Assembly: GCA_016183765.1 (NCBI GenBank)
Contig: JACPEA010000011.1
Span: 434,001-498,000, forward strand
Origin: Bacteroidota bacterium
Lineage (GTDB): Bacteria > Bacteroidota > Bacteroidia > Chitinophagales > Chitinophagaceae
Length of the DNA: 64,000 nt
Reading direction: 5' to 3'
In this document: piece by piece, positions 1 to 64,000 of the stretch
How positions within the stretch are numbered: position 1 is the first letter of the stretch
Layout: each line of letters starts with the position of its first letter
Notes under the pieces: model-generated
Database searches by the model: none
Told to the model about the DNA's origin: nothing
What the model saw: the letters and a program-made list of their open reading frames with translations, nothing else
Translations under genes and position numbers: made by a program

Positions 1-1437
1 ACAGAAAACCTGGCGCAAGACCTGCGTGCAGACGGTTTTAATGCGGCGGCTTATCATGCCGGGCTCGACAAAACCACCCGCGATGAGCGGCAGGACCTGT
101 TCCTGAAAGATGATATCCGCATCATGGTGGCTACCATTGCCTTTGGTATGGGCATCAATAAAAGTAATGTGCGTTTTGTGGTGCATGCCGATCTGCCCAA
201 GAATATTGAGGGCTATTACCAGGAAACCGGCCGTGCCGGTCGCGATGGTTTACCCAGTGAAGCCATCTTGTTCTACAGTTCGGGGGACGTGGTGAAACTG
301 AAAGGGTTTGCACAGGTAGAAAACAATCCTGAGCAGACGCAGATCCTTTTGAAAAAGCTCAACCAGATGGTACAGCTTTGCGAAACCCGCGGCTGCCGCA
401 GAAAATACCTGCTGGCTTATTTTGACGAACAGGCACCTGATTATTGCGGCAGCTGCGATAACTGTTTGAATAAACCCGAGCTGCAGGAGCGGACAGTGAT
501 TGCTCAAAAGATACTGAGCACCGTATACAGGCTGAACCAGTCTTTCGGCATGCGTTATGTGGTGGACATACTGAAGGGAAGCCATGGCGAAAAAATCCGT
601 GAAGAACATAAGAAATTATCGGTGTATGGTGTTGGCAAAGACGAGCCAAAAGAAGCATGGCTGCATTATGTGAAGGAGTTGTTGTACTACGGTTACCTGC
701 AGCAATCCGAAGGAGAATATCCTGTATTGAAACTGACAGAAAAAAGCAACGCTGTATTGTTCAAGGGAGAAAAAGTATTCCTGTCGGCACCTGTGCAGGT
801 TAGTATTGCCAAAGAACCGGTGATCTACCAGCAACACGATTACGAGAGACCATTGTTCGAAGAACTGAAAAAATTACGTAACCGCATTGCTCATGAAGAG
901 AATGTGCCGGCTTATCTCATCTTCAGCGACAGCAGTTTACTGGACCTGGCTACTTATTTACCTGTTACCCAAACCGACCTGCCAAAGATCTCCGGTTTTG
1001 GTGCGTTCAAAATTGAAAAATACGGGGAGGCTTTTCTTGAAAAAGTGCAGGACTATTGCAGCGAACATAAAATAGCCAGCCGGATGGAGCTGAAACAGCC
1101 CGCCAAAACAAAACGGGTGCCGGTTACCCGTGAGCGGGCATCGGATACCAAACGGATCAGTTACGAAATGTACCGGTCTGGCAAATCTGTACAGGAGATC
1201 GCTGAAGAAAGGCAGCTGGCCGCTACTACGATAGAAACACACTTCAGTTATTATATTACTACCGGCGAACTGGATGTGAATGAATTTGTTTCTTCCGATA
1301 AACAGGAACTGATAGAAGCTGCGGCCAACCAGTTTGGGCGACTGGGTCTAAAACAGATCAAAGACCATTTGCCGGACCATATCAGTTACGGCGAAATACG
1401 GATGACCATATCAGCAATGAATAGCCGCGACAAGTGA
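1..1437 (+). CDS. recQ: ATP-dependent DNA helicase RecQ, 5' truncated by the window edge
   Basis: The reading frame is open from the first base, so the start lies outside the window; 478 residues are visible. RecQ unwinds DNA 3'-5' during recombination and fork repair. The fragment starts in the second RecA-like lobe: motif V (AFGMGINKSNVRFVVH) and motif VI (YYQETGRAGRDG) are intact. A four-cysteine zinc site follows at about residues 127-160 (CETRGC then YCGSCDNC), then a winged-helix RQC region, an HRDC domain at about 283-360, and a C-terminal helix-turn-helix extension (RISYEMYRSGKSVQEIAEE). The HRDC plus extra HTH tail is the usual Bacteroidota RecQ layout. Walker A and DEAH motifs must lie upstream of the window. 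Confidence 0.95.
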   Translation, partial: TENLAQDLRADGFNAAAYHAGLDKTTRDERQDLFLKDDIRIMVATIAFGMGINKSNVRFVVHADLPKNIEGYYQETGRAGRDGLPSEAILFYSSGDVVKLKGFAQVENNPEQTQILLKKLNQMVQLCETRGCRRKYLLAYFDEQAPDYCGSCDNCLNKPELQERTVIAQKILSTVYRLNQSFGMRYVVDILKGSHGEKIREEHKKLSVYGVGKDEPKEAWLHYVKELLYYGYLQQSEGEYPVLKLTEKSNAVLFKGEKVFLSAPVQVSIAKEPVIYQQHDYERPLFEELKKLRNRIAHEENVPAYLIFSDSSLLDLATYLPVTQTDLPKISGFGAFKIEKYGEAFLEKVQDYCSEHKIASRMELKQPAKTKRVPVTRERASDTKRISYEMYRSGKSVQEIAEERQLAATTIETHFSYYITTGELDVNEFVSSDKQELIEAAANQFGRLGLKQIKDHLPDHISYGEIRMTISAMNSRDK

Positions 1438-1448
1438 CTGGAACTGCA

Positions 1449-2408
1449 TTAATGCAATGCCCAGTCCAGCGCCCTTGCTTCGGCCCAGCTGCATGCAGAT
1501 CCCCGGGCCATAAAACCACAATGCCCCCCTTGTTCAGGTGTTTCCAGGAAAACGAAGGAGTGTTCGGCGATGATCTCTTCACACAAACATTCCGGTGTGA
1601 GGAAGCTGTCGTTTTTGGCCTGTACAATCAATGTGGGTATCCGAATGTTTTTAAGCAAAGGTTTTACACTTGCCTTGCTGTAAAAATCAAAAGCATCCCT
1701 GAATCCGTGTAGTGGCGCAGTGTAACGGTTGTCGAAATCTGTAAAATGTTTGATCTTCTCATACCCTTCATAGCTGATGAGCCCCGGAAAGATCTTTGAT
1801 TTGGCTTTGATCTTTTCGCCCAGTTTGCGCAGAAAACGGTTATTGTATATTTTGTTGGCCGACTGCGATAGCATTCTAACACTACTCAGCAGGTCGCAGG
1901 GTACGGAAAAACCGATCACTTTTTTTACCTGAACGGGAACCTCATCGGGGAACTCCGCAATGGCGCGTAAACTCAGACTGCCGCCCATGCTGAACCCGAC
2001 CAATACGATCTCTTCATAACCATAATGCCGGGTACAGTGTTCGATCACCAGCCTGAGATCACCTGCATCGCCATGGTGGTAGAATCTTGGCAGCCGGTTC
2101 AACTCACCGCTACAGCTGCGGCAGTTCCAGCCCAGTGCATCAAAGCCGTTCTGTGAAAACAGTTTGGCCATACCGGTCACATAGTGGCGCGTGGAATCCC
2201 CTTCCAGTCCGTGGGTAATGATTACCAGTTTGTTATTGCCGGTCCGGTGCCAGTCAAGATCAACAAAATCTCCATCCGGCAATTCCAGCCTTTCTCTTTC
2301 CAGGTAAGTAAAATCCACTTTCCGGAAAAGGCTTGGGATAATGGTCTGCAGGTGTCCATTGAATTGCCAGAACGGGGCTTTAAAAGTTGCTTTTGGAAGA
2401 ATCGGCAT
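1449..2408 (-). CDS. YheT-family alpha/beta hydrolase
   Basis: 319 residues, the usual size for the YheT/ABHD1-3 group of serine hydrolases, which act on short-chain or lipid esters; the substrate is unknown. The family start (APFWQFNGHLQTI) is present, as are HGLEGDSTRHY before the oxyanion region, the nucleophile elbow GFSMGGS, an acid loop (AKNDSFLTP) and the catalytic His in GGHCGF. The ATG giving MPILPKATF is chosen because the upstream in-frame codons read only through a microrepeat array (SFTHPLIHSSTHSL-like translation), and because a -7 box TACCTTCGC lies just upstream, giving a leader of only a few bases. It converges with recQ, 11 bp away. Confidence 0.85.
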   Translation of the reverse strand: MPILPKATFKAPFWQFNGHLQTIIPSLFRKVDFTYLERERLELPDGDFVDLDWHRTGNNKLVIITHGLEGDSTRHYVTGMAKLFSQNGFDALGWNCRSCSGELNRLPRFYHHGDAGDLRLVIEHCTRHYGYEEIVLVGFSMGGSLSLRAIAEFPDEVPVQVKKVIGFSVPCDLLSSVRMLSQSANKIYNNRFLRKLGEKIKAKSKIFPGLISYEGYEKIKHFTDFDNRYTAPLHGFRDAFDFYSKASVKPLLKNIRIPTLIVQAKNDSFLTPECLCEEIIAEHSFVFLETPEQGGHCGFMARGSACSWAEARALDWALH

Positions 2409-2411
2409 GGA

Positions 2412-2420
2412 GCGAAGGTA
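2412..2420 (-). promoter_or_regulatory. -7 box TACCTTCGC of the YheT-like hydrolase gene
   Basis: It matches the Bacteroidota -7 consensus TAnnTTTG with one change (TTCG for TTTG). It lies 4 nt upstream of the ATG, so the message would be nearly leaderless. The upstream side, where a -33 element would sit, is occupied by a microrepeat palindrome. The 17 bases from here into the repeat are identical to those upstream of hflX. Confidence 0.6.
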
Positions 2421-2539
2421 ATCAATGAGTGAATGGGTGGATGAGTGAATGAGTGGATGAGTGAAGGGGGAATAATTTTTAAAAATTCCTCCAAACAAAA
2501 CATTCGCTCATTCACTCATCCACTCATTCACTCATTGAT
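2421..2539. repeat. Intergenic palindrome with TGRR tetranucleotide arms
   Basis: Two 39-nt arms (2421-2459 and 2501-2539) are inverted copies matching at about 36 of 39 positions. Each arm is a run of alternating TGAG, TGAA and TGGA units. The 41-nt centre holds an AT-rich inner palindrome (GGAAT..ATTTTTAAAAATT..CC). The element separates two divergent promoters: the hydrolase -7 box on the left and the corA -7 box on the right. Arms that are simple repeats as well as inverted copies are unusual. It could be a cruciform or an insulating hairpin; function is not known. Confidence 0.8.
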
Positions 2540-2545
2540 AATTTG

Positions 2546-2554
2546 TACCTTCCC
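2546..2554 (+). promoter_or_regulatory. -7 box TACCTTCCC of corA
   Basis: TACCTTCCC resembles the TAnnTTTG box and precedes the chosen ATG by only three bases, giving an almost leaderless corA message. It sits directly beside the right arm of the microrepeat palindrome. Confidence 0.5.
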
Positions 2555-2557
2555 TGT

Positions 2558-3655
2558 ATGTCACAAAATAAGTATCTCAAATATTTTAAGCTGTCGTCGC
2601 TGTTTAATACCAGGCGGACAAGGGATATTTTCCAGGTGAACCCCACCGTGGTTCCGCAGCGGGAAGAAGCGAAAGAGAGTAAGGTCAGCGTGTTTGATTA
2701 TTCGCAGGGGCATTTGCATGAACATTCGTTTACGGGCATCACCGATTGTTTCCCTTTTAAAGACAACCACCATACCACCTGGATCAATATTGATGGTATC
2801 CGTAAAGCGGATGTGGAAGCGGTCTGTAATCATTATTCGGTACACATACTGATACAGGAAGATATCCTGAGCGTGGGGCAACGGCCCAAGATGGACGAGA
2901 TGGACCCGGTGCTTTCCTGTTTGCTGAACATGCTCTACTTCAATGAACGTACCGGTGCAGTGGAAACGGAGCAGATCAGTATTGTGCTGGGCAGGGATTT
3001 TGTGCTTTCGTTCCAGGAAGATGCCAGCCGGGATGTGTTTGATCCCATCCGTGAAAAATTAAGGATCGCCAACAGCAAACTGCGGATCAGTAATGCCGAC
3101 TATCTCTGTTATGCGCTTCTCGATATGATCGTGGATAATTATTATGTGGTGATGGAGAAGCTGGGAGAGCATATCGAGTTGCTGGAGGAAAAGATCATCC
3201 GCAGCAGCAATACCCGCGCTTTGGCCGAGATCAACAACCTGCGGAAAGAACTGATCGTATTGAAACGGAATGTAAACCCCGTGCGGGAGCTCATCAACGG
3301 TTTTATCCGCAGCGACAGCGACCTGTTGGAAGAACGGACCACCAAGTATTTCAAAGATGTGTACGATCATATTGTACAGGCCAATGACCTGGCAGAGAAC
3401 TACCGCGATATGATGATGAACCTGCAGGACCTCTATCTCAGCAATGTAAACCTGAAGATGAACGAAGTGATGAAAGTGATGGCCGTGGTAACCTGCCTGT
3501 TGGCGCCTGCCACCGTTATCGGCGGCATCTTCGGAATGAACTTTGACCGCATACCTTACCTGCATCACCAATACGGCTTTTTCATCGCGGTAGGATTGAT
3601 GCTGATCGTTCCTGTATGGATGGTATTCGTATTCCGGCGGCGAGGCTGGTTTTAA
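2558..3655 (+). CDS. corA: CorA-family magnesium/cobalt transporter
   Basis: 365 residues. CorA forms a pentameric inner-membrane channel for Mg2+ and Co2+. The N-terminal two thirds is the cytoplasmic alpha/beta domain plus a long helix. Two transmembrane segments lie at the C-terminus, with the diagnostic GMN motif at the end of TM1 (GGIFGMNFDRIPY) and a basic tail (FRRRGWF). The ATG (MSQNKYLKYF) is chosen over an in-frame TTG 15 nt upstream because that TTG overlaps the -7 box. It is monocistronic and convergent with the MATE gene. Confidence 0.93.
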   Translation: MSQNKYLKYFKLSSLFNTRRTRDIFQVNPTVVPQREEAKESKVSVFDYSQGHLHEHSFTGITDCFPFKDNHHTTWINIDGIRKADVEAVCNHYSVHILIQEDILSVGQRPKMDEMDPVLSCLLNMLYFNERTGAVETEQISIVLGRDFVLSFQEDASRDVFDPIREKLRIANSKLRISNADYLCYALLDMIVDNYYVVMEKLGEHIELLEEKIIRSSNTRALAEINNLRKELIVLKRNVNPVRELINGFIRSDSDLLEERTTKYFKDVYDHIVQANDLAENYRDMMMNLQDLYLSNVNLKMNEVMKVMAVVTCLLAPATVIGGIFGMNFDRIPYLHHQYGFFIAVGLMLIVPVWMVFVFRRRGWF

Positions 3656-3736
3656 GCATTGGCAGACGCTTCTCTCTGCAGTATCTCCCCGAACTCCCCG
3701 CCTCCGCGGTGAAAAAAATCCAGCCATCCGTCAACG

Positions 3737-5134
3737 CTATATCTTAACCAGCTTCCATCTGCCTCTTTTGAACAGGATCACGCTGGTAGTGGTGATGCAG
3801 GTCTCCGTTACCACGATGGCAATGAACACGCCGGTAGGACCCATATTCCACACTTTGGCCAATAGCCAGGCAAAAGGTATCTGGAAGATCCAGAACCAGA
3901 ACAGGTTGATCCAGGTGGGCGTTCTGCTATCACCGGCGCCATTGAACGCGTTGATCATGACCATACCCACACCATAAAAAACATAACCCAGGCTTACAAT
4001 ACGCAAAGCCTGCACGGCGGTTTTTACTACGGCGGGATCTGTATTGATCAGCGACACAAAAAACTCGGCAGAAGTCAGGAACAGAATAGATACGATGCCC
4101 ATGAAAATGGCATTGTACTGCGCGGTCTTCCAGACAGATTTTTCTGCGCGTTCGGGTTGCCCGGCGCCCAGGTTCTGACCTACCAGTGTGGCAGCGGCAT
4201 TACTGAGGCCCCAGGCTGGCATCAGGAAGAAGATGAGCAAACGGATGGCGATGGTATAACCTGCAATGGCGTCGCTGCCGAAACCTGAAATGATGCGGGC
4301 CATGGCGATCCAGCTGGCAGAACCGATCAGGAACTGCAGGGTGGCGGTGGAGGCAATGCTGAAAATAGATCTCAGCAAAGAGAGGTCGGGTATGAAATGC
4401 CGTAAATGGATCTTGATGATGCCTTTTCCTTTGAACAGGTGATAAACCTGGTAACATACGCCAATGCCCCGCCCGATGGTAGTGGCAATGGCGGCGCCGG
4501 GTAATCCATGATAATGGATCAATATAGGACAAAGAATGATGTTACAGATATTGGCCAGCCATAAACTGCGCATGGCGATAGCCGCATCACCCGCACCACG
4601 GAAAATACCGTTGATGAGGAATAACAGCATGATCACGATATTACCTACGAGCATGATGCGTGTATAAGTATGACCCATGGCTACGATGGCCGCATCGGCA
4701 CCCATCAGCTCCAGTATCTCTTCTGCAAAAAAGAAACCGGTAATACTGATCAGGACGGTTATTATGAACGCAAGCAGGGCGGCTTGTGCACCTGCTTTGG
4801 CGGCGGCATCGTAATGTTTCTCGCCTACACGGCGGGCAACCATGGCGGTAGCTCCCATGCTTAAACCGATGGCCACGGAATAGATAATGGTTAAAAAGGA
4901 TTCGGTGAGCCCGACCGCGGCTGCTGCATTTGGTCCCAGTTTACCTACGAAAAATATGTCCACAACAGCAAACACCGATTCCATGCACATTTCGAGAATC
5001 ATAGGGATGGCCAGCATGAAAATGGCTTTGCGGATGCTGCCCGTGGTAAAATCCTGGTGTTCACTTCGGAGCGATTCTTTGAGATAAGACCAGACAGACG
5101 TTTTGCCTTTATGCGTAGTTGTATCAACAGTCAT
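3737..5134 (-). CDS. MATE-family multidrug efflux transporter
   Basis: 465 residues with about twelve hydrophobic segments and the family's two-fold repeat. Typical motifs are present: PMILEMCMESVFAVVDIFFVG near the N-terminus and GLSNAAATLVGQNLGAGQPERAE after TM7. MATE proteins export cationic drugs in exchange for Na+ or H+. The start at MTVDTTTHKGK is preferred over an in-frame ATG 36 nt upstream, because the extra codons (FVILTYYT) fall in the AT-rich promoter region. It stands alone; no regulator is adjacent and the substrate cannot be predicted. Confidence 0.9.
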   Translation of the reverse strand: MTVDTTTHKGKTSVWSYLKESLRSEHQDFTTGSIRKAIFMLAIPMILEMCMESVFAVVDIFFVGKLGPNAAAAVGLTESFLTIIYSVAIGLSMGATAMVARRVGEKHYDAAAKAGAQAALLAFIITVLISITGFFFAEEILELMGADAAIVAMGHTYTRIMLVGNIVIMLLFLINGIFRGAGDAAIAMRSLWLANICNIILCPILIHYHGLPGAAIATTIGRGIGVCYQVYHLFKGKGIIKIHLRHFIPDLSLLRSIFSIASTATLQFLIGSASWIAMARIISGFGSDAIAGYTIAIRLLIFFLMPAWGLSNAAATLVGQNLGAGQPERAEKSVWKTAQYNAIFMGIVSILFLTSAEFFVSLINTDPAVVKTAVQALRIVSLGYVFYGVGMVMINAFNGAGDSRTPTWINLFWFWIFQIPFAWLLAKVWNMGPTGVFIAIVVTETCITTTSVILFKRGRWKLVKI

Positions 5135-5455
5135 TGTATAATAAGTTAAAATAACAAATGGGATTGCCAATGGTAATGGATGTCCATTACGGAAACCGGG
5201 GAATTGTGAGCCTAAGCTTCAATTATGTCTGCCTAAGCCCTGCTTAGCTGTTCATCGGCGTAGAATTGATAAAAGGAAACGACAGTTTTTAATGTGGTAG
5301 CGTTGTTACGAAACGAAAATAGGGAAATGATACAGAAAATAACCCAAGGGGTCAAGATAAACGGTCGTAAAATGGTATGAATGAAACTGCTATTACGAAC
5401 GTCTTGATGCAATAGCTGGTTGTTGCCGGGTTAACTGACTGGTATTCATTTGTTA
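5135..5455. other. Intergenic region upstream of the MATE gene
   Basis: About 320 bp without a convincing gene. The left part carries the MATE promoter region on the minus strand (AT-rich, with TTATTTTAAC about 20 nt before the ATG). The rest contains two copies of GCCTAAGC about 30 nt apart and no strong hairpin or open frame. Confidence 0.4.
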
Positions 5456-6598
5456 TTACAGTTCTGTGAAAGTGGTGATGGTCATGGTCTGGTTATGCAG
5501 TTCGCAGTGGGTTTGCTGACCAAAGGGCGCGATCTCGCCGTATGAATAGAAACCGGTGATAGCGCTTTCCGGTCCGAGCGCTTTCCGGGCGGCTTTGATC
5601 TCTTCCGCTGTCCGTTCCTGCAGGATGCGTTTGCGGCCCACACAGCTCACGAGTATGGATAATTCCGGTGTTTTCTTGACACCTGTTGCCAATACGCTGG
5701 TAGCAGCTTCAGAAGAAGCATGGATGATTTTGTCGAAATTGGCTTTCATCAAATGCACTTTGCTTCCTTCGGGCAGGTTGCCGGCGAAGATCATGCTTTT
5801 GTTCTCCTCGTTGATGGAGAGGATGGTCCGTACCAGGCTGTAACCCTGGTGTTCTACCTGCATGGACAGCGGAAAGAACAATGCGGCGCCGGGAAGTTCT
5901 TCCGCATAAGGGCCCAGGTATTCCTTGTATAGATCAAGTGCGTTCCGGTTATCAATTTCGTACAGGATATTGTTTTCAGACCGGGTGATGATGCGTTCGC
6001 GGCCAAATTCCTCCCATCCGCCAAAAGAACTATGTGCTACCAGAAGGTGCCGGCTATATAAACCGATGGCTACCACTTTCCCTTCTGTGGCTGCAGCATT
6101 TAAACCTACCTGTGTTTTCTGAAAGCGTTCCGCATCGCCGGCCAACCCGCCGGTAACGGGTATCTGCCTGGGATTGTTCTCATTAAAACCTCTTACCAAT
6201 TCGCCGCCGTTGATAAAGCTGCTTTCTGATAATACGAATATGGACACGAGTTCATCCGTGTCCAGTTGTTTCATGAGTGAACGGCCGGTTTCGAGGCTGC
6301 TGCTGTTGCGGTTTACCTGTACCGCTGTTGTGCGGACCCGGGTTTTTTCGAACTGGATGGCGGTAACGGAAAGGGTCTTATCGAAGACCGTATCATCCAG
6401 GATCTCTCCTGCAGTAGAGCAGGACACGATCTCTGCATTGGGGTATTGAGAACGGATATGCGAAAAGAGGTCCTGCCTGGTCACCAATTCTCCCGACCCA
6501 AAAACCAGTACCAGCTGGCAGGCAGCGCTGTCAATATTTGTGGAATGGTTGAGTTCATGCCATTGGTTTCCTGCATAATATTGCTGAATTGTTCTCAT
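5456..6598 (-). CDS. FIST N/C-domain sensory protein
   Basis: 380 residues. The first half is FIST_N (QLVLVFGSGELV, EIVSCSTAGEIL, VTGGLAGDAERFQKT) and the second half FIST_C (ENILYEIDNRNALDLYKEYLG, ending in GPESAITGFYSYGEIAPFG). FIST is a proposed small-ligand-binding sensory module, often coupled to histidine kinases or methyl-accepting proteins. Here it is free-standing with no kinase beside it, so it would have to act in trans. MRTIQQYYAGNQW is taken as the start; an ATG 36 nt upstream (MSILYQSALS) with AGGA before it is a real alternative. Confidence 0.85.
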   Translation of the reverse strand: MRTIQQYYAGNQWHELNHSTNIDSAACQLVLVFGSGELVTRQDLFSHIRSQYPNAEIVSCSTAGEILDDTVFDKTLSVTAIQFEKTRVRTTAVQVNRNSSSLETGRSLMKQLDTDELVSIFVLSESSFINGGELVRGFNENNPRQIPVTGGLAGDAERFQKTQVGLNAAATEGKVVAIGLYSRHLLVAHSSFGGWEEFGRERIITRSENNILYEIDNRNALDLYKEYLGPYAEELPGAALFFPLSMQVEHQGYSLVRTILSINEENKSMIFAGNLPEGSKVHLMKANFDKIIHASSEAATSVLATGVKKTPELSILVSCVGRKRILQERTAEEIKAARKALGPESAITGFYSYGEIAPFGQQTHCELHNQTMTITTFTEL

Positions 6599-6947
6599 AG
6601 GCCGGCTCAGTGCTGACTGATACAATATAGACATTCCTGATATATAAGGAGCAGGCTATCCGGTATTTTTCATGAAGCAGGCGCTGCAATCGATTGCGGA
6701 AGCGGCAAATGTGGGGTCTCTTTTAGGACGAAACCCGGTAAAATAGCATAAGGATAAAATAAAGCCTGCTGTTTACCTAAGAATGAGTTGCCACTTACCC
6801 ACTCTGATCTTAAATAGCGTTAGATGTATGCAGCTATCCTGAAGCTGGTTGAAAATGATTAAACCGTTAAAGCAGCTTTTTACAAACCCATATACCTTCT
6901 TTAACTATTTTAACCCCTTTAACCAGTCCAACCCCTTCAACACCCCC
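6599..6947. other. Intergenic region between the FIST and CBM48-like genes
   Basis: About 350 bp with no credible coding frame. The right third holds a degenerate inverted repeat (described separately) followed by a C-rich run. No promoter is obvious apart from possible FIST upstream sequence at the left edge. Confidence 0.4.
6847..6924. repeat. Degenerate inverted repeat with GGTTAAA-like arms
   Basis: The 26-nt arms at 6847-6872 and 6899-6924 match as inverted copies at 18 of 26 positions. The right arm, read on the minus strand, is a run of GGTTAAA/AGTTAAA units. It resembles the other microrepeat palindromes in the window but is more decayed. Confidence 0.45.
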
Positions 6948-7238
6948 CTATAAAGAGATCACACTATTGCTCCCTCCGTACACATTGGGTTGTTCGCTGT
7001 CGGCAGCGGGATCATTTACCCATTCGGTAGTATTGATGCGGTATTTGAATTCGTGTTGTGAGTTTTTGGGAAGAGAAACGTCGGTACTAAAGCTGCCGTC
7101 TTTCTTTTTACTCATGATAATCGCATTTTCCCAATCGCTGTTCAGACCAAGGATCTCTATGGTTTCAGCGTTCTCAACGGCAAATGAAAATTTTACTTTG
7201 CAATAATCTTTTGTCTTGAAGTAGGTTTTCTGTATCAT
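6948..7238 (-). CDS. Small CBM48/AMPK-glycogen-binding-like protein
   Basis: 96 residues forming a single immunoglobulin-like domain of the E-set/CBM48 type: KVKFSFAVENAETIEILGLNSDW, then FSTDVSLPKNSQHEFKYRI and EWVNDPAADSEQPNVYGG. The W..DP.AD pattern resembles the glycogen-binding domain of branching enzymes and AMPK beta. There is no signal peptide, so it is probably cytoplasmic. Free-standing copies are common in Bacteroidota and a role in binding storage polysaccharide is plausible but unproven. No glycogen gene lies beside it. Confidence 0.75.
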   Translation of the reverse strand: MIQKTYFKTKDYCKVKFSFAVENAETIEILGLNSDWENAIIMSKKKDGSFSTDVSLPKNSQHEFKYRINTTEWVNDPAADSEQPNVYGGSNSVISL

Positions 7239-7386
7239 GTCTGTTTTATGTGTACCCCCTTAATACCCTTTTCAGCGAAAAGTAACCCCGGTCAGTTAAA
7301 TAATTCGTGTAAGGCTTTTGTATGACAGAAGTGGTTACAAACATTTGTGAGTTCAATCGATTGCAGGGGTTCCGCTTGGTAAAAAA

Positions 7387-7421
7387 GAAAGCCGCCTCTT
7401 TTGGAGACAGCTTTCACTAAT
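7387..7421 (-). terminator. Intrinsic terminator of the SusC/SusD operon
   Basis: On the minus strand, GAAAGCTGTCTC pairs with GAGGCGGCTTTC around a short A-rich loop and is followed by a run of T's. It lies about 25 nt after the susD-like stop codon. Confidence 0.8.
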
Positions 7422-7441
7422 AAACACTAACAGAACTCAGT

Positions 7442-8908
7442 TTATTTTTCCCACCATACTTTGGTCGTATTCAGATCGCCGCCCATGGACTGTACGGCAA
7501 GCTGGTAATTATCTGCGTTATTGGTGCGGACTGCAATCGGGTATTTAAAACGTGTGGGCATTTGTTTGCCTGCAGTACCGGTATTTACCGGTAATACCGG
7601 CATACCGGTACGCCTGTATTCGAACCAGGATTGGTAGTCGACAAAAAATAATGCATAGTATTTCTGCAATAAGATCCGCTGCAGGGTTCCGTTATAGGCT
7701 GTGGCAGAAGTGTAAGAAACGTTGGTGAAATAATCGGCCGGCATTACTGCGCCCCATTGTTCAATGGCGGCTTTTACACCCGCTTCGTAAGCCGCTTTGG
7801 CAGCAGTGGCATTATTGTTCATGAACTGAACCTCGGCTTTGATGAATTCTACTTCTGCATACGGCATGATCACGCAGATCATAGGTGTAACGGAATTGGA
7901 AGAAGCTGTCACCAGCGATACGTTTACATTCGAAGGAATATAATTGAACTGTGTTTCACTTCCAGTATATCCGCTTGGGATGCCCATATAACCGATACTT
8001 GCAGAACCTGCGGCATTTTTTGCCTGTGTAGCGAATTTGGCCCTGCGCGGATCGTTAAAAGCGTTCAGGCTGTCGAGGAAGAACTTTCCAACTGCACGGT
8101 ATGAAGTAAAATCCACCGGCCTGCCCCAGGGTGAAGTGAGTGGGGTAATGCCGGTTAATTTTAAAACAGCTGCATCATCATTACTCGCGAACACCGGGTA
8201 TTTTGTGGGGTTATCGATCATGGTCTTCAGCTGTGCATAGGCGTTTACACTGGTTTTTTTAGACAGGCGCAGTAACAGGCGCATGCGGAGTGAATTGGTG
8301 AATTTTTTCCACTTGCTCACATTGTTGGCATACAGGATCTCTGTACCATAGATCATTGATTTGGATGTATTGTACAGGTTGTTGGCCGAATCGAGGTTCT
8401 TTAGCAGTGCGGTATAAATGTTTTCCTGGCTGTCGAACCTGGGATGCAGGATACCGGCATCACCCTGTGTGGCTTCCTGCATGGGCACATCGCCAAAACA
8501 GTCTGTGAGGTTTGAATACATCCAGGCATTCAGGGTAAGGGCAATGGCCTGGTAGTTCACATCGTTTGCTTTTACGGATGTGTTGTACATCTCTTTCACG
8601 TTATTCAGCCACTGGTAATAAGTGTTCCAGGTTCCGTTGCCGGCGTTCTCGGAAATATCATACCTGTGCAAACCACCCGAAGCGCTCGGAAAAGGAAGTG
8701 CTACCTGCATGAGGTTAAATGTGATATCATCTGAACGCAGCATATTATAACCTGCTACATTATAGATGATGGGATTGATCAGTGTTCCCGGACTGATGGC
8801 ATCAATACGGTTGGGGTCTGTGTTGATCTCTTCAAAATTCTTGGTGCAGGAGCTGAGTAAGCTGCCGAACAGGAGAACAACCGCGGTAAGTTTTGTAATA
8901 TGTTTCAT
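7442..8908 (-). CDS. SusD/RagB-family outer-membrane lipoprotein
   Basis: 488 residues with a lipoprotein signal (LLFGSLLSSC, lipidated Cys21) and the N-terminal motif NFEEINTDPNRID typical of the SusD-like_2 subgroup. SusD proteins cap the SusC barrel on the cell surface and bind the incoming ligand. The tandem order susC then susD, 14 bp apart, and a shared terminator indicate one operon. No glycosidase, protease or sigma/anti-sigma pair is adjacent, so a carbohydrate substrate cannot be claimed; SusD-like_2 pairs also import peptides and other nutrients. Confidence 0.92.
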   Translation of the reverse strand: MKHITKLTAVVLLFGSLLSSCTKNFEEINTDPNRIDAISPGTLINPIIYNVAGYNMLRSDDITFNLMQVALPFPSASGGLHRYDISENAGNGTWNTYYQWLNNVKEMYNTSVKANDVNYQAIALTLNAWMYSNLTDCFGDVPMQEATQGDAGILHPRFDSQENIYTALLKNLDSANNLYNTSKSMIYGTEILYANNVSKWKKFTNSLRMRLLLRLSKKTSVNAYAQLKTMIDNPTKYPVFASNDDAAVLKLTGITPLTSPWGRPVDFTSYRAVGKFFLDSLNAFNDPRRAKFATQAKNAAGSASIGYMGIPSGYTGSETQFNYIPSNVNVSLVTASSNSVTPMICVIMPYAEVEFIKAEVQFMNNNATAAKAAYEAGVKAAIEQWGAVMPADYFTNVSYTSATAYNGTLQRILLQKYYALFFVDYQSWFEYRRTGMPVLPVNTGTAGKQMPTRFKYPIAVRTNNADNYQLAVQSMGGDLNTTKVWWEK

Positions 8909-8922
8909 ACGAATTGTAGTAA

Positions 8923-11900
8923 TTAGAATTTTAAAGTAAGGTTAATACCCATGGTCCTGGTAGAAGGTAACTGTCCCATTTCTACACCGGGTAATAAAGT
9001 AGAACCATTCAGTGAAGCTGTTTCCGGATCAAACATCGGGAAGCTGGTGATCATGAACAGGTCGCGACCGTACACGGCAAAAGATGCACCCTTGAATACA
9101 CTGTTCTTTAAACGTGCTGCCGGAACACTGTACTCCAGACGAACTTCACGCAGTTTCAGATAAGACGCATCGAACGAGTTGGTTTCAACGTTGGCGCGAC
9201 GGTAATATTCCACGTAGTAATCAACAGGTAACACTTTTTTGGTGTTCGGGATATATTTGCCGTTGGCGGCATCCAGCACTACGCCTTCACCAATGATATA
9301 GTTTTCGGCCCTGCCGTTCAGGGTGTGAACCAGTTTCCCCTGCTCGGTCATTTTGTGGTGGGTTTGTGAATAGATGATGCCGCCTAACTGACCATCAACC
9401 AATACGCTCAAGCGGAATGATTTGTAGGTGAATTCATTTTTTAAACCACCTTTCCAGTCTGCATAAGCTTTGCCAATATAAGAGATGTCTGAGGGGCGAA
9501 CGGGTAATCCGCTCGTTGCATCGTAAATAACTTTTCCTTCAGCATTACGAACCAGGGCGAATCCATAGATATCGCCGGTGGTTCCGCCCACTCTTGCCTG
9601 GATGGTTGCGTTACCGCCGTAGCCGATATCCTGTTTGCCATCCATGCCTTCAGCCAGCTCCAGTACTCGGTTCTCATTTTTAGACCAGGTGGCGGTTGCT
9701 ACCCATTTAAAACGGTTGCTCCTGATAGGCTGACCGCTCACAACTACTTCAATACCCCTATTTCTTACCACACCTGCATTCAACACCGCGCGTGTATAGC
9801 CGGTGGTAGGATCCAGCGGAACTTCCAGGATCTGGTTTTTGGTAAGGTTATGATATAAAGTGATATCGAAATTCAGGCGATTCTTGAATAAACGTATATC
9901 CAGTCCAAACTCTTTACTGCTGGAGATCTCGGGTTTTAAATTGGCATTCGGTAAAATGGTGGGCACGGATCCGGAAGCAGGGAACTCGCTGGTACCATAA
10001 TACTTCTTGGTCTTGTAGGGATCAGTATCATTACCCACCTGTGCAATCGAAAACCTTGCTTTTGCAAAAGAGATGGCAGCGGGTAAATGAAAAATATCGC
10101 TCAGGATAAAACTGGTATTTACCGATGGATAGAAGAATGAATTGCTCATGAGCGGCAGAGTGCTGGACCAGTCATTTCTTCCGGTCACGTCAATAAAGTA
10201 TTTTCCTTTATAACCAAGCGATGCCATACCGTATAAACTGTTTACCTGTTTGTTGCGGTCTGTGGCGGTCACAATGGGCATGCCTGATCCGTTGGTGAGT
10301 TTGTACACACCCGGGATCACCAGGCCATCCACATATGCGTCCTGCCGGTTGTATTTGCGGGTCATGGCGTTACCACCTGCAGAAGCGGTAAAGTCAAAGT
10401 CGGCTCCAAACTTATCGCGGTAGGTGATCAGGAAGTCGGAGTTTACTTCATAATCTGCTATATTTTGTTGTTTGAAATACCCTTTCAGGTAGTTGGCCGT
10501 ACTGAAAGGTCTTTGTTGTTTGCGTTGTTCGCTGGTCAGATCGATACCGGAACGCAGCATCAGGTCTATTTTTTTCGTAACCTGGTAAGTAGCGGCAATA
10601 TTACCTACCACATTGTTGCTGTTCACCGAGTTAGTCATCTCATACGCGATCAGGAAAGGATTATCAATGAATGAACTGAAAGGGTGTATCTGGTCTACCT
10701 GCTCATATCCTTTTTTCCAGCGGTCACGGTACCAGTTCAGGTCCACGTTCGGGTTCTGGAAGATCATGAAGTAAGCGATGGACTGGTTGTTATAACCGGT
10801 GCCAGGCAGGTTATCACTCTGTTTATTGGTGTAATTGAATTTAGCTGTGATCTTGATTTTATCAGAGATCTTATAGTTGGTACTGAATGCGGCGGAGATC
10901 CTTTCGAAACCCGTGTTAGGCATAATCCACTCGTTTTTGCTGTGCGTAAGCGAAGCACGAACAGATCCTTTGTCGTTACCGCCTTCCAGTGAGATATTAT
11001 TGGTGATGGTATAACCGGTACGCCAGAATCCCTTTACATTATCTTTATAAGGAACCCATGGGGTACGTGTAGCGCCCGCACCCTGTTTTTCCGGATCGTA
11101 CTGGAAATACTGCTGGCCATCAAATTTAGGTCCGTAAGCGCTGGAAGTACCGCTGGTACTGGCCCCGTCGGCAGAAGCACCGTAGCTGTAATATTTCTCT
11201 CCCGCAGTATTCAGCGCCTTGCCGGTACCCTGGCCATATTCATGTTGGTAATCGGGCCATTTCAATACGGTGTTGATGCTGGCGTTAGAGTTGAAGGTAA
11301 CGCCGATGCCCTTGTCTTTCCGGTTGCCCGATTTGGTGGTGATGATCAAAGCACCATTGGCAGCACGGCTGCCATACAAGGCCGTGGCTCCGGCACCTTT
11401 CAATACAGTGATGCTCTCAATATCATCAGGGTTGATATCAGAAATGCCATTACCGAAGTCGATAGGGACATCATTACCCGAACCCGCGCCATATGCATTG
11501 TTAACACCTGAGCTGGTCATGGTACTGTTTTTGGGGATACCATCTACTACGATCAGGGCGTTATTGCCATCGGGATTCATAGAAGCATCACCTCGCAGAC
11601 TGATGCGGGTAGAGTTGAGGGGGCCGGAACCAGCAGAGATCAGGTTCAACCCGGCCACTTTACCGGATAAAGCGCTTGACCAGTTATTGGAGCGTGCATC
11701 GTTCAGATCTGCTTCACCGATACTTTGTACAGAATATCCCAGGGCTTTCTGCTTACGACTGATACCTAATGCGGTTACCACCACGTTCTCGAGCTCTTTG
11801 GATTCTCTTGCCAGCAGAAAGCTTTTGTTCTGCACAGGCTCATGTATCAATATACGCTGAGAAGCATAAGAAACCATGGTAAATACAAGTGTTGATCCTT

Positions 11901-12141
11901 TGGGTACAGATACAGCGAAAGAACCATCTTCCTTACTTATGCCAATGGCTTTTTTACCATCAATACTGATGGTTACATCTTTAACAGGTGAATTGGTTTC
12001 TGCATCCTTGATGATACCTGATACGGACACCTGAACATTGCCCAGTTTTTTGTTGTCACTCTTAGGGGACGGTTGTGCATAGGTCCCTTGCGAAAATGGG
12101 ATAGACAGTAGTGCCATTAGCACCAGCTTAAGCAGTTTCAT
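8923..12141 (-). CDS. SusC/RagA-family TonB-linked outer-membrane importer
   Basis: 1072 residues: signal peptide, a carboxypeptidase-regulatory-like domain at about 36-115 (VSGIIKDAETNSPVKDVTISIDGKK in part), a plug carrying the SusC signature ALYGSRAANGALIITTKSG, then a 22-strand barrel ending in aromatic GINLTLKF. It imports a ligand captured by the partner SusD through the outer membrane using TonB energy. There is no N-terminal STN domain, so no direct coupling to an anti-sigma factor is expected. It is transcribed divergently from the YncE/phosphoesterase gene, and the shared upstream region holds two inverted repeats. Confidence 0.95.
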   Translation of the reverse strand: MKLLKLVLMALLSIPFSQGTYAQPSPKSDNKKLGNVQVSVSGIIKDAETNSPVKDVTISIDGKKAIGISKEDGSFAVSVPKGSTLVFTMVSYASQRILIHEPVQNKSFLLARESKELENVVVTALGISRKQKALGYSVQSIGEADLNDARSNNWSSALSGKVAGLNLISAGSGPLNSTRISLRGDASMNPDGNNALIVVDGIPKNSTMTSSGVNNAYGAGSGNDVPIDFGNGISDINPDDIESITVLKGAGATALYGSRAANGALIITTKSGNRKDKGIGVTFNSNASINTVLKWPDYQHEYGQGTGKALNTAGEKYYSYGASADGASTSGTSSAYGPKFDGQQYFQYDPEKQGAGATRTPWVPYKDNVKGFWRTGYTITNNISLEGGNDKGSVRASLTHSKNEWIMPNTGFERISAAFSTNYKISDKIKITAKFNYTNKQSDNLPGTGYNNQSIAYFMIFQNPNVDLNWYRDRWKKGYEQVDQIHPFSSFIDNPFLIAYEMTNSVNSNNVVGNIAATYQVTKKIDLMLRSGIDLTSEQRKQQRPFSTANYLKGYFKQQNIADYEVNSDFLITYRDKFGADFDFTASAGGNAMTRKYNRQDAYVDGLVIPGVYKLTNGSGMPIVTATDRNKQVNSLYGMASLGYKGKYFIDVTGRNDWSSTLPLMSNSFFYPSVNTSFILSDIFHLPAAISFAKARFSIAQVGNDTDPYKTKKYYGTSEFPASGSVPTILPNANLKPEISSSKEFGLDIRLFKNRLNFDITLYHNLTKNQILEVPLDPTTGYTRAVLNAGVVRNRGIEVVVSGQPIRSNRFKWVATATWSKNENRVLELAEGMDGKQDIGYGGNATIQARVGGTTGDIYGFALVRNAEGKVIYDATSGLPVRPSDISYIGKAYADWKGGLKNEFTYKSFRLSVLVDGQLGGIIYSQTHHKMTEQGKLVHTLNGRAENYIIGEGVVLDAANGKYIPNTKKVLPVDYYVEYYRRANVETNSFDASYLKLREVRLEYSVPAARLKNSVFKGASFAVYGRDLFMITSFPMFDPETASLNGSTLLPGVEMGQLPSTRTMGINLTLKF

Positions 12142-12210
12142 GTAAATTGATTTGGTTAATAGAAGAACAATCTGTGGGTTAGATCCGTACAGACCTTAAT
12201 GAGGGCGCAA

Positions 12211-12269
12211 TATGTTCCAAAATTTAATGGGGGAACATTAACTTACTGTTATCTTACTATTAAGTAAGT
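12211..12269. promoter_or_regulatory. Two inverted repeats between the divergent susC and phosphoesterase genes
   Basis: ATGTTCC (12212-12218) and GGAACAT (12232-12238) form a perfect inverted repeat with a 13-nt centre. On the minus strand the centre reads TAAATTTTGG, which could be the susC -7 box, so a protein bound here would cover the promoter. A second inverted repeat, ACTTACT (12241-12247) and AGTAAGT (12263-12269), follows at once. These are candidate operators or an mRNA structure; no regulator gene is adjacent. Confidence 0.45.
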
Positions 12270-12356
12270 ATGAAGATTGCTGCTGTTGCATTGTTGTATT
12301 TGTATTATTTATTTTCTATCAGCGATATCCTGCAGGTTTATACCAATGCGGATGAA

Positions 12357-12364
12357 TATATTTG
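12357..12364 (+). promoter_or_regulatory. -7 box TATATTTG of the YncE/phosphoesterase gene
   Basis: A perfect match to TAnnTTTG, 20 nt before the ATG. A TTTA sits 16 nt further upstream as a weak -33 candidate. Confidence 0.6.
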
Positions 12365-12384
12365 ATCACTAATGCACTATTTAT

Positions 12385-15135
12385 ATGAAACTGTGTTCTG
12401 TTGTATCTGCCTCTTTTGTACTGGTTTCAGTTTTCTTGTTTTGTTCCCAAACTGGGCTGGCACAGAAAACAGTGAATACACTCCAGGTATCCGGAAGGAA
12501 TTTGTATAGTAAGATCAATGAAAAAGGGGTATCGGTCATACCCAGCGGCCGTTTGCTCACGCCGGCCGGCGAACTGATCCGTATCACACATGATCCCTTC
12601 GGTATGGCGATCTCTCCTGATGGTAAAAAAGCAGTGACACTGCACAATGGTGTGTTCACCATTATCGACATAACCAGTCTTACGAATACGCGTGTTCCCA
12701 GTTATGATAAAAAGATCCTGTCGCCGCTTTCACACGGATCTTTCCTGGGGGTGGCGTTTGCACCCGATTCCAGAACGGTTTACCTGAGTGGCGGAGATAA
12801 TGGTGCAGTGATCGTGTATGATATTGAAAAATTACAGCGCCTGGATTCCATCTCACTGAACGGGAAAGTAGGGGCTGAGGATTTTGAGGACAGCTTTACT
12901 TCCGACCTCTTATTGAATGGCAATGAACTGTTGATCCTTGACCGTGCACATTTCAGGATGGTTCGGTATCATGTAACGGATAAAAAAATTACGGCTTCTA
13001 TCCCGGTTGGGCGCCAGCCTTTTGGACTCTCGCTCAGTTCGGATAAAAAAACAGCCTTCGTGGCCAATGTGGGTATGTACAGTTATCCGCTGATCACAGG
13101 CGCCACCAAAGAGAATTATGATTCACTGATGATAACAAGACATCCTTACGGTGATAATACACCCGAATCCATCAATGGGACCGTGATAGAGGGTAAAAAG
13201 ATCCCGGGTGTGGGCAGCCCCTCTTCACCGGAAGCCATGAGCGTGTTCACCATTGATCTGGCTACCAACCAAGTGATCGATAAATTCAAAACAGGACACC
13301 AGGTAGGAGAAATGATCGAAGATGCAGAAGTGGTGGGCGGTGCCAGTCCTAACTCCATTGCTGTAGGCAAACGTTTTGCCTATGTGACCAACGCCACGAA
13401 TGACAATATCTCTGTTATTGATTATAAAAATCATAAGATACTGGGTCATATACCGATCACTACCGACAAAAGGATCGATCGTTTCAGAGGTCTGTTACCT
13501 TTCGGCATTACACTCAGTAAAGATGAAAAGACATTGTATGTTGCCTTGCTCGGCTTTAATGCCATTGCCGTGATCGATGTAGAGACCAGGAAAACCAGAG
13601 GCCTCATACCTACAGCCTGGGGTCCCACCCGTGTCCGTTTATCGGAAGATGAAAAAGAGCTGTATGTGATCACCTGTCGCGGCCTGGGCGCAGGTCCCAA
13701 TGGCGGTTCCGGCTTTACAGCACCCCCGCAGGGAACCTATATTGGCGATATACAGCTGGGCAGTTTCCAGAAGATCGCAGTACCCGGCAAAGAAGCACTC
13801 GCTGCTTATACCCGGCAAGCTATTCAGAATACTTTTGAAGAAGTCGCATTGCAAAAGGATCCGGATAATCCCCTGCCGTTTCTGCCGGGAGAAAAGGAAA
13901 GTCCCATCAAATACATTGTGTACATCACCAAAGAGAACCGGACCTATGATGAAATGTTTGGCCAGTTTACCAATGCGAAAGGCGATTCTACGCTGGCCAG
14001 GTTTGGCGTAAACAGTGAATATACCCTGCCCGATAGCGTGCGGCACAGGTTCAAAAACCTCCGGGTATCGCCCAATCACCACAAAGCGGCCAAACAGTTC
14101 GCTTTCAGTGATAATTTTTATTGCGATAGCGATGCGTCCATTCATGGTCACCACTGGATGATGGGTGTGATACCCAACGAATGGGTGGAGACCAATTCGA
14201 GCGTGAGCAAATCTTCCCGTATTTTCTCCAAAGCACCTGGTCGCCGGTTCCCCGGAAGTACGGGAAGCATGGACCCGGAAGACTATGCCGAGATCGGCGG
14301 ATTGTGGGAAGCATTAGAAAGAAAAAAGATCTCATTCTACAATTTCGGTGAAGCCAACGAGACCGCTCATGTGCGCGAAGAGTGGTACGATACCGCCACT
14401 GGCGCCGCTCATGGTGTGATGGTGCCTATGCAGAAAGCATTGTATACAAGAACCAGTACCAGCTACCCCGGTTATAACACCAATATCCCCGATCAATACC
14501 GGATGGATCAGTTTGAGAACGAGTTCACCCGCCGCTGGATCAAAGGAAAAGAGAAACTGCCCTCGCTGATCACCATGCAGGTGCCGAATGATCATACTGC
14601 TGGTGCAAGACCGGAGGATGGCTATAGTTCCCGTCATTCCTTTATTGCAGACAATGACCTGGCGGTGGGCCGTATCCTGCATTTTCTTTCCAGAACCCGC
14701 TACTGGAAGAACATGCTGGTGATCATCACCGAAGATGATCCGCAGGGTGGGGTGGATCATATAGATGCGCACCGTTCCGTGCTGATGATGGCCGGTCCGT
14801 ATGTCAAACGCGGTCATGTAAGTAACACGCATGCCAACTTCGGCTCCATTCTTAAAACGATCTATAATATCCTGGGTGTACCCTATGTGAACCAGTATGA
14901 TGCAACGGCATCGCTGCTGCAGGATTTCTTTACCGGCAAACCTGACTATACACCCTATACGCTGGAGAAACATGATGAAAGGATCTTTGATACAGAGAAA
15001 GCGATGAAAAAATACCAGCGCACCCTTGACTGGAAAAAGATCCTGAAAGGCCCGGAAATGGACGATACGGCCGAGCAGCGGGCAGATCATTACAACCAGA
15101 AAAAAACGACGATCAGACTGTCGGACAACAAGTAA
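12385..15135 (+). CDS. Secreted YncE-type beta-propeller fused to a phosphoesterase (alkaline phosphatase superfamily)
   Basis: 916 residues with a signal peptide ending near TGLAQ. Residues about 40-480 are YncE/NHL-like propeller repeats (AISPDGKKAVTLHNG, AFAPDSRTVYLSGGD, VGRQPFGLSLSSDKKTAFVANVG, FGITLSKDEKTLYVA). From about 510 the chain is a PF04185-type phosphoesterase: YITKENRTYDEMFGQF with metal-binding residues, DSDASIHGHHWMMG, MQVPNDHTAG and ITEDDPQGGVDHIDAHR. This two-domain architecture recurs in Bacteroidota. It probably removes phosphate from extracytoplasmic phosphoesters; the exact substrate is unknown. It is divergent from susC and ends in a strong terminator. Confidence 0.9.
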   Translation: MKLCSVVSASFVLVSVFLFCSQTGLAQKTVNTLQVSGRNLYSKINEKGVSVIPSGRLLTPAGELIRITHDPFGMAISPDGKKAVTLHNGVFTIIDITSLTNTRVPSYDKKILSPLSHGSFLGVAFAPDSRTVYLSGGDNGAVIVYDIEKLQRLDSISLNGKVGAEDFEDSFTSDLLLNGNELLILDRAHFRMVRYHVTDKKITASIPVGRQPFGLSLSSDKKTAFVANVGMYSYPLITGATKENYDSLMITRHPYGDNTPESINGTVIEGKKIPGVGSPSSPEAMSVFTIDLATNQVIDKFKTGHQVGEMIEDAEVVGGASPNSIAVGKRFAYVTNATNDNISVIDYKNHKILGHIPITTDKRIDRFRGLLPFGITLSKDEKTLYVALLGFNAIAVIDVETRKTRGLIPTAWGPTRVRLSEDEKELYVITCRGLGAGPNGGSGFTAPPQGTYIGDIQLGSFQKIAVPGKEALAAYTRQAIQNTFEEVALQKDPDNPLPFLPGEKESPIKYIVYITKENRTYDEMFGQFTNAKGDSTLARFGVNSEYTLPDSVRHRFKNLRVSPNHHKAAKQFAFSDNFYCDSDASIHGHHWMMGVIPNEWVETNSSVSKSSRIFSKAPGRRFPGSTGSMDPEDYAEIGGLWEALERKKISFYNFGEANETAHVREEWYDTATGAAHGVMVPMQKALYTRTSTSYPGYNTNIPDQYRMDQFENEFTRRWIKGKEKLPSLITMQVPNDHTAGARPEDGYSSRHSFIADNDLAVGRILHFLSRTRYWKNMLVIITEDDPQGGVDHIDAHRSVLMMAGPYVKRGHVSNTHANFGSILKTIYNILGVPYVNQYDATASLLQDFFTGKPDYTPYTLEKHDERIFDTEKAMKKYQRTLDWKKILKGPEMDDTAEQRADHYNQKKTTIRLSDNK

Positions 15136-15154
15136 CGACTGGGTTTTGGTTGAT

Positions 15155-15190
15155 AAAACAGGTAAAAAGGATTTTTACCTGTTTTTTTTT
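15155..15190 (+). terminator. Intrinsic terminator after the phosphoesterase gene
   Basis: AAACAGGTAAAAA pairs with TTTTTACCTGTTT across a 4-nt loop and runs into a stretch of T's. Confidence 0.9.
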
Positions 15191-15229
15191 ACCTTGTTGT
15201 CAGGAAGCGTCAACCACTTCTGTTGAGTT

Positions 15230-16924
15230 ATGCCAGACAATCAGAACACATACGATGCGATCGTGATCGGCTCGGGTATCAGCGGTGGCTGGGCTGCCAA
15301 GGAACTCTGTGAAAAAGGTTTGCGAACATTACTGATAGAGCGGGGCAGGAAAGTGGAGCATATCAAAGACTACCCCACTGCCAACAAAGCACCCTGGGAA
15401 TTGCCGCACAGGGGAAACATCACGCAGGCATTCCGGAAAAAGAATCCGCTGATCACCCGTTCGGCCGGTTTTGGAGAAGACAATGCGCATTTTTTCATAG
15501 AAGACTCCATTCAACCCTATATACAGGAAAAGCCGTTCGACTGGATACGTGGTTACCAGTTAGGGGGTAAATCGCTTACCTGGGGAAGGGCCTGCCAGCG
15601 CTGGAGCGATTATGAATTCACTGGCCCGCAACGGTTTGGCTACGGTTTTGACTGGCCCATCCGTTACAAAGATGTGGCCGACTGGTACTCGCATGTAGAG
15701 CGGTTCATTGGCGTCTGCGGCAACAGGGACGGTATTGCCTCCATGCCAGACGGTGAGTTTCTGCCGCCCTTTGAACTGAACTGTGTGGAGGCGCACCTGA
15801 AAGAAGTATTGCATAAAGAGTTTGGCCGGCACCTGGTACATGCCCGTTGGGCGCATATTACAGAACCACAACCGATACACCTGGAGCAGGGACGGGCACA
15901 ATGTTTATCGCGAAACCTTTGTATGCGGGGATGCCCGCTGGGTGGTTATTTCAGTTCCGTATCATCTACCATACCCTGGGCCGCCAAAACAGGTAAGCTT
16001 ACCATACTGACCGATGCCGTGGTACATTCCATTCGCTACGATGAAACACAGAAGAAAGCCAGGTCGGTCCGCGTGATCGATGCGCATACCAAAGCTGTGA
16101 CCGAATACAGTGCCCGCATCATTTTTGTCAATGCCTCAGCCTTGAACACAAACCTCATCCTGCTGAACTCGGTCTCCGGTCGTTTCCCCAATGGACTGGG
16201 TAATGATTCCGGTTTACTGGGCAAGTATATCTGCCACCATAATTACCGAGCCTATCTCAACGGGCGTATTGATGGCTATCGGGACCGTTATTTTTATGGA
16301 CGCAATCCAACAGAAACCATTATTGCCAACTACCGTAACCTGGATAAAAAGGATACGGATTTTGTGGGTGGGTATACCACGTTTGCAGGTGCCTATCGGG
16401 AAAAGTTCGATACCACTACCAGTCCGGAGACCATTGGTGCAGCTTTTAAAGAAGCCATGCAGGAACCAGGCGGCTGGCATGTATATGCTTATCTGCAGGG
16501 AGAGACCATTCCGAAAGCAGAGAACCAGGTGCGGTTGAGTAAAGACAAGACCGATCCTTACGGCATCCCGCAGCTGGTGGTGTCGGTCGGGTATGATGAG
16601 AACGATGATAAAATGGTAAAAGATTTCATAGAGCAGACCACCGCCATGTTTACGAAGGCGGGGGTGTATGATATTGTGGCTAACGACAATCACCAGCCAC
16701 CCGGACTCGATATACACGAAATGGGTGGCTGCCGCATGGGTAAAGATCCTTCCACTTCCCTGCTGAACGAGTGGAACCAACTACACCATTGCCAGAATGT
16801 ATTTGTGACCGATGGAGCCTGTATGACAAGCACCGGTAACCAGAGTCCATCCATCTTATACATGGCATTAACCGCGAGGGCGGCGAACCATGCTGCCGGA
16901 CTTTTCAAGAAAGGCCTCTTGTAA
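15230..16924 (+). CDS. GMC-family FAD-dependent oxidoreductase (sugar/gluconate dehydrogenase type)
   Basis: 564 residues. An N-terminal FAD Rossmann motif (IVIGSGISGGWAAKEL, then LLIERG) and the C-terminal GMC region (DIHEMGGCRMGKDP, VTDGACMTSTGNQSPS) are clear. The hinge carries Cys225, Cys231 and Cys235 (C-x5-C-x3-C), like the cysteine-rich hinge of bacterial FAD glucose and gluconate dehydrogenases that holds an iron-sulfur cluster. Such enzymes are normally encoded beside a small exported 'subunit 3'; none is seen here, and a terminator separates it from the upstream gene. No signal peptide is visible, so export would need a partner. The substrate is not predictable. Confidence 0.88.
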   Translation: MPDNQNTYDAIVIGSGISGGWAAKELCEKGLRTLLIERGRKVEHIKDYPTANKAPWELPHRGNITQAFRKKNPLITRSAGFGEDNAHFFIEDSIQPYIQEKPFDWIRGYQLGGKSLTWGRACQRWSDYEFTGPQRFGYGFDWPIRYKDVADWYSHVERFIGVCGNRDGIASMPDGEFLPPFELNCVEAHLKEVLHKEFGRHLVHARWAHITEPQPIHLEQGRAQCLSRNLCMRGCPLGGYFSSVSSTIPWAAKTGKLTILTDAVVHSIRYDETQKKARSVRVIDAHTKAVTEYSARIIFVNASALNTNLILLNSVSGRFPNGLGNDSGLLGKYICHHNYRAYLNGRIDGYRDRYFYGRNPTETIIANYRNLDKKDTDFVGGYTTFAGAYREKFDTTTSPETIGAAFKEAMQEPGGWHVYAYLQGETIPKAENQVRLSKDKTDPYGIPQLVVSVGYDENDDKMVKDFIEQTTAMFTKAGVYDIVANDNHQPPGLDIHEMGGCRMGKDPSTSLLNEWNQLHHCQNVFVTDGACMTSTGNQSPSILYMALTARAANHAAGLFKKGLL

Positions 16925-17016
16925 GCAACAGGTCCTTATAGGAGCAATATTTTATCCTACATTCGTGGTGGCTGCAAGCAGTACGACATATCCAAGGACA
17001 CGTAAAACAAATTAAG

Positions 17017-17286
17017 GTGGTAAGTAATATTCATTATAGGGACTACATTACAGATTATTTAATTCCTGTAATTAATCTAATGAAAAAAGGGGTCAATCAT
17101 ACAGAAGCCTTTAAAGAAGTTGCAAGTACCCTAAAAGTTACTAAACAGACGGTAAATGATCGTTGTTCCCGAGGCATTGATATTGACACACCAACATTTG
17201 TTCGCTTAGTTAAATCAAATCGGATAAAAGAACACTTACTAAATAAATTTCCGGACAAAGCAGACATTTTAAATAAAAGTCTTTGA
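17017..17286 (+). CDS. Small AT-rich HTH-like protein of unknown function
   Basis: 89 residues starting at GTG. I do not recognise the family. The middle (FKEVASTLKVTKQTVNDRC) has the spacing of a helix-turn-helix, so DNA binding is possible. Direct counting over 17041-17280 gives 77 G+C of 240 (32%), clearly below the flanking genes, so recent acquisition is likely. It may be a complete small protein or the N-terminal part of a larger lost one. It sits alone between the GMC oxidoreductase and dCMP deaminase. Confidence 0.55.
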   Translation: MVSNIHYRDYITDYLIPVINLMKKGVNHTEAFKEVASTLKVTKQTVNDRCSRGIDIDTPTFVRLVKSNRIKEHLLNKFPDKADILNKSL

Positions 17287-17375
17287 ACCATTTTGTAATA
17301 GCAATATTGAAAAGGGTAAAGACTATATAAAAGGGCTTACTATTTTAGAATGCCTGCAGCCAATAACATTGCGTT

Positions 17376-17419
17376 GGCGTTATGGTGGCTGACGGATCGC
17401 GGAATTCCGCCACAACGCC
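17376..17419. repeat. GC-rich intergenic hairpin
   Basis: GGCGTT(ATG)GTGGC pairs with GCCACAACGCC, with a 3-nt bulge and an inner CGGA/TCCG stem. It lies between the AT-rich gene and dCMP deaminase, has no T-tract, and may be a terminator-like or REP-like structure. Confidence 0.45.
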
Positions 17420-17456
17420 GATGCGGGAATAATCAACTTTATCAATACCTGCCATT

Positions 17457-17954
17457 GTGGAAAAGAGACAAGACTATATCAGCTGGGATGAATATTTTAT
17501 GGGTGTGGCCCTGTTGTCGGCCTGCAGAAGTAAGGATCCGAGTACACAGGTGGGCGCCTGTATCGTGAACGATAAAAACAAGATCGTTGGCGCCGGTTAC
17601 AATGGCCTGCCGCTGGGATGCAGCGATGATGAGTTCCCCTGGTCCAAACAGGGCGAATTCCTGGATACCAAATATCCTTATGTCTGCCATGCAGAACTGA
17701 ATGCCATTCTCAACAATATCGGCATGGACCTGCGGGGCTGTAAAATATATACAGCCTTGTTCCCGTGTAATGAATGTACCAAAGCCATTATCCAGGCGGG
17801 GATCACAGAAGTGATCTACCTGTCGGACAAATACGAAAGTACAGACCCTGCAAAAGCATCCAGGCTGATGCTGGAAAGAGCCGGTGTGCGTTGCCGTAAA
17901 GTGCAGACATCCCTTTCTACGCTGGTGTTGTCGTTTGATGAGAAAGATGTATAA
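17457..17954 (+). CDS. Deoxycytidylate (dCMP) deaminase family protein
   Basis: 165 residues. It converts dCMP to dUMP, feeding thymidylate synthesis. The zinc-binding signature is complete: CHAELNAI (His and catalytic Glu) and [10 protein letters not shown] (PCxxC), with the family motifs [13 protein letters not shown] and GYNGLPLGC. The best start is a GTG ([10 protein letters not shown]), preceded by TACCTGCC, a weak -7 box only a few bases away, in keeping with the short leaders elsewhere. There is no thymidylate synthase or dUTPase beside it. Confidence 0.92.
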
Positions 17955-18009
17955 ATGTACAGGAATAGTACACTGATGGTTTTCCCATTTATCCTGCAAT
18001 TCGCCTCAT

Positions 18010-18531
18010 ATGAAAAATACACTGATCATCTTCTTGCTGCTGTTGGCAGCGCAGGTATCCCAAGCCCAAACCCCTGAGTCCAGGTTGAAGCAAATGGGTA
18101 TCGTTTTGCCGGCTGTTGGTACCCCTGTGGCCAACTATGTGAAGTTTGTTCGTACCGGTAACCTGGTTTTCCTGTCGGGCCATGGCCCTGAAGACAAAAC
18201 CAGGGGAGGGTATATTACCGGGAAGTTAGGTAAGGACCTGAGTATTGAGGAAGGTTATGCGGCAGCCAAACTCACCGGTATTTCATTGTTGGCCACCTTA
18301 CAAGCTGCAGTGAGCGACCTGGGCAAAGTAAAACGTATCGTAAAAGTATTGGGTATGGTGAACGGGATAGAAAGTTTTACCGATCAGCCCAAAGTGATCA
18401 ATGGTTTCTCCGACCTGATGGTAGCGGTATTCGGCGATGCGGGTAAACATGCGCGCAGTGCCGTAGGTATGGCATCCTTACCCTTTAATATGGCGGTAGA
18501 AATTGAAATGGTGGTAGAGGTAGAAAATTAA
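18010..18531 (+). CDS. RidA/YjgF-family protein with a signal peptide
   Basis: 173 residues. The mature part is a RidA-type fold (FVRTGNLVFLSGHGPED, LTGISLLATLQAAVSDLGKVKRIVKVLGMV, ARSAVGMASLPFNMAVEIEMV); cytosolic RidA hydrolyses reactive enamine/imine intermediates. The N-terminus is a clear signal peptide (LIIFLLLLAAQVSQAQ), so this copy is probably periplasmic, which is unusual for an imine deaminase. The GHGP and ARSAVG positions correspond to the subgroup with Arg at the active site. It is followed at once by an intrinsic terminator. Confidence 0.88.
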   Translation: MKNTLIIFLLLLAAQVSQAQTPESRLKQMGIVLPAVGTPVANYVKFVRTGNLVFLSGHGPEDKTRGGYITGKLGKDLSIEEGYAAAKLTGISLLATLQAAVSDLGKVKRIVKVLGMVNGIESFTDQPKVINGFSDLMVAVFGDAGKHARSAVGMASLPFNMAVEIEMVVEVEN

Positions 18532-18557
18532 AAGAGGCCCGAAGGCCTCTTTCTTTT
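18532..18557. terminator. Bidirectional intrinsic terminator (RidA / TonB receptor)
   Basis: AAGAGGCC and GGCCTCTT pair around the tetraloop CGAA, followed by TCTTTTG. It serves the RidA gene and perhaps the convergent receptor gene that ends 7 bp further on. Confidence 0.85.
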
Positions 18558-18563
18558 GCAAAT

Positions 18564-20774
18564 CTAGAGTTTAGCTCCAACAGAGATAAAAAAGGTCCTT
18601 CCATCTCCCGGCAGCACACCGGGTCCGGGGTAACCACCCGCTCTCCGGGTAAAATACCTGGTATCGAACAGGTTGTTGATGCCTGATTTGATAGAAAGGT
18701 CTTTCGATAATTTATAAGTAGCGGTGAGGTCGGTAATGGTATAAGAAGGGATCAAACCATTCTGCGCGTTAGCGGTTGGGGTAACCGTATTATTCGCGTC
18801 ACTGAATGTTTTGTCGCTATAACTTACCTGTCCTGTCAGCAGGAATGATTTGTAACCTGCAGAAATACCAAAACGAAGGATATTCCTGGGTGCGTTCTCT
18901 ACCTGTTTGCCCTTGGTGGCCGCATCTTTATGGTCATTGCTGTAACGGGCATCGGTATAACTGTACGAAGCGAATAACAGGATATCGGTTGTATTGCTGG
19001 GTGTAAATGCCTTGATGGGATTGAATTCCACAAAGCCTTCAAAACCCTTGCTGGTACTGTTGCCCACATTGGTGATGAGGCGATAGGTGGCACCGGCCGG
19101 CGTAATGGTTCCGATACGGTTCTGGTAATCGAGGTAATAGACGCTTATATCAAACTGCAGGAAATTTTTGACCTTCCCACGGTAGCCCAGGTCAAAATTG
19201 TACCCTTTGGCATCGCTTAGATTGGGGTCCACCACATCGGTTGAAGGTGGCGCCTGCAGGTTGGCAAACTGGATGGGCCGGTATGCCTGTGAATAGTTGG
19301 CGTACAGTTCTGTTCCCTTGCTAATATGGAATTCACTGCCAATACCTGCCAGTAAAAAGCTACGGCTTCTTTTAATATTCTGTAATTCTATGGCTGTGCC
19401 GGCGCTGCTAAATCCATTACGCCCCGCTGCAGTGCCTTCCAGCCATTCGTAACGGATGCCGGGTATCAGCAGCAATTGATCGGTAATGCGGAAAATATTT
19501 TCTGCGAACGCTGCTGCATTACGGGAGTCGAAACGGATATCCGTAGGATAGATATTTGTGGAGCGCATATCGTAATTGCTGCCGGTACTTCCTTTGCCAT
19601 TCGACTGGCGAAAAGTACTTCCTGTGTATAAACGGATACCTGCAGAGAATGTGTTCTTCCTATTTCCCAGCAGGTAATCGGTAATGATCCTGCTCTCCAG
19701 TGCATAGTTCCGGTACCTGTCTGCACTCAGTACCCGGTTATTGTAATTCTGTGTTGCGGCATTGATGCTGTCTTTCACCGTGATGGCCGGAGTAAAGCCC
19801 ACACTGTTCCTGTCGCCGATGGTGGCAAACAGTTTGGTATTCCAGCGGGTGGTTTCACTGATCTGGTAATTGGCGATCAGGACAGGGGTGGTGCACAGGA
19901 TATCAAACCAGTTACGGGCACGCAGACTTTGTTGTGCATCCTGGCTGAACTGTACGTCTGTTAAACCACCGGCCTGCTGGCTGCGGATATGTGAACGCAT
20001 GATTTCGGCGGTCAAAGAGAGTTTAGGTGTGAGGTAGTAGGTAAAAGTGCCATAACCCGCATCTGTGGAATACCGGCTGTTTTCTCTCCATCCGTTCCCG
20101 TTGCGGTGATCAAAGAAAGTGTAATAATGGATCTTGCCTTTTTTACCCCCAATGGCATTGTAAGAGTTGAACAAAGCATTGCTGCCCACGGTCTGTTGCG
20201 TTTCAAATTCAAAGGGTTTATTGATCTCACTTCCATTGCGGAGAATGTAATTTACCATACCGCCGAACTGTGGCCCGTACTGCAGCGAGCCCTGCCCGCG
20301 AATGATCTCTACGCGCTGAACCCCCTGTAACTGTGGGTTATAATAAGCTTCAGGATAACCGAAAGGATCGGCGGCAATATCATAACCATTCTGGCGCACA
20401 TTGAACTCCCAACTGCGGTTGGGACTCAGTCCACGCGCAGCAATACCGATCTGGATACCACTGGGATCGCTTTCCCAGATATGGATGCCGGGCACTTTGG
20501 CCAGTACCTGGCGCATGTTATTGGTAACCACATTTCCCTGTACATTATCCAGTACTACCAGCGAGTTCTTTTTGCCTGCATAGATGGAAGTGCCCACGAT
20601 CTCGGGCATCTGCTGAATATCGCTTTTGCTGTTGCGGCCTACTACGGTGATATCGGGCAGGTTATTAAGCCTGACAGAAAAGCTATCCGTAGTTTTTATT
20701 TTATGGGATGATTGCGCCTGAACATTGATAATCAATGAAACAAATAGTGAAACAGTTATAAATCTTACAAACAT
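18564..20774 (-). CDS. FecA-like TonB-dependent receptor
   Basis: 736 residues: signal peptide, TonB-box region (LPDITVVGR), plug (MRQVLAKVPGIHIWESDPSG, RGLSPNRSWEFNVRQNGYDI, EIIRGQGSLQYGPQFGGMVNYILR) and a 22-strand barrel ending in GRTFFISVGAKL. The plug is like that of FecA-type ferric-citrate receptors, but the ligand is an inference. It lacks the carboxypeptidase-like N-terminal domain found on the other receptors here. Upstream are a TACCTTCGC -7 box and, 33 nt further, a 26-bp motif shared with the siderophore receptor near 50.5 kb, suggesting common control, probably by iron-related signals. Confidence 0.9.
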   Translation of the reverse strand: MFVRFITVSLFVSLIINVQAQSSHKIKTTDSFSVRLNNLPDITVVGRNSKSDIQQMPEIVGTSIYAGKKNSLVVLDNVQGNVVTNNMRQVLAKVPGIHIWESDPSGIQIGIAARGLSPNRSWEFNVRQNGYDIAADPFGYPEAYYNPQLQGVQRVEIIRGQGSLQYGPQFGGMVNYILRNGSEINKPFEFETQQTVGSNALFNSYNAIGGKKGKIHYYTFFDHRNGNGWRENSRYSTDAGYGTFTYYLTPKLSLTAEIMRSHIRSQQAGGLTDVQFSQDAQQSLRARNWFDILCTTPVLIANYQISETTRWNTKLFATIGDRNSVGFTPAITVKDSINAATQNYNNRVLSADRYRNYALESRIITDYLLGNRKNTFSAGIRLYTGSTFRQSNGKGSTGSNYDMRSTNIYPTDIRFDSRNAAAFAENIFRITDQLLLIPGIRYEWLEGTAAGRNGFSSAGTAIELQNIKRSRSFLLAGIGSEFHISKGTELYANYSQAYRPIQFANLQAPPSTDVVDPNLSDAKGYNFDLGYRGKVKNFLQFDISVYYLDYQNRIGTITPAGATYRLITNVGNSTSKGFEGFVEFNPIKAFTPSNTTDILLFASYSYTDARYSNDHKDAATKGKQVENAPRNILRFGISAGYKSFLLTGQVSYSDKTFSDANNTVTPTANAQNGLIPSYTITDLTATYKLSKDLSIKSGINNLFDTRYFTRRAGGYPGPGVLPGDGRTFFISVGAKL

Positions 20775-20790
20775 AGGTTGGTTTTAGGGT

Positions 20791-20799
20791 GCGAAGGTA
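20791..20799 (-). promoter_or_regulatory. -7 box TACCTTCGC of the FecA-like receptor
   Basis: Same box as upstream of the YheT-like hydrolase and hflX. It lies 16 nt before the ATG. No TTTG -33 element is evident, consistent with dependence on an activator. Confidence 0.6.
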
Positions 20800-20831
20800 T
20801 TTTCGCGCCCTGTCGGCATCTCCCGCAATCG

Positions 20832-20857
20832 GGAAAATTGCTTTACGAAAACAGGAA
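20832..20857 (-). promoter_or_regulatory. Shared TonB-receptor operator, copy A
   Basis: This 26-bp stretch matches 50549-50574 at 24 of 26 positions; the strictly conserved core on the minus strand is TTCCTGTTTTCGTAAA. It begins 33 nt upstream of the -7 box and 58 nt upstream of the ATG, against 32 and 62 for the other copy. The gene lacks a -33 box. A conserved site at a fixed distance upstream of two receptor promoters points to an activator, for example of the AraC family; the identity is inference. Confidence 0.65.
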
Positions 20858-21011
20858 ATTGAAATATTGGGTCTTTGCAGATACTGATCAAGTGTGTGGA
20901 ACAGTCTAACATTTTCATATTCAATGATTCCGGAAAATAAAAGTTATTTTCGGGAAGAGAACCTATAGCGGAACGCCGCGCCATTATCCCAACTATACCG
21001 AAACTGCAATC

Positions 21012-22727
21012 ATGAAAGAGCAGCAACTCAGAAGCCGTAACTGGTTTGGCCGTAAGGGTAAAGAAGGCTTTATTTACCGTGCCTGGATGAAGAACCAGGG
21101 CATACCCCAGGATATGTTTGAAGGTAAACCTGTGATAGGTATCTGTAATACCTGGAGTGAGCTCACCCCCTGCAATGCGCATTTCCGCGACCTGGCAGAA
21201 GCCGTTAAAAAAGGAGTGCTGGAAGCCGGCGGTTTCCCGGTGGAATTTCCGGTGATGTCGCTGGGCGAAACCCTGGTAAAACCAACAGCCATGTTATACC
21301 GCAACCTGGTGAGCATGGATGTGGAAGAATCCATCCGCGCCAACCCGGTGGATGGTGTGGTATTGCTTTGCGGCTGCGATAAAACCACTCCCTCACTGGT
21401 GATGGGTGCCTGCAGCGTGGATATTCCCACACTGGTGATCTCCGGAGGACCGATGTTAAAAGGTCACTGGAAAGGGAAAGATATCGGCACATCCGATGTA
21501 TGGCGTTTTGATGTGGCCCATAAACTGGGTCAGATCACCCAGGAAGAATTTGTAGAAGCCGAAGCCTGCATGGCCCGTACCCAGGGTCATTGTGCGGTAA
21601 TGGGTACAGCTTCCACCATGGCTGTGATGGTGGAAGCGCTCGGATTATCCTTACCCAACAATGCTTCCATCCCGGCAGCTGATGCCCGCAGAAAAGTACT
21701 CTCCCAGTTATCGGGACGCAGAATTGTGGAGATGGTGAAAGAAGACCTTACGCTTTCCAAAATACTTACCCGTAAAGCCTTCGAAAATGCCATCAAAGTG
21801 AATGCGGCCATCGGCGGCTCCACCAATTTTGTGATCCACTTACTGGCCATCGCGGGAAGGATCGGGGTAGACCTCTGCCTGGATGATTTTGACAAACACT
21901 CACAAGGCATACCCTTACTGGCCAACATACAACCTTCCGGAGAGAATTATATGGAAGACCTCTACTACTCGGGCGGTTTGCCCGCCGTGATCAGGGAAAT
22001 GTCTTCGGTCATACATACCGATGCCGTTACGGTGAACGGTAAGACCATGGGTGAGAACTGCAGTAAGGCAGAAGTGTACGACAGGACTATCATCAGTACC
22101 CTGTCTGACCCGTTCAAGCCAGAATCCGGTATCATCGTGGTGAAAGGTAACCTGGCTCCCAATGGTGCGGTCATCAAACCCTCTGCTGCCAGCGCCAACC
22201 TGCTGCAGCATTCCGGCAAAGCGGTCGTATTTGAAAATATTGAAGACTATCATGCACGGATCGATGATCCGGCTCTCGAGATAGATGCCAATAGCATCAT
22301 GGTATTAAAGAATGTGGGACCCAAAGGTTACCCCGGCATGGCCGAAGTGGGTAATATGGCCCTCCCCAAAAAATTACTGGAGAAAGGGGTTACAGACCTG
22401 GTCCGCATCTCAGACGGAAGAATGAGCGGGACCGGTTTTGGAACGGTGGTCCTGCATGTATCCCCCGAAGCAGCCGTAGGTGGCCCCTTGGCACTGGTTC
22501 AGAATGGTGATACCATTCACCTGGATGTGGCAAACCGCAAGCTGGAACTGGCTGTAACTGATGAAGAACTTGCAAAACGGAAAGCCGGCTGGCAGCTCAA
22601 AGAAAAAATGGAAACCAGGGGTTATGTACATCTTTACCAGACACATGTGGAACAGGCACACCTGGGAGCCGATATGGACTTTCTGAAAGGAGGTTCGGGC
22701 AGCCAGGTCACCCGGGATTCACACTGA
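21012..22727 (+). CDS. IlvD/Edd-family dehydratase, sugar-acid (L-arabinonate dehydratase-like) type
   Basis: 571 residues. The three conserved cysteines for the [2Fe-2S] cluster lie in IGICNTWSELTPCNAH, LLCGCDKTTPS and ARTQGHCAVMGTASTMA. IlvD itself makes branched-chain 2-oxo acids, but the N-terminus (LRSRNWFGRKGKEGFIYRAW in part) and GICNTWSELTPCNAHFRDLAE resemble the pentonate/hexonate dehydratase branch, such as L-arabinonate dehydratase, more than housekeeping IlvD. No ilvB/N/C genes are adjacent, which supports a sugar-acid role, but no sugar-acid pathway genes are adjacent either. I therefore give no gene symbol. It ends in a strong terminator. Confidence 0.82.
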   Translation: MKEQQLRSRNWFGRKGKEGFIYRAWMKNQGIPQDMFEGKPVIGICNTWSELTPCNAHFRDLAEAVKKGVLEAGGFPVEFPVMSLGETLVKPTAMLYRNLVSMDVEESIRANPVDGVVLLCGCDKTTPSLVMGACSVDIPTLVISGGPMLKGHWKGKDIGTSDVWRFDVAHKLGQITQEEFVEAEACMARTQGHCAVMGTASTMAVMVEALGLSLPNNASIPAADARRKVLSQLSGRRIVEMVKEDLTLSKILTRKAFENAIKVNAAIGGSTNFVIHLLAIAGRIGVDLCLDDFDKHSQGIPLLANIQPSGENYMEDLYYSGGLPAVIREMSSVIHTDAVTVNGKTMGENCSKAEVYDRTIISTLSDPFKPESGIIVVKGNLAPNGAVIKPSAASANLLQHSGKAVVFENIEDYHARIDDPALEIDANSIMVLKNVGPKGYPGMAEVGNMALPKKLLEKGVTDLVRISDGRMSGTGFGTVVLHVSPEAAVGGPLALVQNGDTIHLDVANRKLELAVTDEELAKRKAGWQLKEKMETRGYVHLYQTHVEQAHLGADMDFLKGGSGSQVTRDSH

Positions 22728-22746
22728 TCTTTGTTTGCTTTATAGA

Positions 22747-22777
22747 GCCCGCAGAAACTATTTTGCGGGCTTTTTTG
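22747..22777 (+). terminator. Intrinsic terminator after the dehydratase gene
   Basis: GCCCGCA pairs with TGCGGGC, followed by TTTTTTG. Confidence 0.9.
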
Positions 22778-22827
22778 TGCCTTGGTCTATACGCCCAGGT
22801 CAAATGCATCTAAATTTTTTCAGAGCA

Positions 22828-22850
22828 GTCGCTCGGCTCCGCCGAGTGAC
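22828..22850. repeat. REP-like palindrome
   Basis: GTCGCTCGGC pairs with GCCGAGTGAC around a TCC loop, with one G-T position. A second small stem (AGGCTTCCAGCCT) follows 20 nt later. The paired GC-rich palindromes resemble extragenic repeats of the REP/RAYT kind, but only one copy is in this window. Confidence 0.45.
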
Positions 22851-23048
22851 GCCTATCCTAAGGCTTCCAGCCTAAAAATCTTAACCCTGCAATACCCTGC
22901 CGTACAACCAGATAAAATTTTTTATTATCAAAAATTGCGGAACTTTACACTATGCAACTCTGGAAAAATATCATCAGCCGTCCTTCCTGAATGCACACTC
23001 TCTTGCAGTGAATTGCACCCGAAAATACTTCACTGTCTTTCTCTGAAT

Positions 23049-23093
23049 ATGGATAGATCACCGCTATTGCCTTACAGCTTCTGTTTGTTGTAG
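23049..23093 (+). other. Possible 14-codon leader peptide upstream of tryptophanase
   Basis: ATG to TAG encodes MDRSPLLPYSFCLL, ending 56 nt before the tryptophanase start. E. coli tna is controlled by the TnaC leader, which needs Trp12 and a terminal Pro; this peptide has no Trp, so a TnaC mechanism as known is not supported. It is listed only because of its position ahead of a hairpin. Confidence 0.2.
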
Positions 23094-23108
23094 CGGGTAA
23101 TTGATGTC

Positions 23109-23130
23109 TGCCTGCTTATTACGGCAGGCA
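23109..23130 (+). promoter_or_regulatory. Leader hairpin just before the tryptophanase start
   Basis: TGCCTGC pairs with GCAGGCA across an 8-nt loop, ending 19 nt before the ATG. It has no T-tract, so it is more likely to affect translation or mRNA stability than termination. Confidence 0.4.
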
Positions 23131-23149
23131 CACCATTTAAACGATACAT

Positions 23150-24523
23150 ATGAAAACGATCATTGAACCTTTCCGGATCAAATCCGTGGAGCCCATCTAT
23201 TTCACTACCAAAGAAGAACGAGCCCATATCCTGCAGCAGGCTTTTTACAATCCATTCCTGATTCATGCCGACCAGGTGCTGATAGACCTGCTTACCGACA
23301 GCGGCACCAGCGCCATGAGCAGTAACCAGTGGGCCGGCATGATGCAGGGCGATGAGTCCTATGCGGGCAGTACCAGTTTCTTTCATTTCGAAAAAACGAT
23401 ACAGGATATCACGGGCCTGCCCCTCGTAATTCCTACTCACCAGGGAAGGGCCGCTGAAAAGATCCTGTTCAGTATACTTGGTGGTAAAGGAAAATATATG
23501 GTAAGCAACACCCTGTTCGATACCACCCGCGCCAATATTGAATACTCGGGGGCTGAAGGTATAGACCTGGTTTGTGAAGAAGGCAAACATCCATCCATAC
23601 CGGCGCCATTCAAAGGCAATATGGATACGGTTGCCCTGCAAAGATTCATACAGGAAAAAGGGGCTGCCCAGATCCCGTTGTGCGTGATCACGGTGACCAA
23701 TAATTCCGGCGGCGGACAACCCGTGAGTATGCAGAATATCCGCGAAGTGCACCGCATCTGCCAGGCAAATGGGATCCCGCTTTTTATCGACGCCTGCCGT
23801 TTTGCGGAGAACGCCTATTTCATCAAACAGCGTGAAACAGGTTATTCCGATAAGACCATTCCTGCAATTGTACGTGAAATGTTCTCTTATGCAGACGGCT
23901 GCACCATGAGCGCCAAAAAAGATGCGTTCGCCAATATCGGCGGTTTCCTGGCCATGCACAATGAAGCGTTGGCACAGCAATGCCGCAATATGATGATCAT
24001 GACGGAAGGTTTTCCTACCTATGGCGGCCTGGCCGGCCGCGACCTGGAAGCCATTGCCATCGGGTTGACCGAAGTGATGGACGAACACTACCTGCAATAC
24101 CGTATCCGCAGTACCGAATACCTCTGCAACAAACTCATCGCCGCAGGCGTACCCGTGATGCAGCCAGCCGGCGGACATGCCATTTACCTCGATGCCAAAG
24201 AATTTCTGCCACATATCCCGGTCGATCAGTATCCCGGCCAGGCATTGGTAGGGGCTTTGTATGTACATGGTGGTATCCGTAGCGTAGAGATAGGCTCCTT
24301 GATGTTCGGTAAATATGATGCTGATAAAAAACTGGTGCCTGCACAACTGGAGCTGGTCCGGCTGGCCATACCCAGAAGGGTGTATACGCAAAGCCATATA
24401 GACTATGTGGCCGAAGTGATCATAGAAGTGTTCTGCGAAAAAGAGAAGATCAAAGGACTTGCTATTACGGAAGAAGCACCGATGTTGCGCCATTTTACCG
24501 CTAAACTCAAACCCATTCAATAA
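23150..24523 (+). CDS. tnaA: Tryptophanase (L-tryptophan indole-lyase)
   Basis: 457 residues of the beta-eliminating PLP fold. It splits L-tryptophan to indole, pyruvate and ammonia. The PLP lysine is in [10 protein letters not shown] (probably Lys257). Two positions separate tryptophanase from tyrosine phenol-lyase: the FDTT motif has Asp124 where the lyase has Thr, and LRHFTAKL has His448 where the lyase has Phe. IRSVEIGS also follows tryptophanase rather than the VRxMERG of phenol-lyase. The next gene, 15 bp downstream, is the paralogous phenol-lyase, so the pair is probably one operon. Confidence 0.9.
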   Translation: MKTIIEPFRIKSVEPIYFTTKEERAHILQQAFYNPFLIHADQVLIDLLTDSGTSAMSSNQWAGMMQGDESYAGSTSFFHFEKTIQDITGLPLVIPTHQGRAAEKILFSILGGKGKYMVSNTLFDTTRANIEYSGAEGIDLVCEEGKHPSIPAPFKGNMDTVALQRFIQEKGAAQIPLCVITVTNNSGGGQPVSMQNIREVHRICQANGIPLFIDACRFAENAYFIKQRETGYSDKTIPAIVREMFSYADGCTMSAKKDAFANIGGFLAMHNEALAQQCRNMMIMTEGFPTYGGLAGRDLEAIAIGLTEVMDEHYLQYRIRSTEYLCNKLIAAGVPVMQPAGGHAIYLDAKEFLPHIPVDQYPGQALVGALYVHGGIRSVEIGSLMFGKYDADKKLVPAQLELVRLAIPRRVYTQSHIDYVAEVIIEVFCEKEKIKGLAITEEAPMLRHFTAKLKPIQ

Positions 24524-26728
<2,205 letters not shown>

Positions 26729-26833
26729 GTTGAACCGATGGTAAAAGTTACTGCTTTTTCAACAGATAAGTGATAAACGGGGCTTTGCATAACAGCGTCT
26801 GACCGGTTGTCTTGTAGAGAGACCGGTAAAAGA

Positions 26834-26860
26834 AAACAGGCCATAAGGCCTGCTTTCAGA
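26834..26860. terminator. Intrinsic terminator of the copper-receptor operon
   Basis: On the minus strand, AGCAGGCC pairs with GGCCTGTT around TTAT and is followed by TTCTTTT. The stem is symmetric enough to work in both directions. Confidence 0.75.
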
Positions 26861-26877
26861 TAACAGGAAAAGACAAC

Positions 26878-28923
26878 TCAAAACTGGTAAGAAGCCATCA
26901 TCACCCAGCTTCTGCCCGGTGAGTTCAGCGGCAGGGTGGAACTGATATAGCGACTCAGGTGTTCTTTATATGTTTGGTTGAACAGGTTCTGAACAGCCAA
27001 TGTGAACTGCAGTTTTGCTGCCGGCCTGATATTCAGTCCCAGGTCAGTAACTGTAAATGCTGCCGTAGTTTTTTCATTGAATGCAGTGGAAACCCGGTTC
27101 TGTTCAAACGAATGACGAAGGCTGATATAACCGGTGATCTTATTTTTATACAGATCAGCCTGCAGTTTATTCCTGAGTTCAAAAGGGTTGATCTCGGGCA
27201 GTGGCTGGTCCAACTCCCTGTTTTGTCCCCTGGTATAAGTAGCGCTGAGCTCATTACGGATACGGCTGCCAACCTGCTGCCCCCAATGAAATTCAAAACC
27301 TGTCAACCGCGCATTACTGATATTGATAAACCTTCTTACGCCCGGTGCTGTTGACACCACTGGTTTTAGGGTAGGATCAACCACCGAACTGATGAAGTTC
27401 TGCACGGAAGATGCAAAGAGGGTCACCTGCAGACTGGTAGATTGGTTTTTATAAGCCAGTATCAGATCCAGTTGCGTATTGGCTTCGGGTTTCAGTTGTG
27501 CATTGCCCACTACTTCATAGGCATCCAGCCCAACAGGAATGAAATTGATGAATTTTTCCGTGATACTGGCACTTCTCACGCCCCGTCCCAGCCATAATCC
27601 GGCCTGGAAGGATCTGGAGAAAATGCGGTTGATACCGGCACTGATGCTGGGGTTCAGATCAGCTGTTTCCAGCTTGGTATTGGTGCCGGCGTATTTGGTG
27701 CTTACTGCATTGGGTTTTGCATGAACCAGGTCTAACCTGGAAGAAAGGGTGAATTCATATTTTCCGATGGTCTTGTCAAAGTGGCCAAAAAAGCCGGTAT
27801 GCAACAGGGAAGCTTTTTGCCACAAAGTGTCTGTAAAGGTTTTACCCGCCATCATACCGGTGATCATGGTCCGGGTACGGTTGCCATTGGCATATTCATA
27901 TTTCAGGTCGGCACCCAGGTAGAGGGCCTGGTTATTTTTTTTGATCTGGAACTCTGTCTTGCCGCCGGAGGTCTGGGTATTGGAGAACACATGACTTAAC
28001 ATGGTGGCAGAAGCCGGACGTAAACCATTGCCCATCTGGTGGTCAACAAAGGAAGTAAATACCTGTGTGTTCCACTGGCTGTACCATCTGTTGGTCGATC
28101 TTATCTGGTACTTTCCCTGGATCATCCAGGTATCATCGCTTAACAGATCCATCATCAATGTGGGGAAAGAAGTGTTGCGCGCAAAATTCCGGGTGATGTT
28201 AATAGAAGCCACCTGGTTTTGTTTCACCTGGTAAGCTGCATTCAGGTTGATAGCGCCGCGATTGAATACAGCGGGAATGATGGTGCCGTTGCCATCTTTA
28301 TAATCCCGTCCGTTGGAATACGAACCAGCCAATGACACTTGTGTATTTTTCCCCCTCATTCCGATCTGTCCTTCTGTCCGGAAGATGTCTCCGTTGGATT
28401 CACCACCGATATTGATCCTGCCGAACATTTCTTTTTGTGAACTGAATACAGGTTCTGCTGTTTTGAAATTGACCACTGCACCTGTAGCGGGTCCAAAACG
28501 AAAATTGTGTGGTCCTTTGATCACTTCGATCTTTTCTACCTGGTTGATCATGACCTGGCTGCTGGGCGGGTCCATCCGGTTGGGACAGGCGGCATGTGCG
28601 GTCAGTCCGCCATCGTTGAGGATGCTTACCTGCTCCCACTTGAAACCACGGAATACGGGATCAAATCCAAAATCGCCGCTTTTCCGGATCGAAGAAAAAC
28701 CAGGTATCTGCAACAGCACTTCACCGGCATCATGTTTTACCCAGTCGGCATGTGTCAGTTTCAGGGATTTATGGGTGGGTTTGCCTTTCAGGGCATATAC
28801 ACTAACGGGACTGAGGGTTTCAACCGTTGAATCGTTGAAATTATTATTTTGTGCGGAAGCTGTTTGGGTATACAATAACAGTGCAAGCACCCCCACAAAG
28901 AGGCTTGTGAAATTCGTTTTCAT
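26878..28923 (-). CDS. TonB-dependent copper receptor, OprC/NosA type
   Basis: 681 residues: signal peptide (ALLLYTQTASAQ), plug and barrel ending in RSWVMMASYQF. The plug contains AACPNRMDPPSS with Cys113 and Met117; in Pseudomonas OprC the same C-x3-M pair binds copper, so copper import is well supported. Length is normal for this subfamily and there is no carboxypeptidase-like domain. A small Cys-rich membrane protein gene starts the same transcription unit 59 bp upstream. A palindrome upstream of that gene suggests redox- or oxygen-linked activation, consistent with copper demand for respiratory enzymes. Confidence 0.9.
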   Translation of the reverse strand: MKTNFTSLFVGVLALLLYTQTASAQNNNFNDSTVETLSPVSVYALKGKPTHKSLKLTHADWVKHDAGEVLLQIPGFSSIRKSGDFGFDPVFRGFKWEQVSILNDGGLTAHAACPNRMDPPSSQVMINQVEKIEVIKGPHNFRFGPATGAVVNFKTAEPVFSSQKEMFGRINIGGESNGDIFRTEGQIGMRGKNTQVSLAGSYSNGRDYKDGNGTIIPAVFNRGAINLNAAYQVKQNQVASINITRNFARNTSFPTLMMDLLSDDTWMIQGKYQIRSTNRWYSQWNTQVFTSFVDHQMGNGLRPASATMLSHVFSNTQTSGGKTEFQIKKNNQALYLGADLKYEYANGNRTRTMITGMMAGKTFTDTLWQKASLLHTGFFGHFDKTIGKYEFTLSSRLDLVHAKPNAVSTKYAGTNTKLETADLNPSISAGINRIFSRSFQAGLWLGRGVRSASITEKFINFIPVGLDAYEVVGNAQLKPEANTQLDLILAYKNQSTSLQVTLFASSVQNFISSVVDPTLKPVVSTAPGVRRFINISNARLTGFEFHWGQQVGSRIRNELSATYTRGQNRELDQPLPEINPFELRNKLQADLYKNKITGYISLRHSFEQNRVSTAFNEKTTAAFTVTDLGLNIRPAAKLQFTLAVQNLFNQTYKEHLSRYISSTLPLNSPGRSWVMMASYQF

Positions 28924-28982
28924 GATGTTTGTTTAATAGATAACAGATCTGCGGAGCAGAGGACAAGAATGGGCAGTTATGA

Positions 28983-29354
28983 TCAGGCTGCCTGTGGGGG
29001 GTGAAACAGATTCAACGATACATCAATGGTGGTATTGATATTCCTGTGGGTGTATATTGTTGTGTGAGAAATGGTTGGTGAACAGACTGTGGCAAAAAAG
29101 CTTTTTGAACTGATCACTTCTTCGGTAAATCCCGTTTTTCTTTCGGGCGCCTGTTTGTCTTGTGTGCTGCTGTCCTGATCCAGTTTCTTCTGTAACTGGC
29201 AGTGACCATTACATTTCAGTTTGGGTTTTGCCTTGTTGATACAGTTCTTCAGGTAAACCTCCCGGTTAAACTGGTAATCGGCATAGTACAGCATTTTGGA
29301 ATAGTTACTGGCCAGCAGTGAAAGAAGGATCCATATAACGGCAAACTGTTTCAA
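28983..29354 (-). CDS. Small Cys-rich membrane-anchored protein, copper-locus associated
   Basis: 123 residues starting at TTG. One N-terminal hydrophobic segment (FAVIWILLSLLASNYSKMLYY) is followed by YADYQFNREVYLKNCINKAK and KCNGHCQLQKKL, giving Cys38, Cys48 and Cys52 with His51, a plausible metal site. Small proteins with a C-N-G-x-C motif are frequent beside TonB copper receptors in Bacteroidota; their function is not established. As first gene of the operon it lies downstream of the TGA-N6-TCA palindrome and a perfect -7 box. A role in copper handling is inference. Confidence 0.7.
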   Translation of the reverse strand: MKQFAVIWILLSLLASNYSKMLYYADYQFNREVYLKNCINKAKPKLKCNGHCQLQKKLDQDSSTQDKQAPERKTGFTEEVISSKSFFATVCSPTISHTTIYTHRNINTTIDVSLNLFHPPQAA

Positions 29355-29376
29355 AATAACAGGCTGATTTCAGAGA

Positions 29377-29421
29377 CAAAGATAAAACCTGCCATGGCAG
29401 ATAATATGACCAGGGTCATAT
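29377..29421 (-). promoter_or_regulatory. Promoter with Crp/Fnr-like operator for the copper-receptor operon
   Basis: On the minus strand a perfect -7 box TATCTTTG lies at 29384-29377. No TTTG -33 box is present at the usual distance. Instead a perfect palindrome ATATGACC-AG-GGTCATAT (29404-29421) carries the TGA-N6-TCA core of Crp/Fnr family sites, and its centre is about 40 nt upstream of the expected start, the class II activator position. A second perfect palindrome, CTGCCATGGCAG (29389-29400), lies between the two. Regulator identity is inference. Confidence 0.6.
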
Positions 29422-29451
29422 CTGTGATAAAATTCCTTAACAGTGAATGAA

Positions 29452-30669
29452 TTACATGCCTGACTTGGGATCAGGTACAGGGATCGGCGCTGTTTCATGT
29501 GTTTTGATCCTGCCGATGAGCAGGAAATAGATAATTACGATCATCGCGGCCAACGCAGGCACCAGCAATGCCACCGAAGAACCAAAACGATACCAGAGAA
29601 TACCGGCCAATGAGCTGGACAGCATCATGCAGATACTCTGAAAGCCCGCGAAAGTGCCAATGGCGGATGCGGTATCCCTGCTGCTTACCATGTTGGAGAT
29701 CCAGGCTTTTGCCACACCTTCCGTGGCGGCAGCATAGATCCCATATAGGATAAACAGGCCAAAAAACAGGTAGAGGTTGTTTGTTACAGACATACCCGCA
29801 TACATAAGGGCAAACAGGGTAAAGCCAATCAGGAGCATCGTTCTTAGGCCGATCTTATCAGCAATAATCCCCAATGGATAAGCGAATAGCGCATAGATCA
29901 GGTTATAAAAAATATAGACGCCAATAACCAGGGAATCATCATTCACCGATTCTTTTACTTTGAGCAATAAAAAAACATCGGAACTGTTGAACAGAGAAAA
30001 AAACAGTAACCCGATCACCACTTTTTTATAACCGGATGGACTTTGTTTCCAGTAAGTAAGGAATGAAAAGAACTTCACGGGTTTAGCTGCCGCTTTTTCA
30101 ACCATTCTTTTTTTATCCTTTAAAAACAGCGAAGTGCCGAGCGCCAGTATGCCGGGTATGAAAGCTACCAGGAATAATATCCGGTAATTACCCGGGTAGA
30201 AATACAGGTACAGCAGCGCCAGGGACGGACCAATAGCTGCACCCAAAGTATCAAGCGCACGATGAAAACCAAAGATCTGTCCTTTCGTGGCAGGGGTGGA
30301 TTCGTCCGACAGCATGGCATCCCTGGCGCCGGTTCTGATCCCTTTGCCCAGCCGGTCTGTGGCCCTGGCAAAAAACACCCATAGCGGAAACACAAACATG
30401 GCCATCATGGGTTTGGATATGGCACTGAACGCGTAGCCGATTTGTATGAAAGGGGTTCTTTTATGGGATCGGTCTGACAGCTGCCCGAAATACCCTTTGC
30501 TTAAACCCGTGGTGGCTTCGGCAATTCCTTCCAGTAATCCGATCAGTACAACAGAAAACCCGATGGAGGTAAGGTAGATGGGCATGATGGGATACAGCAT
30601 TTCACTGGCCACATCTGTGAACAGGCTCACGAAAGATAATATCCAGACGGTACGTGAGATCTTTTTCAT
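29452..30669 (-). CDS. Major facilitator superfamily transporter
   Basis: 405 residues with about twelve transmembrane segments. The N-terminal stretch SFVSLFTDVASEMLYPIMPIYL, split here as a motif, and GLLEGIAEATTGLSKGYFGQLSDRSHKR mark the MFS subgroup with a cytoplasmic GxLSDR loop between TM2 and TM3. This group includes putative drug or metabolite exporters; substrate unknown. It is oriented like the copper operon but ends upstream of the copper promoter, so a separate unit is likely. Confidence 0.88.
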   Translation of the reverse strand: MKKISRTVWILSFVSLFTDVASEMLYPIMPIYLTSIGFSVVLIGLLEGIAEATTGLSKGYFGQLSDRSHKRTPFIQIGYAFSAISKPMMAMFVFPLWVFFARATDRLGKGIRTGARDAMLSDESTPATKGQIFGFHRALDTLGAAIGPSLALLYLYFYPGNYRILFLVAFIPGILALGTSLFLKDKKRMVEKAAAKPVKFFSFLTYWKQSPSGYKKVVIGLLFFSLFNSSDVFLLLKVKESVNDDSLVIGVYIFYNLIYALFAYPLGIIADKIGLRTMLLIGFTLFALMYAGMSVTNNLYLFFGLFILYGIYAAATEGVAKAWISNMVSSRDTASAIGTFAGFQSICMMLSSSLAGILWYRFGSSVALLVPALAAMIVIIYFLLIGRIKTHETAPIPVPDPKSGM

Positions 30670-30706
30670 GTACCTAAAGTTATTATTATTTAACAGTTAA
30701 GCCTGC

Positions 30707-31954
30707 TTAAAACACTTCCCCTAAATTCATGAACAGACCATGTGATCCGCCCTGCCCGAAACCATAATCAAGGGCAATATTGGTGTTGGCGTGTTTGTTC
30801 AGTTTGATGCGGATACCTGCTCCATAACCGGGTCTTAACCCCTGTATGTTTTTGCCGGGTTGTTCCGAAACCGTTTGCATATTGGCAAATACCACTGCGC
30901 CGAGGAAGCCGTTCTCGGTAATGCCAAAACGGTATTCCGATTCAGCAAACAACCATTTATCGCCACGGAACCGGCCCTGTATATAACCGCGGCCCGTATT
31001 GCTGAAAACATCAGATGCGGTTGCCGGCAAATGCAGGTATGGCGGCCTGCCCTGCAATGTAAGTACATCATAGGTCCAGAAAGCCAGTATGTTTTTACTG
31101 TTCTTAGGGAAGCCGATATATTTCCTGGCATCAATGACCAGGTTTTGCCAATGTTGATTGCTTCCCATGCCGATTAGGTTATCCCGGTAAATTATATTGA
31201 GATAACTGCTTTTGGCAACAGGGTTCACAATGCTTTTTCGTGTGTCGTACAGCAGGTTCAGAGAAAGTCCTACTGAAGTAGCCGAAGGGGTAAAACCATA
31301 TTGGGTGAATCCTGTAAGAGGTTTGTTAAGTGTGGTGGTATCCGTGATGTTCCAGTGATGATCTATGACGATGCCCGGCCCCACATAAAAATTTGGGAAG
31401 ATCCGTCTTACGAGCGACTGGTGCATCTTCAGATAGGAATAATCCAGCAGGTCAAAACGCGCGAGGTCGCTGTTGGACCCCAGGCCAAAATCCTTCTGCG
31501 GATATTTGGCGTATGACCAGTTCGTATTCAGTATGTAATCATTGTTCCGAAACCAGATATTCGATACCAGCTGTCCGATGATTTGTTTATTTTGGGTGTA
31601 CTTCAGTTCACCTGAAATGGTAGATGCGTTGGTGAAATTGGTTTTGCCCGGTAATACCAGACTGGCATTGGCAGAAACAGCCAATCCGGTTGCGAGACTG
31701 TATTCTACAGCAGGAACAAAAGAAAAATGCGTGACTGCCTGGTTCTCATCATAGGCCCTTGTTTTATGGGGCATGAAAACCCGGTAAATACCATCTACAA
31801 AATCTACCATCGAATCTTTGCCGGGTTGCTTGTAAAAGGCAAGTGTAAAAATATTTTTCTTGTGTCTGGGCAGACCATCGTTTACCTGTGCGGTGATGGT
31901 AGAAAAAAAGCAACACAACAGGCTGGTAAAAAGAAGGGATTGTTTGGCTGGCAT
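30707..31954 (-). CDS. Omp85/BamA-type outer-membrane beta-barrel without POTRA domains
   Basis: 415 residues. A signal peptide (LLFTSLLCCFFSTITAQ) precedes a beta-rich chain with surface-antigen (PF01103-like) features: LLYDTRKSIVNPVAKSSY, RGYIQGRFRGDKWLFAESEYRF and GLRPGYGAGIRIKLNKH, close to the RGF/Y-type motifs of BamA barrels. There is no room for POTRA domains. Such short Omp85 barrels in Bacteroidota have unknown clients. MPAKQSLLF is chosen because it starts the signal peptide; an ATG 93 nt upstream gives an unlikely extension, and TTACTTTGC lies between them as a -7 candidate. Confidence 0.82.
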   Translation of the reverse strand: MPAKQSLLFTSLLCCFFSTITAQVNDGLPRHKKNIFTLAFYKQPGKDSMVDFVDGIYRVFMPHKTRAYDENQAVTHFSFVPAVEYSLATGLAVSANASLVLPGKTNFTNASTISGELKYTQNKQIIGQLVSNIWFRNNDYILNTNWSYAKYPQKDFGLGSNSDLARFDLLDYSYLKMHQSLVRRIFPNFYVGPGIVIDHHWNITDTTTLNKPLTGFTQYGFTPSATSVGLSLNLLYDTRKSIVNPVAKSSYLNIIYRDNLIGMGSNQHWQNLVIDARKYIGFPKNSKNILAFWTYDVLTLQGRPPYLHLPATASDVFSNTGRGYIQGRFRGDKWLFAESEYRFGITENGFLGAVVFANMQTVSEQPGKNIQGLRPGYGAGIRIKLNKHANTNIALDYGFGQGGSHGLFMNLGEVF

Positions 31955-32013
31955 GAAAAAAGGGTTCCGTTGCTGGCAACGAGGGTTCAGGAAAATGCAA
32001 AGTAACGGGTAGT

Positions 32014-33084
32014 TTATTTTTTCAGCAGGAATTTCTTTTTCAGCCATGCGCGTACCGGCTCATCATATAACTTTAAAGAGAACCAGGCAAGCAGTACAAA
32101 CAGTACGAACAATCCGATAGCGATGGGTATGATCTGTGCAGGTGCTGGTTTTTTTTCTGCAACCCAAAGGGTATAGATATAGATAAACGGGTAGTGGGTA
32201 ATATAAATGGGGTAAGAGATATCGCCGGAAAACTTACACAGTTTTGCCCAGTTACCACTGACACTGCCACCCGCACCTATGGCAACGATCAGGGGAAAGA
32301 TCAGGATGATACTTAAAGATTCATAGATGCCGTTGTGCCGGAAAGTAGGTAAAAAGAATACAATGATCAGTAACAGGGAACAGATCGGGAAAGCCATGGG
32401 CAGTCGGAATACCTTCCGGGAACGGAACAGTAACAATCCGGCAAAAAAGGGAAACATCATGCGTACCACCGCGATCCAGAAAGTGTTGTATCCCCATCCG
32501 GTGGCCAGGTCTCCGTGCCAGGTGGCCACATAAATCAGTACGGCGGCACTGGTGATGACGAGTGTCCACAATAGAAACCTGCCCGCCTTTCGTACCAGTG
32601 TAGCGTAGAGAATATTGCCAATGTATTCCTGCAGCAGCGACCAGAATGGACCGTTCAGCGGATGTGTTTCACCCCAGCCGCGGATATCGGGTCCGGGTAA
32701 TAAGGTCATGCCCATCAGCATGATGCCTGTCAACTGCAGCAGGTTCAGTTGCTGGTGGCCGGTAGTGAACGGATCGAACCAGAAACCAATGGTACCGATC
32801 AAGGCACCCATCACCACCATGGGATGCAGGCGTACCAGGCGGATCTTGAAGAATTCCCAGGTACTCATCTTGCCCCAACGGTCGTCATAGGCATAACCGA
32901 TCACGAATCCGGATAACAAAAAGAAAAAGTCTACCGCCAGGTAACCATGATGCATAGGATGGTTGGCGGGTACGGGATAATATGCTTCAAACAAATGGAA
33001 GATCACCACCAGGATAGCGGCCACGCCACGTAATCCATCGAGAATAAGGTAATGCGGTTTGGTGGCCGGAAGCGCAGAATGCAT
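32014..33084 (-). CDS. Acyltransferase 3 family membrane protein
   Basis: 356 residues with about ten transmembrane helices. The signatures are ILDGLRGVAAILVVIFHLFE with the catalytic His, and VDFFFLLSGFVIGYAYDDRW. These proteins O-acylate cell-surface sugars or other acceptors. Nothing in the neighbourhood identifies the acceptor; the downstream Omp85 barrel is co-oriented, 59 bp away, but has its own probable promoter. Confidence 0.9.
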   Translation of the reverse strand: MHSALPATKPHYLILDGLRGVAAILVVIFHLFEAYYPVPANHPMHHGYLAVDFFFLLSGFVIGYAYDDRWGKMSTWEFFKIRLVRLHPMVVMGALIGTIGFWFDPFTTGHQQLNLLQLTGIMLMGMTLLPGPDIRGWGETHPLNGPFWSLLQEYIGNILYATLVRKAGRFLLWTLVITSAAVLIYVATWHGDLATGWGYNTFWIAVVRMMFPFFAGLLLFRSRKVFRLPMAFPICSLLLIIVFFLPTFRHNGIYESLSIILIFPLIVAIGAGGSVSGNWAKLCKFSGDISYPIYITHYPFIYIYTLWVAEKKPAPAQIIPIAIGLFVLFVLLAWFSLKLYDEPVRAWLKKKFLLKK

Positions 33085-33177
33085 AACACAGTTAATTTAT
33101 CGCTTAAATGTAAGCAAAAGCACGCTGATGCATTAACAGGCCAAGTGTAAAAGAGATAAGCATGGATGGGAGGATTC

Positions 33178-34296
33178 TTACGACCTTTTTCGATAACTCA
33201 ACACCGCCCAGTAATTGATGACGATGGCAAAACCCAGCATGATCAGTATGGGTTGCCTGATGTCTGCCAACCCACTGCCTTTTAATACCACCCTCCGCAT
33301 CACTTCAATAAAATAGGCAACAGGATTGAAGCGGGTGACCCATTGTGCCCACTCGGGCATGCTATCAATACTGGTATAGAGTCCGCCCATGAGAATGAAG
33401 ATCATGAGCAGGAAAAAAGAGATCAGCATGGCCTGCTGCTGGTTTTCTGCGTAGGTGGATATGAGCAGACCCAGACCGAGAATGGCCAGCAGGTATATTG
33501 CCGCAAACAGGTAAATGGTAAGGTAGGACCCCAATGGAATGATGCCATATACCAGCCAGGCTACCGCGAAACCGATCGTAATGACCACCAGGCCCAATAT
33601 CCAGAAAGGAATGAGTTTGCCAAGAATGAAATGTGTTTTCCTGATGGGGGTTACATTGATCTGCTCAATGGTACCGATCTCCTTCTCCCTTACAATATTG
33701 ATGGCAGACAGGTTCAGACCGATCATGGTGATCAGTAACACCAGTATGCCGGGTACCATGAAGAAAGTATAATTCATTCTTGGGTTATACCAGTTGGATG
33801 ATGTGGTTTCTATCACGGGCAGATCGTTGAACCTGCCGGGTGTAAGTACCGATATCCTGAAATCATTGTTGAAATTCTGAACAATGCTTCTCAGGTAGGT
33901 GGCGCCCAGGTTGGCTTTTACGCCATTGATGGCGTTTACGGCAAGGAAAACCCTGGTTTCCTTCTGCGCATATAATTCAGATTCAAAACCACTGGGCAGT
34001 TCGAGGATCAGGTCGGCTCTGTCGTTATCAATGTTCTGCATGGCCTGGTTGAAATGACTGCTGTATGCTACCAGCCTGAAATAGTTGGAGGAGGTGATGG
34101 TATGGATGAGCCTGTTTGAACTGGGGCTATGATCCCGGTCTACAATGGCGATATTGATGTTCTTGATCTCATAATCTGCGGCCATGGGTAATAGGATGAG
34201 CTGAATGATGGGCAGGATGAATATGACCCGGATGATGGCCGGATCGCGGAAGATCTGTTTGAACTCTTTCTGTAAAATATATGCCAGTGGACTCAT
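33178..34296 (-). CDS. ABC-2 type permease (YbhR/YhhJ-like), last gene of the export operon
   Basis: 372 residues. One N-terminal transmembrane helix, a large periplasmic domain (about residues 45-180) and five C-terminal helices with NIVREKEIGTIEQINVTPI, typical of the ABC-2 family, are visible. It overlaps the preceding permease by 4 bp. The two permeases probably form a heterodimer driven by the two upstream ATPases, exporting a hydrophobic or cationic compound to the TolC-type channel. Confidence 0.92.
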   Translation of the reverse strand: MSPLAYILQKEFKQIFRDPAIIRVIFILPIIQLILLPMAADYEIKNINIAIVDRDHSPSSNRLIHTITSSNYFRLVAYSSHFNQAMQNIDNDRADLILELPSGFESELYAQKETRVFLAVNAINGVKANLGATYLRSIVQNFNNDFRISVLTPGRFNDLPVIETTSSNWYNPRMNYTFFMVPGILVLLITMIGLNLSAINIVREKEIGTIEQINVTPIRKTHFILGKLIPFWILGLVVITIGFAVAWLVYGIIPLGSYLTIYLFAAIYLLAILGLGLLISTYAENQQQAMLISFFLLMIFILMGGLYTSIDSMPEWAQWVTRFNPVAYFIEVMRRVVLKGSGLADIRQPILIMLGFAIVINYWAVLSYRKRS

Positions 34297-35399
34297 GACA
34301 ACCTGATTTTGAATTTTTTGATGGCCATGGTGAAAAAGAACAGCATCATGCCGGTCAGGATCAGTACTTCTTTCCAGATCAGGCTAAACCCAAGTCCCTT
34401 GATCATGACCGATTTTACGATGATGAAATACCACTTGGCAGGAATGATATTCGATATTACCCGCAGCGGTAAAGGCATGTTCTCAATAGGAAAAATAAAA
34501 CCGCTGAACATCACCGTTGGCAGGAGCATGACGATCAGTGAAATGAACATGGCCGCTTTCTGCGTATCCGTAACCGATGAGATCAGCAGCCCCAGCGCCA
34601 GCGATACCAGGATAAACAGGATACTGACCGCAAACAACAATGCCAGGCTTCCGTTTATGGGAACCTCCAGTACAAAATAACTCAGCAATAAAATGGTGAT
34701 GATGTTGATGATGGATAACAGCAGGTAAGGCACTGCTTTGGCCAGGATGATGATCAGAGGATTTACCGGTGATGCCAGCAGTATCTCCATATTGCCCAGC
34801 TCTTTTTCTCTTACAACCGTTAAGGAAGTCATCAGGGTACAGACCAGCAGCAGCACCATGGCCATTACTCCCGGCACAAAATTATAAGCACCCTTTAGCT
34901 GTGGGTTATACATCATGCGGGTCTCAACATTGATGGTATAAGGGATGCTGTTGGGCTGGTTGAGCTCTTTTTGAAAATCGGCCACAATGATGGATAAATA
35001 AGCGGTAAGCGTGGTGGCCACATTCGGATCGGTGGCATCTGAAATGATCTGTAAGCGGGAACTGTTCTGGGCAAGAATGGTTTTATCGAAATCTGGAGGT
35101 ATCACCAATGCCACTTTAATGGTGCCTTTCCGGAACATCTTTTCAATATCCGATGTCTGGGTGGTCTGATTGTAGGTCTCGAAATATTTGCTGGACTCAA
35201 TTTTCTGCACCAGTTTCATGGAAGCGGCACCATTCGATTGGTTAACGATGGTGATATGTGCATTTTTCACCTCATTGGATAGGGCGAAACCAAAGATCAC
35301 GATCTGCGCCATGGGCATGCCCAATAGGATCAGCAGCGTTTTCCTGTCACGGAAAATGTGATAGAACTCTTTGATGATGAAATGATAGAACTGCTTCAT
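34293..35399 (-). CDS. ABC-2 type permease (YbhS-like)
   Basis: 368 residues with the same architecture as the next gene: one helix, a periplasmic domain, then five helices with VVREKELGNMEILLASPVNP. The two permeases are paralogues, consistent with a heterodimeric YbhFSR-like exporter. It begins 1 bp after the second ATPase gene. Confidence 0.92.
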   Translation of the reverse strand: MKQFYHFIIKEFYHIFRDRKTLLILLGMPMAQIVIFGFALSNEVKNAHITIVNQSNGAASMKLVQKIESSKYFETYNQTTQTSDIEKMFRKGTIKVALVIPPDFDKTILAQNSSRLQIISDATDPNVATTLTAYLSIIVADFQKELNQPNSIPYTINVETRMMYNPQLKGAYNFVPGVMAMVLLLVCTLMTSLTVVREKELGNMEILLASPVNPLIIILAKAVPYLLLSIINIITILLLSYFVLEVPINGSLALLFAVSILFILVSLALGLLISSVTDTQKAAMFISLIVMLLPTVMFSGFIFPIENMPLPLRVISNIIPAKWYFIIVKSVMIKGLGFSLIWKEVLILTGMMLFFFTMAIKKFKIRLS

Positions 35400-35400
35400 G

Positions 35401-36141
35401 TTATTCAGATCTTTTGGCTTTTCTTGCTATCTGTAAAAAAACTTCGTCCATGCTGCCTGCCTGGAAAGAGCTTTTTAAATTTCCTGGTGTATCAAGCGCA
35501 TCTATCTGGCCGTCTACCATGATGGATACCCTGTCGCAATATTCTGCCTCATCCATATAGTGTGTGGTCACAAATACGGTAATACCCTTTGCCGCAGCAT
35601 CGTAGATCATGTTCCAGAAATCCCGCCTGGTAATGGGATCTACCCCGCCGGTGGGCTCGTCTAAGAAAACGATCTGTGGGTCATGAAAGATCGCTACGGA
35701 AAAAGCCAGTTTCTGTTTCCAGCCCAGGGGCAATTGTTTCACCAGCAGGTTGGCTTCTTTTTCCAGGGTAAGCTGTTCTAATAAGAGGGTGGTCTTACTG
35801 GTGATCAGTTCAGGTCGTATTCCATAAATGCCTGCATAAAACCTGATATTCTCTTTAATGGTAAGGTCTTCATACAATGAGAATTTCTGGCTCATGTAGC
35901 CAATATTCTTTTTAATGGATTCGTTCTCTTTGTATACATCAAATCCGGCAACCATGGCGCTGCCGCTGGTGGGCATCGACAGTCCGCACAGCATTTTCAT
36001 AGCCGTTGTTTTTCCGGCCCCATTGGCTCCGAGGAACCCGAAGATCTCACCTTTCTCCACTTCAAAACTGATGCCGTCAACGGCGGTGAAACCATTGAAT
36101 ATTTTGGTGAGGTTCTCTACTATGATGGCTTTACTGTTCAT
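35401..36141 (-). CDS. ABC transporter ATPase, YbhF C-half type
   Basis: 246 residues. Walker A is GANGAGKTT and Walker B is IVFLDEPTGGVD. The signature motif reads LPLGWKQ instead of LSGGxxQ. That replacement is also seen in the second half of YbhF-like tandem ATPases, so it is a family trait rather than decay. It probably pairs with the next ATPase, which has a canonical signature, giving one normal and one atypical nucleotide site. It overlaps that gene by 11 bp. Confidence 0.93.
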   Translation of the reverse strand: MNSKAIIVENLTKIFNGFTAVDGISFEVEKGEIFGFLGANGAGKTTAMKMLCGLSMPTSGSAMVAGFDVYKENESIKKNIGYMSQKFSLYEDLTIKENIRFYAGIYGIRPELITSKTTLLLEQLTLEKEANLLVKQLPLGWKQKLAFSVAIFHDPQIVFLDEPTGGVDPITRRDFWNMIYDAAAKGITVFVTTHYMDEAEYCDRVSIMVDGQIDALDTPGNLKSSFQAGSMDEVFLQIARKAKRSE

Positions 36142-37054
36142 GGTCTCGCATTAGGTCTATGAAAACGTCCTCAATACCCGGGTGGATCTTTCCGGCTTCA
36201 ACTTCTGCGGGGAAAACTGGCTCCGCTACGCCATGCCTGATCACCACATGGTGATATTCGCCAAAAGGATATACCTGTTCTGTAAAAGCCCACTGTTTAG
36301 CTTCCTGCAGCAGTGCATGCATATTATCGTTCCGTACCCGGTAGATGGTTTTCGGAAACTGTTCTGTGATATTCTCCGGGGTGTTGATGCCCAGTATGGT
36401 TCCTGCCTGTATCAGCGCCACTTTATCACAGAGGTTCGCTTCATCCATATAAGGGGTGGATACCAGGATGGTGATGCCTTCCTGTTTCAATGTTTTCAGC
36501 ATGTCCCAGAACTCTTTTCTCGATACCGCATCCACACCCGTAGTGGGCTCGTCCAGGAACAATACCGAAGGCCGGTGGATCAGTGCACAACTTAAAGCCA
36601 GTTTCTGTTTCATACCGCCAGATAATTTTCCGGCTCTCCTGTCCTTAAAAGGTTCTATCTGTGCATAAATGGCTTTGATGAGGTCATAGTTCTCTTCGAT
36701 GGTTGTTTCAAAGATGCTGGCGAAAAATTGCAGGTTTTCCTGAACGGTGAGGTCCGTGTATAGAGAAAAACGACCTGGCATATACCCGATCCTTTTCCTG
36801 ATAGTTTTATAATCGGCTATTACATCAAACCCATCTACCATTGCCTGCCCCTTATCAAATAAGAGGAGCGAGGTCAGTATCCTGAATAAGGTTGTTTTAC
36901 CTGCTCCATCGGGGCCGATCAAACCGAACAATGAACCTCTCTCTACTTCGAAGCTGATATTGTCCAGGGCCTTTACTACGGTCTTACCCGTTGTATAGGA
37001 TTTGCTTACCGATGAAACAACAATGGCCGGTTGCTCAGAAACGAACTTCTCCAT
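36131..37054 (-). CDS. ABC transporter ATPase, YbhF N-half type
   Basis: 307 residues. Walker A is GPDGAGKTT, the signature LSGGMKQKLAL is canonical and Walker B is VLFLDEPTTGVD. A C-terminal extension of about 60 residues follows the nucleotide-binding domain. Together with the preceding entry it forms a split version of the E. coli YbhF tandem ATPase. Its start overlaps the HlyD gene by 20 bp. Confidence 0.93.
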   Translation of the reverse strand: MEKFVSEQPAIVVSSVSKSYTTGKTVVKALDNISFEVERGSLFGLIGPDGAGKTTLFRILTSLLLFDKGQAMVDGFDVIADYKTIRKRIGYMPGRFSLYTDLTVQENLQFFASIFETTIEENYDLIKAIYAQIEPFKDRRAGKLSGGMKQKLALSCALIHRPSVLFLDEPTTGVDAVSRKEFWDMLKTLKQEGITILVSTPYMDEANLCDKVALIQAGTILGINTPENITEQFPKTIYRVRNDNMHALLQEAKQWAFTEQVYPFGEYHHVVIRHGVAEPVFPAEVEAGKIHPGIEDVFIDLMRDHEQ

Positions 37055-37964
37055 ACATACCTATTTTGATGTCACCATCATTTTTTACCAGCAGTTTTAC
37101 TGCATACACCAGGTTGGCCCTTTCTTCTTTAGTCTGGATGGTCTTGGGCGTGAACTCGGCTTTTGAAGCGATCGCCGATACGGTGCCTGCATATTCTTTA
37201 TAGGAGCGCTTGCCCCTGTCAATGAACACTTTCAGTTGCTGTCCGATCCTGACCATCGGTAATTGATCGCCGGTGATATACATGCGTAAGGTCAGCTCCT
37301 GCACATTGGCGATCTTGTACAGGGGTTTCCCGGCAGCTGTCATTTCGCCTTCTCTGGCATAAGTGGTCAGCACGGTTCCGGTTACCGGATTGTGAACGCG
37401 GGTCTTGCCAATGAGGTCTTCTACCTGGTCTATTTTCTTTTGTACCGGGTCCAGTTCGCTTAATACCGCTTTGTTCTGATTATTTACGTTGGCAACCTGC
37501 ACATTCACCTGTTGTTGGGTCACTTTGATCTGTTTGTTCGCCGATTCTATCTGGAAATTGATATCGTCCAGTTGTTTCCTGGTGGCCGCATCGCTTTTCA
37601 ACAGGTTCTCTATCCGTTCTTTTTCAAACAACAGGTTCTTTAACTGTGTCTGCTGCACCTGTATCTGGTTATTCAGCAAAGCCACCTGTGGCGATACATC
37701 TGTCGTTTTTTCTTTGATGGATGAAACAGTGGCATTCAGTTGCGCACGCTGCAGGATATAACCGGCAGAGTCAAGATAGGCCACTACCTGGTCCTTCGTA
37801 AGGCTATCGCCTTCGTTCACAGGAAATGCCAGCAGTTTGCCGGGAACTTCAGCAGAAACGATGACTTCTTCCGACTCGAACACGCCTTGTGCATCAAATG
37901 CAGAATCGGAATTTCCGCAGCTGAAGAGTGCCGGCAGTATTGCCGCAAGTAGGTACTTTTTCAT
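37035..37964 (-). CDS. HlyD-family membrane fusion lipoprotein
   Basis: 309 residues with a lipoprotein signal (AILPALFSC, Cys16). The barrel-sandwich half-motifs (ESEEVIVSAEVPGKLLAFPV and NPVTGTVLTTYAREGEM) flank a long coiled-coil hairpin at about residues 80-190. It bridges the inner-membrane ABC exporter and the outer-membrane TolC-like channel, like E. coli YbhG. It starts 4 bp after the TolC gene. Confidence 0.92.
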   Translation of the reverse strand: MKKYLLAAILPALFSCGNSDSAFDAQGVFESEEVIVSAEVPGKLLAFPVNEGDSLTKDQVVAYLDSAGYILQRAQLNATVSSIKEKTTDVSPQVALLNNQIQVQQTQLKNLLFEKERIENLLKSDAATRKQLDDINFQIESANKQIKVTQQQVNVQVANVNNQNKAVLSELDPVQKKIDQVEDLIGKTRVHNPVTGTVLTTYAREGEMTAAGKPLYKIANVQELTLRMYITGDQLPMVRIGQQLKVFIDRGKRSYKEYAGTVSAIASKAEFTPKTIQTKEERANLVYAVKLLVKNDGDIKIGMYGEVRF

Positions 37965-37968
37965 GTAT

Positions 37969-39228
37969 TTATATTTTCCCTTTTAATAATTGGTATACCA
38001 GTTTGGCCTGCACCAGTTGTATCTGGTGTTGTATCAGTGTTTGCCCGGCCAGGTCAGATTCGTTCACTTCTTTCAGGTAATCGTTGGTGCTGATGACACC
38101 GTTGGTAAGCTGTGCCAGCGAAGTATTTTTGATCTGCTCCCTGAGGGAAAGCATTTCCTTGTCCGACACGATCAGTTTTTCCAGTTTGCCGATCTCATCC
38201 AACTGTTGTTGTAACTGGATATTGGTGTTGAGCAGATAGGTCTCTTTTTGGTTTTTGATGAGACCGGTCTGTTGCTGTAATATGCTTTTCTCTTTTTTCG
38301 CTGTATAGAAACCGCCCAGCGACCATTGCAGTTTGATACCGGTGAGCGAGAACCAGGTAAATTCATTTTTCAGCATGTTCAGCCCGGGTTTTCCGTAACC
38401 GCCCTGTACAAAAGCGCCCATCCTGGGTTTGGTTCTGGCGTCTATCAATCCTGTCTGTTTGTCAATACTGTTCATCTGCGCATCAAACAGAGAGATCTCC
38501 GGTCTTGTCACTTCTTTAGTGTCATCCAGCGGTTTCGGCGGCTCCGGTAACAGGAACACGGCAGAGTCGCCAAGCTTTTGTCCGCTCAGCAGCTCCAGCG
38601 CATGGTGCAGCGATCTTTTTGCCGAAAGGATCTCTTCGGATCGCTGGGTGTTTTTTAAAACCTGCGCTTTTACCTGCAATACATTGTTCTTAAAGACGAC
38701 CCCGTTCTTATACAGGGCCTCTGCTTTCTGTAGACCATTGTTCAGGTCGGCAGCTACATAGTTCAGCTGGGTCAACAAAGCATCGGTATAGAGCATACTG
38801 CAATAGATCTGTGTTACCCGTTCCCTGAGTTTGTATAGCTCTACTTCGTTTTTCAACAGGTCTACCTGGAGTGATGATTGCGAGAGCTCCCTGGTTTTTT
38901 TGTTCAGCCCGCCATCGTACAGGGTCTGCTGTATCTCTGCAGTGGCTTTGTACTGGTCTTTGGAGAGCGGGTCTATCCTGAACAGGTTGTTCGGGACGCT
39001 GATACCCGTTACATCCGACTGGTAGGTAGCCTGTCCGTTAATGGTCACCTGCGGCAGCAACAGTGTTTTGATATTCTCCACGTTCAGCGCCTCGGTACGT
39101 TTCAATAACTGGTTCTGGTGAATGAGCGGGTAATTGCTGAGACTCAACTCCTGGATCTTTTCCAGCGTATAGGTCTGTGAAAAACCTATTTTCGAAACCA
39201 GCAGAAAAAACAGTAGGGTGTAACGCAT
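37969..39228 (-). CDS. TolC-family outer-membrane efflux protein
   Basis: 419 residues with a signal peptide and two repeats of long amphipathic helices typical of outer-membrane efflux proteins (TYLEKIQELSLSNYPLI-like start; ISLFDAQMNSIDKQTGL in the second half). It forms the exit channel of the exporter. Second gene of the operon, 7 bp after tetR. Confidence 0.92.
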   Translation of the reverse strand: MRYTLLFFLLVSKIGFSQTYTLEKIQELSLSNYPLIHQNQLLKRTEALNVENIKTLLLPQVTINGQATYQSDVTGISVPNNLFRIDPLSKDQYKATAEIQQTLYDGGLNKKTRELSQSSLQVDLLKNEVELYKLRERVTQIYCSMLYTDALLTQLNYVAADLNNGLQKAEALYKNGVVFKNNVLQVKAQVLKNTQRSEEILSAKRSLHHALELLSGQKLGDSAVFLLPEPPKPLDDTKEVTRPEISLFDAQMNSIDKQTGLIDARTKPRMGAFVQGGYGKPGLNMLKNEFTWFSLTGIKLQWSLGGFYTAKKEKSILQQQTGLIKNQKETYLLNTNIQLQQQLDEIGKLEKLIVSDKEMLSLREQIKNTSLAQLTNGVISTNDYLKEVNESDLAGQTLIQHQIQLVQAKLVYQLLKGKI

Positions 39229-39235
39229 GACTGGT

Positions 39236-39844
39236 TTATTTTTTGATTGATTGGATGATGAATGCGGGTACTTCCTTGATCCTTTGCTGCATCAGCTCGT
39301 CATAGAGGTCTTTGTCGATCCTCATACCATGAACGAACATGGGCCTCATCAGGAACGGGAACACGCACATAGCAAGGATATTCATGATCAGGTGTGGTGG
39401 TAAAATAGGTTTGATATTTCCCAGCTCCACTTCCCGGTTTATCTGCATGCTGAACTTCAGGAAGTCGGGCAGGTCATTTTCGAACATCCGATGGATGAAT
39501 ACCACAGGTTGTTTATTGATCTCGCTGATCACAAATACCGGAAGAAAGGGGTTGTCGATCGCCATCCGGATATAAGTTTCGCAGAGCTTTTCTATTTTCT
39601 CGAACAGCGGCGCCTCCGAGGCGATCGCCGTTTTGAGAATGTGAGAGAACTTCTGCAGTTCGGCAAAAAACACTTTCTCGAATAAGAGGTCCTTACTCCT
39701 GAAATAATAGTGCAGCAATGCCTTATTGATGCCGGCTTCATCGGCGATCTCCTGCATCGACGTGCCATCTTTACCCTGGGTGGAGAAGATCTTTTTGGCC
39801 GCCGACAGGATCAGTTGTTCTGTTGTTTGCTCTTCGTTAACCAT
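39236..39844 (-). CDS. TetR-family transcriptional regulator of the export operon
   Basis: 202 residues. The N-terminal HTH is clear (ILSAAKKIFSTQGKDGTSMQ, then IADEAGINKALLHYYFRSKDLLFEKVF). The C-terminal ligand domain is helical and unspecific. As the first gene of a seven-gene exporter operon, preceded by an inverted repeat that covers the transcription start, it is very probably an autorepressor released by an exported compound. Confidence 0.92.
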   Translation of the reverse strand: MVNEEQTTEQLILSAAKKIFSTQGKDGTSMQEIADEAGINKALLHYYFRSKDLLFEKVFFAELQKFSHILKTAIASEAPLFEKIEKLCETYIRMAIDNPFLPVFVISEINKQPVVFIHRMFENDLPDFLKFSMQINREVELGNIKPILPPHLIMNILAMCVFPFLMRPMFVHGMRIDKDLYDELMQQRIKEVPAFIIQSIKK

Positions 39845-39847
39845 TTA

Positions 39848-39873
39848 GTTTAACCGTTTGGTTAACAAAGATA
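39848..39873 (-). promoter_or_regulatory. TetR operator and -7 box of the export operon
   Basis: GTTTAACC-GTTT-GGTTAAC (39848-39866) is an inverted repeat directly before the tetR ATG. On the minus strand a perfect -7 box TATCTTTG (39873-39866) abuts it, so the operator covers the expected start site and leader. This is the expected arrangement for autorepression. Confidence 0.7.
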
Positions 39874-39980
39874 GACAGTAAACTGAAATATGCAGGAAAA
39901 ATCCATCAAAAATATTTTTCAACCTGATTGACAGCCCCCCGGTACGGGAACTATTTGATAAATTGTTGCTTTATAAACAG

Positions 39981-40733
39981 ATGAACATCTTTTCCTTATT
40001 TCCTTTTTCCGAATGGGTCATGATCCTGCTGGCGGCTTTTATCATTGGACTGGGTAAAGCCGGCCTGAAGGGGGTAGACATGCTGAGCGTGACCCTGATG
40101 GCTTTTGTGTTCGGGGGTAAATCTTCTACCGGTATTGTATTGCCGTTATTGTGCGCAGCAGATATTGCCGCCGTATGGTATTATCACCGTCACGCCCAAT
40201 GGCAGCATTTCTGGAAACTGACACCCTGGATGGTGCTGGGTGTTTTACTGGGTGTGTACTTCGGCAAGGACATGAATGAGGCGGTTTTCCGTAAGCTGAT
40301 GGCACTGATCATTGTACTGACCATTGTGATCGTGCTGGTGCAGGAGTTGCGCAAATCAAAACGGGTGCCCACACATCCTTTGTTTGCTGTGGTAACGGGA
40401 GTGTCGGCAGGGTTCACCACCATGATCGGTAACCTTGCCGGTGCGTTCGCTAACCTGTATTTCCTGGCCATGCGCATGCAGAAGAACGATTTTATCGGCA
40501 CGGCTGCCTGGGTCTTCCTGTTCATGAACCTGTTCAAACTTCCTTTCCAGGTATTTTACTGGAAAAACATCAATGCACAGAGTTTACAGATAGACGCGGT
40601 ACTCTTACCCATGCTGGCACTGGGTTTTTATACCGGTCTCTGGCTGGTGGCCAGGATCCGGGACACCAGTTACCGCAAAATGGTCATGGTATTGACCCTG
40701 ATCGGCTGTGTGCTGATGTTGTTCAGGCGCTGA
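39981..40733 (+). CDS. TSUP/TauE-SafE family membrane carrier
   Basis: 250 residues with about eight hydrophobic segments and the family feature IIGLGKAGLKGVDMLSVTLMA repeated as TGVSAGFTTMIGNLAGAFAN. TSUP proteins carry sulfite, sulfonates or organic acids; the substrate here is unknown. ATG (MNIFSLFPF) is chosen over an in-frame TTG 18 nt earlier. It is divergent from the tetR operon and ends just before the serine-hydrolase gene. Confidence 0.85.
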   Translation: MNIFSLFPFSEWVMILLAAFIIGLGKAGLKGVDMLSVTLMAFVFGGKSSTGIVLPLLCAADIAAVWYYHRHAQWQHFWKLTPWMVLGVLLGVYFGKDMNEAVFRKLMALIIVLTIVIVLVQELRKSKRVPTHPLFAVVTGVSAGFTTMIGNLAGAFANLYFLAMRMQKNDFIGTAAWVFLFMNLFKLPFQVFYWKNINAQSLQIDAVLLPMLALGFYTGLWLVARIRDTSYRKMVMVLTLIGCVLMLFRR

Positions 40734-40799
40734 GTGGCTGATGGCCGTCTTCTGAAATCATATCTTTTACATAGCTTACCCATCAAATCCTTAATTTTT

Positions 40800-41954
40800 A
40801 TGAGATCCAGATCTGCATTTTACCTGTTCTTTTCGATGCTGTTTTTGGGTGTATGTGCTACCCAAACAGTATATGCGCAACCCGAAAAAGCAGAAGCCGC
40901 CATCCGTACTATCATGGAACAAAATAAAGTAGCGGGATTATCTGTGGCGGTGGTCAGGAATAACCGGGTTATCTACACACATTCCTTCGGCCTTAAAAAT
41001 ATCGAGAGCAACGAGCCGCTCACGGACGACTGTATCTTCCGTATCGCTTCCATCTCCAAATCATTCACTGCCACAGCCATGATGCAGCTGGCAGAGGCCG
41101 GGAAGGTTTCACTGGAGGAGGATATGGGCAAACTGGTGGGTTTCAGGGTCAGGAATCCGAAGTTCCCGGACCAGGTCATTACACTCAGGATGGTCCTGTC
41201 GCACCGCTCTTCCATCAATGACAGCCAGGGGTATTTTACGCTGGATGCCATTAACCCCGACAAAAATCCCAACTGGGAAAAAGGGTACAACGATTATGCC
41301 CCCGGAACCGGTTACCAATACTGTAACCTGAATTATAATATGGCAGGAACCCTGATCGAAAAACTGTCCGGCGAAAGGTTCGATCAATATATCAAACACC
41401 ATATCCTCGACCCGCTGGGTTTATATGGCGGTTACTGTGTGGACTCATTGGATAAAGCCCGTTTTGCCACGATCTACGAATACAATGTTGATTCTGCAAA
41501 ATTCATGGCTTCACCGGCCGCCTATGCTCCCAGGAGCAAAGAGATCGCTGCCTATGAAATGGGCTACAGTACGCCTGTTTTCTCCCCAACCGGTGGTATG
41601 AAGATATCTGCCGGTGATCTTGCCCGTTATATGATCATGCACAGCAAGTTGGGTAAGTACAAAGGCAAAAGGATCATTTCCAAAAAACAGGCACGTGACA
41701 TGCAGACGCCGCTTTCAGACAAAGAGAACTACGGACTGGCCCTGCTGAAGACAGATAAACTGATCGCTGGCAAGACGCTGACGGGCCATACGGGTTCTGC
41801 TTACGGCCTGTACAGTGCCATGTTTTTTCAGCCGGATGAAAAATTCGGGATCGTGGTCATCAGCAACGGTTGTCACCCCGGTTATACCGACGGCTTCAAT
41901 ACGGTGATCAGGAAAACGATCAACAGTTTGTACGAAGCATTTATTTTGAAATAA
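40800..41954 (+). CDS. Secreted beta-lactamase-family serine hydrolase
   Basis: 384 residues with a signal peptide (LFFSMLFLGVCATQTVYAQ). Class C/penicillin-binding motifs are visible: SISK (SxxK) in RIASISKSFTA, YCN (YxN) in YQYCNLNYNMAG, and HTG in TGHTGSAYG. It is likely a periplasmic esterase or D-Ala peptidase-like enzyme; beta-lactam resistance is not implied. The ATG is chosen because it starts the signal peptide; an in-frame GTG 66 nt upstream is rejected. A -7-like TATCTTTT lies 32 nt before the ATG. Confidence 0.87.
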   Translation: MRSRSAFYLFFSMLFLGVCATQTVYAQPEKAEAAIRTIMEQNKVAGLSVAVVRNNRVIYTHSFGLKNIESNEPLTDDCIFRIASISKSFTATAMMQLAEAGKVSLEEDMGKLVGFRVRNPKFPDQVITLRMVLSHRSSINDSQGYFTLDAINPDKNPNWEKGYNDYAPGTGYQYCNLNYNMAGTLIEKLSGERFDQYIKHHILDPLGLYGGYCVDSLDKARFATIYEYNVDSAKFMASPAAYAPRSKEIAAYEMGYSTPVFSPTGGMKISAGDLARYMIMHSKLGKYKGKRIISKKQARDMQTPLSDKENYGLALLKTDKLIAGKTLTGHTGSAYGLYSAMFFQPDEKFGIVVISNGCHPGYTDGFNTVIRKTINSLYEAFILK

Positions 41955-41959
41955 CTTTG
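41927..41959 (+). promoter_or_regulatory. Promoter TTTG-N21-TAACTTTG for the SDR gene
   Basis: TTTG (-33 type) at 41927-41930 and TAACTTTG (-7 type, perfect) at 41952-41959, 21 nt apart. It overlaps the end of the serine-hydrolase gene and lies 60 nt before the SDR start. Confidence 0.65.
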
Positions 41960-42019
41960 TAAGCAGGTTGCAGTGTGGAACAGAAAGAATGCAACCGACA
42001 AACGTATAAAACAGGTACT

Positions 42020-42853
42020 ATGAAAAATGTATGGTTGATCACCGGTTGCTCCACCGGTTTTGGAAGAGAGCTGGCAAAAGAATTATTGACCAATGGATAC
42101 CAGGTTGCTGTGACGGCAAGGAATGTGGCGGATATTGCGGATATCGTTACAGCTTATCCGGATACAGCCATCAGTCTCCGGCTGGATGTTACCGACGCGC
42201 AGCAGATCGAACAGGCGGTAAAAGCCGCCATCGACCGTTTCGGAAGGATCGATGTGTTGGTGAACAATGCAGGCATCGGGTATTTCGGCGCCATTGAAGA
42301 AAGTGAAGAAGCAGAAGTGAGAAGAATGTTCGAGATCAATGTGTTTGGACTGGCCAGGATGACACAGGAAGTGTTGCCGCATATGCGTAAGCAAAAAAGC
42401 GGTCATATCCTGAATGTTGCTTCTATCGGCGGACTGCGTTCTTTCCCGGGCGTTGGTTTCTATAATGCCACCAAATATGCGGTGGACGGTTTAAGCGAAT
42501 CGCTTGCCAAGGAACTGGCGCCGCTGGGTATCAAAGTGACTGTGATCGCACCCAGCGGTTTCCGTACTGACTGGGCCGGCCGTTCAGCGAAGAACACCAG
42601 CATCAAAATAGAGGATTATGCCACCACCGCCTGGAAAAATATGGGCGATATCAGGGGCTACAGCGGCAACCAGCCGGGCGATCCGGTAAAAGCGGCCAGG
42701 GCCATGATACAGGTGACCGAAACAGAAAATCCCCCCATGCGTCTTTTATTAGGGGTAGCTGCCTTGAAAGGTGCCCGCGCCAAACTGGAAGAACTGAAAA
42801 AGGATTTTGATACCTGGGCAGTAGTAAGCGAAGGGGCTGATTTTACAAAATAA
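42020..42853 (+). CDS. Short-chain dehydrogenase/reductase
   Basis: 277 residues of the classical SDR type: cofactor motif TGCSTGFGREL, VLVNNAGIGYFG, catalytic Ser in NVASIGG and YNATKYA (YxxxK). The Gly pattern and an acidic residue after strand 2 (SLRLDVTD further on) leave NAD or NADP open. The substrate is unknown. The ATG (MKNVWLITG) fits the family start; an upstream GTG extension (EQKECNRQTYKTGT) is not conserved in character. Confidence 0.9.
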   Translation: MKNVWLITGCSTGFGRELAKELLTNGYQVAVTARNVADIADIVTAYPDTAISLRLDVTDAQQIEQAVKAAIDRFGRIDVLVNNAGIGYFGAIEESEEAEVRRMFEINVFGLARMTQEVLPHMRKQKSGHILNVASIGGLRSFPGVGFYNATKYAVDGLSESLAKELAPLGIKVTVIAPSGFRTDWAGRSAKNTSIKIEDYATTAWKNMGDIRGYSGNQPGDPVKAARAMIQVTETENPPMRLLLGVAALKGARAKLEELKKDFDTWAVVSEGADFTK

Positions 42854-42975
42854 GAAAAGCCCGTTCCCCAAGAAATGAAAAGGGGGGGATCCTGGTTTTG
42901 CTGTCCTTCCCTTTCCATTTCTGCTGGCAGGCCTGTATGCATTATATACTTATCTTCAATTCAAATCTTTATTGG

Positions 42976-44082
42976 ATGAAGAAACTATTCCTGTTACTTG
43001 CCTTGTTCACAGCCGTACGCGGTAGCACTCAGCAAACGAAATTTTACACCATCAATGCTGATACTACGCAATTCAGCCTCACCAAGGAAGGCGCTTCACA
43101 GTTGGCCATGCTGCCGATGAAATGTATCCTGCAGCAGTATCCCAATAAGATCAATCATACGGCGGTTTCGGACAGCGACCAGGTGCTGACACCCATTCAG
43201 CAGCATCCCAGTTTTTATGGTTGTTTCGACTGGCATAGCAGTGTTCACGGCCACTGGATGCTGGTTCGTCTGTTACAACAATTCCCGGATCTGAAGGAGC
43301 AGGCGGCTATCCGGAAAGTATTGAATACAACGCTTACTGCTAAGAATATCCAGGCCGAGACAGAATATTTCAAAGCGCCTCTGAGCAGAAGTTTCGAACG
43401 GACCTATGGATGGGCCTGGGTGCTGAAACTGCAGCAGGAATTGTTGAACTGGAACGATCCCGATGCAGGTCAATGGCGGAATGCATTGCAGCCATTGTGC
43501 GATACCATCATTAAATTATGGGAGGTTTATCTTCCCAAACAAACCTATGCCAACAGATCGGGCATGCATGGTAACACGGCTTTTGGATTGAGTTTTGCGT
43601 TGGATTATGCACGTGCTACAAAAAATTATGCATTCGAGAACAAGATCATCGTTGCCGCCACACAATTGTTTGGAAAAGATACCAACGCACCCACCGTGTG
43701 GGAACCGGATGGTGCCGACTTTTTTTCACCATCACTGATGGAAGCCGACCTGATGCGTAAAGTGTTTACTAAAAAGAGTTTCATCGATTGGTTCGGAAAA
43801 TGGTTGGACCCTCAATCGCTGCTTCACCTGACTCGTTTACCGCATGTATCTGACAGAACGGATCTGCAGATCGTACACCTGGATGGTTTGTGCTTCAGCA
43901 GAAGCTGGTGCATGTCGGGCATTGCACAGCAGCTTCCAAAAAATGATAACCGCCGGAAAATACTGGTTGCTTCCTCTGTAAAACACCTGAACCAGAGTTT
44001 GGCAACAGTGGCTTCAGGTCATTATGGTGGTGAACACTGGCTGGCGAGTTTTGCCGTGTATGCCATTAGTGGTGGCAAATAG
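42976..44082 (+). CDS. DUF2891 family exported protein
   Basis: 368 residues with a signal peptide (LFLLLALFTAVRGSTQQ). Family motifs are FYGCFDWHSSVHGHWMLVR, ERTYGWAWVLKLQQEL, NRSGMHGNTAFGL and EPDGADFFSPSLMEADLM. The fold is a probable alpha/alpha toroid like glycan lyases and isomerases, but no activity is established. The SDR gene is co-oriented 122 bp upstream. A strong bidirectional terminator follows. Confidence 0.85.
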   Translation: MKKLFLLLALFTAVRGSTQQTKFYTINADTTQFSLTKEGASQLAMLPMKCILQQYPNKINHTAVSDSDQVLTPIQQHPSFYGCFDWHSSVHGHWMLVRLLQQFPDLKEQAAIRKVLNTTLTAKNIQAETEYFKAPLSRSFERTYGWAWVLKLQQELLNWNDPDAGQWRNALQPLCDTIIKLWEVYLPKQTYANRSGMHGNTAFGLSFALDYARATKNYAFENKIIVAATQLFGKDTNAPTVWEPDGADFFSPSLMEADLMRKVFTKKSFIDWFGKWLDPQSLLHLTRLPHVSDRTDLQIVHLDGLCFSRSWCMSGIAQQLPKNDNRRKILVASSVKHLNQSLATVASGHYGGEHWLASFAVYAISGGK

Positions 44083-44110
44083 AATAGCTGTTCAAAGAAT
44101 AGGATAAATG

Positions 44111-44146
44111 AACAGGGCTCACGGTAAACTGAGCCCTGTTCTTTTG
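44111..44146. terminator. Strong bidirectional terminator
   Basis: AACAGGGCTCA pairs perfectly with TGAGCCCTGTT across an 8-nt loop, with CTTTTG downstream. It separates the convergent DUF2891 and DUF4153 genes. Confidence 0.9.
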
Positions 44147-44174
44147 TATGAAGAATCGATCCTGATAAGTATGG

Positions 44175-45467
44175 TTACTTAAATCCGAAAATAAGCGGTA
44201 GTAAAAATGTGATCAAAGCAGCCCAGATTCCATACAAAGGGAGGAAGCGTGCTATTACATTTTCTACTTTTTGTACATCGGCCTTATTTTGTAAGGCACG
44301 CAGTAGCTGATAAGTAACCCATAATAGATTCATAAAAACCAGCAGATTGGCACCCAATACGGCCAGCCTATTGGGCGATATGCCGAATTCGGTAAGACGG
44401 AATGCAATGGCAGATAACGCAATGCTGTTCACCACAATACTCAATAAAGATAACCCGAATAAAAAAAGCAGGTTGATCCTGTTGCCTGTGTTCTTGGTGG
44501 CCTCCGACACCGAAAAAAGAATGATGGCAATCACTGCGATCAGCAGACCGTTGAACATTAATAGGAAATTCCTGTCATGATATACATTTTTGCCTGTGTA
44601 GATAATGGTACACAGGAAGATGAACAGCGTAACGAATACAACGGGTGTGAAGATCCTGGCAATCAGGGGCGAGATCCTGTTGACCAGTTGCGGGTTGGTC
44701 TGAACCAGGAAGGCGGACAGTACGGGAACCGCTGCCAGTCCCCATGCCAGTATGTGCTGTGCATAAAATTCCTGTATATGCAGTCCGATCATTTCAAACA
44801 GGCCGAAAGTGATGCCGGTGAACAGGATACCCGAAAGCACCAGGATAGCCGTCATAACAGCGAAATCACCGTTGAAACGGAGAAAATCGATCTTTTTCTG
44901 GTTGTCAGAAAGGTTGCCGTCCACAAAACTGTATCCAAGCAGGGTCCACAAAAAAACGGGTAAATGGATACAGGCCAATATCAGCGTATCGCTTTTAGGA
45001 TTATCGGGCAGAAGATTGATATAACATGCGGATGCCAGTATGATAACCAAAGACGGTACTGATTTTCGGAGAGCTGTTTTTTGTTTCCATGAAAAATATC
45101 CTATGAGTACAGGAAACACGATGAATCCGACGTTACGCGAAAAAAAGAATTCTTTGTTCATGCCGGACAGGGCGGGAAGGTTAGCAATGAGTCCCGCCAT
45201 AAGGGAAGCCAGTACCAAGAAAAGCAGGTCATTTCTGGAGCCTGTATAAAATTCATCCTGCTGGTAGTTCAATCTTTCGTTCCATACCTGTGCAACGGGG
45301 TTGTCACGCAGGTCGGTATAAAGCGTATTGAATACTTTTTGAAAGGATGTTTTGTTTTTCCTGTATAATTTTTCGAGCTCCACAGGCCGGTCGATGTTAT
45401 GGAGTATGTTTTCTTTAACGCTATCAAATTCCGCGTTCGTTTTTATTGCGACAGTGCTTGTTTCCAT
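44175..45467 (-). CDS. DUF4153 multi-pass membrane protein
   Basis: 430 residues: a soluble N-terminal part of about 85 residues, then about ten transmembrane helices (for example LLFLVLASLMAGLIANLPAL and FAVMTAILVLSGILFTGITF). The pattern matches Bacteroidota DUF4153 proteins; function unknown. It is the last gene of a co-oriented four-gene cluster: small membrane protein, six-helix protein, winged-helix regulator, this gene. Confidence 0.8.
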   Translation of the reverse strand: METSTVAIKTNAEFDSVKENILHNIDRPVELEKLYRKNKTSFQKVFNTLYTDLRDNPVAQVWNERLNYQQDEFYTGSRNDLLFLVLASLMAGLIANLPALSGMNKEFFFSRNVGFIVFPVLIGYFSWKQKTALRKSVPSLVIILASACYINLLPDNPKSDTLILACIHLPVFLWTLLGYSFVDGNLSDNQKKIDFLRFNGDFAVMTAILVLSGILFTGITFGLFEMIGLHIQEFYAQHILAWGLAAVPVLSAFLVQTNPQLVNRISPLIARIFTPVVFVTLFIFLCTIIYTGKNVYHDRNFLLMFNGLLIAVIAIILFSVSEATKNTGNRINLLFLFGLSLLSIVVNSIALSAIAFRLTEFGISPNRLAVLGANLLVFMNLLWVTYQLLRALQNKADVQKVENVIARFLPLYGIWAALITFLLPLIFGFK

Positions 45468-45512
45468 ATGGTGAAGGTTTAGGTATGTTTTTGCAAAGGC
45501 TGTGAAGTGGTA

Positions 45513-45812
45513 TCAGGTTGACTTTTTGATTAGTTTCTCCAGACCGGCCAGGTGTTCGATAAAGGCTTTTTTACCGGCCGGAGTTGCTGCATAGGAAGTG
45601 TTGGGTCTTTTGCCGATAAATTGCTTTCTCACATCGATGTATTGCAGTTTTTCGAGTGCGCTCAAATGACTGGCCACATTGCCATCTGTGATCTGTAACT
45701 GTTCTTTGAGCGTGCCGAAATCCACAAAGTCGTTCACCATGAGGATCGACATGATACCCAGGCGCACCCTGCTCTCAAAGGCTTTATTCAATTCTGTGAT
45801 GTAGTTTTTCAC
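45513..45812 (-). CDS. Winged-helix transcriptional regulator (HTH_27/MarR-like)
   Basis: 99 residues forming one winged helix: ESRVRLGIMSILMVNDFVDF, then LKEQLQITDGNVASHLSALEKLQYIDVRKQFIG and TSYAATPAGKKAFIEHL. Such single-domain regulators in Bacteroidota often control the membrane proteins encoded next to them. Its start overlaps the six-helix membrane gene by 4 bp, implying translational coupling. Confidence 0.88.
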   Translation of the reverse strand: MKNYITELNKAFESRVRLGIMSILMVNDFVDFGTLKEQLQITDGNVASHLSALEKLQYIDVRKQFIGKRPNTSYAATPAGKKAFIEHLAGLEKLIKKST

Positions 45813-46447
45813 TTCTCGTAGGTAAAGTAGATTGTGATACCATATACTATATGCAGTATGCCGAACCCAAAAGCCCAGAACAGCAGGCCATAATCGATGA
45901 AAAAGGAAGCGAGCAACCCAAGCACAAGTTCCAGTACGCCCAGGTAGCGGATATCGTTAATGGTATATTTACTGGCATTCAAAAGCGCCATACCATAAAA
46001 AAGCAAACTGGCCGGGGCTACCAGGGCAACCTGTCCGTGGTACAGTAATACCAGGCAATACATACCACCTGCTACCAGTGGAATGGCCATGTTCAGCAGC
46101 ATACGCCGGGCAGTGGCATCCCAAACGGGCAGGCTTTGTTTCCTGGCTTTCCTGACCGCCATCAAAACGCCAGTGAACAGGGAAAGCAGTAATACCAGGC
46201 CGAAATCGGCGGCGAGGAACGTACAGGTGGAGAGTTGTAATCCGCCATTTTCGTCCTTCAGCAGGTTATAGTAACCCGTAGCTAATGGTGAAAGCCCCAG
46301 GAACAGGTATACAGCAACAATGCAGGCAATGGCGAATATGCCAACAATCACTCCGGCAAGACCACTGAGCGATAAAAAACGAGAAGAGCGTTCCATCAGG
46401 TTCCTGATATCGCGGATGGCTTCTAACTGTTCCTGTTGTTGATTCAT
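45809..46447 (-). CDS. Six-helix membrane protein linked to a winged-helix regulator
   Basis: 212 residues with a short N-terminal charged helix (QEQLEAIRDIRNLMERSSRF) and about six transmembrane segments. The RDIRNLMERSSRF-type start recurs in Bacteroidota membrane proteins paired with winged-helix regulators. No function is known. It overlaps the regulator gene by 4 bp. Confidence 0.75.
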   Translation of the reverse strand: MNQQQEQLEAIRDIRNLMERSSRFLSLSGLAGVIVGIFAIACIVAVYLFLGLSPLATGYYNLLKDENGGLQLSTCTFLAADFGLVLLLSLFTGVLMAVRKARKQSLPVWDATARRMLLNMAIPLVAGGMYCLVLLYHGQVALVAPASLLFYGMALLNASKYTINDIRYLGVLELVLGLLASFFIDYGLLFWAFGFGILHIVYGITIYFTYEK

Positions 46448-46504
46448 GTAGATTCTTTTAAGATGGTTTGCAGTTCAGGTTGATAGAAAGAGGGCGTTCG
46501 GTTT

Positions 46505-46792
46505 TTAAAAGGACTGTACTGGCAGGTCTATCTTGTTAAACAATTCACCAACGCCCAGGCTTACCCAAAGGATGAACAGACCCAGCGCAACTTGTACAAC
46601 ACTGTGGACCCGGTAGCCGGTCGGTTTCCTGAAAAGAGCATGTAATGGCGGGTAGTGCACCAGTGACAGTAACAACAGGAAAACACCAAATAAGGCATCA
46701 TTCCCCCAGAATATATTCACTACGCCGATAGCGGAAAACAGGATGCCGCATATCCAGCCGAGCAATTTTACTGCAAGGGTTCTGTTATTCAT
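46505..46792 (-). CDS. Small three-helix membrane protein
   Basis: 95 residues with three hydrophobic segments (LLGWICGILFSAIGVVNIFW, FGVFLLLLSLVHYPPL, VVQVALGLFILWVSLG). Unrecognised. It is probably the first gene of the cluster that ends with the DUF4153 gene; AT-rich DNA upstream is likely its promoter region. Confidence 0.65.
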   Translation of the reverse strand: MNNRTLAVKLLGWICGILFSAIGVVNIFWGNDALFGVFLLLLSLVHYPPLHALFRKPTGYRVHSVVQVALGLFILWVSLGVGELFNKIDLPVQSF

Positions 46793-46916
46793 CAGTTTTT
46801 AATAATTTAAAAGTACTTTGAATTTCAAAGTTAATATTAAAAATAAGACTTCCAAATATTTCTGGATGCGTAAAGTGCCGGTAGTGGGAATGTTATCCGT
46901 AGAATGTGCCGGGGTT

Positions 46917-48053
46917 TTACAAGTGTCTGCCGCCGGCCAATGTTGTTTTTCTTCTTTTATGTTTCCTTCCCCACCAGAATAAAAAACCCGTAACAGGCAG
47001 GCTGGCAACGATTAATGAGGCAAAAAACAAGGCGATTCTGCCGGGTAAACCCCAGACAGCGCCCGTATGAATGTCGTAGTTCATTCGTTTCAGGTAATCG
47101 GCAGGGGTATGTGCATCCCGGTAATTTCCCCATACATAGGCTCCCGGTATTTCTTTTCCGGTAAATTGATCAAAATACCGGAAATCGGTTTTGTACAGGG
47201 TTCCCGATTCTGGGTTGGCCCGTAACAGGATAGCGCCGTTCCTGCCGGCAGGTAATACCAGCAGGGCTGTGGCGTATTTTTTGTGCAGGTCTGGCTGAAT
47301 CGTTCCCCATACCAGGTCTAAGCCGTTATTTCTTTTGGTGATGCTGCCGCTTGTATCAGATACAGGTGGTTTTTTCTGTACCACCGAATGCCGGGAGCCG
47401 GTAAATTGGTATATCCTGTCTGCCAGGTTTTCAAAACCAAACAGAAGCCCGGTGATGGCAGTGAAGAGAACGATCCAGGTTGCATAAAAGCCCAGTATCC
47501 TGTGAAGGTCATAATTCAGGCGCTTGGGGTGGGCATTCCACATTATTTTGAATCCCCGTTTTGCTGTTTTCCTGTTCCGCGGCCACCATAGGATGATTCC
47601 TGAAACCAGCATTAGTAGAAAAACAACGGTAGCCCATCGTATGATATCCTGTCCATATGGAATTAATAGCGTCCGGTGCAGCTGTAACACCACACTGAAA
47701 AAGTCCCGATGGTTGTCACGCACTTTCAGTACATCGCCATTATAAGGGTTGATAAAAACAGAATAGTTATAGGATCCTTTTTCGGAAAACAATACCATCA
47801 CTGCTTTATCCCTGGCATCATAATAGATTCGCTGAACCATTTTTCCCGGCAACCGTTGTTCTGCGATCTGTTTTATCTGCGAAGGGGGCAGCAGGGGAGC
47901 GTGTTCGACCTGAACTTTCCGGTACCACTGCCTGTTTTGCAGTTCTGGTGCAAAACAATAGATCGCACCGGTCAGTCCCTGTATCAGTACCACGAGCCCG
48001 GTTGCCAGGCCAAGCCAGAGATGAAGTTTTCCAAACAGTTTTTTAAAGGTCAT
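46917..48053 (-). CDS. PepSY-associated TM helix protein (iron-uptake partner)
   Basis: 378 residues with four transmembrane helices and two periplasmic PepSY-like stretches: KLHLWLGLATGLVVLIQGLT at the start, NPYNGDVLKVRDNHRDF, LNYDLHRILGFYATWIVLFTA and MNYDIHTGAVWGLPGRI, with conserved His residues in TM regions. These proteins accompany siderophore TonB receptors and may reduce or release ferric ligands. It is encoded 67 bp after the receptor gene. MTFKKLFGK is taken as the start; MTNKMTFKK, 12 nt upstream, is equally possible. Confidence 0.87.
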   Translation of the reverse strand: MTFKKLFGKLHLWLGLATGLVVLIQGLTGAIYCFAPELQNRQWYRKVQVEHAPLLPPSQIKQIAEQRLPGKMVQRIYYDARDKAVMVLFSEKGSYNYSVFINPYNGDVLKVRDNHRDFFSVVLQLHRTLLIPYGQDIIRWATVVFLLMLVSGIILWWPRNRKTAKRGFKIMWNAHPKRLNYDLHRILGFYATWIVLFTAITGLLFGFENLADRIYQFTGSRHSVVQKKPPVSDTSGSITKRNNGLDLVWGTIQPDLHKKYATALLVLPAGRNGAILLRANPESGTLYKTDFRYFDQFTGKEIPGAYVWGNYRDAHTPADYLKRMNYDIHTGAVWGLPGRIALFFASLIVASLPVTGFLFWWGRKHKRRKTTLAGGRHL

Positions 48054-48120
48054 TTTGTTTGTCATGAACCCGGTGATCCCGGTCCCGATGAAGTTCTCAG
48101 AATTGATTGCCGGTAATGGT

Positions 48121-50487
48121 TTATAGTTTCACATTCAGTGTTAAACGGTAAGCTGCGCCTTTTCCTTTGGTATAACTATCATTGAAAGCGCCAACCTGTG
48201 AGCGTACTGTAAAGTAATTTTCGTTCAGCAGGTTTTCAAGGCCCAGGTTTATTGAGGTGCTTTCGCTGAAGTTGTAGCCGGCAGATATGTTGAATAAATG
48301 ATAGGGACTTACCGGGGCTTTGTACGGATCGTATGAGCCGCTGCTATTCCTGGCAAAGCGGTCTCTTTTCATCACTCCTGTATACTGAAGCAACAGGTTC
48401 AATTTTCCGGGCAATACGCTGTAATCAATATAGCCGGCCAGTTTGGGCGGTGAAATCCGTTGACCAGGCAGGTACTCATCTTTTACGCCATCATACCGGC
48501 CATCGTTGTCGGCATCCAGTTTGCCTTCCACATAACTGTAAGAAAGACCGGCTTTCATATGCCTGCTTACTTCCATATCGGCTGCAATCTCATATCCATA
48601 GATCTTCTCCGGACTTCTTACAACCACAAAACTACCGTTTTGATAAACGCTGTTTGCTCCCAGGCTGGATTTACTGATATAGCCTGTTACTTCAAAACGG
48701 ATCTTATGGAACTTGCTAACAAAACCGGCTTCATAATTGTTGACAATAACAGCTTCCGTGTTGATCTTGGAAATACTGTTCACCCTTGCCGATCTCAGCA
48801 CAAGACCGATATCTGATACACTGAATCCCTGTGAAAAACTCAGGTAAGGAGAAAAATACCGTGAAAGGTTATAACGCAATCCCACGTTAGAGACAAAGGC
48901 ATTGTACCGTAACTGTCCACCCTGTACATTCATGGAGGGTGTTACCACGCCCGTGCTGGTGTTTTTGGTGGGTAGTGTGGCGTAATCACCCACACCGATC
49001 GTTACTTTTTCATAACGCATGCCCCCTTTCAGTACTAATTTTTCAAGCAGCGTCAGTTTTGTCTGAACAAAAGGAGCCAGGTTTACCATGTTCATTTCTG
49101 GTACCCAGATCCTGCCGTCTACCAGTGGTTGTGAAGTGATATCTTTTTGCCAGTCAAGCCCATAGGTAAAATTGGTTTCTATGCTTTTCCAGGAAACAGG
49201 CGTATTCAGTACCAGGCGGGCTCCTTTTTTCTGGGAGAGGATACGCGAGATACCTCCATCCACAAATGTTTCGGAATAAAAGAAGATGTTGTCAACGCTT
49301 TGATAGTAGATATCAGCATCGTAGTGTGTTTTTGCAATACCGGTATTCCCCGAAAATTGCAGGCCAAGATTATGGTTACCCCTTACACCCTGTGGCACGC
49401 CTGCACTTTCTCCTAATTTGGCAGTTGTTTTTTTCCCGGTTTTATAATCGCCGTTTACAGTGAGGTAATTGGTGGTTTGACGGCTGCTGAAGAAGTTGTA
49501 AGTAGCCTGTACTTTGTGATGCTTATTGAACTCGTATCCCAATTTGGCAAAAGCGTTATATGAGTCTGTCTCGCCCAGTCCATATACGGGAGGTAATATA
49601 TCACCGGAAGCATCTTTATACTCGCCGGTTTGCTCGTATACGCCGCTTGTTACATAACTGAACTTTCCTTTATTTCCATAAAACAGCTGGCTCAGCCGAC
49701 CGCCCATGCTATTGGAAGCCCTGACCAGCGATCCTGTTATTCCTGCAGAAGTCTGGCTGTTAAATGCTTTGTTCGATTTGGGTTCGCGGGTAAAATAATT
49801 GATCAGGCCGCCGGCAGCCCCATTTCCGTAAATGGCGGTGGCGCCTTTTACCACTTCAATACGTTCTATGGCAGCAGGGTCAAGCGCCCGCAGGTCCATG
49901 GCCCCATTGCGCAGAGGCGTAGATTGGGGCACACCATCTACCATGACCAGCAGGCTGCGACCACGGAGTGTCTGGCCAAAATTGCTACTGAGGCCTGTGC
50001 TGGGGGCCAGGCCAGCTACCCGGTTTTCCAGGATATCGCCCAGGTTAGTGGTAATGTTCATGCTCTGTTGCAGCGTTTTCTGTCCAACAAGGGAAACAGA
50101 AGAAGGTACCTGATCGATGGTTTCCCGGGTACGTCCCGCTGATACGATGACTTCGGCCAGTTCCGCCGGAGTGCTTGTCAATTGAATGGTAAGAGAAACT
50201 ATACTGTCTGTGGTAACGGTTAGTTGCCTTTCCTGGCTAAGGTAACCAACACTGGATATGTGCAGGCTGTATGTTCCGGGTAGTAGATTTTTGATGATAA
50301 AGAGGCCCTCATTATTGGTGAGCGTGGTTTTCCGGATCTCTTTAATACGAACGGTAGCTGATGCGATGGGCTGGTGTTCTGCATTGATAAGGGTTCCCCT
50401 GATACTACTGTTGCCGGTTTCGTTTTGGGCAAATATGGGTAAGGATAGGATAAGCAGGCAACAAACGTGGAATAGTCTGGTTCTCAT
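48121..50487 (-). CDS. TonB-dependent siderophore-type receptor
   Basis: 788 residues: signal peptide (LLILSLPIFAQ), a carboxypeptidase-regulatory-like domain at about 27-105 (IRGTLINAEHQPIASATVRI), plug (SAGRTRETIDQVPSSVSLVG, VKGATAIYGNGAAGGLINYFT) and a 22-strand barrel ending YRLTLNVKL. The plug and the PepSY partner point to ferric siderophore import. Its upstream region carries the same 26-bp motif as the FecA-like receptor gene at 20.8 kb. Confidence 0.9.
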   Translation of the reverse strand: MRTRLFHVCCLLILSLPIFAQNETGNSSIRGTLINAEHQPIASATVRIKEIRKTTLTNNEGLFIIKNLLPGTYSLHISSVGYLSQERQLTVTTDSIVSLTIQLTSTPAELAEVIVSAGRTRETIDQVPSSVSLVGQKTLQQSMNITTNLGDILENRVAGLAPSTGLSSNFGQTLRGRSLLVMVDGVPQSTPLRNGAMDLRALDPAAIERIEVVKGATAIYGNGAAGGLINYFTREPKSNKAFNSQTSAGITGSLVRASNSMGGRLSQLFYGNKGKFSYVTSGVYEQTGEYKDASGDILPPVYGLGETDSYNAFAKLGYEFNKHHKVQATYNFFSSRQTTNYLTVNGDYKTGKKTTAKLGESAGVPQGVRGNHNLGLQFSGNTGIAKTHYDADIYYQSVDNIFFYSETFVDGGISRILSQKKGARLVLNTPVSWKSIETNFTYGLDWQKDITSQPLVDGRIWVPEMNMVNLAPFVQTKLTLLEKLVLKGGMRYEKVTIGVGDYATLPTKNTSTGVVTPSMNVQGGQLRYNAFVSNVGLRYNLSRYFSPYLSFSQGFSVSDIGLVLRSARVNSISKINTEAVIVNNYEAGFVSKFHKIRFEVTGYISKSSLGANSVYQNGSFVVVRSPEKIYGYEIAADMEVSRHMKAGLSYSYVEGKLDADNDGRYDGVKDEYLPGQRISPPKLAGYIDYSVLPGKLNLLLQYTGVMKRDRFARNSSGSYDPYKAPVSPYHLFNISAGYNFSESTSINLGLENLLNENYFTVRSQVGAFNDSYTKGKGAAYRLTLNVKL

Positions 50488-50509
50488 AGTTGATGTACAA
50501 TTTTGGGTG

Positions 50510-50517
50510 CAAAACTG
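50510..50517 (-). promoter_or_regulatory. Likely -7 region (CAGTTTTG) of the siderophore receptor
   Basis: On the minus strand CAGTTTTGCACCC aligns with TACCTTCGCACCC at the FecA-like gene, sharing GCACCC downstream. It deviates from TAnnTTTG at the first base, so it would be weak without an activator. Confidence 0.45.
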
Positions 50518-50548
50518 GGTGCAGAAATTTCTCTCACCTACCTGATTT

Positions 50549-50574
50549 GGAAAATCGATTTACGAAAACAGGAA
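50549..50574 (-). promoter_or_regulatory. Shared TonB-receptor operator, copy B
   Basis: Matches 20832-20857 at 24 of 26 positions, with the same orientation and nearly the same spacing to the -7 region (32 nt) and start codon (62 nt). The conserved core is TTTACGAAAACAGGAA as read on the plus strand. Confidence 0.65.
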
Positions 50575-50639
50575 TTTCAGATTTCCGGCTTCGGGAGAAT
50601 CCATGAGACAGTTGGTTAATAATCCCTTATGGGTATGCT

Positions 50640-50884
50640 GGTAAGAAAAACAGCTTTGCAGATCCTTAATGCCGATATTGCGTGCCATGGCCCATTGGGG
50701 CTAACTCTCATGTGGCAAAACAGATCATCAGAAAATGGGAAGCCATCAGGCTTAGGTGATTGTTATCTCATCCAAAAAACAGATCGGTCAGGCAATTAAT
50801 GCCGGCAACAATGCAGACCACCGGGCTGCCTGTATTTATGCGCTGGTGGATGGTAAACCCTGGTTCGATGGTTTTTTGCAATAA
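50640..50884 (+). pseudogene. Unidentified coding remnant in two frames
   Basis: Two short protein-like stretches lie in different frames: one ends SHVAKQIIRKWEAIRLR before a TGA, and the next reads KKQIGQAINAGNNADHRAAC onward to DGKPWFDGFLQ before a TAA. They could be the tail of one frameshifted gene; I do not recognise the family. The rest of the 530-bp interval 50488-51018 holds the receptor promoter on the left and nothing clear on the right. Confidence 0.25.
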
Positions 50885-51018
50885 GCAATGATTGTGTGGA
50901 TGCGGATCGTTGCTTACAACGTTCACTAAGGTTTTCAGCTGCAAGACCTTGACAATGTCGAAGTGCAAAGCTTCATTTAATCACTGAACCGCCAATTTCT
51001 TACAGCTGCGCCGTTTTA

Positions 51019-51462
51019 TCATGGCTTATAAATCAACCTTGTTGAAACTGCGATCCTGTTCCAGGCATTTATGGTAATAATAAGCATAATGATTTGTGCT
51101 GTTAGGTGTTCGCCAAAAGTGTTTATAGCATTTTGGTATGTTTCTTCATCTACGCCTTTCTCAGCAATTTTGGTAACCGCTTCCGTCAATTGAAGTAACG
51201 TTTTTTCTTTTTCTGAGAACAGGTGGGATTCATGCCATACCGATAGTGCAAAAATTCTTCTTGAACTTTCACCCATTTTTAGCGCGTCTTCTGTATGCAT
51301 ATCCAGGCAGTAAGCGCATCCATTGATTTGCGATGCTCTCATTTTTATCAACTCCTTTAACAAAGGGTCTAATGCACATGACTTGCCATAATTCTCCAAT
51401 GCCATCATTGCCTCGTAGGCAGCTGGCTCAAGGTCTTTGATTTTTATTCTGTTTGTATTCAT
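51019..51462 (-). CDS. Carboxymuconolactone decarboxylase/AhpD-like protein
   Basis: 147 residues. The AhpD-type core has CAYCLDMHTEDALKMGE with the CxxC redox pair and following His, and a preceding DPLLKELIKMRASQINGC helix. Such proteins are peroxidase- or alkylhydroperoxidase-like. It overlaps the preceding PEP mutase-like gene by 4 bp, so the two are translated together. Codon use is AT-rich relative to the flanks. Confidence 0.85.
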   Translation of the reverse strand: MNTNRIKIKDLEPAAYEAMMALENYGKSCALDPLLKELIKMRASQINGCAYCLDMHTEDALKMGESSRRIFALSVWHESHLFSEKEKTLLQLTEAVTKIAEKGVDEETYQNAINTFGEHLTAQIIMLIITINAWNRIAVSTRLIYKP

Positions 51463-52310
51463 GATTTATTGATAAGGGTCTTTAAATAATCGGTTGTTAT
51501 TTCGTTTTCTGTAATGGTTGATAAGCCGTCAAGATATTTCAATTCTATTGAAAGCGTTTTCATTGCCTTTATGGCAATTTTCAAAAAGGATGGTCCTAAG
51601 CTAACCCTGGTCACGCCAATTTCTTTCAATGTTTTAAAATCAGGGATCCCTGCAATAGCCAATATGTTGATGGGTAGTTTAAGCTGTGTTACTAATTTTT
51701 GTATGACATCTTTGTTTCTTAGAGCGATCGGGAAAAAGCAGTTGGCACCGGCTTCTTTGTATGCTATTCCTCTTTGTAATAGTTCTTTGTATTGTAACTC
51801 ATCTGTAGGGAATATTTCGTCATAAAGCAAGACATCTGTTCGCGCGTTTATGAAAAGCGGTAATTCCAGGTCATCCGCAATAGCTCTTATAAGCTTAATT
51901 CGCTTGCATTGATCGTCGATTGAAAAAATGGATCTTTTTGTATGATTGGTGTCTTCTATGTTGATCCCAACAATTCCTGTTGTGATAAGGGTTTTGATAT
52001 TTTCTTGAAATTTGGAATCGTTATCAGAATACCCGCTTTCAATATCTGCTGTCACAGGTATATTTACGCTGTTTGCAATTCGTGTAAGTATCGGAACAAC
52101 GTCGGTAAAAGGTATGCATTCCCCGTCAGGATATCCGTTTGTAAATGCAATGGAGGCGCTTGCTGTTGCAATTGCAGGATAGTCTGAATCTTCTAATAAT
52201 TTTGCACCTAAAACATCCCAGATATTAGGCATAAGAACAAAATTTCCTTCCTTATGCAATTCATGAAACCGGGTTGCTTTTTCCCGCTGTGTATATTTGG
52301 TATGCATCAT
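51459..52310 (-). CDS. Isocitrate lyase/PEP mutase superfamily protein
   Basis: 283 residues of the PEP mutase/ICL beta-barrel: LMPNIWDVLGAKLLED, TADIESGYSDND (metal-binding D-x-E-x-G-Y), GINIEDTNHTKRS, FINARTDVLL and ANCFFPIALRN. The catalytic KKCGH loop of isocitrate lyase is absent, so it is a PEP mutase-like lyase or phosphonate-type enzyme of unknown substrate. The start is set at MMHTKYTQ; the 32 in-frame codons upstream read SQATEYFLQPSPTPGPVSDH and look non-coding. It lies in the AT-rich 50.5-53.5 kb patch. Confidence 0.83.
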   Translation of the reverse strand: MMHTKYTQREKATRFHELHKEGNFVLMPNIWDVLGAKLLEDSDYPAIATASASIAFTNGYPDGECIPFTDVVPILTRIANSVNIPVTADIESGYSDNDSKFQENIKTLITTGIVGINIEDTNHTKRSIFSIDDQCKRIKLIRAIADDLELPLFINARTDVLLYDEIFPTDELQYKELLQRGIAYKEAGANCFFPIALRNKDVIQKLVTQLKLPINILAIAGIPDFKTLKEIGVTRVSLGPSFLKIAIKAMKTLSIELKYLDGLSTITENEITTDYLKTLINKS

Positions 52311-52848
52311 GCCTGTAAAATTGGTTGGGTCTTTCCTGCAATGATCGCTAACGGGACCCGGTGTTGGCGAAGGTTGGAGAAAATATTCTGTCGCCTGACT
52401 GGCCACTAAAGCCTCGATTGATTAAAGCTAAATTACTAAAGTCTGACCAGCAATCCAATTTTAGAGAACCTGCGGGACTTTTACAGAAAGTTTGATGATG
52501 CAACCAATAAAAAAAATCTTAGTTGCATCTTTTAAAGAAAGTCCGTTTTAAAGATTGAAAAGACGGATCACCAAATACACACTACCAATTGCGGGTGTGA
52601 TCAATTGCCGGAGCGGTTTGGAGCATTCTAAGAATAAAAACAAATCAAGTTTACGACTTGTTTTCTCGATTTGCCCTCTTTAACACCAATATTGCAATCA
52701 TTTTAAATTTTCTGAACATAAGACCCTGTTAAACAGATAATTAGCGATACCCAAACCACAGCCAGTTTAATGTTAGGTTCTGAATGGGAATAGCATATAC
52801 TACAGGGGAATCGCCCAAATTTGAACGAACTAGTTTTTTAACCACATC
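52311..52848. other. AT-rich non-coding interval beside the toxin-antitoxin island
   Basis: About 540 bp with no credible gene on either strand. It is AT-rich with several A and T runs, and short translations look like decayed sequence rather than a gene. It separates the PEP mutase-like operon from the duplicated tRNA-Asn terminator. Confidence 0.4.
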
Positions 52849-52902
52849 AAAAAAGGGTCATACTATCAAAGTATAACCCTTTTATCTTTTTATCTGCTCC
52901 CC
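52849..52902. repeat. 54-bp direct repeat, distal copy (tRNA-Asn 3' end and terminator)
   Basis: Identical to 53492-53545 except for one base. It contains the hairpin AAGGGTTATACT/AGTATGACCCTT with a T-run (minus strand) and the bases GGGGAGCA that end tRNA-Asn in the other copy. Here it serves as terminator for the toxin-antitoxin operon. Beyond the repeat the tRNA body is absent; instead a TGCTCC/GGAGCA stem follows. Confidence 0.85.
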
Positions 52903-52928
52903 TTACTAGTGAAAGGAGCAGTATTTTT

Positions 52929-53186
52929 TTAATCATAATGAAATCTGCATTTAGCAATTTGAATCTCATCATCTACTACTCTGTAAATTAAATGATGTTC
53001 CTCATTAATTCTTCTTGACCAGAAGCCGGCATAATTAAAACGTAATGGTTCTGGTTTACCTATACCCTCATAAGGATTGCGAGAGATTTCTTTCAACAGT
53101 TCATTAATCCGCTTTACTTTTTGTTTATCGTTTTTTTGCCAAAAGAGATAATCCTCCCAGGATAATTCAGTGAATACAAACTTCAT
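52929..53186 (-). CDS. yoeB: YoeB/Txe-family toxin (mRNA interferase)
   Basis: 85 residues, the usual size. YoeB-type toxins cut mRNA on the ribosome. Family motifs are present: FTELSWEDYLFWQKNDK, GIGKPEPLRFNYAGFWSRRI, NEEHHLIYRVVDDEI and the C-terminal CRFHYD with the catalytic His. The ATG overlaps the antitoxin stop by one base (TAATG), implying coupled translation. The module lies between two copies of the tRNA-Asn terminator. Confidence 0.93.
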   Translation of the reverse strand: MKFVFTELSWEDYLFWQKNDKQKVKRINELLKEISRNPYEGIGKPEPLRFNYAGFWSRRINEEHHLIYRVVDDEIQIAKCRFHYD

Positions 53187-53437
53187 TATTCATGGAGTTT
53201 TTTGATTATTTTTTTACCGGATTTAAGCGCTTCAATAGATGCATCCAAACGCTGTTGATTAATACGTGAGGACAATTCGTGCTGAGTGCTTTTCAGAGCA
53301 TTATACTCTTCTAAAGAAATAACGACCACACCAGTGTCTTTACCCCGATTGATAATTAAGGTTTCAAAGCTTTGTGTAACCTTATCCAGGTAACTTTTGA
53401 TATCCTTGCGAAAGTCTGAGAGCGTTGTTGTTAACAT
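53186..53437 (-). CDS. yefM: YefM/Phd-family antitoxin
   Basis: 83 residues. The N-terminal DNA-binding fold reads LSDFRKDIKSYLDKVTQSFE, then NRGKDTGVVVISLEEYNALKST; the C-terminus (SIEALKSGKKIIKKLHE) is the expected toxin-binding tail. It neutralises the downstream YoeB and represses its own promoter, which is a near-perfect TTTG/TATATTTG pair 20 nt before the ATG. Confidence 0.92.
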   Translation of the reverse strand: MLTTTLSDFRKDIKSYLDKVTQSFETLIINRGKDTGVVVISLEEYNALKSTQHELSSRINQQRLDASIEALKSGKKIIKKLHE

Positions 53438-53456
53438 TTGTGTGCTTTTTATTGTA

Positions 53457-53488
53457 CAAATATATGTACATATAATAAGTGGTCCAAA
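53457..53488 (-). promoter_or_regulatory. Promoter of the YefM/YoeB operon
   Basis: On the minus strand TTTG (53488-53485) and a perfect TATATTTG -7 box (53464-53457) are 20 nt apart. The spacer contains the palindrome-like TATATGTACATATA, a plausible YefM-type operator (core TGTACA). Confidence 0.75.
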
Positions 53489-53491
53489 TAA

Positions 53492-53545
53492 AAAAAAGGG
53501 TCATACTATCAAAGTATAACCCTTTTACCTTTTTATCTGCTCCCC
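53492..53545. repeat. 54-bp direct repeat, tRNA-proximal copy
   Basis: It covers the terminator and the last six bases of tRNA-Asn (minus strand). It differs from 52849-52902 by one base. The two copies are in direct orientation, 643 bp apart. Confidence 0.85.
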
Positions 53546-53613
53546 CTTCTGGACTTGAACCAGAGACCCTCTGATTAACAGTCAGATGCTCTAACCAACT
53601 GAGCTAAGGAGGA
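53540..53613 (-). tRNA. tRNA-Asn (GTT)
   Basis: A full cloverleaf: acceptor TCCTCCT/AGGGGGA with one G-T pair, D-arm GCTC/GAGC, anticodon stem TCTGA/TCAGA around CTGTTAA (anticodon GTT), T-arm TCTGG/CCAGA with TTCAAGT. CCA is not encoded. An upstream TATTTTTG -7 box (53640-53633, minus strand) drives it. Confidence 0.97.
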
Positions 53614-53632
53614 ATTTCCCGCTATGGGGTTG

Positions 53633-53640
53633 CAAAAATA
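53633..53640 (-). promoter_or_regulatory. -7 box TATTTTTG of tRNA-Asn
   Basis: Perfect TAnnTTTG, followed by GCAACC. The same TATTTTTGCA stands upstream of tRNA-Pro at 59.0 kb. Confidence 0.65.
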
Positions 53641-53651
53641 GGGAAAAATGT

Positions 53652-53699
53652 ATTCCGGCAAAATCTATGGCTGAAATTCCGGCAAAATCTATGGCTGAA
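53652..53699. repeat. Perfect 24-bp tandem duplication
   Basis: Two identical 24-bp units beginning ATTCCGGCAAAATC lie head to tail between the tRNA-Asn promoter and the end of the Rieske gene. The duplication ends 3 bp before the Rieske stop codon. Confidence 0.9.
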
Positions 53700-53702
53700 A
53701 AT

Positions 53703-54059
53703 TTACCATAAACCCAGAAATCCTTTGTCTTTCAAGCCCATGTAAACACCATCGGGTCGGACTTCCACGGGGTAGGTTGTCAAGAAATACCCCTCACCGC
53801 TGGTGTTACGCCCGTTTTTTAGGTCAAACCTGTAGCGGTGCAGGGGGCAGGTGATCTGTCCGGTAGCATTGATATAACCATCAGCCAGGATCCCACTGGC
53901 ATGCGGGCATTTATGCGCGCAACCGAATAACTGTCCGTTATGTTTTGCCAGGGTCACTGTTTTATCCCCCGCTTTTACCAGGCACATATGATTATCCTGC
54001 CAGTTTAATTCAGCCGCGTTTTCTGCAATTTTATGCCAGTGTATAGCGTTGTCACCCAT
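53703..54059 (-). CDS. Rieske [2Fe-2S] ferredoxin-like protein
   Basis: 118 residues with a single Rieske domain: C-x-H in GCAHKCPHASG and C-x2-H in ITCPLHRYRFDLKNG, 21 residues between the two halves. It is soluble, without signal peptide, so a cytoplasmic electron carrier, perhaps for an oxygenase or nitrite-reductase-like partner not in the window. The region upstream is shared with a divergent gene 70 bp away. Confidence 0.9.
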   Translation of the reverse strand: MGDNAIHWHKIAENAAELNWQDNHMCLVKAGDKTVTLAKHNGQLFGCAHKCPHASGILADGYINATGQITCPLHRYRFDLKNGRNTSGEGYFLTTYPVEVRPDGVYMGLKDKGFLGLW

Positions 54060-54129
54060 AAACGTATTTTTCTTTTATTTATGTCTATCTTTAAATCCCC
54101 CCTTTCATATTGTAACGAATTTCAATTGT

Positions 54130-54783
54130 ATGTGTAAATTAGGCGTTTTGCTTTTCTGCACAGGATTCTTCCTGGCAGGAACTGTTGGTTATGCACAATC
54201 TGTAAGGGTCGACCAGGTATTCGGTTTAGGAATAACCGGGGCCAATATTTCCGGCAAAGCCGGATTGATCACGGATTCCTCTGCTATTAATGCCGATTAT
54301 TCTGTAAAAGTACATCAGTTCGGAATTGTGTATGGAGCGAGGGTAAACATTGTTACCTGGCGTTTCGGATCGGTTAGTATCGGCTCTCCCATAATGCTGG
54401 GTCTTAGTACAACGGGTAACTATCGCTCTGTCGATTTCAACGGTACCAAAAGAGATACGATCGTGGGACTTAGAGGTACCCGGCTTGCATTGGAACTGCC
54501 TTTATTTGCAGACCTGAATATTGGCCTGTCTTCGGCAGCTGACGATTCGAGGAATAAAAATTTCGGGATCTATATTGGGGCAGGTTATATGTATAGTTAT
54601 ACCAGGCTTCGTACTTCCGTGGGAAATGTGATCTTTGATGGATTCGATCCTTGCGTACGTGCCGGTATTCGTATAGGGAGTAGCTGGGAAAGACGTTATA
54701 GCGTTGGTTTTACCATGCGCGGCAACCTTTCGAACAATGGTTCGCCACGAACGTATGGGATTCAATTGCTGAAAGAGCTGTAA
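54130..54783 (+). CDS. Exported outer-membrane-barrel-like protein
   Basis: 217 residues, signal peptide (LGVLLFCTGFFLAGTVGYAQ). The mature part is a series of amphipathic beta strands (FGIVYGARVNIVTW, LALELPLFADLNIGLSS, FGIYIGAGYMYSYTRLR, YSVGFTMRGNL), suggesting a small outer-membrane barrel. No family assigned. The start MCKLGVLLF is the one that gives an intact signal peptide. Confidence 0.7.
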   Translation: MCKLGVLLFCTGFFLAGTVGYAQSVRVDQVFGLGITGANISGKAGLITDSSAINADYSVKVHQFGIVYGARVNIVTWRFGSVSIGSPIMLGLSTTGNYRSVDFNGTKRDTIVGLRGTRLALELPLFADLNIGLSSAADDSRNKNFGIYIGAGYMYSYTRLRTSVGNVIFDGFDPCVRAGIRIGSSWERRYSVGFTMRGNLSNNGSPRTYGIQLLKEL

Positions 54784-54830
54784 ACAACCCGGTTCCCGCA
54801 TCGGCACCTGTCACCATCCTGTAATTTGAA

Positions 54831-54906
54831 AATTTGAGAATGTGGTAATTTGAAAATGAGTACACCAATTGCTGTCTCCATTTTCAAATTACCACATTCC
54901 CAAATT
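54831..54906. repeat. Near-perfect 28-bp intergenic palindrome built from repeats
   Basis: Arms 54831-54858 and 54879-54906 match at 27 of 28 positions with a 20-nt loop. The left arm and the bases before it contain AATTTGA repeats (TAATTTGAAAAT occurs twice). It lies between convergent genes and could terminate both, but there is no T-tract. Confidence 0.85.
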
Positions 54907-54909
54907 GGG

Positions 54910-56097
54910 TTAGTACTGTACCGTTCTATACGGATACCGGACCTTATACATATCCCTCACTTTATTCAATATCATCTCTCTCAGCGCATCAATATTGTTC
55001 CTTTCCTGGGCCGATACGAATACGCAGTTGTTATCGGTGGCTTCGTCCCATTTTTCTTTCAGTTCGCGTAGGATCTCCTGTTGTACACTTTCATCCAGCC
55101 ACTCGTCAAAATTATTTTTGGTGTACAGGTCCATTTTGTTGAAGATGGTGAGGATGGGCTTTTCAAATGCTTTCAGCTCCTGCAGTGTCTTGTTCACCAC
55201 GCCGATCTGTTCTTCGTATTGCGGGTGCGAAATGTCTACCACGTGCAGTAGTATATCGGCTTCACGCACTTCATCCAGCGTACTTTTAAAACTCTCTACC
55301 AGGTGATGCGGAAGTTTGCGGATGAAACCCACCGTATCGCTCAGCAGGAACGGCGTATTCTCGAATACCACTTTCCGGGTAGTGGTATCCAGGGTGGCGA
55401 ACAGTTTGTTCTCGGCAAATACCTCGCTCTTGCTCAACAGGTTCATCAGGGTGCTTTTGCCTACATTGGTATAACCCACCAGGGCCACACGGATCAGTTC
55501 GCCGCGTTCTTTGCGCTGGGTAAACGACTGTTTGTCTATCTCGGCCAAACGTTTGCGCAATAAAGCGATCTTATCTTTTACAATACGACGGTCGGTCTCG
55601 ATCTCTGTCTCCCCCGGACCACGGGTACCAATACCGCCACCCTGCCTTTCCAGGTGTTTCCACATACCCTTTAAACGGGGTAAAAGATATTGATACTGAG
55701 CAAGTTCCACCTGCACTTTTGCCTGGGCAGTGCGGGCGCGACTGGCAAAAATATCGAGGATCAGGTCGCTTCGGTCAATGGTCTTCACGCCCAGTTCTTT
55801 TTCAATATTGGAGATCTGGGAGCCGGTGAGCTCATCGTCAAAGATCACGAGATGGATGTCCCTGCCCCGTACATAATCCTTGATCTCTTCCAGTTTACCC
55901 TTACCCACAAAACTGCGGCTATCAGGGTGGGGCAGTTTCTGGGTAAAGCGTTTTACGGCCAAGGCGCCGGCGGTCTCTGACAAAAAAGCCAGTTCATCCA
56001 GGTATTCGGTTACCTGTTCTTCCGTCTGGTCTTTCTGGATCAATCCCACCAACACGGTCTTCTCTTCATTCTGTATCGCTTTCTTTTTCTCGATCAA
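54910..56097 (-). CDS. hflX: Ribosome-associated GTPase HflX
   Basis: 395 residues. The N-terminal HflX domain (ELAFLSETAGALAVKRFTQK, then DRSDLILDIFASRARTAQAK and GGIGTRGPGETEIETDRR) precedes the G domain: G1 GYTNVGKST, G3 DTVGF, G4 NKMD. HflX splits stalled or heat-damaged ribosomes. No ATG fits the N-terminus; TTG (LIEKKKAIQNEE) is chosen because the -7 box TACCTTCGC ends 16 nt upstream and codons before it run into a microrepeat array. Confidence 0.93.
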   Translation of the reverse strand: MIEKKKAIQNEEKTVLVGLIQKDQTEEQVTEYLDELAFLSETAGALAVKRFTQKLPHPDSRSFVGKGKLEEIKDYVRGRDIHLVIFDDELTGSQISNIEKELGVKTIDRSDLILDIFASRARTAQAKVQVELAQYQYLLPRLKGMWKHLERQGGGIGTRGPGETEIETDRRIVKDKIALLRKRLAEIDKQSFTQRKERGELIRVALVGYTNVGKSTLMNLLSKSEVFAENKLFATLDTTTRKVVFENTPFLLSDTVGFIRKLPHHLVESFKSTLDEVREADILLHVVDISHPQYEEQIGVVNKTLQELKAFEKPILTIFNKMDLYTKNNFDEWLDESVQQEILRELKEKWDEATDNNCVFVSAQERNNIDALREMILNKVRDMYKVRYPYRTVQY

Positions 56098-56112
56098 GGG
56101 ACAATAATTTAG

Positions 56113-56121
56113 GCGAAGGTA
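56113..56121 (-). promoter_or_regulatory. -7 box TACCTTCGC of hflX
   Basis: Identical to the box before the YheT-like hydrolase, and the next 8 bases upstream are also identical (17 bp in all), after which each gene has its own microrepeat palindrome. Confidence 0.6.
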
Positions 56122-56133
56122 ATCAATGATGGG

Positions 56134-56285
56134 GTGAATCGTGAGTGGTGAGGCGTGAATCGTGAGGCGTGAGTGGTGAGTGGTGAGTTGGGAGGGGGGG
56201 AACAAAAAATCGTGAATAGGGCTGACCTATTCACGATTTTCCAGAAATCACTCCCTACTCACCACGCACGATTCACGTCTCACGC
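56134..56285. repeat. Heptamer-repeat palindrome with inner hairpin upstream of hflX
   Basis: Eight heptamers of the form GTGARKS occupy 56134-56189. A perfect 15-bp hairpin (56206-56240, AAAATCGTGAATAGG with loop GCTGA) follows. The right side, 56245-56285, is a partial inverted copy of the heptamers. The inner hairpin can act as a terminator for the gene on the left or right. This is the 7-nt version of the 4-nt element at 2.4 kb. Confidence 0.8.
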
Positions 56286-56286
56286 C

Positions 56287-57009
56287 CTACAGTCCGCTAA
56301 ACGTAATGCCGATTGAGAATTTATTCATGCTGGGTCCGGCCCCGTCTTTCAATACGCTGTTGAACTGGTAACCCGCATCCAGTGAAATGATGCCATAACC
56401 AATACGGCCGGTAACCGCCAGCATGGTTCCGTTGAAGAAACGTTTGCTGCTTTCTTTTTCAATATAACCGTTGCCATATACAGAAGCGCCGCTTTTGGTT
56501 ACCAGGTTCTTGCCCTTACTGTAGGTCTTTAACAGGGTTCCCACTTTCACCCCCAGGGCTGCTTTCCATGATTTACCCGGATTTTCGGGGTTAGAGAAAT
56601 AGCGCAGTTCTACCGGGACTTCGGCGTAAATATTGGTCACTTTGAATTTGCTGAAATGACTGGTACTGTCCACATTGGTGAACGGTAACCTGGCAGTGTT
56701 GGCTTTCACGTCTACCTTGGTGTTCTTGAAGAATATATTACTGCTTCCGATACCGATACCATAAGCGATGCTGAACTTAGGATTGGTCTTGAAAGGTTTG
56801 TCGATCATGAAATAGATATTGAAATGCCTGCTGAAGCCGCCGGTACGGATACTGTCCGGGCGATTGGTCCAGCTATCTCCCCCGTACTGGATCATAAAAT
56901 GGTCGGCGGCACGGTTGCTGAGATCCAGTTTTTTCTTGATATCGGTAGATTGCGACAAAGCCAGTAAAGAAGCGGAAAGGCTTAACAGGACGAGTAGTGT
57001 TTTTTTCAT
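56287..57009 (-). CDS. Outer-membrane beta-barrel protein (PorT-like)
   Basis: 240 residues with a signal peptide (LLVLLSLSASLLALSQ). The chain has alternating strands typical of the outer-membrane beta-barrel/PorT family in Bacteroidota: FSIAYGIGIGSSNIFFKN, TNIYAEVPVELRYFSNP, WKAALGVKVGTLLKTY, GRIGYGIISLDAGYQF and a closing MNKFSIGITFSGL. Function unknown. It is co-oriented with hflX but separated by the heptamer-repeat element. Confidence 0.78.
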   Translation of the reverse strand: MKKTLLVLLSLSASLLALSQSTDIKKKLDLSNRAADHFMIQYGGDSWTNRPDSIRTGGFSRHFNIYFMIDKPFKTNPKFSIAYGIGIGSSNIFFKNTKVDVKANTARLPFTNVDSTSHFSKFKVTNIYAEVPVELRYFSNPENPGKSWKAALGVKVGTLLKTYSKGKNLVTKSGASVYGNGYIEKESSKRFFNGTMLAVTGRIGYGIISLDAGYQFNSVLKDGAGPSMNKFSIGITFSGL

Positions 57010-57265
57010 TTCAGATAGTTAATTGCAAATAATGGCTGGTAGGGCGCAAAAATAACAGAATTGGCTGCATACCAGTGGTTAAAAATTAGTCAAAACCCGT
57101 TTGCCGGCAACAGACATACCTATTTTGGGCTAAAATAGGCCTATCTGTGCGTAAAATGCCGGCTAAGGGTGTTAGAATAACGTACTTACAGCAAACAGCA
57201 GGCCCGATATCCTTTGTAACAGCCTATCTTTACAAAAATCATCACTTTAAATATTGTTATCCGCT

Positions 57266-58549
57266 TTGAAGTTTACAGAATTTGGCCTCGACGAAAGATT
57301 ACTGGAAGGGATCGACTCAATGGGTTACGAAAATGCCACTCCGGTACAGGAGCAGGTGATCGTTCCTATTTTACAGGGAAAAGACATCATTGCTTCGGCA
57401 CAGACTGGTACGGGTAAAACCGCCGCTTTCCTGCTGCCCGTTATTAATAAGATCATTACAGAACCGCACGAAGCGCACCTGATCAATGCGGTGGTCATTG
57501 TACCCACCCGGGAGTTGGCAGTGCAGATTGCCCAGACCATGGAAGGGCTTTCTTATTTTACCGATGTAAGTTCCATTGCCGTATATGGCGGTAGCGATGG
57601 TACCAGCTTTACCACGGAGAAAAAAGCGTTGTCGAGCGGGGTAGATATGGTGATCTGTACCCCCGGCCGCATGATCGCACACCTGAACATGGGATATGTG
57701 AAGATGCAGGCGGTGAAATACCTGATCCTGGATGAGGCAGACCGTATGCTGGACATGGGTTTTCATGATGATATCATGAAGATCATCTCCTTCCTGCCCA
57801 AACAGCGGCAGAACCTGCTGTTCTCTGCCACCATGCCCATGAAAATGCGCGAGTTGGCAAGAAAGATCCTGCATCACCCGCTGGAGATCAACATCGCGAT
57901 CTCCAAACCGCCGGAGCAGATCGTTCAGGAAGCGTTCATCCTGTATGAACCGCAGAAAATACCCTTGGTGAAAGATATCCTGCGCAGAAAAGATTTCCAG
58001 AGTGTGATCATTTTCTGTTCCCGCAAATCCAATGTAAAACAGCTGTCGGGCGAATTAAAACGTTCCAAATTCTCTATCGGAGAAATACATTCAGACCTGG
58101 AACAGGATACACGTGAACAGGTATTGCAGGATTTCAGAAATAAAAAACTAAAGATCCTCGTAGCTACCGATATCCTGAGCCGGGGTATTGATATTGAAGA
58201 GATCGATCTGGTCATCAATTATGATGTACCCAATGACGGGGAAGATTATGTACACCGCATTGGCCGTACTGCCCGTGCCGCCAGTACCGGTACGGCTTAT
58301 ACTTTTGTAACAGAAGCCGAGCAGCAGAAATTTGCCCAGATCGAAAACCTGCTGGGCGCCCCTGTTACCAAAGCCGCTGTGCCGGAACAATTTGGTCCCA
58401 CACCTGAATACAATCCCCGTAAAAGCAGATCTTCCGGAGGGGGCGCCAGGAGACAGGGCGGACGCCCAGGCGGAAGACCGGGCGCCAGGCAACAAACTGG
58501 CCGCAATGGACATGGTGGGCATCCGGGGGCAAGAAAACCCCGTACCTGA
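57266..58549 (+). CDS. DEAD-box RNA helicase (RhlE-like)
   Basis: 427 residues. All core motifs are visible: Q motif TPVQEQ, AQTGTGKT, PTRELA, DEAD, SAT, SRGIDIEEIDLVINYD and HRIGRTAR. The tail after about residue 380 is basic and Gly/Arg-rich (SSGGGARRQGGRPGG), an RNA-binding extension common in RhlE proteins. The start is taken as TTG (MKFTEFGLDERLLEGID fits the family start); a second TTG lies 12 nt upstream. The leader holds a perfect CCTATTTT-GGGCT-AAAATAGG hairpin at 57119-57139. Confidence 0.92.
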   Translation: MKFTEFGLDERLLEGIDSMGYENATPVQEQVIVPILQGKDIIASAQTGTGKTAAFLLPVINKIITEPHEAHLINAVVIVPTRELAVQIAQTMEGLSYFTDVSSIAVYGGSDGTSFTTEKKALSSGVDMVICTPGRMIAHLNMGYVKMQAVKYLILDEADRMLDMGFHDDIMKIISFLPKQRQNLLFSATMPMKMRELARKILHHPLEINIAISKPPEQIVQEAFILYEPQKIPLVKDILRRKDFQSVIIFCSRKSNVKQLSGELKRSKFSIGEIHSDLEQDTREQVLQDFRNKKLKILVATDILSRGIDIEEIDLVINYDVPNDGEDYVHRIGRTARAASTGTAYTFVTEAEQQKFAQIENLLGAPVTKAAVPEQFGPTPEYNPRKSRSSGGGARRQGGRPGGRPGARQQTGRNGHGGHPGARKPRT

Positions 58550-58624
58550 TATTGCCTTCTGTGGTACAGAATTGGTGAGTTTTATATAGCTTGTCTGTTC
58601 ACAACGATTCAACAGGTAAGGCAT

Positions 58625-59018
58625 CTGAAGAAACAACTGCATATGATATGTGTTTTTGCAGTCCTGTTCTTTTTGCTGGTACCCCTACTGCAAAAGCACA
58701 AGACAGCTGTCTGCCCAATATCGGTTTTGAAATGGGTGATCTCAGTTATTGGGAAACCTGCACGGGCAGGATATTCACCGATGGTAAACTGGGGCTGAAC
58801 AGATCCAATCCCGTTGCCTCACGCCATAAGCTGCTGCAGAACAGTAACCAACAGGTCAAGGATTTTTATGGGGGATTCCTGGTCAATTGTCCCAACGGCA
58901 GTGGTTATTCCATGCGTTTGGGAAATGATTCCATAATGCGCAGGCCGAAAGGATGGGTTATACTTTTTCCGTTCCTGCCGCCAGGAATAATTACAGAACT
59001 TATTATTTTTGCACCTGA
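58625..59018 (+). pseudogene. Decayed 5' fragment of a large secreted (T9SS/PKD-type) protein
   Basis: Three protein-like stretches lie in three successive frames: a signal peptide (LHMICVFAVLFFLLVP), then AKAQDSCLPNIGFEMGDLSY, WETCTGRIF and DFYGGFLVNCPNGSGYSMRL, then NAQAERMGYTFSVPAARNNY. Joined, they read as the N-terminal domain of large Bacteroidota surface proteins. Both shifts fit one-base deletions (near the CCCC at about 58688 and near 58935). The gene then stops just before tRNA-Pro; the rest is missing. The deletions could be sequencing errors, but the truncation is not. Confidence 0.65.
59004..59011 (+). promoter_or_regulatory. -7 box TATTTTTG of tRNA-Pro
   Basis: Perfect TAnnTTTG, 11 nt upstream of the tRNA, embedded in the last codons of the decayed gene. 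Confidence 0.6.
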
Positions 59019-59021
59019 TTG

Positions 59022-59098
59022 CGGGATGTAGCGCAGCCCGGTAGCGTGCTTCGTTCGGGACGAAGAGGTCGCTGGTTCGAATCCAGTCATCCCGACCA
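59022..59098 (+). tRNA. tRNA-Pro (CGG)
   Basis: Cloverleaf: acceptor CGGGATG/CATCCCG, D-arm GCGC/GCGT, anticodon stem CTTCG/CGAAG with loop TTCGGGA (anticodon CGG), T-arm GCTGG/CCAGT with TTCGAAT, and an encoded CCA. Confidence 0.97.
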
Positions 59099-59099
59099 A

Positions 59100-59122
59100 A
59101 GCTCCTTGAAGGAGCTTTTTTG
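59100..59122 (+). terminator. Terminator of tRNA-Pro
   Basis: AGCTCCTT and AAGGAGCT pair with a one-base turn, followed by TTTTTTG. Confidence 0.9.
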
Positions 59123-59623
59123 TATGCCTTATTCAGGAGCCGCACAGGTTTGGTTGCCCGGAAAATAGTAACCTTGCTTAAAAAACGAATGGGACCTAAC
59201 GACAATCCTGTTGCTGGCATTGCTGTATTACGACCACGATAATAGTTGTATTATTTGTTATATAACTTGACGATTTATGTTTCTTTGCTGACCTCGCCTG
59301 TAGTATATTTATTAGGGTATTCCTGTTCAGACCCGGTCAAAAGATCGGCCGGAGCCTAAAAAAGCATGGTAATATGATGGAAATCATGAGCTTTTTCTGA
59401 AAGAAGGGATACATTGCGTACACAAACAGGGAACACATTATTATAAATGCGTATATGAACGCAATGGTGGTGCCTGTTTTTTGAGTAGTTTCTTTTTTAA
59501 AATACCATATCCAACCGCGAAAATCGCACGCCCCCCCGATTATGTCTGATATCCACTATTACAGCATGCTGTGATCCGGTCCCCCCATGGGTCAGCGCTT
59601 GCCATTAACAGATATTGTTTGAC
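59123..59623. other. Intergenic region between tRNA-Pro and the histidine kinase
   Basis: About 500 bp with no convincing gene. Visible are CATTGCGT (59410-59417) followed some 40 bp later by ACGCAATG in inverted orientation, a C-run, and the perfect 12-bp palindrome ACAGCATGCTGT (59561-59572) about 50 nt upstream of the kinase start, a possible operator. No direct tRNA-derived repeat was seen. Confidence 0.4.
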
Positions 59624-62560
59624 ATGAAGAATCGCCGGTTACAATTAACCCTTTATACGTTCATTATCATTTGCATCATTGCATTGCTGGCACTGTATGG
59701 GGTAGAGTATCAACGGCTCTCGAAGAACAAAGGGGCCAATGGCATACAGAAAAAAGCGATAGCGATCGTTGACCACCTGAACCTTTTCAGGATCTCTCTC
59801 AATGAAATAGAATACCATGTTAATACTTTCCTGATCTCGCACGATACGGGAAAACTGAAAGACATAAAAAACCTGCGAAAGCAGGCGGAAGCCAATATCG
59901 ACTCCCTGAAACAACTGTGCAGCGATCAGGTGATTAACTGCAATAGCATCACCCATCTAGATTCCCTGTTCCAGGGAAGCCAGTTGTACCTGACATCAAC
60001 GATAGCACTGCTGATCAATGAAGAAATGCGTGATCCCAAACTGCTGGCGAACAATGTGCAGTACAGCCTCTTGCGGTTCCGGATGATCAGGGAATACGAC
60101 CGCCTGGTGAAGCAGGCTGATATTGTTTTACAGAACACGCACGATGCCTACGACAAAGAATCCACCGATCGGTACACTTTGCTGGGCATGTTGGTCTTTA
60201 CCACTTTACTCATCCTGGGATTCATTATCTGGCGATTTGTTGTTCAGTTGTCGCTCAAAGACAAAGAGATCAGAAGACACAGGTTATTTGAGGAGTCAAG
60301 CGACGGGATGCTGGTAACCGATTTCCATTTCGTGATCACCTACACCAATAAGGCGATAGACAAACTGCTGGGCTTACAGGGACAGAATATCATTGGCAAC
60401 TATATTTTCGATTTTATCAGCGATGATACGGTGCGGCAAAATGTTTCCCTGCGACAGACACTTGAAAAGAGTATCGATCATACCGGTACCAACTCTTTTG
60501 ACTTTTACCATGCGAACGTGGATAGATGGTTCCGGATAAGTATTTTACCCTCTGCAACCGATTTCACCTTTTTCCTGAAAGATATTTCAGTCATCAAACA
60601 GGCCGAGCTGGAAATTCATAAGTCCGGAAGACTGTATGCGTTCATTGGTGACTGTAATGACCTGATCCTGCATGCCAGGAGCGACGATGAGATCTACCGG
60701 GAAATATGTAAGATAGCCGTTAATTCCGACGACTTCGTTTTTGCCTGGATCGGTATACCCAATGAAGAAGCCGGTTTGATAGAGCCACGTTACCAGTACC
60801 GGGAAGAGGAAGACTATGTGCGGAGCATCAAAGTCTCTATGCTGGACGATGCATACGGTCAGGGGCCTACCGGAAGGGCTTACCGGTCAGGCAGGTATTA
60901 TTATTGTAATGATATTTCCAATGACCCCGTTATGAAGATTTGGGCGCCCAGGGCATTGTCAAAGGGTTTCCAGTCTTCCATCGCCCTGCCCATAATAGTA
61001 GAGGGCAAAGTGGTCAGCTTGTTTACCATGTATGCGCCCAAGACCTTCTTCTTTACAGAGGAAGAGATTAAATTATTGAACCGGGTAACAGATAATATCA
61101 GTTATGCCCTTACCGCCATTGCCGGCAGCAATAAACGCAGGGAAATGGAAAAAGAGTTGCTGAAAGTGACCAGGGCCATTGAACAAAGTTCCGCTTCGGT
61201 AGTGATCACCAATATCAAGGGAGATATTGAATACGTGAATCCTGCATTTACCCGGCTTACAGGTTATAACCAGGAAGAAGTGATTGGCCAGAATCCACGG
61301 GTACTAAAAACCGGGCATACCAGCCAGGGCGATTATGAGAACCTTTGGCACGATATCACCCATTACAAAGAGTGGCAGGGTGAGTTCCTGAACAAAAAGA
61401 AAAACGGGGAAACCTATTGGGAACATGCCATCATATCGCCGATACTGGATGAGAACAATGAGATCACCCATTTTGTAGCGGTAAAAGAGAACATCACGGA
61501 AAGAAAACAGATAGAACAGAAACAGAAACAGCTGATCGATATATTTGAGAATACCAATGCTTATGTGGCTACCTGCAATACGAACAGGAATTTCCTGTAT
61601 ATCAACCAATCCATGCGCCAGGCATTGGAGATCGGGGATGAGGAAGATGTTACCAGGTACAATATAAAGCAATTCTGTAGTGAGGGAGGTATAAAGATTA
61701 TGGCAGAGGCTGAAAAAGCCCTGAAAGAAACGGGTAAATGGATCGGCGAGAATAACTTTAAAACAAGGTTGGGCAGAAACATTCCCGTAATGCAGGTGGT
61801 TGTATTACATAAGGACGAGAATGGCCAGGACATCCAGCTCTCTACCACAGCTATTGACCTTACCCGTGTGAAAGAAACGGAAAAAGACCTGCTTCGCCTG
61901 AACCAGGAATTGCGCGAATTCTCGCGGCACCTGCAGTCTGTCCGCGAAGTAGAAAAGAGCAAGATCCTGGGTGAGGTTCACGACGAACTGGGCCAGGGCC
62001 TGGCTGCTTTGATGATCGATGTATCCTGGATCAAAAAACACCTGGGCGATGATACGGAACTGGTATCTAAAAAAGTAGATAACCTGCTGGATGCGATCTC
62101 CGGTAACCTGGATTCCTTCTCCCGTATTTACAGTGCCATGAACCCCTCAATGCTGAATGAGCTGGGTTTACATGCTTCTGTTGAGTACCTGGTACATTCT
62201 TTTACCAAATCAAGCGGTATACCTGTAAAACTGGTCTCCAACACGGAGAATGAAAAGATCCATCCGAATCAAAGCCTGGCCCTGTACCGTATTGTGCAGG
62301 AAGCACTGGCCAATGTAAAACAACATGCCAAAGCCAGCTCGGCCACCGTTAGCCTGATCAGGCAGGATGGTACCCTGGAACTGCAGATAGAAGATGATGG
62401 CGTAGGATTTACTCCCCCCGACGACGTAGATAGCAAACAGCATTACGGTATCCTGGAAATACGGGAAAGGGTGTATGCGATGAATGGGGCATTCCATATT
62501 TCATCTGCCCCCGGTAAGGGCACAACCCTCACTATCCAGGTTCCCTTAGAGAAACGTTAA
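59624..62560 (+). CDS. Hybrid-sensor-type histidine kinase: CHASE-like, PAS, GAF, PAS, HisKA_3, HATPase
   Basis: 978 residues. TM1 (about 8-28) and TM2 (about 184-206) enclose a helical periplasmic sensor region. Cytoplasmic domains follow: PAS (about 220-330), GAF (about 345-490, FAWIGIPNEEAGLIEPRY), PAS with PAC (ITNIKGDIEYVNPAFTRLTG, VAVKENITERK), a third PAS-like stretch, then NarL-type kinase: His786 in GEVHDELGQGLAAL, N-box YRIVQEALANVKQHAKAS and DDGVGF. It should phosphorylate a LuxR-type response regulator, but none is adjacent. The ATG after TTG-TTT-GAC is chosen as it starts the TM1 signal. Confidence 0.9.
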   Translation: MKNRRLQLTLYTFIIICIIALLALYGVEYQRLSKNKGANGIQKKAIAIVDHLNLFRISLNEIEYHVNTFLISHDTGKLKDIKNLRKQAEANIDSLKQLCSDQVINCNSITHLDSLFQGSQLYLTSTIALLINEEMRDPKLLANNVQYSLLRFRMIREYDRLVKQADIVLQNTHDAYDKESTDRYTLLGMLVFTTLLILGFIIWRFVVQLSLKDKEIRRHRLFEESSDGMLVTDFHFVITYTNKAIDKLLGLQGQNIIGNYIFDFISDDTVRQNVSLRQTLEKSIDHTGTNSFDFYHANVDRWFRISILPSATDFTFFLKDISVIKQAELEIHKSGRLYAFIGDCNDLILHARSDDEIYREICKIAVNSDDFVFAWIGIPNEEAGLIEPRYQYREEEDYVRSIKVSMLDDAYGQGPTGRAYRSGRYYYCNDISNDPVMKIWAPRALSKGFQSSIALPIIVEGKVVSLFTMYAPKTFFFTEEEIKLLNRVTDNISYALTAIAGSNKRREMEKELLKVTRAIEQSSASVVITNIKGDIEYVNPAFTRLTGYNQEEVIGQNPRVLKTGHTSQGDYENLWHDITHYKEWQGEFLNKKKNGETYWEHAIISPILDENNEITHFVAVKENITERKQIEQKQKQLIDIFENTNAYVATCNTNRNFLYINQSMRQALEIGDEEDVTRYNIKQFCSEGGIKIMAEAEKALKETGKWIGENNFKTRLGRNIPVMQVVVLHKDENGQDIQLSTTAIDLTRVKETEKDLLRLNQELREFSRHLQSVREVEKSKILGEVHDELGQGLAALMIDVSWIKKHLGDDTELVSKKVDNLLDAISGNLDSFSRIYSAMNPSMLNELGLHASVEYLVHSFTKSSGIPVKLVSNTENEKIHPNQSLALYRIVQEALANVKQHAKASSATVSLIRQDGTLELQIEDDGVGFTPPDDVDSKQHYGILEIRERVYAMNGAFHISSAPGKGTTLTIQVPLEKR

Positions 62561-62687
62561 TTTATTGGCAAAAAACCTTTTGTAGCTTCACCTGTTTTAT
62601 AAACGGGATACCAACCTCTGTCATTTAGCGGTCAATAATCAAACAAAGCCCCCATTTTCAGTGTTTTTTAATATAATTTCGCGCGCA

Positions 62688-63014
62688 ATGGGGAAAATAA
62701 CCGCCTTTTTACTGCTGTTGATGTTTATCATCCAGTCTCCTGTATTTGCCTGTGCCTTGCAGGTAAAGGTGGATCAGGCTGCCCTGTTATTTGCCGATAC
62801 CGGCAGCGGACAGCAGGATACAGACCAGGACCAGGATCTCGACCAGCACGGTCATTTCGATAATGATGAATCTGACGATTTCAAATTGCCGGTTTGCCGT
62901 ATCGGATGGGTACTTCCCTATCACAAAAACACCAAGAACCTCTCTGGCCAGTACCTGTTGGCTCGGGTTGCGCAACAGAACTTTTCCGTTAATACGCCTC
63001 CTCCTGAGTGCTAA
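62688..63014 (+). CDS. Small exported Asp/Gln/His-rich protein upstream of an RND efflux gene
   Basis: 108 residues: a signal peptide (ITAFLLLLMFIIQSPVFA) then a short stretch dense in Asp, Gln and His (DTDQDQDLDQHGHFDNDESD), then a Cys-containing tail. Not recognised. The acidic/His segment could bind divalent metal. A TATAATTTCG -7-like box ends 11 nt before the ATG. It is co-oriented with, and 75 bp before, the RND adaptor gene. Confidence 0.6.
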   Translation: MGKITAFLLLLMFIIQSPVFACALQVKVDQAALLFADTGSGQQDTDQDQDLDQHGHFDNDESDDFKLPVCRIGWVLPYHKNTKNLSGQYLLARVAQQNFSVNTPPPEC

Positions 63015-63089
63015 GGAAAACCTTCGCTGATTTTTCTATTTACTAAGTCTATTCTTTATCGGCCCATATGGGCAAAAACAATTCTAGTT

Positions 63090-64000
63090 ATGCATAGTCG
63101 TGTACTGTATGTATGGATCCTTATTTGTACGGGTGTATTCTTTATTTCCTGTGGTGCTAAAAAGGAGACCAGCCAGGCAACCCCGGAAACTTTCCAGGTA
63201 TTTCAACCCATTGTTATTGACACATCATACGAAAAATCGTATGTGGCAGATATCCATTCTATGCAAAACGTAGAAATACGGGCCCGTGTAAAGGGATTTA
63301 TTGAGAAGATACTGGTAGATGAGGGTAAACCCGTAAAAGCCGGCCAAATCCTATTCGTTTTTAATAACCTGATGCTGAAAGAAGAGCTGCTGAAGGCCAA
63401 TGCGCACTTAAAAAATGCTGTGGCTGAGCTGAAAGTGACCGAAGTGGAACTGAAGAACGTGAGGAACCTGGTAGAGAAAAAAGTGGTTTCAGAAACGGAA
63501 CTGGAAATGGCCAAAGCCAAAAAAGAAGCGATCGAAGCAAAGATCCTGGAAGCCAAAGCCGCTGTGTCCATTGCAGAACTGCACATCTCCTATTCGCAGA
63601 TCAAAGCACCTTTTGACGGGGTGATCAACCGGATCCCTTATAAAGTAGGTAGCCTGGTAGATGAGGGCACTCTTCTGACCACCCTTTCTAACAACAAGGA
63701 AATGTTTGCCTATTTCAACATTTCAGAGAAAGAGTATCTCCGTTTCTCTAAGTCGAATGAGCTCACCAAACAAAATTCCATTTCGCTGCTGCTGGCCGAT
63801 AACACACGCTTCAAATACAAAGGCCGCATCGAAACAGCCGAAACAGAGATTGATAAGAATACCGGAAACATTGCCATCCGCGCACGTTTTGCCAACCCCG
63901 AATACCTGCTCAAACATGGGGCTACCGGTAAGATCATACTCAATGGGGTATTGGACAATGCCCTTGTGATCCCGCAGAAATCAACGTTTGAAGTGCAGGA
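63090..64000 (+). CDS. RND efflux membrane fusion lipoprotein (AcrA-like), 3' truncated by the window edge
   Basis: 303 codons are visible, open to the last base. Lipoprotein signal (GVFFISCGAKKE). The biotinyl-lipoyl halves (VEIRARVKGFIEKILVDEGK and YSQIKAPFDGVINRIPYKVG) flank a coiled-coil hairpin (KEELLKANAHLKNAVAEL and following), then the start of the beta-barrel domain (LLLADNTRFKYKGRIETAET). It links an RND pump to an outer-membrane channel; the pump gene should follow outside the window. Confidence 0.93.
   Translation, partial: MHSRVLYVWILICTGVFFISCGAKKETSQATPETFQVFQPIVIDTSYEKSYVADIHSMQNVEIRARVKGFIEKILVDEGKPVKAGQILFVFNNLMLKEELLKANAHLKNAVAELKVTEVELKNVRNLVEKKVVSETELEMAKAKKEAIEAKILEAKAAVSIAELHISYSQIKAPFDGVINRIPYKVGSLVDEGTLLTTLSNNKEMFAYFNISEKEYLRFSKSNELTKQNSISLLLADNTRFKYKGRIETAETEIDKNTGNIAIRARFANPEYLLKHGATGKIILNGVLDNALVIPQKSTFEVQ

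Follow-up and report, generated by a model that had tools for sequence, protein, structure and literature searches.

Two genes for TonB-dependent receptors in the window, i.e., the whole stretch of 64,000 nt of Chitinophagaceae DNA that was analysed, are preceded by a nearly identical sequence that is in all probability a genuine control site, namely a tandem protein-binding site that recurs before genes of iron and haem uptake throughout this family of soil and freshwater bacteria. The distribution of sites and genes among related genomes indicates that the likely regulator reading this site is an AraC-type protein encoded outside the window (G000:C10:21773-22693). The explanation as a whole, according to which a single AraC-family activator binds the motif and switches on iron and haem uptake, appears to us quite probable.

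A Sequence Shared by Two Receptor Promoters

The sequences TTCCTGTTTTCGTAAAGCAATTTTCC (20857-20832, minus strand) and TTCCTGTTTTCGTAAATCGATTTTCC (50574-50549, minus strand) are identical at 24 of 26 bases. This exceeds what can be attributed to chance, since the best 26-mer match in 2000 shuffles of both 150-nt upstream stretches was never better than 20. The fixed spacing claimed in the preliminary description of this DNA was reproduced: the motif is separated from the -7 boxes by 33 nt (receptor 1) and 32 nt (receptor 2), and from the ATG codons by 58 nt (ATG at 20774) and 62 nt (ATG at 50487), although these distances hold for the 3' ends of the motif and not, as had been worded, for the points at which it begins. 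The reading of both upstream regions confirmed that neither promoter has a TTTG -33 box. The coordinates of the relevant elements and genes are given in Table 1; the PepSY_TM gene listed there is probably co-transcribed with the gene of receptor 2.

Table 1. Elements of the two receptor promoters and the associated genes in the window.
Feature	Position	Strand	Sequence or remark
Half-site 1, receptor 1	20842..20858	minus	TTTCCTGTTTTCGTAAA
Half-site 2, receptor 1	20821..20837	minus	TTTTCCCGATTGCGGGA; 3' end degenerate; spacing 22 not 21 bp
-7 box, receptor 1	20792..20799	minus	TACCTTCG; consensus TAnnTTTG
Receptor 1, TonB-dependent receptor, FecA/siderophore type, 736 aa	18564..20774	minus	orthologues in genus
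Half-site 1, receptor 2	50559..50575	minus	ATTCCTGTTTTCGTAAA
Half-site 2, receptor 2	50538..50554	minus	TTTTCCAAATCAGGTAG; degenerate
-7 box, receptor 2	50510..50517	minus	CAGTTTTG
Receptor 2, TonB-dependent receptor with CarboxypepD_reg domain, siderophore/haem type, 788 aa	48121..50487	minus	
PepSY_TM inner-membrane protein	46917..48065	minus	55 nt behind receptor 2, same strand

When searched as a 28-mer with up to 3 mismatches, the sequence occurs in just these two places of the whole genome (3.67 Mb, 17 contigs), and a sequence-only model built from the sites of relatives and of the window assigns strong scores in this genome only to the two window sites. A relaxed search of the same genome (2 mismatches) gave 19 matches vs. 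14 for the reversed control, those other than the two window sites being chance-like and mostly intragenic. As the genome contains about 49 TonB Plug genes and two strong sites, the motif marks a small subset of receptors. The confinement of the element to some receptors is also indicated by two further TonB receptors of the window (26878-28923, 681 aa, and 8923-12141, 1072 aa), which have no strong site.

A paralogue of receptor 1 (L301; G000:C1:139034-141136, minus strand; 40% identity) is preceded, at a distance of 83 nt, by a weakly matching copy of the tandem element, TTTCCGTATCTCGATGATTTGTTTTCCCGATTTCAATA, and could be the third target of this genome. Elsewhere in the window, two adjacent Beta_elim_lyase genes (23150-25918; products of 457 and 459 aa) are likely to encode tandem enzymes of tryptophanase or tyrosine phenol-lyase type.

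The presence of two copies 30 kb apart in one genome, matching at so many bases, could also be the result of a recent duplication or of a mobile repeat of no regulatory role. We assign a negligible probability to this explanation, since the similarity stops beyond the site and the promoter and does not form a block, and the receptors are of different types, with 22% identity over their first 280 aa. That the element recurs in dozens of genera with its offset unchanged effectively excludes it.

Structure of the Tandem Site

The pattern TTNCNNNTTNCGTAAANNNNTTTYC, derived from the first matches, was searched without mismatches in 399 Chitinophagaceae genomes; such a strict, conserved pattern was adopted because many of the family matches with 3 mismatches were intragenic. 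The alignment of 107 distinct family sites, anchored on the search pattern alone, reveals a repeat unit of 17 bp, TTTCCnnATTnCGTAAA, which is present as a direct repeat with a period of 21 (or 22) bp. The consensus of half-site 1 is TTTCCnnwTTkCGTAAA, and that of half-site 2, which starts 21 bp after half-site 1, is TTTYCCGATTnnGTAAA, its GATT and GTAAA letters being outside the search pattern. A similarity scan had its maximum at the offset of 21, with part of this peak contributed by the positions of the pattern. The initially noticed 26-mer comprises about 1 1/3 half-sites, namely half-site 1 and the beginning of half-site 2. The proposal that the core of this 26-mer defines a regulon is supported by the family scan as far as the regulon is concerned, but the core itself corresponds to a single half-site and not to the whole tandem element.

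The -7 box TAnnTTTGC appears at positions 57-65 of the 107 sites without realignment (core T 97%), while no TTTG-like -33 box emerges from the alignment, its place being occupied by half-site 2. TAnnTTTG is the known form of the Bacteroidota -7 element. The term occurs in, e.g., PMC6847099 and PMC9723704.

AraC-type tandem sites consist of directly repeated units of about 17 bp that have a period of 21-22 bp and overlap the -35/-33 region, and the element described here has this layout. The preliminary description had considered AraC-type or Fur control; this layout speaks for the former and against the latter. A Fur protein or another metal repressor that occupies the motif and shuts off both receptors under iron-replete conditions could account for the fact that genes of iron or haem uptake make up most of the named targets, and receptors of this kind are commonly controlled by Fur. 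However, the 17-bp units with the 21-bp period form a direct repeat and not the inverted repeat of a Fur box, which makes Fur unlikely, and the element, located upstream of the -7 box, takes over the position of the -33 box, which calls for an activator. Taken together, a repressor of this kind seems very improbable.

Distribution of the Site and Its Target Genes

Matches to the strict pattern were found in 146 of the 399 family genomes. Their number in these genomes was about 236 vs. about 26 for the reversed pattern (totals tallied by hand), while in 288 genomes of the rest of the class it was at the background level, with 17 matches vs. 15 for the control. The sites lie a median of 61 nt before the predicted start. 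The genome and family scans envisaged in the preliminary description revealed matches that concentrate before genes of TonB receptors and of iron or haem metabolism, with a constant spacing to the -7 box, rather than at random or inside genes, only 5 of the 107 family sites being located within long ORFs. The regulon extends through the family, while in the genome of the window its strong part consists of the two window genes.

The genes downstream of the sites (n = 99) encode mostly proteins with the TonB Plug domain (64), followed by DUF6686 (9), PepSY_TM (8), DUF6607 (3), and ABM, an antibiotic-biosynthesis/haem monooxygenase-like domain (2). The predominance of TonB Plug proteins (64/99), together with PepSY_TM, DUF6607, and ABM, resembles the iron-uptake targets of PchR- or IutR-like regulators, the substrate of most of the receptors being presumed to be iron. 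The neighbours of the sites add PepSY_TM proteins, more receptors, and HmuY haem-binding proteins; the PepSY_TM genes elsewhere in the family are direct targets or site neighbours. The Pfam scan of the neighbours was performed with sequences trimmed to 240 aa, from which AraC genes are not countable. The DUF6686 proteins may be a part of iron metabolism. Several of these small proteins (L022, L026, L092, L101, L111, L119, L139, and L141) have a C-x2-C-type pair near the start.

Close relatives of receptor 1 (E <= 1e-100) are encoded by 19 of 30 other genomes of the window's genus. The promoters of almost all full-length orthologues of this receptor contain the tandem element, 37-87 nt before the predicted start, as identified by the highest-scoring profile match in the vicinity of the start and not by the strict pattern. 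CATAAA often replaces CGTAAA in these promoters, and the one designated L283 contains a perfect 17-bp repeat, TTTCCCGATTGTATAAATGGGTTTCCCGATTGTATAAA. A sequence-only model based on 42 sites gave about 1-2 strong matches per genome of the genus, mostly in the promoters of receptor 1. No orthologue of receptor 2 was found at 1e-100 in the 30 genomes of the genus, and therefore receptor 2 looks like an accessory gene that carries the same switch. It may have been acquired horizontally, despite carrying the regulatory site of the family.

Candidate Regulator

A single activator encoded outside the window had been proposed to drive both receptor genes. Our sequence comparisons support this proposal, as a protein of AraC type fits the layout of the site and a specific AraC gene can be named. 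Among the 11 genes of this genome that encode the HTH_18 (AraC) domain, none of which lies in the window, the candidate is L158:1498-2421 (G000:C10:21773-22693). Its product of 307 aa has an HTH_18 domain score of 79.9 bits vs. the cut-off of 33.6, as befits a member of the AraC/XylS family. The gene is divergent from one that appears, on the basis of the first residues of its product, to be gyrB. When the 11 AraC proteins were compared with all ORFs near the sites, L158 alone had close orthologues adjoining sites (55-86% identity). This linkage concerns about nine genera, and in the linked cases that were checked, the AraC gene is upstream of the site and on the same strand; further linked cases, identified by coordinates and counted among these genera, include those of G272, G304, G044 (19 bp), G067, G211, G207, and G149. 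The relatives of the candidate include proteins of Sediminibacterium, Hydrotalea, Segetibacter, and Filimonas, which identify the family as Chitinophagaceae; the genus of the window is probably Sediminibacterium or one close to it.

At E <= 1e-30, the candidate protein is single-copy in 376 of the 399 family genomes, and two more genomes have two copies. With the orthologue cut-off of E < 1e-60 adopted for the co-occurrence analysis (counts tallied by hand), the motif is present in 139 of 304 genomes with the orthologue vs. 7 of 95 without it (Fisher p 3e-13). Counted by genus, which removes the effect of shared ancestry only in part, the respective numbers are 53 of 78 and 2 of 23 (Fisher p 4e-7). 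The 165 genomes that encode the orthologue and have no strict site speak against the candidate, but can be explained partly by the omission of degenerate sites by the strict pattern. The orthologue is absent from the genomes sampled from the rest of the class, where the sole match (5e-42) is a protein without the N-terminal cysteine motif. The promoter of the candidate gene itself contains no site, and thus its autoregulation was rejected.

It is highly probable, judging from this linkage and co-occurrence, that the site is bound by the L158 protein. A different protein, either of the AraC family or some other activator, might instead read the tandem site, with the named gene being a passenger in these gene clusters. 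Such an arrangement would be in line with the presence of ten other HTH_18 proteins in the genome, with the lack of linkage between the named gene and both window sites in this genome, and with the presence of other AraC genes, L159-like and of low identity, in the vicinity of a few sites. Nevertheless, it seems improbable, as genes of the L158 type alone recur next to the sites at high identity and in the same orientation in several genera, and their presence tracks both the motif and the family.

Two other adjacent genes of this genome, L164 and L166 (G000:C15:728402-729287), encode short proteins in which a heavy-metal-associated-like N-terminal part (GMVCQRC and NMVCDRC, respectively) is joined to the AraC HTH_18 domain. 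They adjoin a gene whose product starts like a copper P-type ATPase, and they are possible metal-responsive AraC fusions.

Proposed Mechanism of Regulation

In the proposed mechanism, two subunits of the AraC-type protein would bind the two 17-bp half-sites, and the downstream half-site would fill the place of the missing -33 element beside the -7 box. The activator could thereby substitute for the -33 contact and recruit RNA polymerase. The degeneration of half-site 2 in both window promoters counts against this picture. Activation in place of repression is very likely in our opinion, and a response to iron is rather likely. The activation of iron and haem uptake in iron shortage is the best reading of the site layout taken together with the target list.

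The N-terminal domain of the candidate contains the motif Cx6Cx4Cx2Cx6-7C, which is present in 77 of 79 full-length orthologues, as would be expected of cysteine ligands. In proteins of 43-59% identity, the five cysteines are kept with altered spacing, and a paralogue of 25% identity is devoid of them. Iron shortage could lead to the loss of a bound metal or Fe-S cluster from this motif, and the resulting change of state of the protein would cause activation. In the AlphaFold model, the N-terminal domain is rich in beta structure, and the DNA-binding domain is of AraC type, matching those of AraC, MarA, and SoxS (TMt ~0.7-0.8). Confidence is low for the loop with the cysteines (residues ~83-100), and for this reason the binding of metal or an Fe-S cluster is put forward here as a proposal. 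The whole-length fold matches to ToxT and Rns are weak (TM 0.3-0.4); together with the lack of a modelled cysteine loop, they did not permit us to indicate a ligand. A role of the cysteines as a metal or Fe-S sensor is conceivable, and we lean slightly against it. The stronger version, in which an AraC activator of Chitinophagaceae senses cellular iron directly via a five-cysteine iron or Fe-S site, is doubtful; we know of no AraC protein with direct iron or Fe-S sensing.

The same regulator may respond to another signal, such as a siderophore, haem, redox state, a metal such as zinc bound by the cysteines, or an organic ligand. Ferri-siderophores are the signal of PchR-like AraC proteins, the weak whole-length fold matches include the fatty-acid-binding ToxT as well as Rns, and cysteines can bind zinc or react with oxidants. 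However, several types of uptake functions share the site (receptors of siderophore/FecA type and of haem type, a haem monooxygenase-like protein, and HmuY), and this is more in line with a general iron signal than with a single siderophore. We therefore regard a signal other than iron as somewhat unlikely.

The results presented here predict a binding site and its targets, and name a candidate regulator, for the control of iron throughout the family. They also suggest a route of activation for those Bacteroidota promoters that have no -33 box, and they assign to the metabolism of iron or haem, as putative members, the uncharacterised proteins DUF6686, DUF6607, and one that is DUF3325-like. 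If the cysteines do sense iron or an Fe-S cluster, a direct iron-sensing mode would be added to the AraC family. No paper on the motif, the protein, or a regulon of this kind in the family was found in a literature search, most subscription papers being beyond its reach.

Comparison with Known Systems

Fur boxes are inverted repeats, and Fur acts mainly as a repressor. Fur regulons and the genes described here are alike in their iron-uptake targets, while the site described here is directly repeated and has the position of an activator site. The prototype of tandem AraC half-sites is araI1-araI2 of E. coli, where AraC is an activator that contacts the polymerase. The site described here is similar to it in having 17-bp half-sites in direct repeat with a 21-bp period and in the overlap of the promoter-proximal half-site with the -35 region (here -33), and differs from it in sequence, targets, and signal; additionally, no looping site is evident here.

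PchR of Pseudomonas is an AraC-family activator of iron uptake that senses ferripyochelin. IutR of Synechocystis, also of the AraC family, is required for induction in iron deficiency, and its motifs are found at genes of TonB-dependent transporters (PMC11221513); the word cysteine does not occur in the text of that paper. Like PchR and IutR, the candidate is an AraC-family protein associated with TonB receptors and iron uptake, and IutR can be considered its functional analogue. In contrast to both, it occurs in other bacteria, is associated with a different motif, and contains the invariant five-cysteine motif. MliR of Bizionia argentinensis, a marine representative of Bacteroidota, is described as a MerR-like regulator of iron homeostasis (PMC9478572). 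MliR and the candidate, a proposed iron regulator, are both Bacteroidota proteins, but MliR is of the MerR and not the AraC family and comes from another family of organisms.

Follow-up and report, generated by a model that had tools for sequence, protein, structure and literature searches.

A predicted FNR/Crp-type operator likely couples a copper-receptor operon to respiratory genes in a Bacteroidota bacterium

In the window (the whole stretch of 64,000 nucleotides of Bacteroidota DNA analyzed here), an operon coding for a small protein and an OprC-like copper receptor is preceded by a perfect palindrome at positions 29404 to 29421, which lies, relative to the predicted start, at the class II position of a Crp/Fnr-type activator site. 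We consider it likely that this palindrome is an FNR/Crp-type activator operator of class II, coupling the copper-receptor operon to nosZ, cbb3, and heme genes. The site, its spacing, its conservation, the architecture common to respiratory genes, and the co-occurrence with an FNR-like regulator (regulator A) were computed, and from these we infer that A binds and activates and that the signal is O2 (or NO). The cell probably turns on copper import jointly with the enzymes that use the copper.

Results

(i) Site and promoter. The Crp/Fnr core is TGA-N6-TCA, and class II activators are positioned with their center near -41.5. The predicted operator, ATATGACC-AG-GGTCATAT (29404..29421, not assigned to a strand), is a perfect 8+2+8 palindrome that encloses the 14-bp core ATGA-N6-TCAT (29406-29419). 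A Bacteroidota -7 box (TAnnTTTG), TATCTTTG, lies 21 nt downstream of this core on the minus strand (29377..29384), and its position predicts that the operon transcript starts near 29372. In Flavobacterium psychrophilum, according to an excerpt of PMC9723704, the -7 box has been mapped to -12 to -5, which would center the palindrome at -40.5, while the usual 22-nt spacing gives -41.5. At the -33 position upstream of the predicted start we found ATTATC, with no TTG or TTTG. An earlier note on this DNA had described a perfect 8+2+8 palindrome with TGA-N6-TCA about 40 nt upstream of the start, a missing -33 box, and the textbook position of a Crp/Fnr activator; the palindrome is borne out, its distance and the missing box are as claimed, and the position holds, judged by the predicted -7 box, both for the spacing of 21 nt in the window and for the 22 nt of its relatives. 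The same note had pointed to a second palindrome, CTGCCATGGCAG, which is indeed present between site and box (29389-29400), but it is broken in L025, whose receptor is 92% identical, and absent in L026. We rejected it as an operator, and it may be a chance product.

The palindrome on its own is unremarkable, since 3 perfect palindromes of the 8+2+8 form are found in the window, where 1.15 would be expected. The combination of TGA-N6-TCA with TANNTTTG after 20 to 25 nt was found once in the window (0.04 expected), and 4 of 100 first-order Markov shuffles contained at least one. The genome has a single exact copy of ATGACCNNGGTCAT, which is not enriched genome-wide when up to two mismatches are allowed (224 versus 212 for the control), so the extended form was dropped as a regulon motif in favor of a core-plus-box pattern. 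As the 18-mer is both unique and unenriched, the conserved part is the ATGA...TCAT core at a fixed spacing and not the full 18-mer.

(ii) Conservation among related operons. Among 60 relatives, 2 of the other 59 genomes have close orthologs of the receptor, and the genome collection has 9 loci, making 10 distinct operons (the duplicate L003/L033 counted once) and 11 with the window. All 11, window included, have ATGA-N6-TCAT 21 to 22 nt before a TAnnTTTG-like box, and in all 10 besides the window the site is directly upstream of the small-protein gene. The inner six bases vary symmetrically (CCCTGG in the window and L025, CTCAGG in L026, and TTTGAA in Sediminibacterium and Sphingobacteriia bins), and the spacer diverges along with them while core and box stay. 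When 7 of the 11 operons are aligned, most of the columns that do not vary are those of the core (ATGA, TCATA) and the box (A, TTTG), the first base of the box deviating in several relatives (CAACTTTG, CAATTTTG, GATATTTG). The position of the site is thus phylogenetically fixed in close relatives.

A search of the order at E values up to 1e-80 gave nine distant receptors, with 12 of 298 genomes positive. One of the nine distant operons has the exact arrangement (L108, with a perfect site, 22 nt, and TAATTTTG), one has it in part (L105), one has a dyad at 18 nt (L104), and the remaining six are without the site. One exact case in nine weakens the generality of the arrangement and counts against the proposed explanation.

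(iii) Genes of the operon. The first gene (28983..29354, minus strand) codes from a TTG start for a protein of 123 amino acids with a CNGHC motif and an FHPP tail, for which no Pfam or NCBIfam match was found. Its family conserves a hydrophobic N terminus, CxGxC, and a C-terminal HPP, and five members gave no match in Pfam. Distant genomes, too, have the small protein together with the receptor (L101, L103, L104, L105, L107, L108, and L109), and it is a candidate periplasmic copper handler.

The second gene (26878..28923, minus strand) codes for an OprC-like TonB-dependent copper receptor of 681 amino acids, with CPNRM at 113 to 117 and HQM at 295 to 297. Both motifs are invariant in the ortholog alignment and in register with OprC (6fok), and a profile of three orthologs retrieved from the PDB, at E values up to 1e-10, only OprC, in an alignment that matches ACPNRMD and DHxM. 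In OprC, copper is bound by C143/M147 and H323/M325, which form a CxxxM-HxM motif (PMC8610252, in excerpt). The best NCBIfam match of the window receptor, TonB copper receptor TIGR01778, scores 214 bits against a cutoff of 472, so we name the receptor OprC-like. Of the OprC/NosA type claimed for it earlier, the CxxxM-HxM ligands are conserved, while the TIGR01778 cutoff is missed. According to the same excerpt, OprC and NosA of pseudomonads are made under anaerobic conditions and copper represses them, and a nosA knockout in another strain of P. stutzeri left NosZ unaffected (PMC8610252), which counts against the proposed explanation.

Upstream, a major facilitator superfamily (MFS) transporter gene (30669-29452, minus strand) runs in the same direction and ends 31 nt from the site. 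An MFS gene is likewise found upstream of the site in L025 and L026.

(iv) Link to nitrous-oxide reductase. NosZ is found in 10 of the 12 receptor-positive genomes and in 111 of the 286 others (one-sided Fisher P of 0.0027, or 0.012 without G000 and G229, with phylogeny ignored). In G151, which belongs to a distant family, the small protein and the receptor end a nos cluster (L140:13178-15951), coming on the same contig after nosZ, NosL (assigned by Pfam), and NosD-, NosF-, NosY-, and RIC-like genes. This arrangement is a direct genetic link of the receptor to N2O reductase. The exact site is absent from this operon, and its lack in such a setting counts against the proposed explanation.

(v) A predicted redox-rich regulon. 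We searched the own genome of the window with the pattern ATGAN6TCAT-N17-24-TANNTTTG, using the reversed pattern as a control, and obtained six matches against one. They precede hemA, ccoS-ccoN (cbb3), the window operon, a GH30 glycosidase, a Crp/Fnr gene (regulator B), and a fasciclin-type lipoprotein; hemA and GH30 were confirmed, and the names ccoS and fasciclin are what we take these genes to be from reading their sequences. Searched at a spacing of exactly 22 nt, one mismatch being allowed, the genome has 12 matches against 1 in the control, compared with 15 against 0 in G062 and 16 against 2 in G063. Among the further targets in the own genome are a universal stress protein and pyruvate phosphate dikinase. 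Divergent from gene B, the clade II nosZ operon has ATGATTTAAATCAG 23 nt before TATATTTG. Family tests in the own genome gave 935 bits for clade II NosZ (cutoff, 625), 434 for NosD (300), 216 for RIC (204.7), 1292 for CcoN/O (1080), and 412 for CcoG (317). The earlier note had asked for such sites near denitrification, oxidase, or fermentation genes, and they are present at nosZ, ccoS-ccoN, hemA, pyruvate phosphate dikinase, the universal stress protein, and the Crp/Fnr gene.

Among the 60 relatives, the spacing peaks at 22 nt (21 of the 150 matches listed; P of 3e-8 against a uniform distribution, the genomes being related). In 60 family genomes, 71 sites have the pattern at exactly 22 nt against 1 in the reversed control, and 30 of the 60 genomes carry it. 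We read 29 exact 22-nt loci, 28 of which have a downstream open reading frame (ORF), and family testing covered 17 of these ORFs. Among the 17 are hemN, four c-type cytochromes, CoA-transferases, and an Rrf2 regulator, together with a ccoN whose ORF is a cut-off fragment scoring just under the cutoff of its model. The 17 also include a decarboxylase, malic enzyme, and a CBS protein, and some had no match. With cytochromes and hemN next to decarboxylase and malic enzyme, the regulon is redox rich and not purely respiratory, and the targets without a clear link to respiration (GH30 glycosidase, decarboxylase, and malic enzyme) count against the proposed explanation.

Some further loci deserve mention. 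The GH30 glycosidase, which is endo-1,6-beta-glucanase-like and would not be expected among the targets of a respiratory regulator, has in three genomes (L037, L046, and L067) a site of the ATGACAAA type at 22 nt. In Sediminibacterium (L040, L043, L048, and L052), an ATGATTA(A/T)ACTCAT site at 22 to 23 nt is followed by a YHS-domain protein, the domain being confirmed for L052, and by a gene that we read from its sequence as having a metallo-beta-lactamase fold. A membrane-type protein of 410 amino acids, coded between gene B and RIC, has a 22-nt site of its own (L070:12374-13606, L145:8472-9704, and L152:1559-2344), and the two members tested have no Pfam or NCBIfam match.

(vi) Candidate regulators. 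The genome codes for six cNMP-domain regulators, one of them FNR-like and beside cbb3, in line with the Crp/Fnr regulator that the earlier note asked for. This is regulator A (own genome C15, L072:13412-14113), which is coded upstream of a copper ATPase and ccoN, an order also seen in G063, G011, and G060, where the gene names were read from sequence. Its best model, NCBIfam Fnr, gives 97 bits, below the cutoff of 228, and we therefore term it FNR-like and not FNR. Aligned to a solved FNR-type regulator, its CxxC and core-domain cysteines are in register. The 16 aligned rows of A, duplicate genomes included, all have the cysteines of CxxC and of FCINSG/YCINSG as well as one at the place that we take to be C122-like, assuming the ligand numbering of FNR. 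The third FNR-like N-terminal cysteine is asparagine in Sediminibacterium, which counts against the proposed explanation. With A as the query against 22 genome handles (some of them the same genome twice), a match including the N terminus was found in all eight distinct site-bearing genomes tested; in G151 and G268, which have the receptor and no exact site, the matches start at residue 14 or later, the best ones at 28 and 23. A also occurs in several genomes without the receptor, a further point against the proposed explanation.

Regulator B, of 198 amino acids, is coded beside nosZ, has a class II site in its own promoter, and has E--IR of the recognition helix in common with A. Regulator C (L070:9059-9760, Cys-rich) was set aside; with A as the query, it has no clear counterpart in G062 and G063, which keep the site, and it is probably not needed. 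A would be the likeliest activator, favored about twice as strongly as B.

Discussion

In the mechanism that we propose, A would bind the palindrome as a dimer at about -41 as oxygen falls. The bound protein would overlap the place of the -33 element, contact RNA polymerase, and activate the TATCTTTG promoter, so that the operon of the small CxGxC protein and the OprC-like receptor would be induced with nosZ, cbb3 oxidase, and heme genes. By this joint induction, the cell would import more copper as it makes its copper enzymes for N2O and low-oxygen respiration. In F. psychrophilum, cbb3 and heme genes are reported to go up when oxygen is limiting (PMC9723704), which fits an O2-linked mechanism of this kind.

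Other explanations differ in which protein would use the site and in whether it is an operator at all. It is rather unlikely, although worth serious consideration, that the site is bound chiefly by B, a DNR/NnrR-like regulator without the CxxC cluster, in which case the signal would be NO or another N-oxide and not O2. B is located between the nosZ operon and the RIC gene, carries the site itself, and has the recognition residues of A. However, G309 retains the copper site with a B-like ORF of only 149 amino acids, and so does G017, where no second match was found at E values up to 1e-12 (A, not B, being the query), and control by O2 is a better fit to the cbb3 and hemA targets. We regard as improbable a copper-responsive regulator of another family that uses the palindrome independently of respiration. 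Copper control is to be expected somewhere, given the copper repression of OprC/NosA in pseudomonads described in the excerpt of PMC8610252, but nosZ, ccoS-ccoN, hemA, and a Crp/Fnr gene are preceded by the same core at the same spacing. The TGA-N6-TCA of the site is, moreover, the core of Crp/Fnr sites.

It seems very improbable that the palindrome is instead an RNA hairpin or a transcription terminator that follows the MFS gene. It does lie 31 to 48 nt past the MFS stop codon, and RNA pairing is possible for both palindromes, but the folding is no better than that of shuffled sequences (z of -1.12, with 33 of 200 shuffles folding equally well) and leaves this reading unsupported, a T-run is absent after the palindrome, and the site is kept in Sediminibacterium despite a different upstream gene. 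Chance symmetry is harder still to credit: about one perfect 8+2+8 palindrome is expected per window, but the site is kept at a fixed spacing in all 11 distinct close operons, and its architecture recurs genome-wide.

Taking the palindrome as an FNR/Crp-type operator, we can go one step further, quite tentatively. Copper import in Bacteroidota might be a built-in arm of a low-oxygen/N-oxide regulon, in which an FNR-like activator whose set of cysteines is altered controls an OprC-like receptor and small CxGxC/FHPP envelope proteins of a new family that hand copper towards NosZ and cbb3 oxidase. If so, the supply of copper would set the capacity for N2O reduction. A predicted operator and a candidate regulator are now at hand for a low-oxygen regulon of Bacteroidota, and copper uptake would be tied to NosZ, the remover of the greenhouse gas N2O. 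The promoter grammar (ATGA-N6-TCAT, 22 nt, TAnnTTTG) is usable for regulon prediction across the order, and a partner of copper receptors, so far without a name, is brought to light.

Comparison with known systems

In the open-access literature, we found no account of such a regulon in Bacteroidota. The class II promoters of FNR and CRP in Escherichia coli have a TGA-N6-TCA dyad near -41.5 and a weak or missing upstream hexamer. The promoter described here differs from them in its TAnnTTTG box and in the outer bases of the site, which are ATGA and not TTGAT or TGTGA. Another system to compare is that of Nitrosophilus labii, which belongs to another phylum than Bacteroidota. As here, Crp/Fnr control has reportedly been proposed for its clade II nosZ (PMC11539149). 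The OprC/NosA proteins of pseudomonads are likewise CxxxM-HxM receptors, and theirs are expressed anaerobically (PMC8610252, in excerpt); the window receptor is a distant relative, below the TIGR01778 cutoff. A parallel in regulation is Brucella melitensis, for which a comparative study of 2005 predicted NnrR control of nosA (PMC1274295). There, as we predict here, a regulator of the Crp/Fnr family would control a copper receptor of the outer membrane with a link to N2O reductase. B. melitensis is an alphaproteobacterium with another promoter type and regulator, and the part of that study available to us does not mention a small CxGxC partner. Crp/Fnr control of a nosA-type receptor is, on the evidence of that excerpt, already predicted in Brucella, and what we propose is its counterpart in another phylum and with another promoter type.
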